Notes under the pieces: generated by a model
Seen by the model: the letters and a program-made list of their open reading frames with translations, nothing else
Database searches by the model: none
What the model was told of the DNA's origin: nothing
Program-made: the position numbers and the translations under genes
Part shown: positions 1 through 64,000 of the stretch, one piece after another
Layout: every line of letters starts with the position of its first letter
Position numbering within the stretch: position 1 is the first letter of the stretch
DNA from: Eunapius fragilis
Taxonomy: Eukaryota > Porifera > Demospongiae > Spongillida > Spongillidae
Direction of reading: 5' to 3'
Assembly: GCA_963681505.1 (NCBI GenBank)
Contig: OY811971.1
Coordinates: forward strand, 9,047,991-9,111,990
Length of the DNA: 64,000 nucleotides

Positions 1-984
1 CAACAGAATCACAGGTACTAGTTGTAATAAAAGTAGAGTAACCTTTTACACTATGTTCACATTGTAATTTATAACAGCTGCAACTATCACAGTTTTGATT
101 CACGCACTTTAAATAAACTAGTTCGGTACTACGCTTATCATTTTATCATTTTACACCCCTTGCCTTCTTTACTGTAAATTTATGCATAAGCATGCATAAG
201 CCATCTATATCAATGCAGCTCTTGGTTTCCCTGAAATAAAAATTACATATGCATGCAGACTCGCAAAGCAGCGTGCAAAGCAGCGAAGTTAAACCGCATG
301 CGGTACTATAGACACGACAGAACACATGCATACAGTTTAAAAAATACATTGCGTACGACTGAAAATCAATTGAAATGTGTAAAAGTGCAACTTGGCTTAT
401 ACAATGTGATTACTGCCGTTTTTCGACGATGATGAATTAAGGTTTCATCGGAACGGACCCCTTTTATATCGCCGCATTTGTAGCATCCAGCGAGCTGAAT
501 GATCTCTCACAAAATGCATCCAATGTCGTCTCAAGAGTTGTACTTTCACATTCCTGTTATTGAAAACAAATATACTCATCAGCGGACCTTTTAGTTTTTT
601 TACTTCCCCCAAAAATGGCCTAAATTTACCCACTTCACTCGCGGACGCGGTATTAATAATCTATACTCAAGGATGATGACAGAATTAATATCTTAATAAA
701 TTACAGAAATGTTTCAAATTAGGACAAGAGCCTTTCTGAACAATTACATTTGGTTCTGTGCGATAAGCACAGTTACATTTGAGATCGGGTGGTATACATA
801 TTATTATCGTTCTATTGGGATGCAAAGGACATATCATAAATCACCGAAAGGTATGGCCATATGAGTCTTAAATGCAGTTCGATTCAATGCAATGAGATAT
901 ATGTACCATGTATGGTGTATCTCATGCTTATGAGATCAATTAATAATAACCATCTGCTGCTTTTGATGTCTCAGTGCTACATCC

Positions 985-1345
985 CCGCTTAATCCTTTAC
1001 ATATTGCTTAATCGGGCATAGGCCTATTACCCGGGACAGCAGCAAAGGCAACAGAGTAAAGCAAATATAGGAACAATGACGCGAAGTGTGCAGAGTTGGG
1101 ATGGCGCTGCGTTGCAATGGTGGTGGAGTTTTATGGTTGTTGGGGCAAAGAGACGAGGCTGGCTTTGTCGCAGCTGGCCTAAAAACTGGCTGATCGAATA
1201 AACACCACAAATCCCAAATGCTGAACAGCCTATATGGTCGTCTTAACCTCACTTTGATTAGGTAGATTGCTAGACCATACATAGCAGGTCTCACTTTGCT
1301 TCTTGTGAGCAAGTTGTTCCGCATGATATTTTTGTCTAGCAACTT
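985..1345 (-). repeat. GC-richer module, first copy
   Basis: A stretch of about 360 bp with more GC than its surroundings. It is related to 11560-11945 in inverted orientation, including the shared words gttgggatggcgctgc and gcaaaggcaacagagta in reverse complement. The two copies differ by many substitutions and small indels (for instance extra bases near 11745-11760), so they are older than the big palindrome. Longest open frames are about 100 codons and lack any domain I recognise. Probably an old transposon or captured fragment carried by the repeat family. Confidence 0.55.
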
Positions 1346-2011
1346 TAAGGTGTTGCTAATAATAACTAATTTACAACAAACTTGATTTCTGGAACTATAA
1401 TTTGCATTATCATCTTATGACTAATGCAGTTCAGAGACGATTGCATAATAAATCATATTGTATCGTACTAAGCATCATGAATGTATGACAGAACTCAGTA
1501 CTATGTAAGTGATTTTCTATTGAGCTATGCATACTATGAGCTCTCGTCATTGAACTATGCCATACTCAGTTCGCACAGTATAGCTGTATAGGTTGGCACA
1601 TTGCATAGTTGACAAAAGCGCGTCGGACGTAACGGAACGTTTGTCTGTGTAAATTATATTTAAAATATCTTATTTTCATTCATCCAAATGTATTAACATG
1701 ATGCGTTCGCATGAGGTTATTACACTATATATAAGCTCAATGCTAGCATAGTATTCTGCTCTCTTGTTATATCCACAATCAACAACGTCAAGCCGAACTA
1801 CTAATGATTCATTATTACAGCATTATTATAATCTTTTAGAATATTATTTATACAGTAAAACGATCCGTTATGTACGTTTGAAATTCTTCATTGGATTATC
1901 ATGCATGATATTTCATTGTTCTAGCATGCTGATATGTGTATAGATAAACTGAATCATCATTAGAGTAAGCGATGCTTAATACTACGCAAAATGCTTTGTT
2001 CAGAGAAATAA

Positions 2012-2117
2012 GCAATGTGAATGTAAATCTCGGGCCTTCGCGAAAAATATGCAATGTGAATGTAAATCTCGGGCCTTCGCGAAAAATATGCAATGTGAAT
2101 GTAAATCTCGGGGCCTT
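2012..2117 (+). repeat. 39-bp tandem repeat, copy number differs between arms
   Basis: Unit of 39 bp beginning gcaatgtgaatgtaaatctc, at 2012, 2051 and (partial) 2090. The right arm has only two such units (29764-29830). The 39-bp difference accounts exactly for the change in position sums from 31842 to 31881. A loss or gain of one unit by slippage or unequal exchange after the palindrome formed is the simplest reading. Confidence 0.93.
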
Positions 2118-3280
2118 GGGACTGCATTCATCATAAGATGATAATGCATCATCTGTTTAAATTTATCAACATCTGAGGATGTGGTCATCCTACTGTAATA
2201 AACTGTTTTGTGTAATCTATCGTCATCATGTATCACGGCTTGGTCTATATATGATTATTATCGTTTAAAGCAAGTAAAGTAGATTTACATTGCGTCCGTC
2301 AATGAGAAAAGCACGTACGTTGCTACAGTTATGTTTTAAATAATCCATTTTGAATAATTAGAAGGGCTTCATGAGCATCTTGTTAAACTGTTTACAGCAA
2401 ACATACAATGTGTTGATTCCAGGAACCTTAATGATGCATTATTCATTATATCTCAACAAACACCTGTAGTAAACGAGCTATTATTGTTGATCCGAGAATT
2501 TAAATCGCATCATAATTCACAATGTAGTTGATCTAATACGGATCGATTTCAGGATCCATTGTAGTAGACGTGAGTTTTGAACAATGGTATAATGCATGCA
2601 ATGTTCTTGAGCTGTACAATGCGTGCAATGTGCTTTTCTATTGAGCTATACTCGGTGTGTGTATCGCCGGCAATACAGTAGTAGCATAATGGGATGAGTA
2701 CAACAACTATAAACAGATGTGGATCCAAGAAAAAAAAGTACAAATAATGCTGGTACAGATGGGCACAACGCATGGATACCTCTCGATTTATCGTTCTATT
2801 GATCAACAATAGAACGATAATAATACAATGTATATTTGCCGTTCGCAAAACGCATACGTTCTGCTATTCGCACAGAACAAATGGTAATTGTCTGAACAAG
2901 CCGGCTTGTCCCTAGTAACACTAAATTTGAAAATATTTCTGTACTTGTGAATGCGCTGTTTATAATACATAGCATTGTAAATGAGAAAGACATTGCATAT
3001 GCCTATACTTTTGCTATTCAAAAGAAAAGCTGTTAATCACATCGAACCTTGCAAAACATGGATCCTAACATGTTGATACATTTGGATGAATGAGAATAAA
3101 GTCATTATAGTGAAAAAGTCGTGATATATAATCATAACGCTTAGTTCCATGCTATAAAAGTCCAATGCTTAACAATAACCTGCTCTTTTGGAATTGGCAT
3201 TAGATGAGCATTATATTAATAATTTTGGCTTCATCAATTTTTTTGCGACTCAATTCTAAATTTAGAATATAATTTACACA

Positions 3281-3535
3281 ATGATACGAACCCTTGTACG
3301 TTCGACAAGCTTTTGTCAAAAAAACTATGCAATGTGCATCCTTTTTTTCATTCAACCATACTATGTGCTTTCGTCATTGAACTATTGCAATGTGCATTTG
3401 TCAATGAATCAATGGTATGTGCTTTTGTCAATGTGCTTAGTCATTGAGTGTTTTATTCATTGAACTATGGAATGTATGTTTGTCTAAGACAGTGCAATGT
3501 GCTTTGTCATAGAATTATTCATAAATATATGGTAT
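3281..3535 (+). repeat. Degenerate 26-bp-type minisatellite
   Basis: Imperfect tandem copies of a motif close to cattgaactatgcaatgtg followed by cttttgt, with spacing of about 26-40 bp. Similar arrays lie at 6650-6835, 10240-10450 (reverse), 12580-12840, 32160-32395 and 32590-32825, always after a conserved block containing taatttacac and a cgttacgt-like word. The array is thus a fixed module of the repeat family. Confidence 0.7.
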
Positions 3536-6500
3536 GCTAAGTATTTCGAAATTATTAAAAACAGATTCAACTGAAACAATCATAATACATCATTATATGT
3601 TCATTTCTCATTGAACACAGTACCACGAATGTTCATCGTGACTGATCATATCTTTCTGTATTTGCAATCTACTGGATCTATTATCGCAACAACTCCCTTT
3701 GGGATCGGCTAATAATTACAACCCACAGCAAAGTGTAATTCATGCATTGTACAATCTTTATGTGTTTACAATCTACTGTATTGAGATTTCCATTGTAATA
3801 AGCCACGTTACAAGATGCCTTGTCCAGAGAAAAGAATGCGCGCATAACCACAATGATTAGCATCGCCCACGACGTACAATGTTTAAACAAAAGATGTAGT
3901 ACTAAGCATCGAAAATGTATGCCCATGATAAACATCAGCATGATAGAAGACTGATATATCATTCATAAATTCTGCTATTCTCATTTAATGAAGGATCCCA
4001 AACGCGTTTACTGTTTCACTTTATACATAATTTCCTAAATGATGATAATGCTGTAATAATGCATCATTAGTAATTCGGCTTGATAGCAGTTATAAACAGC
4101 TGGTATCTCAAAAAGAGGAGTTATGCTAGCATTGAGCTTATCTATAGTAATAACCTCATGAATGAGCGTTGCTTTTTATAAACCAACAACCACGTTACCA
4201 ACGGTCATGGGTAATGATGGAGATAATGATTCATAAAGGTATAAGCAGTGAGATGCATTAGCATTTAATAATACAATTAGGAAAACACATTCAATGTGTT
4301 ATTTCAGATCGTTTGAAGTTCATTATAATCATCGCCGCACGGCTTGGATCAACAACTGAATAATAGCTTCATGGATGAGTCCAACAATATAGAGGCATGG
4401 ATAATTATACTTGGTACAGTTGAGCACTATGCATGTATCGCAACAGCTCCTTTGAGATTGGCTAATAATTACAAACCACAGCAATGTAACACCCTATTAA
4501 CAGTTTCGTCAAGTTGCCAATAAATAATCTTGTTGATTGGTTATTATTTTTAGTCTATGCAGCAGAACTGTTTACAAAGTGCTTTGCTCATTGAACGACG
4601 TAATGGGAGTTTAGTGTAACCCGTCGTCATCTTGTCAGGACTGTTATGATTGTTTAGAAGCATTACTGCGATTAAATTATGACGATTTGATCAGTCGAAG
4701 GATGACCACATTCTTATTTTTAAAAAGATGAATGAAATTGTGATCAATTGTGGTTATAAGCTCTGATCAATGCTTAGTTCAATTAGTTAACCGCAATGCA
4801 AGAGATGGCTATTAACTTCTAAAAACAATGTCGGGCGTTATTGTTCGGCGTCGGTTCATCCAGCGAAACTGCGAATGGATAACCAGTAATATGCATGCAG
4901 CCATTACTACATGGATAACTGTAGCAGAAATTCCGTACCGTATATGCTGTAGTGATGTATTTAGCCATTGCGTTAAGCCGAACTTCTTAATGTATCATAC
5001 ACAAAATAAAAAATGTGTATACAATGCGCATTTGCATGTACAATTTCAACTATTTTTTTGAATCGGCTGCTATAAAATACCAATGACGTCCAATTTTATA
5101 AATCATTTATCCTGTATTTAAATCTATGCCATTATTAATAATACAATGATAAGCTACTTTCGTCATGCTTAAAACAACAAAGCACAATGCTTGCTTCACC
5201 AGTGCTCAATGCAAACAATAACGTCGAGCCGTTTGATTCTAGGATACGAACAGCACATTGATAATTGCTAATGAAAGTGAAAAGCCACGCTTATTTTTCT
5301 GGATGATTATTTCAAGATGGAAATTCATTATATATCCCATTGATTATTTGAGATCGGTTAAAAAGTCAATATACTGCCAACATTGTTATTAGAACTTCAG
5401 TTATTAATAGGCAATGCTCTTATCATATTAAATTTAGCACTGTACGTTGGAGCTTTTAAACGCAGTTGTTCACGATTTCATTCATCTGATAAAATTAATC
5501 AATATTATATTAGCAATGTCCCCCTTGAAATACTAATTATAAAAATAAGCGTGGCTTTTATCTGTTAGATTGATATCAGTATTGCTTGCGTAATGAGCAT
5601 TGTTCCATCTCAAAAGAACAGTGGAAAAGTGGCACTGGGCTTTTTTGTTTTCAGCATGGTGAAATTTGCATTTCACAGTATCAATAATGCAATTGCTTAC
5701 AGGAAAAATGACTTAACGTTACTGGTAGTTTAAAACAAACAATTCAAAGGAATAGAAGAAATTATATATGCATGCATTGTACATATCCCATTATTAGTTC
5801 GGCTTAACGCAATCCAGCATAGTTGGAACTTACAGCATGTATATCACTACATTGTCCTTGTAGCAATGAACCATCAAATGAAGTATAACGAGCCATTCGT
5901 TGATTCGCATGATGAACCGTCGACGCCAACGTAGAACCCCAAAAACGATCTACGGGCGACATAGTTAATAGCCAATCAAAAGCATTGCTTTTATTGAACT
6001 AAGCATTGTGAGCGCTTTTAACCACAATCGATCACAATTTAATTGCTACGTTTAAAATATGTATGTGGGCATACTTCTACTGTAATAAACAATGTTTCGT
6101 GTAAAGAATTGGCATAACTTTATGATCTGTTACGATTATTACCGTGTAATATAGTAATGTAACATTTAAATAGAAAGCTAATTGCAAGTACAGTTCGGCT
6201 GCAATGCTTAAAATCAGTACTATTCAACAATTTAAATGTTATGAATCGATTAAATTATAATTGGCAGGCTCGTTTTATAATTGATTCCTGGCAATGATCT
6301 ATTATTATCATTCGCAGTTCGAGATTCACATTGCATACTTCAGTAGGCATATTACCGTAGCACTAAGGATTGCGTATGACGATTACTGAAATGATGATTC
6401 AGCTATCTATTAATTTATCAGCGTGATAGTAGAATGATAAATCATTATTCAATTAAGAATCTCATGCGTACGTATCGTTTCGTTTCACTGTTTTATTGCT

Positions 6501-6649
6501 GCTTCATTTGTAATTTGGCTTGACTTTGTTGTTAATAGCCAATCTGATTTACATACCGTATTAATAATAATTCATGCCGTATTAAAAATAATTCATGCTT
6601 TATCAATCTTAAAACAATGAGATCTTTACACTGTGAAACGATCCATTAC

Positions 6650-6835
6650 GTTCGACACGCTTTTGTCTATGAACTATACAATTTGCTTCACCATTGAGCT
6701 ATACTGAACTGTGTCATGTGAAATGAGCTTTTATCACTAAACTATACAATGTGCCATTGATAATAAATCGTTTTCTTCATTAAATAATGCAATATGCTTT
6801 TTTTATACAAGTGGTTTGTTACAGAACTATATATA
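6650..6835 (+). repeat. Degenerate 26-bp-type minisatellite
   Basis: Shorter and more decayed copy of the cattgaactatgcaatgtg array. It is followed at 6905-6950 by the block with cacagcagcatgaatgttc and actgatcac that also follows the arrays at 3281, 12580 and 32590. It ends at a run of ta dinucleotides near 6826-6838. Confidence 0.6.
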
Positions 6836-7144
6836 TATAGGGGATGGTAATTGTTTCGAAATGATTAAGAGCATATTCACCTGAATCAATCATAATGCAT
6901 AATGTGTATTTCTCATTGAACACAGCAGCATGAATGTTCATCCCAACTGATCACAGTTTAATACCTTTTATTAAAATATTGGATGTCGGTATGCGCCCAT
7001 TGCTAATTTTCCTTTTCTCTGAACTAGTCATCTTATGTGTAATGCAGTGGATTATAAACGCTACTATGCATGAATATACGGTTTCACATCGCTGCGGGAT
7101 GTAATAAGTGGGTTATGTAAAGGAGCGGTAGCGATACATTCATG

Positions 7145-7760
7145 CATAGTATCTATCTGAAGCAGCATTATTGGTACAATTTTATTTTTTCGGATCCATG
7201 TGTCATCTCATTATGCAAGATAAGGCCATGCATGCATTGATGACGTTGAAATGGACTTGTACTTCCAAGCAATGGAAATAATAAGTGGTACGTGGTTGTA
7301 CTATTAAATATTGATGCACATCACTGCTTTTACGATTATGAATCATTATTTAGATAAGTGACGTGGACTATCGTGGGAAATGGTTTATAAACAATAGCTT
7401 ATTGTGTCTTTCCTCATTGAACGAAGCAAAGGTTTCTTTCCTTCGGTAGCGATATAGTATTTATCTGAAGCAGCATTATTGGTACAATTTTATTTTTTCG
7501 GATCCATGTGTCATCTCATTATGCAAGATAAGGCCATGCATGCATTGATGACGTTGAAATGGACTTGTACTTCCAAGCAATGGAAACAATAAGTGGTACG
7601 TGGTTGTACTATTAAATATTGATGCACATCACTGCTTTTACGATTATGAATCATTATTTAGATAAGTGACGTGGACTATCGTGGGAAATGGTTTATAAAC
7701 AATAGCTTATTGCATGCAAGTGTCTTTCCTCATTGAACGAAGCAAAGGTTTCTACAAGTG
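7145..7760 (+). repeat. Direct tandem duplication of about 308 bp
   Basis: Two nearly identical copies start near 7151 and 7459, both with the block cggatccatgtgtcatctc and a later gtgggaaatggtttataaac. The few differences include tggaaataat versus tggaaacaat (7280s and 7580s). Both arms hold the same two copies with the same private differences (mirror 24121-24736), so the duplication came before the large palindrome. It sits close to the fold point of the nested older palindrome. Confidence 0.9.
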
Positions 7761-8675
7761 TCTTTCCTCTACATAAGCTCAACGCTACCATTACTCCTGC
7801 ACTTTTGAGATCGGCGATTTATAACTATTTGTAACAAAGTCAAGCCGAATTACTAATGACGCATTGTTGTAGCAATGAAATGTTTTAGAAAATTATTTAC
7901 GCAGTGAAACGATCCGTTACGTACGTTTGAGATTCTTAATAGAATGGAAAACCATAAATCATGTTTGATGCATCATTCTTTTAACATGCTGATATTTTTT
8001 TATTGATATGTTTATATAGAACTTAATCATCATTAGACAGTCAACGTCATTTACAATGCTACGGCAATATGCTTTGTTCAGAGAAATATGCAACGGGAAT
8101 TTAAATATCGCACTGCATTACAGATATACGATCATTATGCTTGGTGATTTTAAATCTCGCGGCCTTTACATATGATGGTACATTAAGTTTCAACATTTAA
8201 GTAAGTTAACAATTTTAACATGTTACTAATCAAGCCCATCGGTAATTATTTAATTCAAAATGGTTAAACTTGTTGATTGGTTATGATTTTATGCATCCCA
8301 ACATGTTGATATATGAATGAAATTGTGAACAATTGTGGTTGATATTGCTTAGTTGAATAAGTGAAATATTAAATAATTTAAACGGAATGCTTAGAGATTG
8401 ACTAGTAACTTCAAATTATTAATTCCAAAGGCATTGCGTTAAATAGAACTAATAATGTATCATACACGTAATGAGAAATGTACAATGCATGAATGTATAT
8501 TTTCTACTACTCGGCTGTTATAAACTACCATTAACGTCGAATGTTATAAATCATCTATCCTGCATATAAATCTATGGGATTATTCTTAATACTGTGGAAC
8601 ACAAAGCATCACGAAACTCCTTTCTTTAGATGGAAGCCATGATCTGCAATGGGAAGGGCCGATACCAAGAGGACG

Positions 8676-8722
8676 AACCTTTGTTTATGCAACCGACAAA
8701 CGTGCTTGCATAAACAAAGGTT
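8676..8722. repeat. 16-bp perfect stem-loop
   Basis: aacctttgtttatgca (8676-8691) is followed after 15 bp by its exact reverse complement (8707-8722). It lies inside a block (8609-8740) that shares its first part, including gatggaagccatgatctgca, with the block bordering the palindrome centre (15361-15395 and 16004-16040). Mirror copy at 23159-23205. Confidence 0.85.
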
Positions 8723-9742
8723 ATTCCAAGAAGAGAAGGGAATCATGGAGAGATTATATATGCCTTGTGCTTTCCCCCTTGAAATAATCATCCGGAATAA
8801 TAAGCGTGGTTTTCACTCTATTTGTAATAATTTATATGCAGTATAATGTTAATTAATACGGCTTTACGTCATTGATTGACGTTGTGATTATTTAATAGCA
8901 GTAATGCTTTGAAATAAACTGACAGATGATGGGTTAGATTCGTTCAATGAGAAAAGCATCTCTCTACAGTTCTAAATCATAACCAATCAACAAGTTAAAC
9001 TATTTTGAATCATTTGAATAAATTTAATGATTATTGATGGCAACTTGTTGAAACTGTTAATAGGGTGTTACATTGCTGTGGGTTGTAATTATTAGTCGAT
9101 CTCAAAGGAGCTGTTGCGATACATGCATAGTGCCCATCTGTTTACTAAGTACGATTTAATCCATGCCTCTATATTGTTGGACTCATTCATCCATGCCTCT
9201 ACATTGTTGGACTGCCTCTATATTGTTGGTCACATCCCGTTATGTTATTATCCGGTTTTTGATCCATGCCTTGATACGGTTGGAGATGATTAAAACGTAC
9301 TTCAAATAATGAATGGAATCTATTCAACGAGAATGCACACATTACTGCTTATACCTTTATGAATCATTATCTCCATGATTAAGAAAAGTTCCATGGGTAA
9401 AGGCTTATGTCTTGTCGCATTGAACGAAGCAGTGCTCATTCGTGAGGTTATTGCTCTATATAAGCTCAATGCTTGCAGTACTCCTGCGCTCTTATGAGAG
9501 CGGCTATTTATATCAAGCCGAATTACTAATGACTCATTATTATCATCTGTTAGCATATTAATTATACAGTGAAACATCAGCGCGTTACGTGCGTTTGAGA
9601 TCCTGAATTGAATGAGAATGTCTTCTATCATGCTGATATTTATGGATAACAGAATCATAATCATCATTACAGTAAACGTCATGGGGCGTACATTTACGAT
9701 GCTTATAGGGTACTATAAAAATAACTAGCAACGCCCATGACA

Positions 9743-9964
9743 ATATTAAATATAGCATGAATTAACAGCAAACGTAACAGCAAAGGCCGGCATTCACGTT
9801 GTACAATAAAGCAAAGGCCGACATTGACGTTGCATATTTCTCTGAACAAAGCATATTACGACAGATAAATATGCTACGTCAATGTCGGCCTTTGCTTTAT
9901 TCAGAGAAATGTGCAACGGCCTTTGCTGTTAAGTTTGCTGTTAATTCATGCTATATTTAATATT
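9743..9964. repeat. 222-bp hairpin element
   Basis: The stretch folds on itself: aatattaaatatagcatg at 9743 pairs with the complementary end at 9947-9964, and further in gcaaaggccgacattgacgt near 9811 pairs with its complement near 9880. The arms are interrupted by small indels. It is inserted within a module whose relatives elsewhere lack it (compare 3900-3960), which suggests a foldback insertion. Mirror copy at 21917-22138. No target duplication could be assigned. Confidence 0.8.
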
Positions 9965-10239
9965 ATTTTTAGTAATGATGATTTATGCGGGCATTCGTTT
10001 CTCTGAACGAGTAACGTGGCTTTTGGAAATCGCAATACAGTAAATTATGAACACAGAAAGATGCTAGAATTGTTTCACATTGCTGTGGGTTGTAATTATT
10101 AGCCGATCTCTAAAGTGTGGGACAGAAAGATGTGATCAGTCACGATAAACATTCGTGGTACTGTGCGCAATGAGAAAGCACATATAATGCATTAAGATTG
10201 TTTCTGCTTTTAATAAATACCCTACATTATGAATAGTTC

Positions 10240-10450
10240 TATGACAAAGCACATTGCATTGTTTTTAGATAAAAAATACATTCCATTGTTCAATGAATGA
10301 AACACTCAATGACTAAGTACATCAAAAGCACATATCATAGTTCATTGACATTTAAATGCACATTGCATAGTTCAATGACGAAAGCAATAGGGAAGCACAT
10401 TGCATCGTTCAATGACAAAAGCGCGTGACACGTAACGGTTCGTATCATTG
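10240..10450 (-). repeat. Degenerate 26-bp-type minisatellite, reverse orientation
   Basis: Reverse-oriented array with repeated ttcaatgacaaaagc and gcacattgcat words. It is the inverted partner of 3281-3535 in the nested old palindrome; the adjoining block 10430-10465 pairs with 3260-3300. Confidence 0.65.
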
Positions 10451-11559
10451 TGTAAATTATATTCTAAAAGATCTCATTTGATGAAGCATGAATTATTATG
10501 GTAAATACCCATAATGCCAATATCAAAAGAATGCAAGCATTGAGCTTTTATCGCATTGAACTAAGCATTATGATTATATATCATTCATTCAAACGTATCA
10601 ACATTATAGGATCCATTGTTATGCATGGTTGGATGCGCACAATTAACAGCTCAATAGCAAAAGTATATGCATATGCAATGTGCTTTCTCATCGCCTATGC
10701 TATATAGGTATGATGATAATAAGGTTATAAATACAGATGGGACAAGTGAACAATTACCATTTGTTCATTGCGAATAGCAGAAAGTACGTATTCTGCGATC
10801 GGCTAATATACATATTATTATTATCGTTCTATTGAGATCGACACCAGTAACCTCAAAGCATTGTGCCCATCTCTACCAAGCATTATTTTTTTTGTTTGGA
10901 TCCGTGTCTGTATATTGTTATTGGACTCATCGGATTATGCTATTACATTACCGGCTATACTCACACAGAGTATTGCTCAGTTGAAAAGCACATTACATAG
11001 TTCGCATAATACAGCTCAATAGGGAAGCACATTGCATAGATCAAAGACAAGCGAGTCGGTTGGGCCCTATACATAGACAAAGCACAAAACAGTTTATCAT
11101 ACAAGAGGGTCATGAATTTAGGAAGTTTCATTCGTCGGTCAATACACTTTTATACTGATGTAAGCTTCCAGCTAAGAGCGTTATCGCTATGAATTGAAAT
11201 GGTTGGAAAGTTCGATACTAAAATAATTCATGTATGCCTGTTAAAGCGTTGAGCAAATTGATCAATGCATTGGGCCTAATATCATTCAGAGAGATTATGA
11301 TTATTATAATGGAGCAATGTAAATTCTATATAGGCGCGTCTCAAACATTGTGCTTTTCTCATTGAACTAAAAACTTGTATAAGTCACAAAAGTCATATCC
11401 ATCTTAATACTGAAGTGTTGATGTTCTGTACATATCACATGTAACCTAGCACAGAAATGTAGAAATACTAGCAATGTGCTTTTTTCATTGAAGGAATCTA
11501 CATTACTAGTAGCTTTAATAATCGACCAAGCCGATGACGATAGGTTACAAAAGTACATA

Positions 11560-11945
11560 TTGGAACAAGAATACACATACCAAACACCTAGACAAAAACA
11601 TTGTCGGAACAACTTGCTCACAAGGAGCAAAGTGAGTCCTGCTAAGTATGGCTCTAGCATTGCACCTAATCAAAGTGAGGTAAAGACGACCCTGTAGGCT
11701 GTTAAGCATTTGGGATTTGTAAGTGTTGGTTCGAACAGCCAGTCGTGAGGCCAATTGGCTGCGACAAAGCCTGCCTCGCCTCTGTGCCCCAACAGCCATA
11801 AGACTCCACCACCATTCTAATGCAGCGCCATCCCAACTCTGCACACTTCGCGTCGTTGTTCCTATGTTTGCGTTACTCTGTTGCCTTTGCTGCTGCCCCG
11901 GGTGATATGCCCACTTCTACAATGTGTAAAGGGATGGCACTGAGA
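11560..11945 (+). repeat. GC-richer module, second copy (inverted)
   Basis: Diverged inverted partner of 985-1345 within the same arm. It contains the cluster ctgttgcctttgctgctg near 11878-11895 and a CCCGGG site just after it. Flanking modules also pair (740-985 with 11945-12190), which anchors the outer part of the nested palindrome. Overlapping open frames of 60 to about 100 codons exist on both strands, but their coding is not supported by motifs or by a conserved frame between the two copies. Confidence 0.55.
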
Positions 11946-12579
11946 CAGCAGATATTAATAATATGGTTATTAATAATTGATCTAATGAGCATACCATACA
12001 TGGTACATAAATCATTGTATACTACATTTAAAGATTCATCTACATACCTTTCGGTGGTTTAAGGTTATGTCCTTTCCATCTCAATAGAACGATGTATACC
12101 ATCCGATCTCAAAAGTACAGTAAGGTAATACATACGTTCTGCTTATCGCACCGAAACAATTGTAATTTGTTCAGAAAGGCTTTTCAAGGTCCCTAATAAA
12201 ACTATTAACCTGTCTCATCTTATATAAAGATTGTTTTTAAAATGAATGTGATGTTTATAATTCATAGCATGGGCAATGGGGAAAGCACATTGCAGATGCG
12301 CATAAGTTTGCTATTGAAAAGAAAAGCTGTTAATCACATCTAACCATGCGAATGCATGGATCCTAACACGTTGACACAGTTGGATGAGTGAAAATAAAAT
12401 TATTATAGTGAGAAGCCATGATTTATAATCACAATGCTTAATTCAATGCGATATAATGCTTGCATTACTCCTGAACTTTTGAGATTGGCATTATATTCAT
12501 GCTTCTGAAGTACTGAGATCTTTTAGAATATTTATTCATGCTTCAAGAATATAATTTACACTGGGAAACGATCCGTTAC

Positions 12580-12840
12580 GTTCGATGCGCTTTTGTCACA
12601 CTGAACTATGCACTTTCTTCTGTAAGAGCGAACTATCCAATGTGCTTTTCTATTGAGCTATACTACTATGCATCCGTCACTGAGCTATGCAATGTGCTTT
12701 TGTCAATGTGCTTTTGTCATTAAACTATACAATGTGCTTTTGACAGTCAACTATATACTATGTATTTTCTTCATTGAACTATGAAATGTGTTTTTGTCTA
12801 AAAACTATGCAATGTGCTTTGTCATAGAACTATATGTAGG
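12580..12840 (+). repeat. Degenerate 26-bp-type minisatellite
   Basis: The clearest array of the family: about eight imperfect copies containing caatgtgcttttgtcattga, with variants such as tgctttgtcatagaac at the end. It is preceded by taatttacactgggaaacg and followed by accatgaatgatcatcgtg, the same order as in the right flank at 32160-32930. Confidence 0.75.
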
Positions 12841-14025
12841 GTATGGTTTCAACTGAAACAATCATAATACATAATATGTGTATTCCTCACTGCGCACAGC
12901 ACCATGAATGATCATCGTGACTGATCACTGCATTAATTCAGAACTGGAGACACCAAAAAACATGGCTGCCGCTCTTCCCGGCATGACACTGTAGCCTCTC
13001 TATACGCGCATTCTATTCTCTGAACTAGGCATCTTAAGTAACGTGGCTTTTGACAATATAATCATAATATAATAGATCCAGTAGATTATAAAACAAATGC
13101 TACGTTGCATGAAAATTATAATAGGGTGTGGCATTGCTGTGGGTTGTAATTATTAGCCGATAGCTGTATGCAAGTGTCCATCTGCACCTAGCACCATTGG
13201 TATGATTTTGTTTGGATCCATGTCTGTATATTGTAGTTGGACGCATACCATTATGCTATTATTCGGTTGTTGATCCATGCCTTCATACGGTTGGAGATGA
13301 TTAAAATGGTAATGTTCTTCAAAAGAACGGTTATAATAAATGGAATGTTTTCCTAATTGTACTATTTAATGTGAATGCACATCACATTATGAATCATTAT
13401 ATCCATGATTAAGATAAGTTCCACGAACTAACGTGGGCAATTGTTTATTAATAATGAGCTTATTTCGAAAGGGTCTTCATTGAACGAAGCATTGTGGATA
13501 ATTATTAATTCATGAGATTGTAACTATAATGCTTGCATTACTCCTGCTCTTTTGTGATCGAATACGTCGCGGACATATTATATCTCAATACGTATATGAA
13601 GGTCATGAACAGTTTTTAACTGCGAATGGCTCATTACAGTTCATTACTAAATGCATAACTGTAGTAAAGTCCGTCTATGCTGAAGTGGATGGTTCGTTAC
13701 TACATGGATAATTGCAGTAAGGAAGTTCTATGCTGCAGTGATGTATTTGATTACAAAAGCACCGCGTTAAACATTAATGTATCCTACAAGAAATGAGATG
13801 ACAATGCATGATCTATTCTTTTTAGATCAGCTGTTATTAACTACCAATAATGCCTGTATTTAAATCTAAGCGATTTATATTAATACAGTGATGTACTTTC
13901 ACCATGCACAGTTCAACAAAGCATAATGCATGTTTCACGACAGTTCATTAGAGATTGCTAAATACAAACCATATTCATTCCTACATCGCACTGTATTGCA
14001 ATATAAGAGTGAAAAGCTTATGATA

Positions 14026-14601
14026 AGTACAGTGAAATGTCAGAAAAGTGAAGGAAGACCCACTAGTGTATTATGAAAGCGGCTGGCGATCGTGCAAATG
14101 GTGACAGGACTAATCGTACCAGGATGTGCAGTAAAATACTACTCAGGTATGTTAAGACTGGCTACACTGTATTTGGAATTTGAATTTTCTGCGAATTCAA
14201 ACATTACAACATGCCGCATTTCTGTTTGGGTACTTCTTGAAGCAATTCTCTTTATACCAAATCTTTGTTCAATGATCCCGCAAATTAATTCAATTGATAG
14301 TTGTCATAGCAACCTATGAAGTACAGTGAAATGTCAGAAAAGTGAAGGAAGACCCACTAGTGTATTATGAAAGCGGCTGGCGATCGTGCAAATGGTGACA
14401 GGACTAATCGTACCAGGATGTGCAGTAAAATACTACTCAGGTATGTTAAGACTGGCTACACTGTATTTGATTTTCTGCGAATTCAAACATTACAACATGC
14501 CGCATTTCTGTTTGGGTACTTCTTGAAGCAATTCTCTTTATACCAAATCTTTGTTCAATGATCCCGCAAATTAATTCAATTGATAGTTGTCATAGCAACC
14601 T
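14026..14601 (+). repeat. Direct tandem duplication of about 294 bp
   Basis: Copy 1 (14026-14318) and copy 2 (14320-14601) both begin gtacagtgaaatgtcag and end catagcaacct. Copy 2 lacks 12 bp present in copy 1 near 14172-14185. In the right arm the counterpart of copy 1 is interrupted by the TTAA element at 17248-17725. Base composition is less ATG-rich than the surrounding modules; small frames of 64-75 codons run through each copy but have no recognisable domain. Confidence 0.93.
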
Positions 14602-15061
14602 TAGTAGTTTAATGCACCGCGCTCCGAAATATGGGGGCGTTTCTTTACGTTTTCGCAAAACCCGTGTGATTTAATATCGTTGTTTGTGGACAAAAACAGT
14701 TCAGTATTGTTTACTTGATACTGGTCTAACTATTGTGGGTGGGCACAACGAAATCTAACATCGTTTGCATAAGTTGCACAACGAAAATGTACTTATTTTT
14801 TCGCAGTTTTAATGTTTGTCTGCAAGCGCTCGAAGCGTTTCGCAATAGTGATCTAAAAGCCTAGTATAATGATTAAATATGGGTATCCCAGAAGTAGAAG
14901 AACTGCAGAAACATGCGAAAAATTATTCTTTAATCACCCGGGTTTTCAATTCTTACATTAAGTCAATTATTTCACCGTGCGTAACCGTTGTCATAGAAAC
15001 AACATTATATATTAATTATGCGTTATCAATCAAAAATGTATTGGACATTTTTATTTTTTGA
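14602..15061 (+). other. Gene-like patch with a 60-codon frame
   Basis: Composition changes here: more GC, CpG-containing words such as cgctcgaagcgtttcgc (14827-14843), and none of the family modules. An ATG at 14879 opens a 60-codon frame starting MGIPEVEELQKHAKNYS and ending TGA near 15061, without a domain I recognise. It could be the promoter and first exon of a captured host or transposon gene, or part of an inserted element. Both arms carry it identically (mirror 16338-16797). Coding is unproven. Confidence 0.35.
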
Positions 15062-15395
15062 ATTTTGATAAATAAACGCTTCCCTTGGCAGCCATTTAAG
15101 TGTTGTCAGTCTTAACACACCTGAGTTACTAATCAAGTGTGTGTTCCGTACATTGCATTACATGTGCAGTCCCTTGTCATCATAATACACATACAATAAT
15201 TATGCATGCAATATCTACTATACATGTGGCAAACGTGGTCTTTTGAAGGGGTGGACCTACTCATCACGCCATGGTTAACCCTTCTCGTCTGCGAGCACCC
15301 ATTGAGTGGTTTGCTGCATAAAAATGATTCGTCCTCTTTGTTATCTGCCCTTCCCATTGCAGATCATGGCTTCCATCTTAAGAAAGGATAGTTTC

Positions 15396-16003
15396 TCATT
15401 GAAGATGCAATGTTACTATAATATTCATCACAGATTCTGACATGATGACCGATAGCTATGTACACGATGCAGTTTATTACGGTTGGATGACCACATCCTA
15501 ACTTGCTGATATAAGAAAGAATATGTGATCAATTGTAGTTAAAGCGCTCATGTACAATCACAATGCTTAGTTGAACAAGTTAAATTGAGATTGGCTAGTA
15601 ACTTCTAATAACAATGTCGGCCGTAGATCGTTTATGGGGTTGGACGTTGGTGTCAAAGTATAAACGGTTTATTACGAATGGCTCATTAAAGTTTTTTGAT
15701 GGTGCATGGATATAAGTTACGACTATGCAGAAGTGATGTTCATTTGATGATTCATTACATCATGGATATACATGCAGGAAGCTCTGACTATGCTGAAGAG
15801 ATGTTTTTATTAATTCCATATGCAAACAGAACTAATTAATGTATCATACAAGTAATGAGAAATGTACAATGCATGCATGTATAATTTCTACTACTCGGCT
15901 GTTATAAACTACCAGTAACGTCAAAATTATATAAATCATTTATCCTGCATATATGGGATTATTTTTAACAGTGTGAAAAGCTCAGGGAAGCTCAAAGCAT
16001 CAC
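15396..16003. other. Single-copy spacer at palindrome centre
   Basis: These 608 bp lie between the two arms and are not self-complementary. Pairing stops at gtttc (15391-15395) on the left and gaaac (16004-16008) on the right. The spacer is made of the same degenerate modules as the arms: 15610-15670 is a reverse-oriented relative of a module at about 5900-5970, and 15820-15990 resembles 8450-8600. On the right edge the sequence aaagcatcac runs into the arm just as it does in a related copy at 8600-8612, so the right junction looks ancestral. The left junction (gtttc to tcattgaag) looks like the new joint. Confidence 0.9.
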
Positions 16004-19000
16004 GAAACTATCCTTTCTTAAGATGGAAGCCATGATCTGCAATGGGAAGGGCAGATAACAAAGAGGACGAATCATTTTTATGCAGCAAACCACTCAATGG
16101 GTGCTCGCAGACGAGAAGGGTTAACCATGGCGTGATGAGTAGGTCCACCCCTTCAAAAGACCACGTTTGCCACATGTATAGTAGATATTGCATGCATAAT
16201 TATTGTATGTGTATTATGATGACAAGGGACTGCACATGTAATGCAATGTACGGAACACACACTTGATTAGTAACTCAGGTGTGTTAAGACTGACAACACT
16301 TAAATGGCTGCCAAGGGAAGCGTTTATTTATCAAAATTCAAAAAATAAAAATGTCCAATACATTTTTGATTGATAACGCATAATTAATATATAATGTTGT
16401 TTCTATGACAACGGTTACGCACGGTGAAATAATTGACTTAATGTAAGAATTGAAAACCCGGGTGATTAAAGAATAATTTTTCGCATGTTTCTGCAGTTCT
16501 TCTACTTCTGGGATACCCATATTTAATCATTATACTAGGCTTTTAGATCACTATTGCGAAACGCTTCGAGCGCTTGCAGACAAACATTAAAACTGCGAAA
16601 AAATAAGTACATTTTCGTTGTGCAACTTATGCAAACGATGTTAGATTTCGTTGTGCCCACCCACAATAGTTAGACCAGTATCAAGTAAACAATACTGAAC
16701 TGTTTTTGTCCACAAACAACGATATTAAATCACACGGGTTTTGCGAAAACGTAAAGAAACGCCCCCATATTTCGGAGCGCGGTGCATTAAACTACTAAGG
16801 TTGCTATGACAACTATCAATTGAATTAATTTGCGGGATCATTGAACAAAGATTTGGTATAAAGAGAATTGCTTCAAGAAGTACCCAAACAGAAATGCGGC
16901 ATGTTGTAATGTTTGAATTCGCAGAAAATCAAATACAGTGTAGCCAGTCTTAACATACCTGAGTAGTATTTTACTGCACATCCTGGTACGATTAGTCCTG
17001 TCACCATTTGCACGATCGCCAGCCGCTTTCATAATACACTAGTGGGTCTTCCTTCACTTTTCTGACATTTCACTGTACTTCATAGGTTGCTATGACAACT
17101 ATCAATTGAATTAATTTGCGGGATCATTGAACAAAGATTTGGTATAAAGAGAATTGCTTCAAGAAGTACCCAAACAGAAATGCGGCATGTTGTAATGTTT
17201 GAATTCGCAGAAAATTCAAATTCCAAATACAGTGTAGCCAGTCTTAATGTCTAATGTCCTGGGCGTACCCCGCGGTGCACGTTTGTACACCGCGGGGTAC
17301 GCAAAACAAAGTTTTTTGCATTCCGCCGTTTCAGCATTCTAATGAAATTTGACTGTTATGCCACGTTGTATAAGTCCTTATCAGTTTGGGCTGAAGCTTT
17401 GAAGGCCTAGTACCTTTCGCTGCTGATACAACAAGTCGCCACAGCGGAGGTACACTGTACGGCGAGTGTACGCGGTAATTGAAAAATAATAATAACGTAC
17501 ATACCGGAAGTTTCGCGTACCTCCGCTGTGACAAGTTGCCGTAAGAGCAGCGAACGGTATTAGGCCTTCAATGCTTCGGCCCAGGCAGATAAGAACTTAT
17601 ACAACGTGGCATAACAGTCAAACTTCACTAGAATGCTGAAACGGCGGAATGCAAAAATCTTTGTTTTGCGTACCCCGCGGTGTACAAACGTGCACCGCGG
17701 GGTACGCCCAGGACATTAGACAAATTTAACATACCTGAGTAGTATTTTACTGCACATCCTGGTACGATTAGTCCTGTCACCATTTGCACGATCGCCAGCC
17801 GCTTTCATAATACACTAGTGGGTCTTCCTTCACTTTTCTGACATTTCACTGTACTTATCATAAGCTTTTCACTCTTATATTGCAATACAGTGCGATGTAG
17901 GAATGAATATGGTTTGTATTTAGCAATCTCTAATGAACTGTCGTGAAACATGCATTATGCTTTGTTGAACTGTGCATGGTGAAAGTACATCACTGTATTA
18001 ATATAAATCGCTTAGATTTAAATACAGGCATTATTGGTAGTTAATAACAGCTGATCTAAAAAGAATAGATCATGCATTGTCATCTCATTTCTTGTAGGAT
18101 ACATTAATGTTTAACGCGGTGCTTTTGTAATCAAATACATCACTGCAGCATAGAACTTCCTTACTGCAATTATCCATGTAGTAACGAACCATCCACTTCA
18201 GCATAGACGGACTTTACTACAGTTATGCATTTAGTAATGAACTGTAATGAGCCATTCGCAGTTAAAAACTGTTCATGACCTTCATATACGTATTGAGATA
18301 TAATATGTCCGCGACGTATTCGATCACAAAAGAGCAGGAGTAATGCAAGCATTATAGTTACAATCTCATGAATTAATAATTATCCACAATGCTTCGTTCA
18401 ATGAAGACCCTTTCGAAATAAGCTCATTATTAATAAACAATTGCCCACGTTAGTTCGTGGAACTTATCTTAATCATGGATATAATGATTCATAATGTGAT
18501 GTGCATTCACATTAAATAGTACAATTAGGAAAACATTCCATTTATTATAACCGTTCTTTTGAAGAACATTACCATTTTAATCATCTCCAACCGTATGAAG
18601 GCATGGATCAACAACCGAATAATAGCATAATGGTATGCGTCCAACTACAATATACAGACATGGATCCAAACAAAATCATACCAATGGTGCTAGGTGCAGA
18701 TGGACACTTGCATACAGCTATCGGCTAATAATTACAACCCACAGCAATGCCACACCCTATTATAATTTTCATGCAACGTAGCATTTGTTTTATAATCTAC
18801 TGGATCTATTATATTATGATTATATTGTCAAAAGCCACGTTACTTAAGATGCCTAGTTCAGAGAATAGAATGCGCGTATAGAGAGGCTACAGTGTCATGC
18901 CGGGAAGAGCGGCAGCCATGTTTTTTGGTGTCTCCAGTTCTGAATTAATGCAGTGATCAGTCACGATGATCATTCATGGTGCTGTGCGCAGTGAGGAATA

Positions 19001-22000
19001 CACATATTATGTATTATGATTGTTTCAGTTGAAACCATACCCTACATATAGTTCTATGACAAAGCACATTGCATAGTTTTTAGACAAAAACACATTTCAT
19101 AGTTCAATGAAGAAAATACATAGTATATAGTTGACTGTCAAAAGCACATTGTATAGTTTAATGACAAAAGCACATTGACAAAAGCACATTGCATAGCTCA
19201 GTGACGGATGCATAGTAGTATAGCTCAATAGAAAAGCACATTGGATAGTTCGCTCTTACAGAAGAAAGTGCATAGTTCAGTGTGACAAAAGCGCATCGAA
19301 CGTAACGGATCGTTTCCCAGTGTAAATTATATTCTTGAAGCATGAATAAATATTCTAAAAGATCTCAGTACTTCAGAAGCATGAATATAATGCCAATCTC
19401 AAAAGTTCAGGAGTAATGCAAGCATTATATCGCATTGAATTAAGCATTGTGATTATAAATCATGGCTTCTCACTATAATAATTTTATTTTCACTCATCCA
19501 ACTGTGTCAACGTGTTAGGATCCATGCATTCGCATGGTTAGATGTGATTAACAGCTTTTCTTTTCAATAGCAAACTTATGCGCATCTGCAATGTGCTTTC
19601 CCCATTGCCCATGCTATGAATTATAAACATCACATTCATTTTAAAAACAATCTTTATATAAGATGAGACAGGTTAATAGTTTTATTAGGGACCTTGAAAA
19701 GCCTTTCTGAACAAATTACAATTGTTTCGGTGCGATAAGCAGAACGTATGTATTACCTTACTGTACTTTTGAGATCGGATGGTATACATCGTTCTATTGA
19801 GATGGAAAGGACATAACCTTAAACCACCGAAAGGTATGTAGATGAATCTTTAAATGTAGTATACAATGATTTATGTACCATGTATGGTATGCTCATTAGA
19901 TCAATTATTAATAACCATATTATTAATATCTGCTGTCTCAGTGCCATCCCTTTACACATTGTAGAAGTGGGCATATCACCCGGGGCAGCAGCAAAGGCAA
20001 CAGAGTAACGCAAACATAGGAACAACGACGCGAAGTGTGCAGAGTTGGGATGGCGCTGCATTAGAATGGTGGTGGAGTCTTATGGCTGTTGGGGCACAGA
20101 GGCGAGGCAGGCTTTGTCGCAGCCAATTGGCCTCACGACTGGCTGTTCGAACCAACACTTACAAATCCCAAATGCTTAACAGCCTACAGGGTCGTCTTTA
20201 CCTCACTTTGATTAGGTGCAATGCTAGAGCCATACTTAGCAGGACTCACTTTGCTCCTTGTGAGCAAGTTGTTCCGACAATGTTTTTGTCTAGGTGTTTG
20301 GTATGTGTATTCTTGTTCCAATATGTACTTTTGTAACCTATCGTCATCGGCTTGGTCGATTATTAAAGCTACTAGTAATGTAGATTCCTTCAATGAAAAA
20401 AGCACATTGCTAGTATTTCTACATTTCTGTGCTAGGTTACATGTGATATGTACAGAACATCAACACTTCAGTATTAAGATGGATATGACTTTTGTGACTT
20501 ATACAAGTTTTTAGTTCAATGAGAAAAGCACAATGTTTGAGACGCGCCTATATAGAATTTACATTGCTCCATTATAATAATCATAATCTCTCTGAATGAT
20601 ATTAGGCCCAATGCATTGATCAATTTGCTCAACGCTTTAACAGGCATACATGAATTATTTTAGTATCGAACTTTCCAACCATTTCAATTCATAGCGATAA
20701 CGCTCTTAGCTGGAAGCTTACATCAGTATAAAAGTGTATTGACCGACGAATGAAACTTCCTAAATTCATGACCCTCTTGTATGATAAACTGTTTTGTGCT
20801 TTGTCTATGTATAGGGCCCAACCGACTCGCTTGTCTTTGATCTATGCAATGTGCTTCCCTATTGAGCTGTATTATGCGAACTATGTAATGTGCTTTTCAA
20901 CTGAGCAATACTCTGTGTGAGTATAGCCGGTAATGTAATAGCATAATCCGATGAGTCCAATAACAATATACAGACACGGATCCAAACAAAAAAAATAATG
21001 CTTGGTAGAGATGGGCACAATGCTTTGAGGTTACTGGTGTCGATCTCAATAGAACGATAATAATAATATGTATATTAGCCGATCGCAGAATACGTACTTT
21101 CTGCTATTCGCAATGAACAAATGGTAATTGTTCACTTGTCCCATCTGTATTTATAACCTTATTATCATCATACCTATATAGCATAGGCGATGAGAAAGCA
21201 CATTGCATATGCATATACTTTTGCTATTGAGCTGTTAATTGTGCGCATCCAACCATGCATAACAATGGATCCTATAATGTTGATACGTTTGAATGAATGA
21301 TATATAATCATAATGCTTAGTTCAATGCGATAAAAGCTCAATGCTTGCATTCTTTTGATATTGGCATTATGGGTATTTACCATAATAATTCATGCTTCAT
21401 CAAATGAGATCTTTTAGAATATAATTTACACAATGATACGAACCGTTACGTGTCACGCGCTTTTGTCATTGAACGATGCAATGTGCTTCCCTATTGCTTT
21501 CGTCATTGAACTATGCAATGTGCATTTAAATGTCAATGAACTATGATATGTGCTTTTGATGTACTTAGTCATTGAGTGTTTCATTCATTGAACAATGGAA
21601 TGTATTTTTTATCTAAAAACAATGCAATGTGCTTTGTCATAGAACTATTCATAATGTAGGGTATTTATTAAAAGCAGAAACAATCTTAATGCATTATATG
21701 TGCTTTCTCATTGCGCACAGTACCACGAATGTTTATCGTGACTGATCACATCTTTCTGTCCCACACTTTAGAGATCGGCTAATAATTACAACCCACAGCA
21801 ATGTGAAACAATTCTAGCATCTTTCTGTGTTCATAATTTACTGTATTGCGATTTCCAAAAGCCACGTTACTCGTTCAGAGAAACGAATGCCCGCATAAAT
21901 CATCATTACTAAAAATAATATTAAATATAGCATGAATTAACAGCAAACTTAACAGCAAAGGCCGTTGCACATTTCTCTGAATAAAGCAAAGGCCGACATT

Positions 22001-25000
22001 GACGTAGCATATTTATCTGTCGTAATATGCTTTGTTCAGAGAAATATGCAACGTCAATGTCGGCCTTTGCTTTATTGTACAACGTGAATGCCGGCCTTTG
22101 CTGTTACGTTTGCTGTTAATTCATGCTATATTTAATATTGTCATGGGCGTTGCTAGTTATTTTTATAGTACCCTATAAGCATCGTAAATGTACGCCCCAT
22201 GACGTTTACTGTAATGATGATTATGATTCTGTTATCCATAAATATCAGCATGATAGAAGACATTCTCATTCAATTCAGGATCTCAAACGCACGTAACGCG
22301 CTGATGTTTCACTGTATAATTAATATGCTAACAGATGATAATAATGAGTCATTAGTAATTCGGCTTGATATAAATAGCCGCTCTCATAAGAGCACAGGAG
22401 TACTGCAAGCATTGAGCTTATATAGAGCAATAACCTCACGAATGAGCACTGCTTCGTTCAATGCGACAAGACATAAGCCTTTACCCATGGAACTTTTCTT
22501 AATCATGGAGATAATGATTCATAAAGGTATAAGCAGTAATGTGTGCATTCTCGTTGAATAGATTCCATTCATTATTTGAAGTACGTTTTAATCATCTCCA
22601 ACCGTATCAAGGCATGGATCAAAAACCGGATAATAACATAACGGGATGTGACCAACAATATAGAGGCAGTCCAACAATGTAGAGGCATGGATGAATGAGT
22701 CCAACAATATAGAGGCATGGATTAAATCGTACTTAGTAAACAGATGGGCACTATGCATGTATCGCAACAGCTCCTTTGAGATCGACTAATAATTACAACC
22801 CACAGCAATGTAACACCCTATTAACAGTTTCAACAAGTTGCCATCAATAATCATTAAATTTATTCAAATGATTCAAAATAGTTTAACTTGTTGATTGGTT
22901 ATGATTTAGAACTGTAGAGAGATGCTTTTCTCATTGAACGAATCTAACCCATCATCTGTCAGTTTATTTCAAAGCATTACTGCTATTAAATAATCACAAC
23001 GTCAATCAATGACGTAAAGCCGTATTAATTAACATTATACTGCATATAAATTATTACAAATAGAGTGAAAACCACGCTTATTATTCCGGATGATTATTTC
23101 AAGGGGGAAAGCACAAGGCATATATAATCTCTCCATGATTCCCTTCTCTTCTTGGAATAACCTTTGTTTATGCAAGCACGTTTGTCGGTTGCATAAACAA
23201 AGGTTCGTCCTCTTGGTATCGGCCCTTCCCATTGCAGATCATGGCTTCCATCTAAAGAAAGGAGTTTCGTGATGCTTTGTGTTCCACAGTATTAAGAATA
23301 ATCCCATAGATTTATATGCAGGATAGATGATTTATAACATTCGACGTTAATGGTAGTTTATAACAGCCGAGTAGTAGAAAATATACATTCATGCATTGTA
23401 CATTTCTCATTACGTGTATGATACATTATTAGTTCTATTTAACGCAATGCCTTTGGAATTAATAATTTGAAGTTACTAGTCAATCTCTAAGCATTCCGTT
23501 TAAATTATTTAATATTTCACTTATTCAACTAAGCAATATCAACCACAATTGTTCACAATTTCATTCATATATCAACATGTTGGGATGCATAAAATCATAA
23601 CCAATCAACAAGTTTAACCATTTTGAATTAAATAATTACCGATGGGCTTGATTAGTAACATGTTAAAATTGTTAACTTACTTAAATGTTGAAACTTAATG
23701 TACCATCATATGTAAAGGCCGCGAGATTTAAAATCACCAAGCATAATGATCGTATATCTGTAATGCAGTGCGATATTTAAATTCCCGTTGCATATTTCTC
23801 TGAACAAAGCATATTGCCGTAGCATTGTAAATGACGTTGACTGTCTAATGATGATTAAGTTCTATATAAACATATCAATAAAAAAATATCAGCATGTTAA
23901 AAGAATGATGCATCAAACATGATTTATGGTTTTCCATTCTATTAAGAATCTCAAACGTACGTAACGGATCGTTTCACTGCGTAAATAATTTTCTAAAACA
24001 TTTCATTGCTACAACAATGCGTCATTAGTAATTCGGCTTGACTTTGTTACAAATAGTTATAAATCGCCGATCTCAAAAGTGCAGGAGTAATGGTAGCGTT
24101 GAGCTTATGTAGAGGAAAGACACTTGTAGAAACCTTTGCTTCGTTCAATGAGGAAAGACACTTGCATGCAATAAGCTATTGTTTATAAACCATTTCCCAC
24201 GATAGTCCACGTCACTTATCTAAATAATGATTCATAATCGTAAAAGCAGTGATGTGCATCAATATTTAATAGTACAACCACGTACCACTTATTGTTTCCA
24301 TTGCTTGGAAGTACAAGTCCATTTCAACGTCATCAATGCATGCATGGCCTTATCTTGCATAATGAGATGACACATGGATCCGAAAAAATAAAATTGTACC
24401 AATAATGCTGCTTCAGATAAATACTATATCGCTACCGAAGGAAAGAAACCTTTGCTTCGTTCAATGAGGAAAGACACAATAAGCTATTGTTTATAAACCA
24501 TTTCCCACGATAGTCCACGTCACTTATCTAAATAATGATTCATAATCGTAAAAGCAGTGATGTGCATCAATATTTAATAGTACAACCACGTACCACTTAT
24601 TATTTCCATTGCTTGGAAGTACAAGTCCATTTCAACGTCATCAATGCATGCATGGCCTTATCTTGCATAATGAGATGACACATGGATCCGAAAAAATAAA
24701 ATTGTACCAATAATGCTGCTTCAGATAGATACTATGCATGAATGTATCGCTACCGCTCCTTTACATAACCCACTTATTACATCCCGCAGCGATGTGAAAC
24801 CGTATATTCATGCATAGTAGCGTTTATAATCCACTGCATTACACATAAGATGACTAGTTCAGAGAAAAGGAAAATTAGCAATGGGCGCATACCGACATCC
24901 AATATTTTAATAAAAGGTATTAAACTGTGATCAGTTGGGATGAACATTCATGCTGCTGTGTTCAATGAGAAATACACATTATGCATTATGATTGATTCAG

Positions 25001-28000
25001 GTGAATATGCTCTTAATCATTTCGAAACAATTACCATCCCCTATATATATATAGTTCTGTAACAAACCACTTGTATAAAAAAAGCATATTGCATTATTTA
25101 ATGAAGAAAACGATTTATTATCAATGGCACATTGTATAGTTTAGTGATAAAAGCTCATTTCACATGACACAGTTCAGTATAGCTCAATGGTGAAGCAAAT
25201 TGTATAGTTCATAGACAAAAGCGTGTCGAACGTAATGGATCGTTTCACAGTGTAAAGATCTCATTGTTTTAAGATTGATAAAGCATGAATTATTTTTAAT
25301 ACGGCATGAATTATTATTAATACGGTATGTAAATCAGATTGGCTATTAACAACAAAGTCAAGCCAAATTACAAATGAAGCAGCAATAAAACAGTGAAACG
25401 AAACGATACGTACGCATGAGATTCTTAATTGAATAATGATTTATCATTCTACTATCACGCTGATAAATTAATAGATAGCTGAATCATCATTTCAGTAATC
25501 GTCATACGCAATCCTTAGTGCTACGGTAATATGCCTACTGAAGTATGCAATGTGAATCTCGAACTGCGAATGATAATAATAGATCATTGCCAGGAATCAA
25601 TTATAAAACGAGCCTGCCAATTATAATTTAATCGATTCATAACATTTAAATTGTTGAATAGTACTGATTTTAAGCATTGCAGCCGAACTGTACTTGCAAT
25701 TAGCTTTCTATTTAAATGTTACATTACTATATTACACGGTAATAATCGTAACAGATCATAAAGTTATGCCAATTCTTTACACGAAACATTGTTTATTACA
25801 GTAGAAGTATGCCCACATACATATTTTAAACGTAGCAATTAAATTGTGATCGATTGTGGTTAAAAGCGCTCACAATGCTTAGTTCAATAAAAGCAATGCT
25901 TTTGATTGGCTATTAACTATGTCGCCCGTAGATCGTTTTTGGGGTTCTACGTTGGCGTCGACGGTTCATCATGCGAATCAACGAATGGCTCGTTATACTT
26001 CATTTGATGGTTCATTGCTACAAGGACAATGTAGTGATATACATGCTGTAAGTTCCAACTATGCTGGATTGCGTTAAGCCGAACTAATAATGGGATATGT
26101 ACAATGCATGCATATATAATTTCTTCTATTCCTTTGAATTGTTTGTTTTAAACTACCAGTAACGTTAAGTCATTTTTCCTGTAAGCAATTGCATTATTGA
26201 TACTGTGAAATGCAAATTTCACCATGCTGAAAACAAAAAAGCCCAGTGCCACTTTTCCACTGTTCTTTTGAGATGGAACAATGCTCATTACGCAAGCAAT
26301 ACTGATATCAATCTAACAGATAAAAGCCACGCTTATTTTTATAATTAGTATTTCAAGGGGGACATTGCTAATATAATATTGATTAATTTTATCAGATGAA
26401 TGAAATCGTGAACAACTGCGTTTAAAAGCTCCAACGTACAGTGCTAAATTTAATATGATAAGAGCATTGCCTATTAATAACTGAAGTTCTAATAACAATG
26501 TTGGCAGTATATTGACTTTTTAACCGATCTCAAATAATCAATGGGATATATAATGAATTTCCATCTTGAAATAATCATCCAGAAAAATAAGCGTGGCTTT
26601 TCACTTTCATTAGCAATTATCAATGTGCTGTTCGTATCCTAGAATCAAACGGCTCGACGTTATTGTTTGCATTGAGCACTGGTGAAGCAAGCATTGTGCT
26701 TTGTTGTTTTAAGCATGACGAAAGTAGCTTATCATTGTATTATTAATAATGGCATAGATTTAAATACAGGATAAATGATTTATAAAATTGGACGTCATTG
26801 GTATTTTATAGCAGCCGATTCAAAAAAATAGTTGAAATTGTACATGCAAATGCGCATTGTATACACATTTTTTATTTTGTGTATGATACATTAAGAAGTT
26901 CGGCTTAACGCAATGGCTAAATACATCACTACAGCATATACGGTACGGAATTTCTGCTACAGTTATCCATGTAGTAATGGCTGCATGCATATTACTGGTT
27001 ATCCATTCGCAGTTTCGCTGGATGAACCGACGCCGAACAATAACGCCCGACATTGTTTTTAGAAGTTAATAGCCATCTCTTGCATTGCGGTTAACTAATT
27101 GAACTAAGCATTGATCAGAGCTTATAACCACAATTGATCACAATTTCATTCATCTTTTTAAAAATAAGAATGTGGTCATCCTTCGACTGATCAAATCGTC
27201 ATAATTTAATCGCAGTAATGCTTCTAAACAATCATAACAGTCCTGACAAGATGACGACGGGTTACACTAAACTCCCATTACGTCGTTCAATGAGCAAAGC
27301 ACTTTGTAAACAGTTCTGCTGCATAGACTAAAAATAATAACCAATCAACAAGATTATTTATTGGCAACTTGACGAAACTGTTAATAGGGTGTTACATTGC
27401 TGTGGTTTGTAATTATTAGCCAATCTCAAAGGAGCTGTTGCGATACATGCATAGTGCTCAACTGTACCAAGTATAATTATCCATGCCTCTATATTGTTGG
27501 ACTCATCCATGAAGCTATTATTCAGTTGTTGATCCAAGCCGTGCGGCGATGATTATAATGAACTTCAAACGATCTGAAATAACACATTGAATGTGTTTTC
27601 CTAATTGTATTATTAAATGCTAATGCATCTCACTGCTTATACCTTTATGAATCATTATCTCCATCATTACCCATGACCGTTGGTAACGTGGTTGTTGGTT
27701 TATAAAAAGCAACGCTCATTCATGAGGTTATTACTATAGATAAGCTCAATGCTAGCATAACTCCTCTTTTTGAGATACCAGCTGTTTATAACTGCTATCA
27801 AGCCGAATTACTAATGATGCATTATTACAGCATTATCATCATTTAGGAAATTATGTATAAAGTGAAACAGTAAACGCGTTTGGGATCCTTCATTAAATGA
27901 GAATAGCAGAATTTATGAATGATATATCAGTCTTCTATCATGCTGATGTTTATCATGGGCATACATTTTCGATGCTTAGTACTACATCTTTTGTTTAAAC

Positions 28001-31000
28001 ATTGTACGTCGTGGGCGATGCTAATCATTGTGGTTATGCGCGCATTCTTTTCTCTGGACAAGGCATCTTGTAACGTGGCTTATTACAATGGAAATCTCAA
28101 TACAGTAGATTGTAAACACATAAAGATTGTACAATGCATGAATTACACTTTGCTGTGGGTTGTAATTATTAGCCGATCCCAAAGGGAGTTGTTGCGATAA
28201 TAGATCCAGTAGATTGCAAATACAGAAAGATATGATCAGTCACGATGAACATTCGTGGTACTGTGTTCAATGAGAAATGAACATATAATGATGTATTATG
28301 ATTGTTTCAGTTGAATCTGTTTTTAATAATTTCGAAATACTTAGCATACCATATATTTATGAATAATTCTATGACAAAGCACATTGCACTGTCTTAGACA
28401 AACATACATTCCATAGTTCAATGAATAAAACACTCAATGACTAAGCACATTGACAAAAGCACATACCATTGATTCATTGACAAATGCACATTGCAATAGT
28501 TCAATGACGAAAGCACATAGTATGGTTGAATGAAAAAAAGGATGCACATTGCATAGTTTTTTTGACAAAAGCTTGTCGAACGTACAAGGGTTCGTATCAT
28601 TGTGTAAATTATATTCTAAATTTAGAATTGAGTCGCAAAAAAATTGATGAAGCCAAAATTATTAATATAATGCTCATCTAATGCCAATTCCAAAAGAGCA
28701 GGTTATTGTTAAGCATTGGACTTTTATAGCATGGAACTAAGCGTTATGATTATATATCACGACTTTTTCACTATAATGACTTTATTCTCATTCATCCAAA
28801 TGTATCAACATGTTAGGATCCATGTTTTGCAAGGTTCGATGTGATTAACAGCTTTTCTTTTGAATAGCAAAAGTATAGGCATATGCAATGTCTTTCTCAT
28901 TTACAATGCTATGTATTATAAACAGCGCATTCACAAGTACAGAAATATTTTCAAATTTAGTGTTACTAGGGACAAGCCGGCTTGTTCAGACAATTACCAT
29001 TTGTTCTGTGCGAATAGCAGAACGTATGCGTTTTGCGAACGGCAAATATACATTGTATTATTATCGTTCTATTGTTGATCAATAGAACGATAAATCGAGA
29101 GGTATCCATGCGTTGTGCCCATCTGTACCAGCATTATTTGTACTTTTTTTTCTTGGATCCACATCTGTTTATAGTTGTTGTACTCATCCCATTATGCTAC
29201 TACTGTATTGCCGGCGATACACACACCGAGTATAGCTCAATAGAAAAGCACATTGCACGCATTGTACAGCTCAAGAACATTGCATGCATTATACCATTGT
29301 TCAAAACTCACGTCTACTACAATGGATCCTGAAATCGATCCGTATTAGATCAACTACATTGTGAATTATGATGCGATTTAAATTCTCGGATCAACAATAA
29401 TAGCTCGTTTACTACAGGTGTTTGTTGAGATATAATGAATAATGCATCATTAAGGTTCCTGGAATCAACACATTGTATGTTTGCTGTAAACAGTTTAACA
29501 AGATGCTCATGAAGCCCTTCTAATTATTCAAAATGGATTATTTAAAACATAACTGTAGCAACGTACGTGCTTTTCTCATTGACGGACGCAATGTAAATCT
29601 ACTTTACTTGCTTTAAACGATAATAATCATATATAGACCAAGCCGTGATACATGATGACGATAGATTACACAAAACAGTTTATTACAGTAGGATGACCAC
29701 ATCCTCAGATGTTGATAAATTTAAACAGATGATGCATTATCATCTTATGATGAATGCAGTCCCAAGGCCCCGAGATTTACATTCACATTGCATATTTTTC
29801 GCGAAGGCCCGAGATTTACATTCACATTGCTTATTTCTCTGAACAAAGCATTTTGCGTAGTATTAAGCATCGCTTACTCTAATGATGATTCAGTTTATCT
29901 ATACACATATCAGCATGCTAGAACAATGAAATATCATGCATGATAATCCAATGAAGAATTTCAAACGTACATAACGGATCGTTTTACTGTATAAATAATA
30001 TTCTAAAAGATTATAATAATGCTGTAATAATGAATCATTAGTAGTTCGGCTTGACGTTGTTGATTGTGGATATAACAAGAGAGCAGAATACTATGCTAGC
30101 ATTGAGCTTATATATAGTGTAATAACCTCATGCGAACGCATCATGTTAATACATTTGGATGAATGAAAATAAGATATTTTAAATATAATTTACACAGACA
30201 AACGTTCCGTTACGTCCGACGCGCTTTTGTCAACTATGCAATGTGCCAACCTATACAGCTATACTGTGCGAACTGAGTATGGCATAGTTCAATGACGAGA
30301 GCTCATAGTATGCATAGCTCAATAGAAAATCACTTACATAGTACTGAGTTCTGTCATACATTCATGATGCTTAGTACGATACAATATGATTTATTATGCA
30401 ATCGTCTCTGAACTGCATTAGTCATAAGATGATAATGCAAATTATAGTTCCAGAAATCAAGTTTGTTGTAAATTAGTTATTATTAGCAACACCTTAAAGT
30501 TGCTAGACAAAAATATCATGCGGAACAACTTGCTCACAAGAAGCAAAGTGAGACCTGCTATGTATGGTCTAGCAATCTACCTAATCAAAGTGAGGTTAAG
30601 ACGACCATATAGGCTGTTCAGCATTTGGGATTTGTGGTGTTTATTCGATCAGCCAGTTTTTAGGCCAGCTGCGACAAAGCCAGCCTCGTCTCTTTGCCCC
30701 AACAACCATAAAACTCCACCACCATTGCAACGCAGCGCCATCCCAACTCTGCACACTTCGCGTCATTGTTCCTATATTTGCTTTACTCTGTTGCCTTTGC
30801 TGCTGTCCCGGGTAATAGGCCTATGCCCGATTAAGCAATATGTAAAGGATTAAGCGGGGATGTAGCACTGAGACATCAAAAGCAGCAGATGGTTATTATT
30901 AATTGATCTCATAAGCATGAGATACACCATACATGGTACATATATCTCATTGCATTGAATCGAACTGCATTTAAGACTCATATGGCCATACCTTTCGGTG

Positions 31001-31841
31001 ATTTATGATATGTCCTTTGCATCCCAATAGAACGATAATAATATGTATACCACCCGATCTCAAATGTAACTGTGCTTATCGCACAGAACCAAATGTAATT
31101 GTTCAGAAAGGCTCTTGTCCTAATTTGAAACATTTCTGTAATTTATTAAGATATTAATTCTGTCATCATCCTTGAGTATAGATTATTAATACCGCGTCCG
31201 CGAGTGAAGTGGGTAAATTTAGGCCATTTTTGGGGGAAGTAAAAAAACTAAAAGGTCCGCTGATGAGTATATTTGTTTTCAATAACAGGAATGTGAAAGT
31301 ACAACTCTTGAGACGACATTGGATGCATTTTGTGAGAGATCATTCAGCTCGCTGGATGCTACAAATGCGGCGATATAAAAGGGGTCCGTTCCGATGAAAC
31401 CTTAATTCATCATCGTCGAAAAACGGCAGTAATCACATTGTATAAGCCAAGTTGCACTTTTACACATTTCAATTGATTTTCAGTCGTACGCAATGTATTT
31501 TTTAAACTGTATGCATGTGTTCTGTCGTGTCTATAGTACCGCATGCGGTTTAACTTCGCTGCTTTGCACGCTGCTTTGCGAGTCTGCATGCATATGTAAT
31601 TTTTATTTCAGGGAAACCAAGAGCTGCATTGATATAGATGGCTTATGCATGCTTATGCATAAATTTACAGTAAAGAAGGCAAGGGGTGTAAAATGATAAA
31701 ATGATAAGCGTAGTACCGAACTAGTTTATTTAAAGTGCGTGAATCAAAACTGTGATAGTTGCAGCTGTTATAAATTACAATGTGAACATAGTGTAAAAGG
31801 TTACTCTACTTTTATTACAACTAGTACCTGTGATTCTGTTG
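16004..31841 (-). repeat. Right arm of giant near-perfect palindrome
   Basis: Mirror image of the left arm, 443 bp longer in net. It carries a TTAA-flanked 478-bp foldback element (17248-17725) that the left arm lacks, and one fewer 39-bp unit at 29764-29830. The rest matches base for base wherever I compared it. Mirror copies of left-arm features lie at: tandem 308-bp pair 24121-24736, hairpin 21917-22138, 294-bp tandem pair 16798-17855 (split by the insertion), gene-like patch 16338-16797. The arm ends at or beyond 31841; the bases after it continue the same module family but have no partner inside the window. Confidence 0.97.
17248..17725. mobile_element. TTAA-flanked foldback MITE, right arm only
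   Basis: The right arm is interrupted at a point where the left arm reads straight through (mirror of about 14155). TTAA stands on both sides (17244-17247 and 17726-17729). The element begins tgtctaatgtcctgggcg and ends with its complement followed by three extra bases. The inverted repeats run over about 200 bp each, so almost the whole element folds back. Near each end lies a second stem-loop, gcgtaccccgcggtg paired with its complement across a 10-nt loop. It is GC-richer than the arm. TTAA duplication is typical of piggyBac-type elements, but no transposase is present and the family is an inference. Confidence 0.92.
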
Positions 31842-33749
31842 CTAGCGGATCTTTTAGTTTTTTAGTTTCCCCCTAATTCGAACCCACTTTACTCGTGGAC
31901 AATGCAGTGAATGAGAAGTTTTATATTTCATAGCATGGCATGCACATTGCATTAAGCGTATACTTTTTTTTATTGAAAATAAGAGCTGTTAATCACATCT
32001 AACCATTCGAATGCATGGATCCTAACATGTTGACACATTTGGATGTGTGAAAATAAAATTATTTGCGAGAAGCCATGATATATAATCACAATGCTTAGAT
32101 GCTCAATGCTTGCTCTTTCTTATTCATGATTCTAGAATATATAATTTACACTGTGAAACGAGGCGCTTTTGTCACATTGAACTATGCAAGGATCTGAGCG
32201 AACTATGCAATGCGCTTTTCTATTGAGCTCTTCTATGGGCTTTCGTCGATGAGCTATGTAATGTGCTTTTGTCAATGAACTATGCAATGTGCTTTTGACA
32301 TTGAACTATATACTATAAAGAACTATAAACTATGTATTTTCTTCATTGAAATACTATGCGATGTGTTTTTGTCTAAAAACTATGCAATGTTCAGAAAGGC
32401 TTCTTGTCCCTAATAAAACTAAACACTTGTTGACCTTATTACACTTGTTGACCTTATCACACTTGTTGACCTTATTAATCTGTCAATATTAAAATGCAGT
32501 GAATGCGATGTCTTAGATTGGCATTATAATAAACTTATTCATGATTCTAGAATATGTAATTTACACGGTGAAAAGATCCGTTACGTCCGAAGCGCTTTTG
32601 TCACACTGAACTATGCAAGGATCTTCTGTAAGAGCAAACTATTAATTTTATATTGAGCTATTCTATGTGCTTTCGTCATTGAGCTATGCAATGTGCTGTT
32701 GTCAATAAACTATGCATGTGCTTTTGACTTTGAACTATATACTATGTATTTTCTTCATTGAATGAACTATGCAATGTGTTTTTGTCTAAAAACGATGCAA
32801 TGAGCTTTGTCATAGAACTATATGGCATGGTGAATTTATTTTAAGCGCATATTCAAATGATGCAATCATTACTTATTATGTGTATATTTCTCATTGGACA
32901 CAGCACCATGAATGTTTATCCTGACTGATCGCTTCATAAATGGATGCTGTTACAGAACTGGAGACACCAAACAACATGGCTTCCGCTCTTCCCGGGATGT
33001 CACTGCAACCTCCGCATTTTTTTCTCTGAACTAGCGATTTTAAGTAACGTGGCTTTTGACAATGTAAATCGCAATCGTAATAAAATGGATCCAGTAGATA
33101 GATTATGCTACATTGGCATGATATAATGTTACATAGCAATGGGTTGTAATTATTAGCCGACTTCTAAGGAGCTGTTGCGATACATGCATAGTGCCCATAT
33201 GTACCAAGCATCGTTGGTACGATTTCTTTTAGGATCCATGTCTGTATATTGTTGTTGGACTCGTACCATTATGCTATTATTCGGTTGTTGATCCATGCCT
33301 TGATACGGTTGGAGATGATTATGGAAGTGTTCTTCAAAAGAACGGATTATTTATGAGATGTTAACTCTATAACCATAATTATTGACAGGCTTCATTACTG
33401 ACTTTTTAAAATTGTGAACAGCAATCTTAAATTATGTTGAACTGATGCATATGCATTATCATCTTATGATGAATGCAGTGCAAAGGCCGCGAGATTTACA
33501 TTGACATTGCATATTTCTATGAACATAGCATACAATTACTATAAGATAAGACAGTATCATTCAATAACAAAAGCACATTTTTTACTGACGAAAGCACATA
33601 CAGTAGAAAGGCATATTGCATTGTTCGTTATTAATAGCCTATCTGAAGTATTGCTCTTATTATATTGAACTAAGCATTGTGATCGTTTATCAGCGTTATT
33701 AACCGCAATTGATCTCGATTTCATTCATCTGATACAAGTGCTTCCTTTT
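31842..33749 (+). repeat. Right flank: unpaired modules of the same repeat family
   Basis: After pairing ends, the sequence continues with diverged direct relatives of the arm. 31845-31905 resembles 582-645 (agcgga, cttttagttttttta, ttcccc), 31910-32100 resembles 2940-3170 and 12240-12440, and the order minisatellite, accatgaatg block, ggttgtaattattagccga block and ggatccatgtctgtatattg block repeats that of 12580-13330. Whether it has an inverted partner depends on sequence to the left of the window. No gene seen. Confidence 0.7.
32160..32830 (+). repeat. Two minisatellite arrays of the 26-bp type
   Basis: Arrays at 32160-32395 and 32590-32825 each follow an aatataatttacac-like block and repeat tatgcaatgtgcttttg-type words. 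Between them lies a short triplication of acacttgttgaccttat (32425-32480). The paired arrays suggest a local duplication of about 430 bp. Confidence 0.7.
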
Positions 33750-34960
33750 ATCTGCAGCTCTAGCAGCCGCACCAGATGACATGCCCGCTTCCAGAACTAA
33801 CGATGAATTTAGCAAAGATGTCACACTGATGTCAAATGCTGCAGAGGCACTGCCATCCTAGTTGGAGACTATGCATCAGCTCGTCTAGTATTTGACTTGT
33901 CCAGCCCCCAGCCACAATTCAACCTCATGATAAAGATGCATGGCAAAATTTGTTGAACAATGCAATTTGAAGCATGCTGTGCCTGATTGTTACATCCCCT
34001 TCACACTTGCAGGTTGTACAGTGATGGCCTAAAGTGTCCAATGCTTTGTCAGGATAAAGAGGACAAACTAGAGGATTACCATCATGAGATGCTGTGGCTA
34101 ATGCCAAACCACAGTCTAGGTGATAGCAGTCGGAAACATGCGGTTGCAGGTCTTCAGCCTAAACTATCCTGATGGTACAACAGTTAACCAGACAGATGCA
34201 TGTCGCGATGATGTAGAAAGTAACCGTGCTTTATCAGCAGACGAAGAAGCATTAAGGAGGTTGTTTAACTGAACATCTTCTAGCCTGTCTGACACGTGTC
34301 TCTGGAGAAAGTGTATGTACAATATTATTAACAGAGAGTGCATCAGAGGGAGGCACAAATGTACTGTACTATGTAATGGCAGAAGCTAAATGGCAGTGAG
34401 TAGATGTTGCACTGTTAGAATTGCTCAGTGATGCCATGTAAGCAGCTGATGAATGGTGCGCAAGTGAACGAAGCCCTAATCCACCTCTACACAGACTGAG
34501 TCGAGCCTGATGCCAGGCTTGGTCTGGAGTGTCAACACCTGTACTCTTGGAGAAAAATAGACGAATGTCACAGTCAAATTCTTCCAAAGCGTTAATTAAA
34601 AGCAAGTGAAGGTGGAGTGACTCTGGCATGATGGGATAGTTTCAAAAACCCAGCACACTGGCACAGTAACGTAAATGCCACATGGGGATCAATGCTTCCT
34701 ATCTCCTCTAAACTAGATTCCTAGGAGTGCACGAGCTGCAAAATGCTTTTTGACAATTTATTGCTGCACTCCGCATCACTGACTGGGGCTCCCAAAATCT
34801 CAAAATGTGGGATATTGGAGTTAGGGATTGTAGAATTGATGTGTCTTTACCAAATAGCTCACATTTTGTATGTTCACATGTAAGCCAAGATCTGGACCCA
34901 TGTTTTGTATGATATCCAAAGCTCTCAATTTGACACTGCACCAGAATTCCTTCATCAAGG
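33750..34960 (-). pseudogene. Non-LTR retrotransposon reverse-transcriptase fragment, decayed
   Basis: Minus-strand frames, each closed by stops and shifts, resemble the part of a LINE-type polymerase downstream of the catalytic domain. 34941-34708 has a CELFG motif followed by a connecting stretch. 34629-34369 has a WHQARLSLCRGGLGLRSLAH segment, typical of these polymerases. 34107-33925 has the terminal motif LGHHCTTCKCEGDVTIRH, like the cysteine/histidine tail of such elements. The catalytic YADD region is absent. Edges against the surrounding repeat modules are sharp near 33740 and 34965. The clade is not resolved; certainly not functional. Confidence 0.8.
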
Positions 34961-35489
34961 TAATAATAATTGCATAGAATACTAGATAAATGATTTATAT
35001 AATTGGTAGTTTATAACAGCCGAATCAAAAGAACAGTAGAAATTATACATGCATGCATTGAACATATCCCATTACGTGTATGATACATTTATTAGTTCGG
35101 TTTAACGCAATAGCTTTGGAATTAATAAATACATCATTTCAGCATAGTCGTACCTTCCAGCATGCATATTACTACAGTAGCATTGAACCATCTAATAAAC
35201 TATAACTTATTTAATGAGCAATTCGTAGATTCATACTTCGAGACGCCCGTTAACGTCGAACCCCAAAAGCGATCTATTGGTGACATTGTAATTAGAGTTG
35301 ACAGCCAATCGCAATTGATCACAATTTCATTCCTATGTTTAAAATGTGAACATGTTAGGATGTGGTCATCCTTCTACTGTAATAAACAATGGTTCTTGTA
35401 ACGTATCGTCATCATGTTATGATCTGTTATGATTGTTATCGTGTAAAGCAGTAATTGCGTCGTTCAATGAGAAAAGCTCATTGCAAGTA

Positions 35490-36030
35490 TTTATACAGTT
35501 TTGGCGGGCCTGCTGTGATCTATAGATCGAAAAACGCCTACATGTAGGCGAAATTTTAGCCTACGTGTAGGCGTTCTATTGCAATGTATGGTCCTCGCAT
35601 TCAATGCTGTATAAAACTGTGAACTCGAATAAAGTAACACTTAAGCATAGGGCTTCGTTTTAAATTCGCTTTGGAGCTTATTCAAATATCGGCTCTGTAG
35701 ATACACGATCGAGATGGAGGAGCGTACAAAAATTGCCTACGATCTTGACGAAAGTGAGTATAAAAGTTGGAAATCGTGTGTATTTGGCAAATATAGTTAA
35801 AATTATATATGCCTATCAAGTGAAGAATGCTTCTAGTAAGTTTTTTTACAAATCGGAACAACTCCAGCTAAATGAGGGGCGTGCCCCAACAGAGCGTTCG
35901 TAGCACTAGCAGCACGCTGGCGTTGTTTTCTGCCGCCAGCTTGCAAGCAGCCCTCTTTATTATATTGGTCCTTATAATTTCAAGCGTTGGCTATTTGTAC
36001 ATTGTTTGGAATAAAGCGATCTGCAACTTG
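35490..36030 (+). other. Gene-like patch with promoter-like GC and splice-donor motif
   Basis: The patch lacks the family modules and is GC-richer. An ATG at 35715 starts a short frame (MEERTKIAYDLDE) that meets a good donor sequence, gtgagtataa, at 35753. A second ATG at 35872 starts the frame listed separately. It lies between module blocks ending near 35485 and resuming near 36030. It may be a captured piece of a host gene, comparable with the patch at 14602-15061; no homologue is recognised. Confidence 0.35.
35535..35572. repeat. Twin palindromic motif
   Basis: cgcctacatgtaggcg (35535-35550) and gcctacgtgtaggc (35559-35572) are each palindromic and nearly the same, separated by 8 bp. They stand at the start of a gene-like patch. 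Function unknown; paired dyads of this kind can be protein-binding sites or a cruciform. Confidence 0.6.
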
Positions 36031-36099
36031 TTAAAATTGTTAAAATTGTTAACAGCAAACATAAAATGTGTTGATTCCAGGAGCATTACCATCTTATGA
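35872..36099 (+). CDS. Hypothetical small membrane protein frame
   Basis: A 75-codon frame from ATG at 35872. It starts MRGVPQQSVRSTSSTLALF and carries one strong hydrophobic stretch, ALFIILVLIISSVGYLYIVW, at residues about 27-46, which would span a membrane. The last third (after residue about 55) runs into repeat modules that recur elsewhere, so the end of the frame is probably not original. It may be one exon of a captured gene. Function unknown. Confidence 0.3.
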   Translation: MRGVPQQSVRSTSSTLALFSAASLQAALFIILVLIISSVGYLYIVWNKAICNLLKLLKLLTANIKCVDSRSITIL

Positions 36100-36701
36100 T
36101 GAATGCAGTGCGAGATTTTTAATTCCAATTTCATATTTCTCTGAACAAAGCATATTGCCGTTGTACTAAGTATCGTAAATGACGTTTACTTAAATGATGA
36201 TTCTGTTATCTATCTATAGACATATCAGCATGTTATCAGAATGATGTATCATTCATGAATTATGCTTTTCTCATTCAATTAAGAATCTCAAACGTTCGGA
36301 ACGGATCGTTTCACTGTATAAATAATATTCTCAAAAGATTTTATTGCTGCAACAATGCTTCATTAGTAATTTGACTTGTTAGTAGTTATAAATAGCCGAT
36401 TTCACTTACCGTATTAATAATTAATACTTCATCAATATTAAAGCAATAAATTCACACGTTGATACGAACGTGACGTCCGACGCGCTTTTATCAATGAACT
36501 ATACATTTATTTAAATGATTCAAAATGGTTAAACTTGTTGATTGGTTTTGATTTTAAGCCTATGCAGTAGAAATACTTGCAATATGCTTTTCTCATTGAA
36601 CGATACAATGTTTTTCTACATTACTGCTTTACACAATAATAATCATAACAGTTTCTATTATGATGACCGATAGGTACGCGAAACTGTTTCTTACAGTAGG
36701 A

Positions 36702-36908
36702 TGAAAAATGAAATATCGTTTATTTCGTCAATATAATGAACAGTGCTCAATCCAAAGCAGAATAATGGTCTAGAAGCAGTCCCGACCTGTCTCGAATCAC
36801 CGGAATCGACCCCTTCGAGACAGGTCGGGACTGCTTCCAGACTATTATTCTGCTTCAGATTGAGCACTGTTCATTATATTGACGAAGACAACGATATTTC
36901 ATTTTTCA
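36702..36908. mobile_element. 207-bp hairpin MITE
   Basis: Two arms of about 100 bp are inverted copies with about 95% identity. tgaaaaatgaaatatcg at 36702 matches the complement ending at 36908, and cagtcccgacctgtctcga (36779-36797) pairs with its complement at 36815-36833. No transposase. A target duplication is not evident. The element sits in repeat modules of region 2. Confidence 0.85.
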
Positions 36909-37450
36909 ATATGTTGCAACGCGCTCTATAGATTTAGACCACAAATAGAATTCCATCACGTGAAACATTGCCAATTGAGCCTTCCAAGTATAAATAGAAA
37001 TACGAGATATTGAAATGTGGAAAAGTACACGGACCCATTGCGTCAAACAGAACTAATTAATGAATCATACACGTAATGAGAAATGTACAATGCATGCATG
37101 TATAATTTCTACTACTGGGCTGTTATAAACTACCAATAACGTCAAATTATCCTGCTTATAAATCTATGGGATTATTTTTAATACTTTGAAAAGTTACTTT
37201 CACCATGCTTAAAACAACAAAGCACAACGCGACAAGTGTTCTTTTGAGATCGGCTGTTGCTCAATACAAAGAAACACGTCGAGCCATATTGATTCTAGGA
37301 TACTAACATCACACTGCATTTTGATTATTGCTAATAGAGTGAAAAGCTACGCTTATAATTCTGGATGATTATTTCAGTAAAGCACATTGCGTACACACCA
37401 TTGTTTATTTGAGATCGGCTATATATTCGATCTAAGGTCAACATTGTTAT
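36909..37450. repeat. Last recognisable modules of the repeat family
   Basis: 37025-37200 is close to 15825-15990 and 8450-8600 (aatgtacaatgcatgcatgt, ttataaactacca). 37200-37420 resembles 5160-5360 (caccatgcttaaaacaacaa). After about 37450 these words disappear, which marks the right limit of the module territory. Confidence 0.65.
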
Positions 37451-39748
37451 TTTCTTATAATGAAATAATAACATCGCAAGGTTCAAGTATGCACTTCGTA
37501 AGGTTCAAATATGCACATACAATTATAAATTATTATAATTAGAAAATAATAATAATCAGATTACAAAGTACAATAGCTATTGCAGCTGTGTGTTTATATA
37601 ACAACCCTTTGAAGTGGTTGTTCCTTATTCGGTAACTTTCCCATACATTGAGGTATGTTTGCCGAAAAGTGGGTTGTCGGTACCAGAATTCATACAACAC
37701 ATCTCCGTTATATTCTCTATCCAACAGTGTTTACATTATCACTCTAGCATGCATCGTTTGTCTGCATCAGTCAAAGGAAGTTGGTTGTTCCTTAATAGGT
37801 TCCTTTGCTCTATATGGTGAATAAAAACCTTGAGTTATCATATGGCAAGTGACCTCTTTTTTGTAAAGAAAACATTAAACAAGTTTCATATTTAACCCTT
37901 TCATCACCCTGAAATAGGCATAGTTCAGTTGTGCTAAGGAGCTTCAATATTTGATGTCTGATATACCAGCATCTGCACTGTGGTGGCAAAGATGTGAGCT
38001 CTCCAGTTGCAATTTTTGGTAAAAAAACAATTATTCAGGAAGATATACTTCGTAAACCATTAAAGTTATTAATAGGCATAATTAACATCTTTTTAAAGCA
38101 AACAAACGTGAGAAGTTGCATCAAGACCTGAAGATGTGAGAGCCAAAAGTGATTGACATAATGGATTGACCCAAAGGTGTATGGGGAATACATGTAGCCT
38201 CTCCCGATGGGCAAGCTTACAGCATTCCCACCTATAGTGGGCGTGGACCCCTCCCACACCTTGTGCCCCAAATCCTGAATATGCCACTGTTTCATCACCT
38301 CCCATACATGCTAAATGTGACCATCCCCTTCAATATGTGCTTAGAGTGTGTGCGCACACAAAGGTCTTTTCATCCCTCAATGGTACCATTACACATGGTA
38401 CCTTTCTGAAAAGTGATATGTGCAGTCCCAGGCAGCAATTCATGTTTTTGTGATGTGCAGGCAAGACTTCTCTATAACGGAAGCCTTTCATGTACATGTA
38501 CTTGTCACTGTGAATATTACTGCTACCTTACCAGAATAGATGTGGTAAGTCTGGGGCACTGTGCTACAGTCCCTGAGAATAGCTATTGCATTCAAACTCA
38601 ACTGCACCCATGGCTTCATATGCATCATATTGTTTCAAAGAAATGGCCCACACAGACAGGACCACACAAGCATGTAGTGCAGGCTATGGGATACAAACAT
38701 GTAATGTAGGCTAGCATCAACTAGTTATCTAGTTTTAGACTATGAGACATGATCATGTACATAGTGAAAGGCATGAGGTTATGAGACATAAGCAGGCATG
38801 AGATAGGACGTGTCTGTATGTGAAGGTGTGATATGCATTTGAAAAAAATAACGCTAAAATGTGAGTGGCTAATACACCTTTGTGTGCAGAGCATAACGCA
38901 AAATAGAAGGGTTGCTTTTCGGCTTTAACCTGACCACACCACCTCCCCCCCTGTGAACACATAGTGAATGGCATGCATATGGTCACATCAACATGTAGTA
39001 GAGGCAATGAGACACAAGTATGTACAATGTAGCAGTGACAGATTCAGGATTTGGGAGGTGGGAGGGGGGGGGGGAGGCACAAGGTGTGGGAGGTGTCCAT
39101 GCCCACTGCAGCTTGGAACACTGTAAGCTCGCCAATCAGGTGAGGCCCTGCCCCATACGCCTTTGCAATTGTGGTGTTTCAGCATTAAAAATCTCATAGC
39201 AAATTGCAATGGATACTATTTATTTTAAGGGGAGGGAGCTAGGGCTCCCCCCCCCCCCCCCCCCCCAGGTCTGCTACTGTGTAGTGGGGACTAGGAGACC
39301 TGGGCATTTAGGGGAAGAACAGGACCCATCTACGTTGGTACCACATTTGAACCGTTGTGTTTAACTTAATGTATTGTTTAACATCAATGCTGTTATTGCA
39401 GTTACAACTATGGTACACACTAATGAGTACAGAATAATCAAGGTTTGCTAAAAATATGAATCACATTCGGCATGGCATATTCTAAACTAGACCTCTTTGC
39501 ATCCAACATTGCTTTTTACATGATGGCTTTCTTCATGAACAATCTGCAAATTTACATCTTGTTTTGGCTTCTGGTCCGTCCACCAACTGTCCACAACAGT
39601 TTGCTGAACTTGAAACACCTTACTACACATTTTTCATTTACAGTTCACACACCTAGACATGTGCCTTTTTAATTTTTGTGATAAAGTGGGAACTGAAAAT
39701 GCTCCATTATCATAGCATAAGCTGCATATTTTATGACCACGCATCAGT
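37451..39748. other. Non-genic stretch with inverted MITE-like copies and a C run
   Basis: No gene recognised. Two related segments lie inverted to each other, 38212-38292 and 39033-39130; both have ccaaatcctgaat and cctcccacaccttgtgcc on one strand or the other and end in an actg/cagt word, like ends of short nonautonomous elements. A run of 20 C stands at 39247-39266 and a G run at 39065-39074. Confidence 0.5.
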
Positions 39749-41869
39749 GCATGATCTATTAAACAATGTGGGTCTTTTAAAACAAACTTTGATTTTATGC
39801 AGCTTAACCTTTGTGATGCAAAACAGATGGCTATTAAGGTACCAAATATTATCAAGCATCCTCCAAAGTCTTTGATCATTAAAAAAAAAGGAAAGGTAAG
39901 TTTTGTTCAAGGGTGTAGGTGCTGCATTCTTTCTCGTGGCTTTGTACTACTCTGTTCCCATTCTACGTGATATTCTAAGTAATGAATACTTTAACCATTA
40001 CTGCCTTCTGGTCATTAGTCACATTCTGCTAAGTGTGGCAATATAACAGAAGACATGCTATTCCTAGCAGAAGAATCTTTGCACAAGTTCTATTTGTAGC
40101 CCAAACCTTTACAGTGAGTCATTTTTTATGAATCAAATTACAAATTTTATTGTTCTACATTTAAATAGGTGTCAAATTGACTTCAATGAATGTACACCTC
40201 TTAAGCCATTAGGTGCTTTATACAAAAGCTTGGGGTCCAATATGGACCATGTCATCGTTTCCATTAGAATCTATGACCTTTGTTGTAAGGAAACACTTTC
40301 ATGGAACAAGAGAAGTAGCAACATAGAGGTATTCATGCTATTATCTGCAACTTCTTTGGTGATACGGATTGCACAGAACTTCTGCAGGCTTCAACGATTA
40401 TTGGTACACAATTATAATCCAGTTTTAAGTGATGATGGAAGGTAGCCATGAGGGTCACATATAATGCGCGCATATGCTTTTCACATGCAGCAGGCACATG
40501 AAGACATTAATATGCCTTAGGAGCTGAAATAAACTTATCAAACGAGTAGCCTACTGATTTGCAAACATTCGTGCTTAATTTTATGGAAACAGATTATGGA
40601 AACATTACATCATGCAAAGCTTTTACCAGAGCTTGCATTAATGGTTGCATCTTCTATCATTCAACTTCATATGGAAGAGTCACAAAGCAAAACAGCCACA
40701 GTTATATTCCATGATGACTCAAGGGATACGTATTTATCTGGGAAAGTGAAATATTTTGTGTTGTCACAAATGCTACTCCAAAGATTATCGATATGTGCAA
40801 TTATAGAAGAGTTTGATGAGATCCCAACAACCATACAGTATGTCCACCCACTGCAATGGAAATTCATAGTAAAAAGATGATATTCTGTACTGTTATGACA
40901 AAACATGTGTAGAAAGAGATTCATCAAAGCAGAGCAGTTGGTATCATTATGCATACAAATAAAGATGACTAATGATTAGTAGTCTGTCATAGTGAAACTT
41001 CCCAATAGAATGGATTTTTAAATTAGCATGGATTTTCAGTATAATGTGAACATGTAGGTTGTAAAATGATTTTTTAATTTTAAAAAACACTTTGTATTAT
41101 GCTGAACTGAGATTGATCAAAATAAAGTTATTACACATTCATCTTATGTATGAACATGTCACAATACCTACACTAGACACGTGTCTGGGAGGAAGCAGGT
41201 CTTCTTACCACCACCACCAAGTTTATTGTGATCTGGCCCTAGCAGTACATGAGGGCAGAGTCTCAGTATTTATCGTTATTGTACTTAGTAATCTGATTAT
41301 AGTTATTGTTTTTTCTTATTATTTTGGCGATTAATACACTAGACAGTATTGTTTATATTATTTGCTGTGGGTTTTATTTGCTATGAACTTTGTCCGAGCA
41401 CCATAAGAACACTGGGCATGAGGGCCACATACCAAAGGTGTCCCATACTGTATTCCAAGCATGGAATGTGACCCCCAGCTTCAGGGACATGGGTGGGTTG
41501 GATGTGTATGACATGTGTGTGTTCATATGGATGTGTTTGTGTCACACAATACATATCACATGATAACATGTAGAGATAATGAATTTCATATTCATGGCCT
41601 TGAGAACTTCCTTAATACATTGATACATGCATTGCCAATGTTACCATTAACCCTTTAGTAGAGCACACTGGTCACCCCTAGTCCATAGGTGTACATTGCT
41701 CTCATCACACACACCTGGACATGTAGTGTTAACAATAATTCATCCTCTAAATACACAAACAGTCAATTCAGTGGTGCATGATCTGTTGTAAAGTTTGTTG
41801 TTAATTCTGACACCTGTCACACTACCCATGACACCACCCACCAAAGGTCACTTGACTTGAGTGACCCCC

Positions 41870-42480
41870 CATTAGGAGGAAAGGTCTCGCTGCATGAAAA
41901 GGTTAGAGAACTAGCCGTACTTGGAACGTCGTGGGAAATTACACACCTGTGTGCTTAAAAATGAATTGTCACTCACCAAGGTCACTTGACTCGAGTTGAC
42001 CCCTACAAGGAGGAAAGATCTCACTGCTTGAAAACCTTTTTAAGCATGAGATCTTTGGTATGTGGCCCTCATGCCCAGTGTTCATATGGCTGCTCGGACA
42101 AAGTTCATAGCAAATAAAACCCACAGTTCTCTAACCTTTTCACGCAGTGAGATCTTTCCTCCTTATGGGGTTCATCTCGAGTCAAGTACCTTGGTGGGTG
42201 GGTGAGTGACAATTCATTTTTAAGCACACAGGTGTGTTATTTCCCACGACATTCCAAGAACGACTAGTTCTCTAACCTTTTCACGCAGTGAGACCTTTCC
42301 TCCTCATGGGGTCAACTCGAGTCACGTGATCTTGGTGGGTGTCGCATCGATGGGTGAGTGTGACAATGACAATTCATTTTTATGCACACAGGTGTGTAAT
42401 TTCCACGATGTTCCAAGTACGACTAGTTCTCTAACCTTTTCAAGCAGCGAGACCTTTCCTCGTAATGGGGAGTCAGTCAA
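41870..42480. repeat. Tandem units of about 145 bp at the centre of the second inverted repeat
   Basis: Units with ctctaaccttttcacgcagt, gagatctttcctcc, actcgagtcaag and acaattcatttttaagcaca recur at about 42125, 42270 and 42430 on the plus strand and in reverse at about 41880-42040. Between the two orientations, 42050-42122 is a partial copy of 43080-43155. The arrangement looks like repeated local rearrangement at the fold point. Confidence 0.75.
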
Positions 42481-42676
42481 ATCAAGTGACCTTTGGTGGG
42501 TGTGGTCATGGATAGTGACAGGTGTCAGAATTAACAACGAACTTTACAACAGATCATGCACCACTGAATGTTTGTGTATTCTGAGGATGAATTATTGTTA
42601 ATAATGGCATCATGTGAATCTATATCTTAATACCGTTCAAAACATTTACTATGTAGCAGTCAGTTCCCTGATACTT

Positions 42677-42680
<4 letters not shown>

Positions 42681-42729
<49 letters not shown>

Positions 42730-42739
42730 TGTGTGTGTT
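42681..42739 (+). repeat. GT microsatellite
   Basis: About 48 bp of uninterrupted gt dinucleotides followed by gagtgtgtgtgt. It lies in the right arm of the second inverted repeat and is absent from the left arm. The open frame of alternating Cys and Val across it is a by-product. Confidence 0.98.
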
Positions 42740-44766
42740 TGCTGTGTTGCTGCAGGGTGTGTATTCTGCATGTATATGAAACTACACTGTACATGTCCAG
42801 GTGTGTGTGATGAGAGCAATGTACACCTATGGACTAGGGGTGACCAGTGTGCTCTACTAAAGGGTTAATGGTAACATGGGCAATACATGTATGAACGTAT
42901 TAAGGAAGTTCTCAAGGCCATGAATATACAATTCATTCTTCTCTACATGTTATCATGTGATATGTATTGTGGGACACAAACACATCCATATAAACACACA
43001 CACACCTCATACACATCCAACCCACCCATGTCACTGATGCTTGGGGTCACATTCCATGCTTGGAATACAATATGGACACCTTTGGTATGTGGCCCTCATG
43101 CCCAGTGTTCGTATGGCTGCTCGGACAAAGTTCTTAGCAAATAAAACCCACAGCAAATAATATAAGTATTGTGACATGTTCATACATACGATGAATGTGT
43201 AATAACTTTATTTTGATCAATCTCAGTTCAGCATAATACAAAATGTTCTTTAAAAGTAAAATAACAATCAAAATCACCACAATCAATTTACAACCTACAT
43301 GTTCACATTATACTGAACATCCATGCTTTTTAATCCATTCTATTGGGAAATTTCACTATAACAGACTCATCATAAGTCATGTTTATTTGTATGCATAATG
43401 ATACCAACTGATCTGGAATTTCTATTGCAGTGGGTGGACATGTGGATGTTGGGATGTTATCAAACTCTTCTATTGGGAGTAGCATTTGTGCTTGAGCATG
43501 ATAACACAATATATCTCACTTTCCCAGATAAATATCTATCCCTTGAGTCATCATGGAATATAACTGTGACTGTTTTGCTTTGTGACTCTTCCATATGAAG
43601 TGGAATGATAGAAGATGGAACCATTAATGCAAGATCTGGAAAAAGCTTTGCATGATGTAATGTTTCGTTTCTATAAAATGAATTTCAGCTCCTATAACAT
43701 ATGTCTTCATGTGCCTGCTGCATGTGAAAAGCATATGATGAAACAATGCATGCATTATGTGACCCTCATGGCTACCTGGAGGAAACTGGGGAGGTATACG
43801 GAATTGTGGGCATTTACGTTGAAGTGGTGGTGGTCCTGGATGTGGACATGCCTCCATCATCACATAAAACTGGATTATAATTGTGTACCAATAATCTTGG
43901 TAATAGTTGAAGCCTGGAGAAGCTCTGTGCAATCTGTATCATCAGAGAAGTAGCAATGATAATAGCATGAATACCTCTATGTTATACCTGCACTGCTACT
44001 TCTCTTGTTCCATGAAAGTGTTTCTTTAGCAAAGTTCATAGATTCTAATGGAAAACATGACATGGTTATTTTGGACCCCAAGATTTTGTAAAATGGCTTA
44101 AAAGGTGTACATTCATTGAGGTCAATTTGACACTTATTTAAATGTAGAACAGTAAAATTCGTACTTTGAATAATAAAAATGACTCACTGTAAAGGTTTGG
44201 GTAAGTACTGCAAATAGAACTTGTGCAAAGATTCTTCTGCTAGGAATAGCATGTCTTCTGTTGTATTGCCACACTTAGCAGAATGTGATGACTAATGACC
44301 AGAAGGCAGTAATGGTTGAAGTATTCATCACTTAGAATATCACGTACAATGCGAACAGCCACAAGAAATATTCTATAGCTGAATACAGCACCAACACCCT
44401 TGAACACAAAACTTACCTTTTCATTCTAAAAAAATGATCAAAGACAAAGGTTAAGCTGCATAATAAAATCAGAGTTTGTTTAAAGACCCACATTGTTTAA
44501 TAGATCATGCACACCAGGGGCGGATTGACCCCCTTGGCCCCAAGTAATGAAAATTAATTTACATGTGTGATTAATTAAATCAATTTTCTTACCGTGAAAT
44601 GAAGCGATCGAAAGGGCCAAGCTGTTCTACAGGATGTAAGCGCGTCAATTCAATGGATCTCATTTCCAATTTCTCAGGAAACAGGTAGATAAATTTCTGT
44701 CTGCTAAGCATATAATATTAAATGCTCGATATACATGTGTATTTGGATCAGCTGTTGGTCACGGTG

Positions 44767-45145
44767 AGGCTTCGGGTGCCATGCGTTAATTACTGAGCAG
44801 CAGGAACCACAGCAATGTGAAGAGCAAGGCACAATTGTCCCTGTGGATTTGCGTCATTTGCCCAATGAAGAAGACTCATGCCCAAGTCAGTGTCTTATAC
44901 GAAAGCAGAGATATACTATCTCTGACGAAAGGGATCTTATCATTACTTCTTTTTTGGAAGTACCCGACGGGGCGGTTCATCCAGCAGATGCCACTGGTGA
45001 TCCTGTTGAGGCTTCGTGTGCACATAATGGCGTTGTGTTAATTATTGAGCAGCAGGAACCACAGCAGTGTGAAGAGCAAGACACCAATTCAATCGATCAA
45101 ATACACCTGCAGTTAATGCTAGCCAGTATTACTGACGAACATTAA
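44767..45145 (+). pseudogene. Unidentified acidic frame with an internal direct repeat
   Basis: An approximately 100-codon frame (44843-45145) starts MDLRHLPNEEDSCPSQC. It is rich in E, Q and D and ends at TAA just before the hAT remnant. Segments 44767-44836 and 45009-45086 are related direct copies sharing attgagcagcaggaaccaca-type words. Position and orientation suggest that it is the upstream part of the decayed hAT gene that follows, but no domain is recognised. Confidence 0.4.
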
Positions 45146-45150
45146 CTATT

Positions 45151-45770
45151 CCAATGATGGACCATTTAATTACTGAGCTCGACAATTGTTTTGAAGAAGC
45201 AGCAGCAGGCATTGTTGGAGAGTTAGCTCATATTCTGCCTTCTCAATTCTGTTCAGCTTAATCCAAAGCATTTCAAAGAGATTTTACAGCTATATAAGAA
45301 TGACCTTCCATCAGCTAAGGCATTACATTGTGCTGGTTTTATGACGAACGAAACGGAAAAGTTAAACTGTCACAGCAAAACAGCTTGATACGCCTTCAAA
45401 AGCTCTAAGTTTTGTTGACAAGGATTACTTTCCGCACATTTATGTAATCCTTGTCATATCGGCTACTCTGCCAGTAACTAGTTGTGAGCGTGAAAGGTCA
45501 ATTAGCGTGCTAAAATTCACAGCAAAAAAAAAAAGACGCAATACATATTTTGATTCCACAAGTGATCAGTTTTTTAATAACTGTATTAAAACTCGTATCA
45601 TTTTGGTACAGATATGAAAAAAAAAAACAGATCATTTGTGAAATCAAAATACGATTTGCGCATTTTTTTGCTGTGAAAATTGCTGAAGACATCATTTCGA
45701 AGCACTATGGGTAATGATAGATTAAATGGTTTGGCAGTGATGCTGATTCATAGAGATGTCAGATGTGGTG
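45151..45770 (+). pseudogene. hAT transposase C-terminal remnant (dimerisation region)
   Basis: Frames on the plus strand match the end of a hAT-type transposase of the kind with a C-terminal dimerisation domain. MMDHLITELDNCFEE begins at 45153. A shifted frame has LYKNDLPSAKALH near 45290-45330. FPHIYVILVISATLPVTSC follows at about 45430-45486, then ERERSISVLK. After a 158-bp insertion (45518-45675) the frame resumes as LLKTSFRSTMGNDRLNGLA. The family signature (PVTxCExERSxSxLK then LRSTM, RLNGLAL) is clear. Frame breaks and the insertion make it non-functional. The N-terminal zinc finger and the catalytic part are not seen. Confidence 0.85.
45518..45675. mobile_element. 158-bp MITE with 6-bp target duplication
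   Basis: The ends are cacagcaaaaaaa and its complement; outside them aaaatt is duplicated (45512-45517 and 45676-45681). Inner arms also pair over much of the length (tttgattccacaagtgatca near 45551 with its imperfect complement near 45630). Removing the element and one aaaatt brings the interrupted hAT reading frame back into phase, which supports the boundaries. The superfamily is not identified. Confidence 0.88.
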
Positions 45771-46251
45771 GTTGAAGAGTTTTCTGGTTGTTACCCACGC
45801 AGGATGCAGGCTTTTGTTAATTAACCCGTTTTCAGAGTAGCTAGCACAATGGTTATACTGATGTCGTCAATATTTTGGAACAGTATCATTGTGAGAAGTG
45901 CTTAAATTTTCATGCCAAATAAATGGAAAACTAAAAAAAGCGGCTGGGGCGGGTGGGGGCACACCCCCTCGCATACCCTCCCATTTCATGAATTTAATCT
46001 TAGACCCCCCCTTCCGGAATTCCTGGATCTGCCCCTGCCCCACATCAGATGCTTTGTCATATATACTGTACTTTTTTCGTTTATTGCTCATTGAGACCAT
46101 CAGGTTAGCAGTAACTTAATCACCCCTCCAACACCATGAAGTGTGCCAAATACAGTAAGAGGTCAAATGGTTCGTACATTGAAATATTGGCACTCCTTTT
46201 ATTTCTAATACCTATTGCGATGATTTAATACATCATGTATTTTCATGGTGA

Positions 46252-46293
46252 TGTACAGAACTTCCTGGGCTATGCCCAGGAAGATCTGTACAT
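46252..46293. repeat. 19-bp stem, 3-nt loop hairpin
   Basis: tgtacagaacttcctgggc, then tat, then gcccaggaagatctgtaca. The two arms are complementary with one mismatch. The loop is too short for a typical microRNA precursor; it could be a binding site or a very small foldback. Confidence 0.85.
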
Positions 46294-46421
46294 GTGAGTA
46301 AGGGAATATCTTTAAGTTGTATTCGAATGCATTGGTTGTTGATACAGAGTATAAAGGAAGAGTATTTTCAGGAATAGTTGATTGCACGACTGGGCATCCG
46401 TTTTTCGTAGTAGGAGGTGTA

Positions 46422-47425
46422 CAGGGTTGCCGAAGGCCGGCTGACCTTTCAGGCCGGACTTTCTGGCCTGACCTTCAGGCCGGAACCCGGCCTGAAAGGC
46501 CACTTATTAAAGATGTAATTAGATTATTAAATATAATAAACTTGAATAATATTATCACAAGATTATACTGTGAATTAATCAGTCACACGATATGCCGCAT
46601 ACATCAGTAAGTTGCACAGATGAACCAGACCGCCGAGACCGGTCCAGACATAACTAATCTAACTGTTCAGCACCCATGCATTGTGCTTAAGCATTATGCA
46701 CGCCTCCAGTCGCTGAGGAAGAAGATTCCATCTTTGACTTGGCTCTAGAAAATACCCGCTCAGATGGTGCAGATGAGGCAGGAATTGCCAAGAACTTTCA
46801 TGCAAGCTTTGGAAAACGCTAGTCGTGCAATTTCCACCATGAAAGCGGATCTATACATAGATATTAGTATCTATGATCTATAGGAGAAGTAGCATTCACT
46901 TGTCGTGTTTCGGGAACTGAAAGCCAAGCATCAAACTCATCCTTAACTCCTCTACGTAGGTCGTTCGACAAAGGGCTTGTGGCAGTGGTTGCACCAAGCT
47001 TTGTCAGCAAACCCTTCATATCTTCTCTTTTCACGACATTTGTACAATTTGAAATGTGCCCACACCACGGAGGGTTGTTTGCATCGTTGTGCGTACCTGA
47101 TAAGCTCATCAGTGTTATAAACCCAGCGGTCTGGGTTTATAGGAGACACAAGCTTATGGGATATATCTGCTACAGAGGAGCCACCACAATCACCTGAAGC
47201 TGTATTCATAGAGTGCTAGTGATGGCCAGCTGGCGGTTAACGAATGAATAAACGTCACGCGCGTCACGTGTACTAGTCTCATATGATTGTAAATTAATAT
47301 TTAATAATTTTAACATGAAATTTAATAATTGAATCTTTCGGGTCGACCTTTCAGGCCACGGGCCGGAGCCCTGGCCTGACCTTCAGGTCACAGGCCGGAC
47401 CCTGGCCTGACTTTCGGCAACCCTG
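46422..47425. mobile_element. hAT element, 1004 bp, with 8-bp target duplication
   Basis: It begins cagggttgccgaa and ends ttcggcaaccctg, 13-bp perfect inverted ends. The 8-bp duplication gaggtgta flanks it (46414-46421 and 47426-47433). Just inside both ends are clusters of ggcctga/aggccgg words, which form dyads and are typical of subterminal transposase binding repeats. The interior retains a BED-type zinc-finger fragment on the minus strand but no catalytic domain, so it is nonautonomous. Without it, the flanking bases at 46317-46421 would read on into 47434-47460 in one frame. Confidence 0.93.
46952..47209 (-). pseudogene. BED-type zinc finger fragment inside the hAT element
   Basis: The minus-strand frame contains SVVWAHFKLYKC and then AWCNHCHKPFVE, with Cys-x2-Cys, which is the first half of a BED zinc finger as found at the start of hAT transposases. 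The second half with the His residues lies in another frame or is lost, and the frame ends soon after. An overlapping shifted frame (47109-46864) continues with a possible downstream part (LGATTATSPLSNDLRRGV). Confidence 0.6.
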
Positions 47426-47433
47426 GAGGTGTA

Positions 47434-48143
47434 CATGCACGAATTTACCATCCGCGCACTTGTTAATTGAGTGACTGGCTATCCTCCCCCTTTGGATTTT
47501 TTTTTATTTATTAGCTACGTCAAAACAAGGTACGTGTCTGGATTCTTTATTGCGTGTAGATTTCGGCAACGTTTAAAGTTTTTTTGTACGACGTACAGAA
47601 GAAGAGATACAATTATCTTCGCGCGTAGCTTCCAGTTTCGAACTTGCGGGTGTTACGGCAACTTGTAGTCCTTTTTTTAAGTAAATCGGATAGTGGTCGC
47701 GTTTCTACACAGCAACGCATATGTTTTACATAGTTTGCTCGTTAGTAACAGCGCGATTTGATTAAAACAGCTTTTTTAACACGTATTAGAACTTGTGGGT
47801 ATAACGTAGTCACGTTTGTATTTAAAAATGATACAATACCACTGCCAGATAGAGCATAGATTTTTACACAGCAACATCTGATTTTCTATCGTGGTGCTAC
47901 TATGGGAAATTTTATATAAATTTTCAAAGTGTTACCGGTTTTCCGCATCATTAATTTCTGCATATATTAATATCAACGATTTCTGTAAGTCAGAGATTTC
48001 TGATACACATGCATCCAATTACTTGTAAAATATCCTTATTTGTTCATATTTCTCCCACTGAGATCTTTCTACTAATACACATAGCCCACACCTGGCCTGT
48101 CCAGAGTTACATGTTCGGATTTAAACAATTGGAAGCATAGATA
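47434..48143. other. Stretch without recognised gene
   Basis: AT-rich sequence with T and TTT-rich words, a 65-codon frame at 47471-47668 lacking any motif, and no repeats matching other parts of the window that I could see. Confidence 0.4.
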
Positions 48144-48323
48144 TTATATATCTATGTTGGAAGCCACTGGAGATGGCGATTGGTAGCTGTCCTCCACTAC
48201 AATCGCGTCAACAGCTTCAATGAAATTCTGTACCGCTAAGGAAAACACACCACTTATTTCAAATAATGAGTTGCATGCAAACTAAGTTTACTCACCGTCG
48301 TCTAGGATATCTTCACAAGCCAT
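48144..48323 (-). CDS. Two-exon 39-residue frame, possible small protein or first exons
   Basis: On the minus strand an ATG at 48323 opens a 28-bp exon (MACEDILDD) ending at a consensus donor, gtgagt. A 60-bp intron ends at ttccttag, and the second exon (48235-48144) continues in phase with VQNFIEAVDAIVVEDSYQS and ends at TAA. The total is 120 bp, an exact multiple of three. The peptide is acidic with no known domain. Small size leaves a chance origin possible; it could also be the start of a longer transcript spliced elsewhere. Confidence 0.4.
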
Positions 48324-48517
48324 CGTTCAGAATTCTAAATTGTGCCCGAATGTGCGGAGTGTAGGTGTTAACTAGTGTTGATTGGGCTTGTTTCCAATCC
48401 CTCTAACTATAATATCTATGATCATACATACTCATGCATGATATTTTCATCAATTTACAACTTAGAGTACAATTACATACACTTTGCAACATTACATCTT
48501 GAACAGTACCACTCACC

Positions 48518-48775
48518 CTAGGGAGGGAATAGCAGCCCCACACATGAAAAATTGTACCATTGTATGGTACATGTCGGTTTATCACATAACACCATTTCAC
48601 CATGTTCGATGTTTTGGCAAAAACAGAATTTATCATCACTATGGTGAAGAACACTCTCTTCTAAACATATTGGCAAATAGTGTATCGCATAAAACTCTGA
48701 CAGCTTTGGGGAAAGCTTTTCCCAAACGTTTGTCTCTATATATACGTTGAATAACAATCCTTTTGTTGTCCACAC
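48518..48775 (-). pseudogene. PHD-finger fragment of a transposon-associated gene
   Basis: The minus-strand frame has LSEFYAIHYLPICLEE followed by FCFCQNIEHGEMVLCDK, then CTIQWYNFSCVGL. This is the start of an ING-like PHD finger with spacing C-x-C, C, C and W..C. At the position before FSC, where such fingers have His (usually WFH or WYH), there is Asn. The preceding region resembles the stretch before PHD fingers in marine-invertebrate YqaJ-exonuclease plus PHD genes; that comparison is from memory. The frame stops at the end of the finger, and the remainder is in another frame (48654-48403). Probably non-functional. Confidence 0.6.
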
Positions 48776-48799
48776 AACAAAATCACAGAATTGTTTATC

Positions 48800-51103
48800 A
48801 CATATGGTTAGCTGACCTTGAACCTGTGTATAATATTTGTGTACGGTGCATAGTCCATGTTGCTTTAGAAAGAACGTTTGGTTCAGTTGAAGAGAAAAGG
48901 CAGAACTGTGATGTTGTGAGGCTTGCTATGAAGACCAAAACTGGAGAAAGTTTGGAGTTAGCATGTCTTGCAGTACCTCTAATTTGCGAACCTTTGTCCG
49001 GGCAGCCAATCATGTGTGTGGCTGAACGATTCCCACACATCTCTGGATTGGATCTGGCAGATCCACACTTCACTGGTGAAAATCTTGATGTGAATATCCT
49101 CATTGGATCTGATCACTACTGGGAGGTGGTAACTGGGAATGTCATGAGAGGGGTGTGTGAACCAACGGCCATTGAAACAAAATTGGGAGGGGTCCTGTCG
49201 GGACCTGTACATGGTATCTCAAGTGAACCGTCTGTTGCAAATCTTGTTTCCTCACATGTACTGCGACTGGATGCATCCCCTGATACAACTGAATCTGAGG
49301 CAAACCTAGATATGAGACTAAAGAAGTTTTGGGATTGGAGTCCTTGGGGATCAACAGCAGTGAACCTTCGCTGTACGAAAAGTTTGTCAACAGTTTGACC
49401 TTCTGTAACAACAGATACAAAGTGAAGCTGCCATGGAAAGAATCATATTCCACCTTACCTGATAACTATGAATTGAGTCAAAGCAGATTACGAGGTTTAC
49501 TGAAATGTCTCCAGCAAAGTCCAGTCATTCTCAAGCAATATGATGCTGTTATTAGAGAGCAGATAAACAAAGGGATAGTTGAAATTGTGGCTGAACCTGA
49601 CATTGGCAAGGTAGGCAAAGTTCATTACATCCCACATCGTCCTGTCATTAGGTTGGACAAGGCAACTACAAAGCTGAGGATAGTGTATGATGCTTTAGCA
49701 AGATCTAATGGGCTTTCTCTGAATGACTGTCAACACAAGAGTCAGAGTTTTGATTTTGACTTGGCAAGGGTTGAAATCTACTGGATAAAAATCTTGCAAG
49801 AGTCCCTACTTAAAGAAAACAAGTTCAGCCAGTGGAAGCAACAGTTTGGTATGTTTGTTGACAATGAAGGCTTGTGGAGGTGCAAGGGACGGTTGAGTGA
49901 AGCAGATATTACGGAGTTTGCCAAGTATCCAATTCTCCTGGATGCAAGCCATCGTATAACAGCTCTAATTGTGAAGAGTTGCCATGAGAAAGTACTGCAT
50001 GGTGGGATGAAGGATACATTGACAGAATTGAGATCACGGTTTTGGATTGTTCGGGGAAGGCAAGTGGTGAAAAAGTTGCTGTTTCATTGTGTAATTTGCA
50101 GAAGATTTGATAGTCGACCGTTTCAGCCTCCACCACCTCCTTCATTGCCTGGATTCAGAGTCCAAGAAGCTCAACCATTTGCATATACTGGAGTGGACTT
50201 TGCAGGGCCTCTTTTACATAGTGAATGACCCAGACACCAAAGTGTGGATATGTCTCTACACATGCTATGTGACTAGAGCAGTGCATCTGGATATTAACAA
50301 CTGAGGCATTTTTGCGAAGAGTCAGAAGATTCTCAGCAAGACGAGGTTTCCCCTGCCGAATGATTTCAGATAATGGGAAAACTTTTAAATCTGCAAGTAA
50401 AGTCATCTCAACGATGCTCAAAGACCCTGTTCTGCAAAACTTCTTTGCAGAAATTCACCTAAAGTGGATTTTCAACTTGGAAAGAGCTCCCTGGTGGGGA
50501 GGAATATTTGAGAGGATGGTACGTTCAATGAAGAGATGTCTCAAGAGAACTATTGGACGGTCTAAACTCTCATATGATTAGCTTTTGACTGTCGTCACTG
50601 AAGTGGAGATCACACTGAACTCACGTCCTATCTCCTATGTGTCATGTCATGACACGGAAGAACCACTTACACCTTCACATCTACTAGTTGGTCATCGGTT
50701 GTTAAGCTTGCCTGACCCATTGTGTGCTAAAGCCCTTGATCCAACATATGGAGAACAACAGCTTACATTGTGTAGTCTGACACGAAGAATGAGATATCTT
50801 GGTGCAACACTGAGTCATTTTTGGCGTAGATGGAGGAGGGAATATTTGACTGATTTAAGGGAATCTCATCGATATACTAACAAATCTAATGGTCAAGAAG
50901 TGATTGCAATTGGTGATATTGTTGTAGTGTATGACCATGAACTTCCCAGAACCCTGTGGAGATTGGGAAAGGTAGAGCAGTTGATACGAGGTTCAGATGG
51001 AGCAGTCAGAGGTGCGTTAGTCAGAGTGAACAGTGGCAAAAGGAATACATCATTTCTTAAACGAACACCTCTATCCATTGGAAGTGTGTTCAGATTCAGG
51101 TAA
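48800..51103 (+). pseudogene. BEL/Pao retrotransposon pol, 5'-truncated, internally deleted, frameshifted
   Basis: Four pieces in order. (1) 48860-49320: end of the DUF1758 protease-like region (DVNILIGSDHYWEVVTG, GGVLSGPV). (2) 49335-49740 in the next frame: N-terminal part of the reverse transcriptase (LPWKES, TTKLRIVYDALARS, LNDC). (3) About 49785-50215: integrase zinc-binding domain (H near 49950, H near 49983, CVICRR at 50086-50103) and start of the core (GVDFAGPL at 50190). (4) 50220-51090: core with SDNGK (near 50364) and GGIFERMV (Glu at 50510), then the DUF5641 C-terminal domain. The polymerase active site, RNase H and gag are missing. Shifts occur near 49330, 50220 and 50305, and TAG at 50579-50581 is in frame. 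Confidence 0.9.
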
Positions 51104-51271
51104 AAACGGTGATTCGGGTGAAAGAAGAGAAACACAAATTGTGGAAGACACATGTACGACAGACAAAGTCCAAAACGAGCCGCATTTAAAAGAGCACAAC
51201 AAGCAATATCAAGCTGTATCAAGGAGTTAGATTCATGATTAAATGACTCTCACAGTTGACTTACAGTCAAC

Positions 51272-51400
51272 GGGGGGAGAATGTTAGAAAATATACACAC
51301 AAATGTATTCGAACGATTACGTAACTACGTAACCGCACGTGATGTATTATTATAATTGTTGTTGTAGAGAAGTGCTTGACAACCGCCGTGCGCAACTGTA
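51272..51400 (+). other. Polypurine tract and start of BEL 3' LTR
   Basis: ggggggagaatgttag (51271-51286) follows the end of pol by about 170 bp. A purine run directly before TGTTAG is the usual BEL/Pao arrangement, so the 3' LTR probably starts at 51282. Its end is not defined; homology to a Plavaka-like gene begins at about 51412, which limits it to roughly 120 bp or implies truncation. No 5' LTR is recognised. Confidence 0.6.
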
Positions 51401-51411
51401 TTGGAGTAGAT

Positions 51412-52311
51412 TCATAGTCAATATAAACACGAACGATTCTCTTTTAATGATGGAAACAAAAGGTATGATGCCCAATATGAAACCATATGTTTGCAATGCA
51501 AAGTTTTTCCTAGATGTGAAGTAGCAGCACAGGAAATACTTTCTTGTGATATGGTGCAGCATGTTCTAACAGGTGTCCCACTTCAAGAATTGCATCATAG
51601 CAGATACATCTACCAGCCAGGATCAGCACGAAAGGTATAATATTAACATTTATGTTCTTTTTTTTAATAACTATCTATTTTATACAGACTTCCAAGTGCA
51701 AAACCATTCTGCTCCACTTACCAGTACACCTTGGCCCCAGACATCAAGATAGCATCGATCTTGTGACTCTGTTACAAAGCCATCCTCCTTACACACTGAG
51801 CTCATATCAACCTAATACTGTAACATTAACAGTATACAAAGCTGTTGTGTCTCAGAATCGTACACTAGTAAATTGTGGTGATTATGTGGAACTGTGTCTC
51901 CCACATGAACAGGTAGGTAGAAAATACATGTTTATTTGCACATGAGTGTCTGATATTTATTTCAGATGAGATATGCTTTGTTAATGGCTGTCTACAAGAC
52001 AGATGCAGGAGCAACATGTTGCCTACTTCAAGGTTTTCAATCACTGTTGACAACTAATAGAGAGCAGCGATTAAATGAATTTGAATGCCCATTGCTGGAG
52101 CTTACTTACCACACCTGGTAACAACATTCTGAAGGCAGTCAACATTGTTCATGAATGTACCAACACTTGTGTGCTTGCTGAGAAAGCATCAATACGAGCT
52201 GAGGAGAGAGAACACTTAAGATGTAATCAGTTGACTTTTGTACATGATTGGAGTAATTTTTTATATTTTTATAATGTGTTTTGTGTTTATAATTATTCAT
52301 TTCAATATTGA
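51412..52311 (+). pseudogene. Plavaka-like transposase, C-terminal part with introns
   Basis: Exon A (about 51412-51634) begins HERFSFNDG, close to the ERxESFN motif of this family, and ends GSARK at a gt donor. A 54-bp intron ends ttttatacag. Exon B (51689-51911) has SKCKTILLHLPVHLG. A second intron of about 54 bp ends tttcag. Exon C (51966-52311) has LNEFECPLLELT, VNIVHECTNTCVLAE and a closing QLTFVHDWSNFLY. A frameshift lies in exon C near 52115. The end is homologous to the minus-strand gene at 59455-61839 (FLNEYDCPLM and IFQHDWNNDLYY there). The BEL LTR abuts its start. It is probably decayed; the role of the family is DNA transposition. Confidence 0.6.
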
Positions 52312-52975
52312 AAGATTATTTTACGTAATAAATTCTATATCTTATCTGGTGGAAAGTGATAACATATCTGTCCCAAAATGTTATATACAATCTGTACCAT
52401 ATGTAGGTACTTGAACATTTTTTTCAAATCGCATCAAATGCGGCGATTTTTATATCAAATGAAAGAGGAAAAAATGCGGATTACAATAATGCCTTTTTTG
52501 TATTTATTGGTGAAGTATTTCAGAAGTTGTGGCATTTCAAACACTCATTTTTGGATGTACGCGGTATGATGCGAGAGGGAAGAAAAAATTGTGACGGTTT
52601 GACTTTTCTGTGCTACAGTTGTTAGAAAACAAATAGTTAATGCACCAAACATTACTACCATATTGAATACACATTTCTAATTACTAAGATGTAGCAGGTT
52701 CATTGATCTGTAGATCAAGTCCACGACAAATTCAATCAGTGTCATTGTAACGTCTTCTCGTTCTTCCTCCGTTTCGTCGTATTTCCAATAGGTAACTGTA
52801 ACTTTAGGTGTTGTTGACTTTTTTGAGTACTTTACATTGATAACATGACCTTTATAAATTACATTCTACTGGTTAACAAACTACAAGTGTTCACAGTAGA
52901 GTCTATTTACTATGCAAGGATTGGCTAGTACTTCCGAAATAGAATTCATATGGTCATCAGTTAGGTCTGAAAACT
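52312..52975. other. Stretch without recognised gene
   Basis: AT-rich sequence. A 63-codon plus-strand frame (52378-52569) with basic residues has no motif. No repeats shared with the rest of the window were noticed. Confidence 0.4.
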
Positions 52976-53218
52976 CTACAGACAACTCGGATTGCTCTCT
53001 GCAACACTAATTAATTTCTTTTGTAGTGTTTTTCGGAATCTGCTATCTTTTTTCTGATTTTTTTCAATGAGCCTTTCATCTTGCAGCTTGGCAACATACT
53101 CTTCATGTGATCGGCAAAGGGCTTTACTCTTTCTGCCTTGTTTTATACAAAATTTTACAATATTGTCTTGCTCATCTTCAGTTTTGTTTGAAAGCCAATC
53201 AATCAAGTAGGGCTCCAT
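52976..53218 (-). CDS. Hypothetical coiled-coil-like frame (possible last exon)
   Basis: An 80-codon frame with ATG at 53218, starting MEPYLIDWLSNKTEDEQD. It is strongly charged (lysine, glutamate), with heptad-like spacing around residues 38-70 (EEYVAKLQDERLIEKNQKK). The same frame is open upstream to about 53270, so it may be part of a longer exon. C-terminal tails of this kind occur in transposon-encoded proteins of marine invertebrates, but I cannot assign a family. Confidence 0.35.
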   Translation of the reverse strand: MEPYLIDWLSNKTEDEQDNIVKFCIKQGRKSKALCRSHEEYVAKLQDERLIEKNQKKDSRFRKTLQKKLISVAESNPSCL

Positions 53219-54930
53219 TTCACCCAGACTGGGGTCGCTACCCTCGTTTGAGGTGAGAGAGCTCTTGGACCAGAGGTTGTCTCATTGTTGGAGAGGGGGT
53301 GCCTGATGTGGGAGGTGTGGCTGTGCTGGGAGCCCCCACTAGGGGAGTTGCAGACCCTTATGTAGCTGCTGCATGATCCTGTCCTGGGGGCAGAGGGAAG
53401 AGGGGAAGGGGGGCACACCAACATCTAATCCCTCCTGACTGACCTGGAACCGTTTTATGAACTTTGACCTTTTTGCTGCCTGCTTGGGGGAATCTAAAGT
53501 TACCCTATGTTTACCTAGAATTAGAGATCCTGAAGAGACTTGCAACTACGTTAGATGCAGCTATAACGTTTGAACAATAAAGTATCACTATTCAGCTTTT
53601 TTTTCAATTTCCTTTTTCTACCACTCTGAAAATATGTACTGGGTCACACTGAATGTGTTCCATTAATTTTTTTACCCCATCAAAAAACCCCTGTACATAC
53701 CCCCTTGACGTTCCCGCATGTGTCATGAATGTAAGACTGCATATGCAGAAACAAGGTCAAGGTTTTCACTGATGTCACTTTTGAAATCATCAATACACTT
53801 CTCCAAATCAGCAGCAGTCTTCATCCTAACATGAAATCCAATTTAAAATGCAATTTGGTAACCAAATCTTAAACCTATTCCATCGATTTCTATGTGGGTC
53901 TGGGGACCAGACCACCCCCTAGAGTTACGAAAATTTAAAGAATTGACTTCTAGTGCTCAAGCTACATGTAACTGAACTCTGAATTCCTGCCTCTCAAAGG
54001 ATTAGGTGCTTTTTAATTAGAATCGCTCGTCACAGAACCATGGCGGTTGAAAGAACGATGCTGTGTTTTGTTAAAACATAAATTCAAATGCAGAAAACAC
54101 TTCTTAAGGCATATATGTGTTTTCAGATAATATGGGTGCACCCGACGCCAGTATCAAACGAATAGACACATCCCATCGTATGACCCCTTGCGCATCAACC
54201 GAAGTTGATACCATTTTAAAGACAGCTAGATAATGACCCTTCCTAAGTGGTGAAAACGTATTTTTCCCTGCCTCTTAACATATGAAGAAAACGTTCATCT
54301 TATAAAAAGTACCTATTTTTCAATGTGCGAAGGTAACTAGATGAGTAAATTACGATCTGTTCCAATAGCATCAATTCGTAGTACACTTACTCAACTACTA
54401 TAGGAACACAGCAGAGTTCAAAATTGCAGTTAAACTAACACAAACGAGCTTCCTTTTTCGCACGGTGCGCACTTTCAATAGACAAATCCAGTCACAATTT
54501 TCATCGCTTTATTAGATCATCATTTTTTGGTACGCGTACGTTAAATGTTCAAGTACCTACCATATGTCGTGCCGAACATGTATGTTCCACGTTGTTATGG
54601 TACAGGATGTAATCATGCATGATACGAGTATGAGACATCCGGTACAGAAAATCATTTTTTTGCTGTGTATGTTACACAACCAGAAAATTTCAGTCCATTT
54701 CGTGATGTAAGGGTGTTACATACTGTATCGTGATCGACTTACGGGTCTGTAAAGCCCGTAATCTAAACAAATTGTATCGGAATAAACTGTAATCATGGTC
54801 GTTACGGTTACGCATTCGGTGTTGTTACGGCATGTCTACAGTCACTATAAAGAACAGTAACGGGCGAGCGTCACTGGCTCCCCTAGCAAAAAATCCTGTA
54901 AGAATTTATATGAATTATAATGAGTTAGAA
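53219..54930. other. Stretch without recognised gene
   Basis: Overlapping short minus-strand frames at 53203-53545 have proline- and serine-rich composition and no motif. The rest is AT-rich and frame-poor. Nothing else supported. Confidence 0.4.
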
Positions 54931-54935
54931 TATGC

Positions 54936-55865
54936 AAGAAATTGGGACCAAAATCTTATTAGGAATCCCATAAGATCTGATAAGAATCTTATAGGTTTCT
55001 TACAAGAATCTTGAAAGTATCTTAAAGGAATTAGTAAAACTCTTACAGGATTCCTACAAGATCCTATTACTAATTCCTACAGGATTCTTATAAGATTCAA
55101 AAAATTGGGACCAAGATCTTATTAGGAATCCCATAAGATCTGATAAGAATCTTATAGGTTTCTTACAAGAATCTTGAAAGTATCTTAAAGGAACTTGTAA
55201 AATTCTTACAGGATTCTTACAAGATCCTATTACTAATTCCTACAGGATTCTTATAAGATTCAAGAAATTGGGACCAAGTCTTATTAGGAATCCCATAAGA
55301 TCTGATAAGAATCTTATAGGTTTCTTACAAGAAGATTGAAAGTATCTTAAAGGAACTTGTAAAATTCTTACAGGATTCTTACAAGATCCTATTACTAATT
55401 CCTACAAGATTCTTATAAGATTCAAGAAATTGGGACCAAGATCTTATTAGGAATCCCATAAGATCTGATAAGAATCTTATAGGTTTCTTACAAGAATCTT
55501 GAAAGTATCTTAAAGGAATTTGTACAATTCTTACAGGATTCTTACAAGATCCTATTACTAATTCCTACAGGATTCTTATAAGATTCAAGAAATTGGGACC
55601 AAGTCTTATTAGGAATCCCATAAGATCTGATAAGAATCTTATAGGTTCTTACAAGAAGATTGAAAGTATCTTAAAGGAACTTGTAAAATTCTTACAGGAT
55701 TCTTACAAGATCCTATTACTAATTCCTACAAGATTCTTATAAGATTCAAGAAATTGGGACCAAGATCTTATTAGGAATCCCATAAGATCTGATAAGAATC
55801 TTATAAGTTTCTTACAAGAACTTATGTAAAGAATCTAACACGGTCCTTGAACAATTCTTATAGGC
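54936..55865 (+). repeat. 163-bp satellite with dimeric higher-order pattern
   Basis: The word attgggacca recurs at 54941, 55104, 55267, 55429, 55592 and 55753, a period of 161-163 bp. Units contain aggaatcccataagatctga and ctacaggattcttataagat. Alternate units carry matching variants: gaccaagatct with caagaatcttgaaag, versus gaccaagtct with caagaagattgaaag. From the second unit on, the repeat of repeats is therefore a dimer of about 325 bp. The array decays after 55830; a last diverged trace is at 55920-55975. Within units shorter ataagat/cttac words recur, suggesting an origin from an even shorter motif. Confidence 0.95.
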
Positions 55866-56451
55866 TCATCCATGAAATAAGTTCCTAGTCAGTTAATTCT
55901 ATTTCATTTCCTGGAATGCAAGAAAATTGGGGACCAGGGTACGTAAAGGAATCCCTTATGATCTATAAGATTCATTTGAACATATTCTTAAAAGATATAT
56001 TAATATTAAAGCTTTCTTGTATGAGATTCATATATATAAATGTACTAACCAAAAATTACAAATACAAAAATACATTCCTTTCAATGTTACAAATAGTTCA
56101 CTTTGAGTTTCCTCTCACTTAAAATGTCCAGGCATTTTTGGTTACAGCTAGTTATTATGTCATTTCCTTTGCAACTCATAGTCCTTTTTCCAAATTTGAC
56201 TTCTATGCACTCTAAAAATGACAAAAATTACAAAGCTTTATTACACCACAAAGATGATGCACAAAATATATTTTAATTATATATACATTCTTTTTATTAC
56301 CCCCTTCTTGTGCTTATCCCTCAAGCTATCCTTCATTTCCCATCGTATCTTAAATCCTTTTACTGTCCCAATATATCCCTTAAATTGTAGTGCACTCGTT
56401 ACGTACTTACTTGCAATAAGAGCTACTCATTCAGGAGAAAGGTTTAGCTTT
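55866..56451. other. Stretch without recognised gene
   Basis: AT-rich, with decayed satellite at the left edge (about 55920-55975) and likely 3' flank of the BEN-domain gene at the right edge. Confidence 0.4.
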
Positions 56452-57880
56452 TCACATTGATCTGATTTTTTTATACAACGATTTTGACATCTCCTCATCT
56501 ATAAACAATGATTGCATAAGTCGCTTAGCATATTTTCTAGGCTCAGTAGCTGGAATGGCCAGCAGATTCACACCATTCTTCTGTAAGGTGTTAAAAATAA
56601 ATCAACCCATGTGTATAACTTATGTACACTTACAGTTGTGAAATGCTTGACATCCTCAGCATTAGTGATTACCTGAGGAGCATGTGCAGGGATGGTAGAC
56701 TACATATACAAAGTAGAAAATGTAACCACTAATTAAATTTTTTATTTCCATTAACTTTGTATCACTAGCTGATAGCCACATCTGCTTCAGCTCCAGACGA
56801 GTGGTATTGATGGATTTCTGAAAATGACTGTTTCAAATACATCCTCTAATCTTGTTCATAAATTTACCAAGTAGAACAAACAATCTCCGACCGGCTCAAG
56901 AGAACATGTATCCTTATTTCATTTTGGGGGAGAAGAGGAAAAAGGAAGCAGAATGAGGAGAAGAACCTTGCATACTTTTTTTTGTTAACTTATATTTTTT
57001 ACAGTGTCACTTACCGTTGTGGTTATTGTTGTCATTTGAAACAAGATTGATGTTAAATTAAATGATTAAATTGCTGTTTGGTTGCAATATTTACCTTGTT
57101 CTGGTGTATTTTCTTTATCTTCATCAATGGTGATTGGGTTCTGATTTGTTCCACTCTAAAGGAAAGGTGCAATGTTAATAGTATTATTACACACATCATT
57201 GCTAACTGTTTGAGACTGATCTTCCTTCGGCCAAACAATAGTAGATGATTGTTGTGGCAACTGAGTTTCTGCATTCTGAATCATGTATTGATGACATTTG
57301 ATACATATATATCATTACAACTATGTATATAATTGTTTTATAATTATGTTTTGTGTGTGGTTGTGCCTGGTCCTGTGATCCCCATGACAGGTGGTATTTT
57401 CTCTGCAGGAAATTAACAAACAATGCTATAAGTACGATTGTAGTTATTTTATTACAAAGAGCATAAAAACAAAGGTATAGTGTACTTTTTGGAATTTTTT
57501 TACTGCAAAATATTATATAATTAAGTAAACAAATCATTAATCATTAATAGTTAGAACCTGTAATTATCTTTTTATTCTATAACCTTTGGTTTTGTTCTAC
57601 TTCATCTGATGTGCTATCACTGCTGTCCTCTTCCTCCCTTTGCTGCTTCAAAGGGGCTGGCTTCCTAGGCTTTTCATCTATACGGAAGTATACATTAACA
57701 TTCCCATTTACCATTATTAGATTAATCATTTACCGTGTATACTTACAATAGCAACATCTTGTCGCTCTCCTTTTTCCGAATTCCATACCACTTTTAATTC
57801 TGCAAGCAAATGAAGCTGATGGAACTTCCGTCCTCATCTTCAAGTTGTGACGATTTTTCAACAAACAGCTTATTTGTTCT
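56452..57880 (-). CDS. Probable BEN-domain protein gene, multi-exon
   Basis: Minus-strand exons with consensus splice sites: 57747-57799 (LKVVWNSEKGERQDVAI), 57584-57677 (DEKPRKPAPLKQQ then EEEDSSDSTSDEVEQNQ), 57191-57275 (AETQLPQQSSTIVWPKE), 57095-57155 (SGTNQNPITIDEDKENTPEQ), 56634-56699 (STIPAHAPQVITNAEDVKHF) and last exon 56452-56580 (NGVNLLAIPATEPRKYAKR, then LMQSLFIDEEMSKSLYKK, stop at 56452-56454). The last exon resembles the central helices of BEN domains (PRKxAxxLxxxLFxDEEMxxS). The acidic middle is likely disordered. An upstream exon near 57815-57890 (TNKLFVEKSSQLEDEDGSS) is likely. Exons around 56766-56930 are uncertain. BEN proteins act as chromatin or DNA-binding factors, and are also known in DNA viruses and transposon-linked genes. 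Confidence 0.6.
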
Positions 57881-58084
57881 TAAACTCTTCACAGTACACC
57901 ATTCTGTACAAAACAATATTATTTACAGTATGTATTGTATAAGCACAACATTTAACATCTTATTCTATGATCTGAACCAGGACAAGCTATAATTTCCCTT
58001 TGCCCGTTGACATAGACTACTGTCGCGCTAAATGTAAGCTATGAATGATATATACGGCAGCATGAGAGTACTGTATCAGCTGCT

Positions 58085-58694
58085 CCCCCCCCCCCCCCCC
58101 CCCCCCCCACTTCAATTATTGATTTTATATCAATTGTTACACACGGTAAAATATGTTACAAAGGGTATACATCTCTAATATGTGCTACAAAGTCATGAAA
58201 ACTGTTCCCAAACCTCTGTCTCCACATAAACTTGCCTAAATAAGTGTCTAATAATTCTCTGTGCGTTCCGTATCTTTGTTTGTGTTTTTGCTTCGCCTTT
58301 TGCCACACACTTTCAATGTGATTGGTACATACGCCAGTGATAGGGTCAACGAAGTTATAAGTGTGATTTACTGTAAGATGCTGGAATCCTTGCGTGCCAA
58401 GCGTATTGTAAGCAGCCCAAAGATCAGAAACAACTGTAGTTCCTGGCGCGATATGCTGCTGAATAATCAGAGTGGGTATTTAATTGCACTTAGCTCAGTT
58501 TCCGTCTCCTTGAAAAGGTCGCTGTATTTGAAGCAGGTGAGATCAGGAAAAGCCACAGGAACCACAGGAACAGCCATTGCAGAATGTTTAAAAGCACAGA
58601 TATACAGACAGGTGGGAATCATTTTATGAACATGAACATGAATTTACATGTACAAAAACTAAAACGTCAATAATTGAAGTGGGGGGGGGGGGGG
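58085..58694 (-). mobile_element. Merlin-type DNA transposon relic with poly-C/poly-G ends
   Basis: Inverted ends: a run of 24 C (58085-58108) then acttcaattattga, and at the other side tcaataattgaagt then a run of 14 G (58681-58694). Between them lies an ISXO2/IS1016-like transposase end on the minus strand, which defines the Merlin group. Total 610 bp, so most of the transposase is missing. No flanking duplication could be fixed because the mononucleotide runs hide the exact ends. Confidence 0.8.
58156..58479 (-). pseudogene. ISXO2-like transposase C-terminal part (Merlin)
   Basis: The minus-strand frame reads TLIIQQHIAPGTTVVSDLW with the catalytic Asp in SDLW, then HLTVNHTYNFVDPITGVC, then TNHIESVWQKAKQK with the catalytic Glu in HIESVW. 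It finishes with LLDTYLGKFMWRQRFGN and a TAA at 58156-58158. These are the conserved blocks of the IS1016/ISXO2 DDE domain. Upstream, a stop lies a few codons before TLIIQQ, and no first catalytic Asp or N-terminal zinc domain is found, so the gene is truncated. Confidence 0.9.
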
Positions 58695-59454
58695 AAACTG
58701 CACAAGTGCCAGATGTATATACATTACTTGCAAAACTGGCTCAAGTATAAACCACACTGTAATAAATGTACGTGATTACAAACGATCCTGAGCATTTTGA
58801 TTTGTTAAACGCAAAGCTTGACCTACTAAACGTAATTTGAATTGCAAAACTGAGTCTGGTACAAACAATAGTCAGCCAACCCATAGAGCAATTTCATGCA
58901 CGTATTTTTTTTCTCCTAAGTATGCATATGCTTGCACATAGTACATACTAATCTGACTAATCTGACTAGTATAAATATGGCAAAAATTTAACTTAAACAA
59001 CTCACAAGCACAAAGCTCACTTATTGGAGAAGGAATTGGGCAGGGCCGCCTTGAGCCAGCCCGGGCCCGGGGCAAATTTTTTATCGGGCCCCTGGCCTAA
59101 TGAATCTCATCAATCTCATTAAATCTTTAAACGCTATCACTTACACGGCCAACAATTTGAGTCCGTATCGGAAGCGAATACACTGGCGTGACGTGAACGT
59201 GACCATAGTGACGTATCATCGCCGATCGGCACCGCTTTTTTTTTTTTACGTAAGATTATTTGGCGTATCGGTAGCGTTAACGGGTCCAATTCAGGAGCGT
59301 GAACCTTGCCGTAAAGCAAGTCATGAGAAAAATCCGATACGGCAGCGTTTTACGTATTCCTCTCGTCCTATATATACTCACATGAATGTCACAATTAATA
59401 AACACAGAACATACACATAAACAAGCATCACGTGTCTGTGTGCATACAATACTA
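58695..59454. other. Stretch with a GC-rich transposon end, no gene
   Basis: 59043-59098 begins cagggccgccttgag and continues with gcccgggcccggggc and a T run; such ends occur in hAT-related nonautonomous elements. A related but not inverted motif is at 63060-63095. The stretch 59160-59350 has several cgtatcgg/ggcgt words without clear periodicity. Confidence 0.45.
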
Positions 59455-61839
59455 TTACACACTCAAATAATACAGGTCATTGTTCCAATCATGTTGAAAA
59501 ATAGTTTTTGTGACCGAGACCTGCTGTCGTTCAACAGTTGTTGTAGTGCTGGAGTCTATATCCATGATCACATTGAAGTACAACAGAAACAGACCTGACG
59601 ACTTGTACAGAAGGGATGAACCTCACAATACTTGTTCGTGTCATCAAAGGGCAGTCATATTCATTTAGGAATGGCACTCCATCAGGTGTGACAACAGGTT
59701 CCATGTGATGCACAATACAGTATGTTGTAGTGGTGTGGACTTGAAAACAGCCGATCAGAGCTCCTATAGCTCCTGTGTAAGTTGCAATTAACGATAATTC
59801 TGCATCCTTAACTAGAATAATAACTTACAATGGAATTGCTTGTGAATTGTGTCACACACATAGATCAACTGCCTGTCAGAGCCAACAATCGCACCACTAC
59901 TAAGTACTTGTTGCACTCTGTCCAATCCATGAGGCAGTAGGACTGTAAAGTTTTCTGGAAGCATGTTAAGGGAGATCTTTCCAATCTCTACAATGCTCAA
60001 CATTGTAGAGTCAAGACTGCATTTTGCTGAACTGGATTGCTGTCAAACAATGATTCGACAATGTATTAAGTACAGAGAAAAATAAATTAACTTGCCATAT
60101 GCAGTGTTCATATATATATTGATCCTCTTTGGACTACTCCACACCCTAAAGATAGTCTTGGGCACCATCTTTTCTGGATTGAAATTCCTGCAATACGCCA
60201 TCCTGAATACGTATAAGGGAGTAGTAAATATAAGCATGAAATGTGTAAATGCGCATACCTTAGACAGGGCCAGCCAAACTTCTTTTTCTGATGGTGACAA
60301 GGAGCCAGCACGAAGAGAGCTAACTGCAAATGCTTTAAAATCTCTACCCTTAGTAATATCAGTAAACATTTTACCTGATGTTGGGAAGGCAGAAATGCAA
60401 GCTGAAAGTTCTGCATGCTCTTTCTGTGTTAGCTTTGCCATTTTGGCTCGTAGGAGGTACTTATATGGTCCTAACAGCAAGGTGTGCAAAAGTTCCACAG
60501 GGATGCACCTAAAAAATCATTAATACAATTGTGACAATTGCAAACAACTTATTAGCTAATACACCCATGTAAGTCTAACGGAAGTTTGATTATACTCCTC
60601 ACATACACCATACTCGGTCCGTAAGGTGTGTTTTGCCTTTCTGCCATGATCTTTTGCTGTAGCATAATTGTGTCACATCTTCTCTGTCTCACACCAACAC
60701 ATATAATGGTCATCCCTTGAGTCAGCCTGAAATAAAACAAAGATGTCATTTTTATCTATACCTTTAATACCACTTACCATACACACCCGACAGAACTTGC
60801 AGAATATCCAAGATGGCTGCATATCTGTGATGCACGTGAGTTGTCGCATAAAAAACAGATTACTGGAGCCAAGATCAATGGTACCATGACAACCGGAACG
60901 CCACCACAACACGTAGACTTGGTCTTCAGTTGGTGTGGTGTTGTAAATGCTATGTAGTCCTGTCCAGTAACATAAATATAACATCTTTCCGTACAACATT
61001 TGCACAAATTTACCTCCTCAGCAAGTGCAACAAGTGACTTTCCATCCTCAGTGCACTAGTAGATGTGCCCTATCCATGTGTTAGCTTGTGGGAGGATGAC
61101 TGTGATACTTGAAACTTGCATCTGTTACCAGAGATAATATATAGATATATTATCTCTGCTGTTACACATCTGCTATGATGAACGAATGCTGCTCATTTGG
61201 ATGGCTCTTGAATATCTGTAAATGCCTGTCCGATGGTATGAATTATGCCATAAAGAGTTCATGCATAGCTTACCGTAGTAGGTTCTGTAAATCCTTGGTG
61301 GAGATGTTGCCTCACCATTGTGGTTACACTTGGAAGGGATGGGCACAGACACCGATGTGTGTAGAAGATAAACGCCAGGTTTTTGTGTCCCTGTAAAGCA
61401 ACATGCTTAACATCACACAAAAGCGGAAAATGCACAAACCATTGGTCGAGGGTAGTGAGTAATGGGATACGCCATCGCTGCAGTTTTTAACATCGTACCG
61501 CCCGTCGAGGTGAGGGTCGCATAGGATGATGCTTAAATAAAGCTTGCCGCCGACTTCGTCTATAGTATACCAACTTTAATTTTCTTTCACATCAGGACGA
61601 CAGGCTTACCCTCATCTGTACTAGGAGTGTCGCCATCATCCTTCGGAAGCGATGTGGCTTCAGATGAACCTGTTTCAACAAGCCATCCATGCGTGAACTA
61701 CGTTCCCTTTCCACGAGTTTACAACATCGAGTCTTGTTTCATTATCCAGATGGAGCTGGGGTTTTAGGTGCCTTTCGTACTTTGACTAGAACTCAAAAGC
61801 TTTCCCACAAATCTCACAATTGAAAGCAGCAACCGCCAT
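59455..61839 (-). pseudogene. Plavaka-like transposase gene, multi-exon, decayed
   Basis: Minus strand. Exon with ATG at 61839 encodes a C2H2 finger (FNCEICGKAFEF, stop TAG at 61786-61788, SKYERHLKPQLH), broken by that stop. About 61555-61680: acidic linker. 60777-61012: VICFLCDNSRASQICSHLG, then in a shifted frame FCRVCM. 60565-60726: RRCDTIMLQQKIMAE. 60259-60508: CIPVELLHTLLLGPYKYLL, then FPTSGKM and GRDFKAFA. 60092-60187: NFNPEKMVPKTIFRVW. 59829-60039: LPHGLDRVQQVLSSGAIVG. 59455-59772: FLNEYDCPLMTRT and, shifted, IFQHDWNNDLYYL. The DNxRAS, FCRxCM, PVExLHTxLLG and GRDFK motifs mark the CACTA-related Plavaka family. At least three shifts and one stop make it non-functional. Confidence 0.72.
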
Positions 61840-62476
61840 TTTATTTAAATAATAGCACGTGACCCAGTCGTCTCTGCACAACTATTAAGCATTGTAACAC
61901 AACAGCCCAAGCAACACACAACAATTTCAACTCCTGAGTACTAGAGCACAATAATCCTATACAAGAGAAAGAGTGGAAAACAATCATGGAATCTGACACA
62001 GCAAATAACTATGAAGCATTAGGACATGGGCTCATCGAAATTACTACTCATCATTTAACGAAACACCAAGTAATGACTTCATCACTCAACACTGGCCTCA
62101 TTTAGCCTTGAAAATACATATTATTTACCCGCACTCATATTCAGTCATATTAGGGAGTTAGGGGTTCTGTGTCGATCGGAGAATGAGTGTGTTCTATCGT
62201 AACAACCAAATTCAGCACAATACACACTTGCCGATACGCTTTTGATATCGCAGCCGTAACGCCGAAGAAGTTTATAGCAATTGCGATACACCAATTATTT
62301 TACCCGGGCGTATATCACCCGATCGATTCACTGGTGTATTGTTTCCAAAATAAGGTGCGTAACGCCAGTGATAGAAATTCAGTTGCGTATACGGTACGAT
62401 CGTCATGGGCGTAACGCCAGGGTGTGACTTCATTTGGCGTACCGTTTCCGGTAGGAGTTGGCCGTGTACATCAAAC
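61840..62476. other. Stretch without recognised gene
   Basis: Upstream side of the Plavaka-like gene. It has repeated gcgtaacgcc words (62260s, 62350s, 62410s) on the plus strand and no domain-bearing frame. Confidence 0.4.
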
Positions 62477-62794
62477 CAGAGGCGGATCCAGGGGGGGGGG
62501 GGGGTTGCAACACCCCCTTTCATATAAGGTACCGCCCCGTCTTCTGCTAAAGAGCCCCCCCTCTCCGCTTTTTGTATCGGGCCTGAAGCGCCGGACAGCA
62601 CCCACCCCCCCCCCCACCCCCCCCCCCCCCCCCCCCCCCCCCGCACGCTTTTCGTGTCGGGCCTAAAGTGGACAGCACCCCCCACCATCCCACGCTTTAG
62701 TTTTCATATCGGACCTGAAGCGGAAACCCCCCCCCCGCATTTCGTATCGCGGGTCTCAAACCCCCCCTTTTGGAAAATCCTGTATCCGCCCCTG
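62477..62794. mobile_element. C-rich nonautonomous element with hAT-like ends
   Basis: Begins cagaggcggatccag and ends ctgtatccgcccctg, imperfect inverted ends of the common cagrggcggatccag type. The interior is nearly all C runs with repeated cgggcctgaagcg-type words at about 62578, 62660 and 62708, a tandem unit of about 50-80 bp. The longest C stretch, with few interruptions, is 62603-62642. No 8-bp duplication was found, so the boundaries may be eroded. Frames across it are glycine/proline artefacts. Confidence 0.6.
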
Positions 62795-64000
62795 CAAACC
62801 CATGTTGTTTTAGCGTATTCTGCCCTTTGACCCCTTCAGCACGCATTGCCTTTTCCCTTCTTTTCTGGGCGCCTGATTTGTGATGGTAGCTCATTCTTGC
62901 CCCTCGTTAAACAGAAAGTGTAAACCAAGACGCTGATTGGTTACAACGATCTGGGCCCCGAAACTAATTAACAACTAAGCCATTCATTATCGACCAGGCC
63001 TGAGGGGGCGTGCCTAGTGACTAATAAAGGGCGTGGCTCGAATGGCCCGGGCCCTATTGAGGCCCGGGCCCGGGGATTTTGCCCCCCCTGCCCCCCCCCC
63101 CTCTCATTGGGGCTGGAATTGGGTTCTCCGCGTTGTCTAAGTGCTTCAACGGAATTTTCTTGGCCCGTAGACTCATCTCCTTGAGAAAACTTCGATGCTA
63201 TACTATTAATGATTGAACGGAAGTGTGCCTATGTGACGTGCATGGGAGCCGGCCGCGGCATGCCGCATGATATCATGCACATGCATAACATCCATGGCGG
63301 GAAGGGAACAGCTACTGAGAAAGAAAATGATCCTTGTCGCCCGGACGTCTTCGTACTGGCAAATCGTTTTAAAAACAAAAAACATTTTGGTTACCGTAGA
63401 CTATTTAAGATGTATTTTTGTTTAGTGTAGCGCATTGCAAAGGTACGCTTTGTATTTAAACAATGGATAACAAGCGCAAGCAATCGTTACACATAACAGG
63501 GAGCACACCACGTAAGCGAAAATGGACAATATGGCATTCTAAAATTATAATAATGGACAGTATAACTTTTGTGAGTAACTAATCACATGTCTAGATCTTG
63601 CAGACAGTCGTTGTGTAATTCATCTCACGCCATGATGAGAATATTGATATGGGTGTGTATGCATTGTATGAAGAATCTAATTGTAATAAATTCCTACCCA
63701 AAATTATCCAGTTTCTTACATATCTAGTCAAACGACGCAGGAGTTCATCGTACCTTGCGTATTGCCGTGATTCGTCTCAGGCGATTCTCAAACAAACCAT
63801 TCATAACCATAAAAGTGAAGGAATATCATAATTATAACGATAGATGGAAGTTGATTTTTTTTTCAGTTTCACAGAGAAATACACATATTCCTTATCAAGT
63901 CAATACAAGTCAAGGAAGCCATTTCGATTCATGTGGTAATACTGACCTTTATTCGTAGAATATACTAATAATTATTGTGCCCAATAATAGTTGTGAATGC
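62795..64000. other. Mostly non-genic right end with one possible first exon
   Basis: 63050-63110 is GC-rich with gcccgggcccgggg and C runs, similar in the same orientation to 59043-59098. At 63462 an ATG opens a short basic frame (MDNKRKQSLHITGSTPRKRK, a likely nuclear-localisation type of sequence) that reaches a good donor, gtgagtaact, at about 63568; no downstream exon in phase was found. A 73-codon frame at 63209-63430 has no domain I recognise. Confidence 0.35.

Follow-up and report, generated by a model that had tools for sequence, protein, structure and literature searches.

A 56-kb near-perfect palindrome on a sponge chromosome, probably formed by inverted duplication and kept alike by gene conversion

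Giant palindromes whose arms convert each other are best known on sex chromosomes, and the usual explanation there is the rescue of genes that lack a recombination partner. What, then, forms and maintains a palindrome with almost identical arms on a chromosome of the sponge Eunapius fragilis (assembly GCA_963681505.1, contig OY811971.1)? The window, i.e., the whole stretch of 64,000 nucleotides analysed (positions 9,047,991 to 9,111,990), had been described in a first-pass annotation as holding a palindrome with 15.4-kb arms and a 608-bp spacer. The structure and the coordinates stood, while the arms proved too short because the window edge had cut off the view. As that annotation had proposed, the sequence was extended to the left of base 1: the flank was fetched and the left arm continues to -12699, giving arm lengths of 28,095 bp (left) and 27,350 bp (right). 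The palindrome thus spans ~56 kb (C1:9035291-9091343), with arms of ~28 kb around the spacer (Table 1). The 114 kb read around it are free of N, and past the arm ends the flanks (27.3 kb on the left versus 29.6 kb on the right) displayed no mutual match at an E-value of 1e-10. Given the arm length and identity, a chance origin is excluded.

Table 1. Features of the C1 palindrome; position 1 is the first base of the window and negative positions lie in the left flank
Feature	Position	Strand	Remarks
Left arm	-12699..15395 (in-window part 1..15395)	+	outer end at C1:9035291
Spacer	15396..16003, 608 bp	.	non-palindromic except for a 48-bp stretch, 79%
Right arm	16004..43353	-	donor by junction evidence
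86-bp dispersed repeat	15993..16078	+	whole over the spacer/right-arm junction; copy at the left junction cut to 75 bp (15321-15395)
Nested outer-end palindrome	39868..44445	.	piecewise 83.6-94.2%; complete on the right side, cut short in the left arm
Older palindrome remains in the arm	726..12184	.	three nested blocks, axis 6455-6813, 69-78%
Outer diverged zone	right 41833..43353, left counterpart -12699..-10006	right -	32 substitutions in ~1.5 kb
MITE-like insertion, self-complementary, 482 bp	17248..17729	.	TTAA at either end; absent from the left arm (empty site at 14151)
~690-bp element with terminal inverted repeats	14435..15125, mirror 16274-16964	+	shared with the C4, C5 and C11 palindromes
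26-bp minisatellite arrays	12583..12836; others near 3323-3505, 10230-10422, and mirrored copies	+	unit outside C1 only in the C17 palindrome

Between the two arms, the inner 25.4 kb (-10005..15395) contain one substitution and the outer ~1.5 kb contain 32. Over 1-15395 and 16004-31841, the differences listed by the first-pass annotation were all recovered, namely a single substitution at 9487/22394, a tandem unit of 39 bp (after 2012) and the 482-bp insertion; the largest gap between inner-zone differences is 7,475 bp (2012 to 9487), and consensus building may mask real differences between the arms. The 482-bp insertion is still one-sided, and therefore no conversion has touched that spot since its arrival; in the outer zone, a LINE-like insertion of 1201 bp is found in the left arm only. 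Outer-zone changes that could be polarised fall about equally on the right (7) and the left arm (6), and the nested copy has no counterpart for 14 of the 32 differences. The drop in divergence between the outer ~1.5 kb (32 substitutions) and the inner 25.4 kb (one) shows that the inner 25 kb were homogenised; a single duplication would not by itself produce such a step, unlike arm-to-arm conversion, and the C1 arms appear to overwrite each other's mutations. A choice left undecided earlier (very recent duplication or continuing conversion) is thus moved by the step and by the 7/6 split towards homogenisation after duplication.

The right arm is the donor and the left arm the copy, because the match of 15824-16084 to 8441-8691 runs unbroken across the spacer/right-arm junction, the 86-bp repeat has lost part of its length at the left junction, and the nested outer-end palindrome is truncated in the left arm. 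Earlier palindromes probably formed at the C1 locus and left their decayed remains inside the arm; for this older nested palindrome, the null was attained in 15 of 500 trials.

The genome holds at least five such palindromes, C1 included, which have repeats in common and no common core. Those on C4, C5, C11 and C17, with arms of 8-19 kb and mutually unrelated flanks, show zero substitutions in the parts read, outside narrow inner-edge zones: all 11 substitutions of C5 lie within the innermost ~380 bp (none in the other 11.1 kb of arm read), and all 17 of C11 fall within its innermost ~220 bp, the remaining 7.9 kb of arm read being free of them. Their arm ends are sharp, with 44 bp in common between the flanks of C17. 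A sixth palindrome, on C13, has a 200-N assembly gap at its axis. Note that these loci, on 6 of 23 chromosomes, were located by hopping between loci and not by a full scan. Since the palindromes share repeats without a common core, a recurrent process is likelier than one mobile element, and an element bearing the whole palindrome was rejected on the same ground. No second whole copy of C1 appeared among the matches listed for queries with arm pieces, the separate queries covering the arm apart from 9000-15300 and its outer end. Two further candidates did not hold: a shared module is a weak lead as a one-per-chromosome palindrome marker (its 50 listed matches, with 40 of 50 candidates scored, group into 21 clusters spread over 14 chromosomes, and several of these are remote from any palindrome found), and a mirrored pair on C13 (2.68 and 2.75 Mb) is an inverted 183-bp satellite with ~93% identity rather than a near-perfect second palindrome.

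The earlier claim that the arms carry no recognisable intact gene is borne out, the longest stop-free frame having 141 codons versus a simulated mean of 140 (30 runs). Pfam gave no match for the two frames scanned among five distinct arm frames of at least 120 codons, a scan that short exons could escape, and neither structured RNA nor tRNA was detected in the window at the thresholds used. A methyltransferase-like frame lies ~10 kb past the left arm end. Internal repetition is heavy in C1 (57-59%), reaches 30% in C17 and is absent from C13 (2.5%). The GC content of the C1 arm is 36.8%, versus 40.0 and 40.7% in the flanks, whereas GC-biased conversion would predict richer arms.

Altogether, recurrent inverted duplication followed by gene conversion, with no dedicated function, is the likeliest account (probability of roughly 0.7). 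A stretch of chromosome built of diverged repeats would have undergone an inverted duplication, in which the right arm (16004-43353) was copied leftward and joined at 15395|15396 so as to leave the 608-bp spacer; the likely route would be fold-back or a template switch while the DNA was being replicated or a break repaired. Both arms would then have coexisted until they were ~2% diverged, after which arm-to-arm conversion would have overwritten the inner 25 kb, in one long event or in many, and missed the outer 1.5 kb. The GC-poor C1 arms, the one-sided 482-bp insertion, the null attained for the older nested palindrome and the uneven internal repetition among palindromes count against this account.

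An assembly artefact, in which haplotypes or a fold-back read chimera are joined head to head into a false palindrome, must be weighed against this account. Gaps number 802 in the assembly and hand-corrected joins 212, and the C13 axis is itself a gap; we also count in favour of an artefact the caution of an animal palindrome survey that scaffolding can yield false palindromes (excerpt of PMC7953838), together with the origin of palindromic reads from amplified DNA (excerpt of PMC13265396). However, joined haplotypes or fold-back would keep matching beyond the arms, and the flanks of C1, C4, C5, C11 and C17 are not mutual copies; the artefact is unlikely precisely because the arms end in unrelated flanks. 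The sequence read at these five palindromes is free of N, and the spacer, the one-sided insertions and the divergence step of C1 also speak against a false join. Moreover, the inner-zone differences between the C1 arms lie no further apart than 7,475 bp, a distance that an average read (~9.8 kb, computed from totals) exceeds, and the arms are therefore distinguishable. Rather unlikely, too, is a single very recent inverted duplication without conversion, whose outer zone became different through, e.g., later exchange with a third copy: the inner arms of C1 are practically identical and the outer zone sits in a nested palindrome, a source of further copies, but the polarised split resembles ordinary mutation in both arms, almost half of the outer differences (the 14 mentioned above) are missing from the nested copy, C5 and C11 have a similar step at the opposite (inner) edge, and it would be a coincidence for all the palindromes to be brand new at once.

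Functional readings fare less well. We regard it as improbable that each chromosome's own unrelated palindrome is a centromere or pericentromere core, kept perfect by arm-to-arm conversion because dyad symmetry, and not sequence, is selected; that the palindromes are such cores with their symmetry kept by selection on the dyad itself is highly improbable. Six palindromes on six chromosomes, lying closer to the middle than chance (P 0.002, a test chosen post hoc), are consistent with such a role, as are the lack of coding signal and the low GC at C1 and the dyad symmetry reported at centromeres of other animals (excerpts of PMC9070824 and PMC13081366). In contrast, the six came from hopping, that of C4 sits at 0.26 of its chromosome, C13 also bears the 183-bp satellite, away from its palindrome, and the methyltransferase-like frame is close to the left arm end. 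Also highly improbable is transcription of the arms into long double-stranded RNA that would serve as a source of small RNAs; the arm geometry would permit it and transposon fragments lie in the arms, but among the matches listed only few and short stretches were found outside the C1 locus.

In primate X/Y palindromes, gene conversion between the arms keeps them alike (PMC8981503; Rozen et al. 2003 via PMC7953838; this and the following comparisons draw on excerpts of the papers cited). They resemble C1 in their long arms with >99% identity, their short spacer and the sign of conversion, the last being indirect at C1, but they lie on sex chromosomes and have arms that are GC-richer than the flanks and often carry genes, whereas the sponge palindromes occur on six chromosomes and the C1 arm is GC-poorer than its flanks and without coding signal. 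With palindromes on six chromosomes, sex linkage of every one would require most chromosomes to be sex-linked. Inverted duplications within one invertebrate chromosome are likewise known in Folsomia candida and Adineta vaga (PMC5490193, PMC7953838), although these are defined by collinear genes, range widely in divergence in Folsomia and come with a warning of assembly error. The tunicate Botryllus schlosseri also has long palindromes, in a chromosome-level assembly and judged real by depth, but of far larger scale and defined by gene blocks (PMC12448946). Sponge mitochondrial DNA likewise contains inverted-repeat DNA as hairpin-forming repeats, which are dispersed organellar elements in contrast with 28-kb nuclear arms (PMC2800124). 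In a literature search on sponge palindromes, the 12 of 29 papers listed concerned, by titles and the beginnings of abstracts, mitochondrial or unrelated matters, and the main text of the genome paper has no word starting with or containing 'palindrom' or 'centromer'; we thus found no description of these palindromes, which is not proof that they are undescribed. The C1 arms lack coding signal, and gene rescue is therefore not obviously applicable: near-perfect palindromes without recognisable genes on several sponge chromosomes would show that conversion can maintain such structures without it, and the abrupt ends of the zones of identity provide natural marks for measuring conversion tracts.

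Two repeats of the arms were followed through the genome. The 26-bp unit (18 matches in C1 and 8 in C17, in palindromes only at both) was rejected as a general palindrome mark, being present in these two alone. For the ~690-bp element, 10 of the 25 full-length matches listed form mirrored pairs of equal score, situated in C1, C4 (twice), C11 and the C13 satellite pair, versus 0 of 34, 0 of 14 and 0 of 16 among the matches listed for three comparison families. All these queries were taken from palindrome arms, and the lists hold the best 39 of 504 candidates (for the element and the 14-match family), 38 of 1082 (34-match family) and 40 of 4453 (16-match family). A further repeat family (from the list of the best 40 of 4453) also forms a mixed-strand cluster, on C18. 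The element is thus a lead in palindrome making, not a cause.

On contig OY811971.1 (C1), self-comparison of the window bore out the two arms and the 608-bp spacer described by the first-pass annotation; the arm extent that it had given was too short, since the window edge cut the structure, and the full arms were delimited once 40 kb of left-hand and 10 kb of right-hand sequence had been added to the window (see table). No N was found within the 114 kb read around the palindrome. The arm differences previously noticed within the narrower range (one substitution, one 39-bp unit and one inserted element) were reproduced. True differences between the arms may be masked by consensus building. In the assembly as it stands, the 25.4 kb of -10005..15395 are set apart from the other arm by a single substitution, a 482-bp insertion in the right arm (17248-17729) and five small indels, of 1, 1, 6, 7 and 39 bases. 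The outer stretch (-12699..-10006) holds 32 substitutions in ~1.5 kb and three small indels, and there the left arm alone carries a 1.2-kb insertion bearing a poly-A tail. Going by sequence features, the 482-bp insertion is MITE-like and the 1.2-kb insertion LINE-like.

At the outer-zone rate, more than 500 substitutions would be expected in the inner 25.4 kb (25,401 x 32/1,493), compared with the one observed. With the second half of the nested palindrome as reference, 13 of the 32 outer differences could be polarised, the derived state lying in the right arm for 7 and in the left arm for 6 (a third state was found for 5/32, and 14/32 are without counterpart in the nested copy). This split suggests that both arms mutated independently and that the inner part was overwritten later, for which the plain reading of the sequence would be arm-to-arm gene conversion, either as one long event or as many short ones, since both fit. 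The nested palindrome, whose axis is ~250 bp away from the divergence step, may have halted the conversion tract. Two points speak against conversion as a continuing process: the 482-bp insertion has stayed confined to one arm, and arm GC (36.8%) is below that of the flanks (40.0 and 40.7%), not above it as described for primate X palindromes (PMC8981503).

Which arm is the copy is indicated by three observations: the stretch 15824-16084, which straddles the junction of spacer and right arm, has an unbroken match at 8441-8691 (84%); an 86-bp dispersed repeat is intact over the spacer/right-arm junction (15993-16078), with only 75 bp left at the left junction; and the nested palindrome at the outer end is complete in the right arm and cut short in the left one. 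By all three, the right arm runs on unbroken into its surroundings and the left arm is the copy, probably made through fold-back or template switching.

Counting internal repeats of 80 bp or more, coverage is 57-59% in the C1 arm versus 2.7% and 16.3% in the left and right flanks, respectively (by the same measure, 30% in C17 and 2.5% in C13). When arm stretches (window 2100-9000 and L009:1-9900, a fetched genome stretch) were compared with the genome, matches beyond the locus were, among the best-scored candidates, dispersed repeats and the C17 unit only. Three nested blocks around an axis at 6455-6813 (69-78% identity) would be the remains of an older palindrome, a crude null matching their summed length in 15/500 trials, and the nested palindrome at 39868-44445 is younger (83.6-94.2% in pieces). 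The longest stop-free arm frame has 141 codons versus a simulated mean of 140 (30 runs), and those of the flanks have 363 and 309; Pfam gave no match in two scanned arm frames, out of five distinct ones of at least 120 codons, a search that short exons could escape. Frames of a broken retroelement, presumably BEL/Pao-like, occupy 48518-51103 (Pfam only Integrase_H2C2, for 49299-50225), and a tandem array of a 163-bp unit lies at 54935-55820 (5.5 copies, 96%). In the left flank (-17870..-16944, in the fetched stretch L010), two adjoining frames match DDE_Tnp_1_7, the family of piggyBac-type transposases; the insertion in the right arm carries TTAA at its ends.

We regard the C1 palindrome as a variant of the gene-converting giant palindromes, working like them. 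It resembles primate sex-chromosome palindromes in identity and in the sign of conversion; however, two traits typical of that kind, genes in the arms and high GC, were looked for and not found, so we do not file it with the sex-chromosome kind. Gene blocks define the Folsomia and Adineta palindromes (PMC5490193 and PMC7953838), and the authors of the animal survey warn of scaffolding errors; Botryllus palindromes were verified by depth (PMC12448946).

Further palindromes were located by a genome search with arm pieces and then by hopping from hit to hit, so their number is a lower bound and not an unbiased count.

Palindromes of the genome (C1 in window positions, negative to the left of the window, contig position = 9047990 + window position; others in contig positions)
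Contig	Arms	Spacer	Arm differences
C1	-12699..15395 and 16004..43353	15396-16003	in text
C17	3471206-3479535 and 3479713-3488027	177 bp	0 substitutions, 3 indels
C5	6092004-6110988 and 6112656-6131604	1667 bp	11 substitutions, 11/11 in innermost ~380 bp (arm middle ~7.5 kb left out)
C11	4356533-4374148 and 4377075-4394721	2926 bp	17 substitutions, 17/17 in innermost ~220 bp (arm middle ~9.5 kb left out)
C4	3700869-3709084 and 3710070-3718272	985 bp	1 substitution, 2 bp from arm end
C13	at least 9.4 kb	200 N at axis within CTT/AGA repeat	3 substitutions, 17 gaps

The C13 palindrome is not counted as proven because of the N at its axis. In the other five the arms stop abruptly, and the flanks beyond them are no copies of one another (those of C17 have 44 bp in common), which is our main argument against joined haplotypes. 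The genome assembly comprises 24 contigs (218,937,333 bases); odEunFrag1.1 is described in PMC12616128 as a HiCanu assembly of HiFi reads with Hi-C scaffolding, 802 gaps and 212 hand-corrected misjoins or missing joins. With C13 included, the mean distance of the six palindromes from the chromosome middle (0.091 of length) is smaller than expected by chance (P 0.002, a measure chosen post hoc). Note that contig C24 (28,504 bases), which bears COX1 with TGA read as tryptophan, was taken as the putative mitochondrial genome; nuclear contig C9 has COX1-like matches interrupted by stop codons (9625139-9626160 and 9674219-9675257), which probably stem from mitochondrial DNA transferred to the nucleus.

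Compared with one another, the palindromes have no common core. A 26-bp minisatellite is common to C1 and C17: a 23-base stretch of its unit, with at most 3 mismatches, gave 26 listed genome hits, of which 18 fall in the palindrome of C1 and 8 in that of C17; its reversed control gave none in the genome. In C17, a perfect 66-bp palindrome (3478523-3478588; L034:2024-2089 of a fetched stretch) adjoins the minisatellite and is mirrored in the other arm. A module is common to C5, C13 and C17 and occurs elsewhere in the genome, with clusters 0.16 Mb away from the palindrome of C1 (chance 0.037) and 0.34 Mb away from that of C4 (chance 0.047). In addition, C1, C4, C5 and C11 bear a ~690-bp element with terminal inverted repeats. 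The distance of one copy to the inner arm end is 270 bp in C1, 418 bp in C4 and 386 bp in C5, with like orientation in all three; in C11 the element lies far from that end. The identical zone of C5 stops at the end of this element (element end 6110602, first difference 6110607) and that of C1 near the nested-palindrome axis (-10258..-10006); both are possible barriers to conversion tracts. On C18 (4934447-5076353), a 333-bp repeat occurs 11 times within 142 kb, on both strands and in several cases with equal scores, perhaps another region of nested inversions. On C13, inverted arrays of a 183-184-bp satellite, a candidate centromeric satellite, lie ~69 kb apart (2677501-2680500 and 2746501-2749500, fetched as L048 and L049), and the ~690-bp element is present in both.
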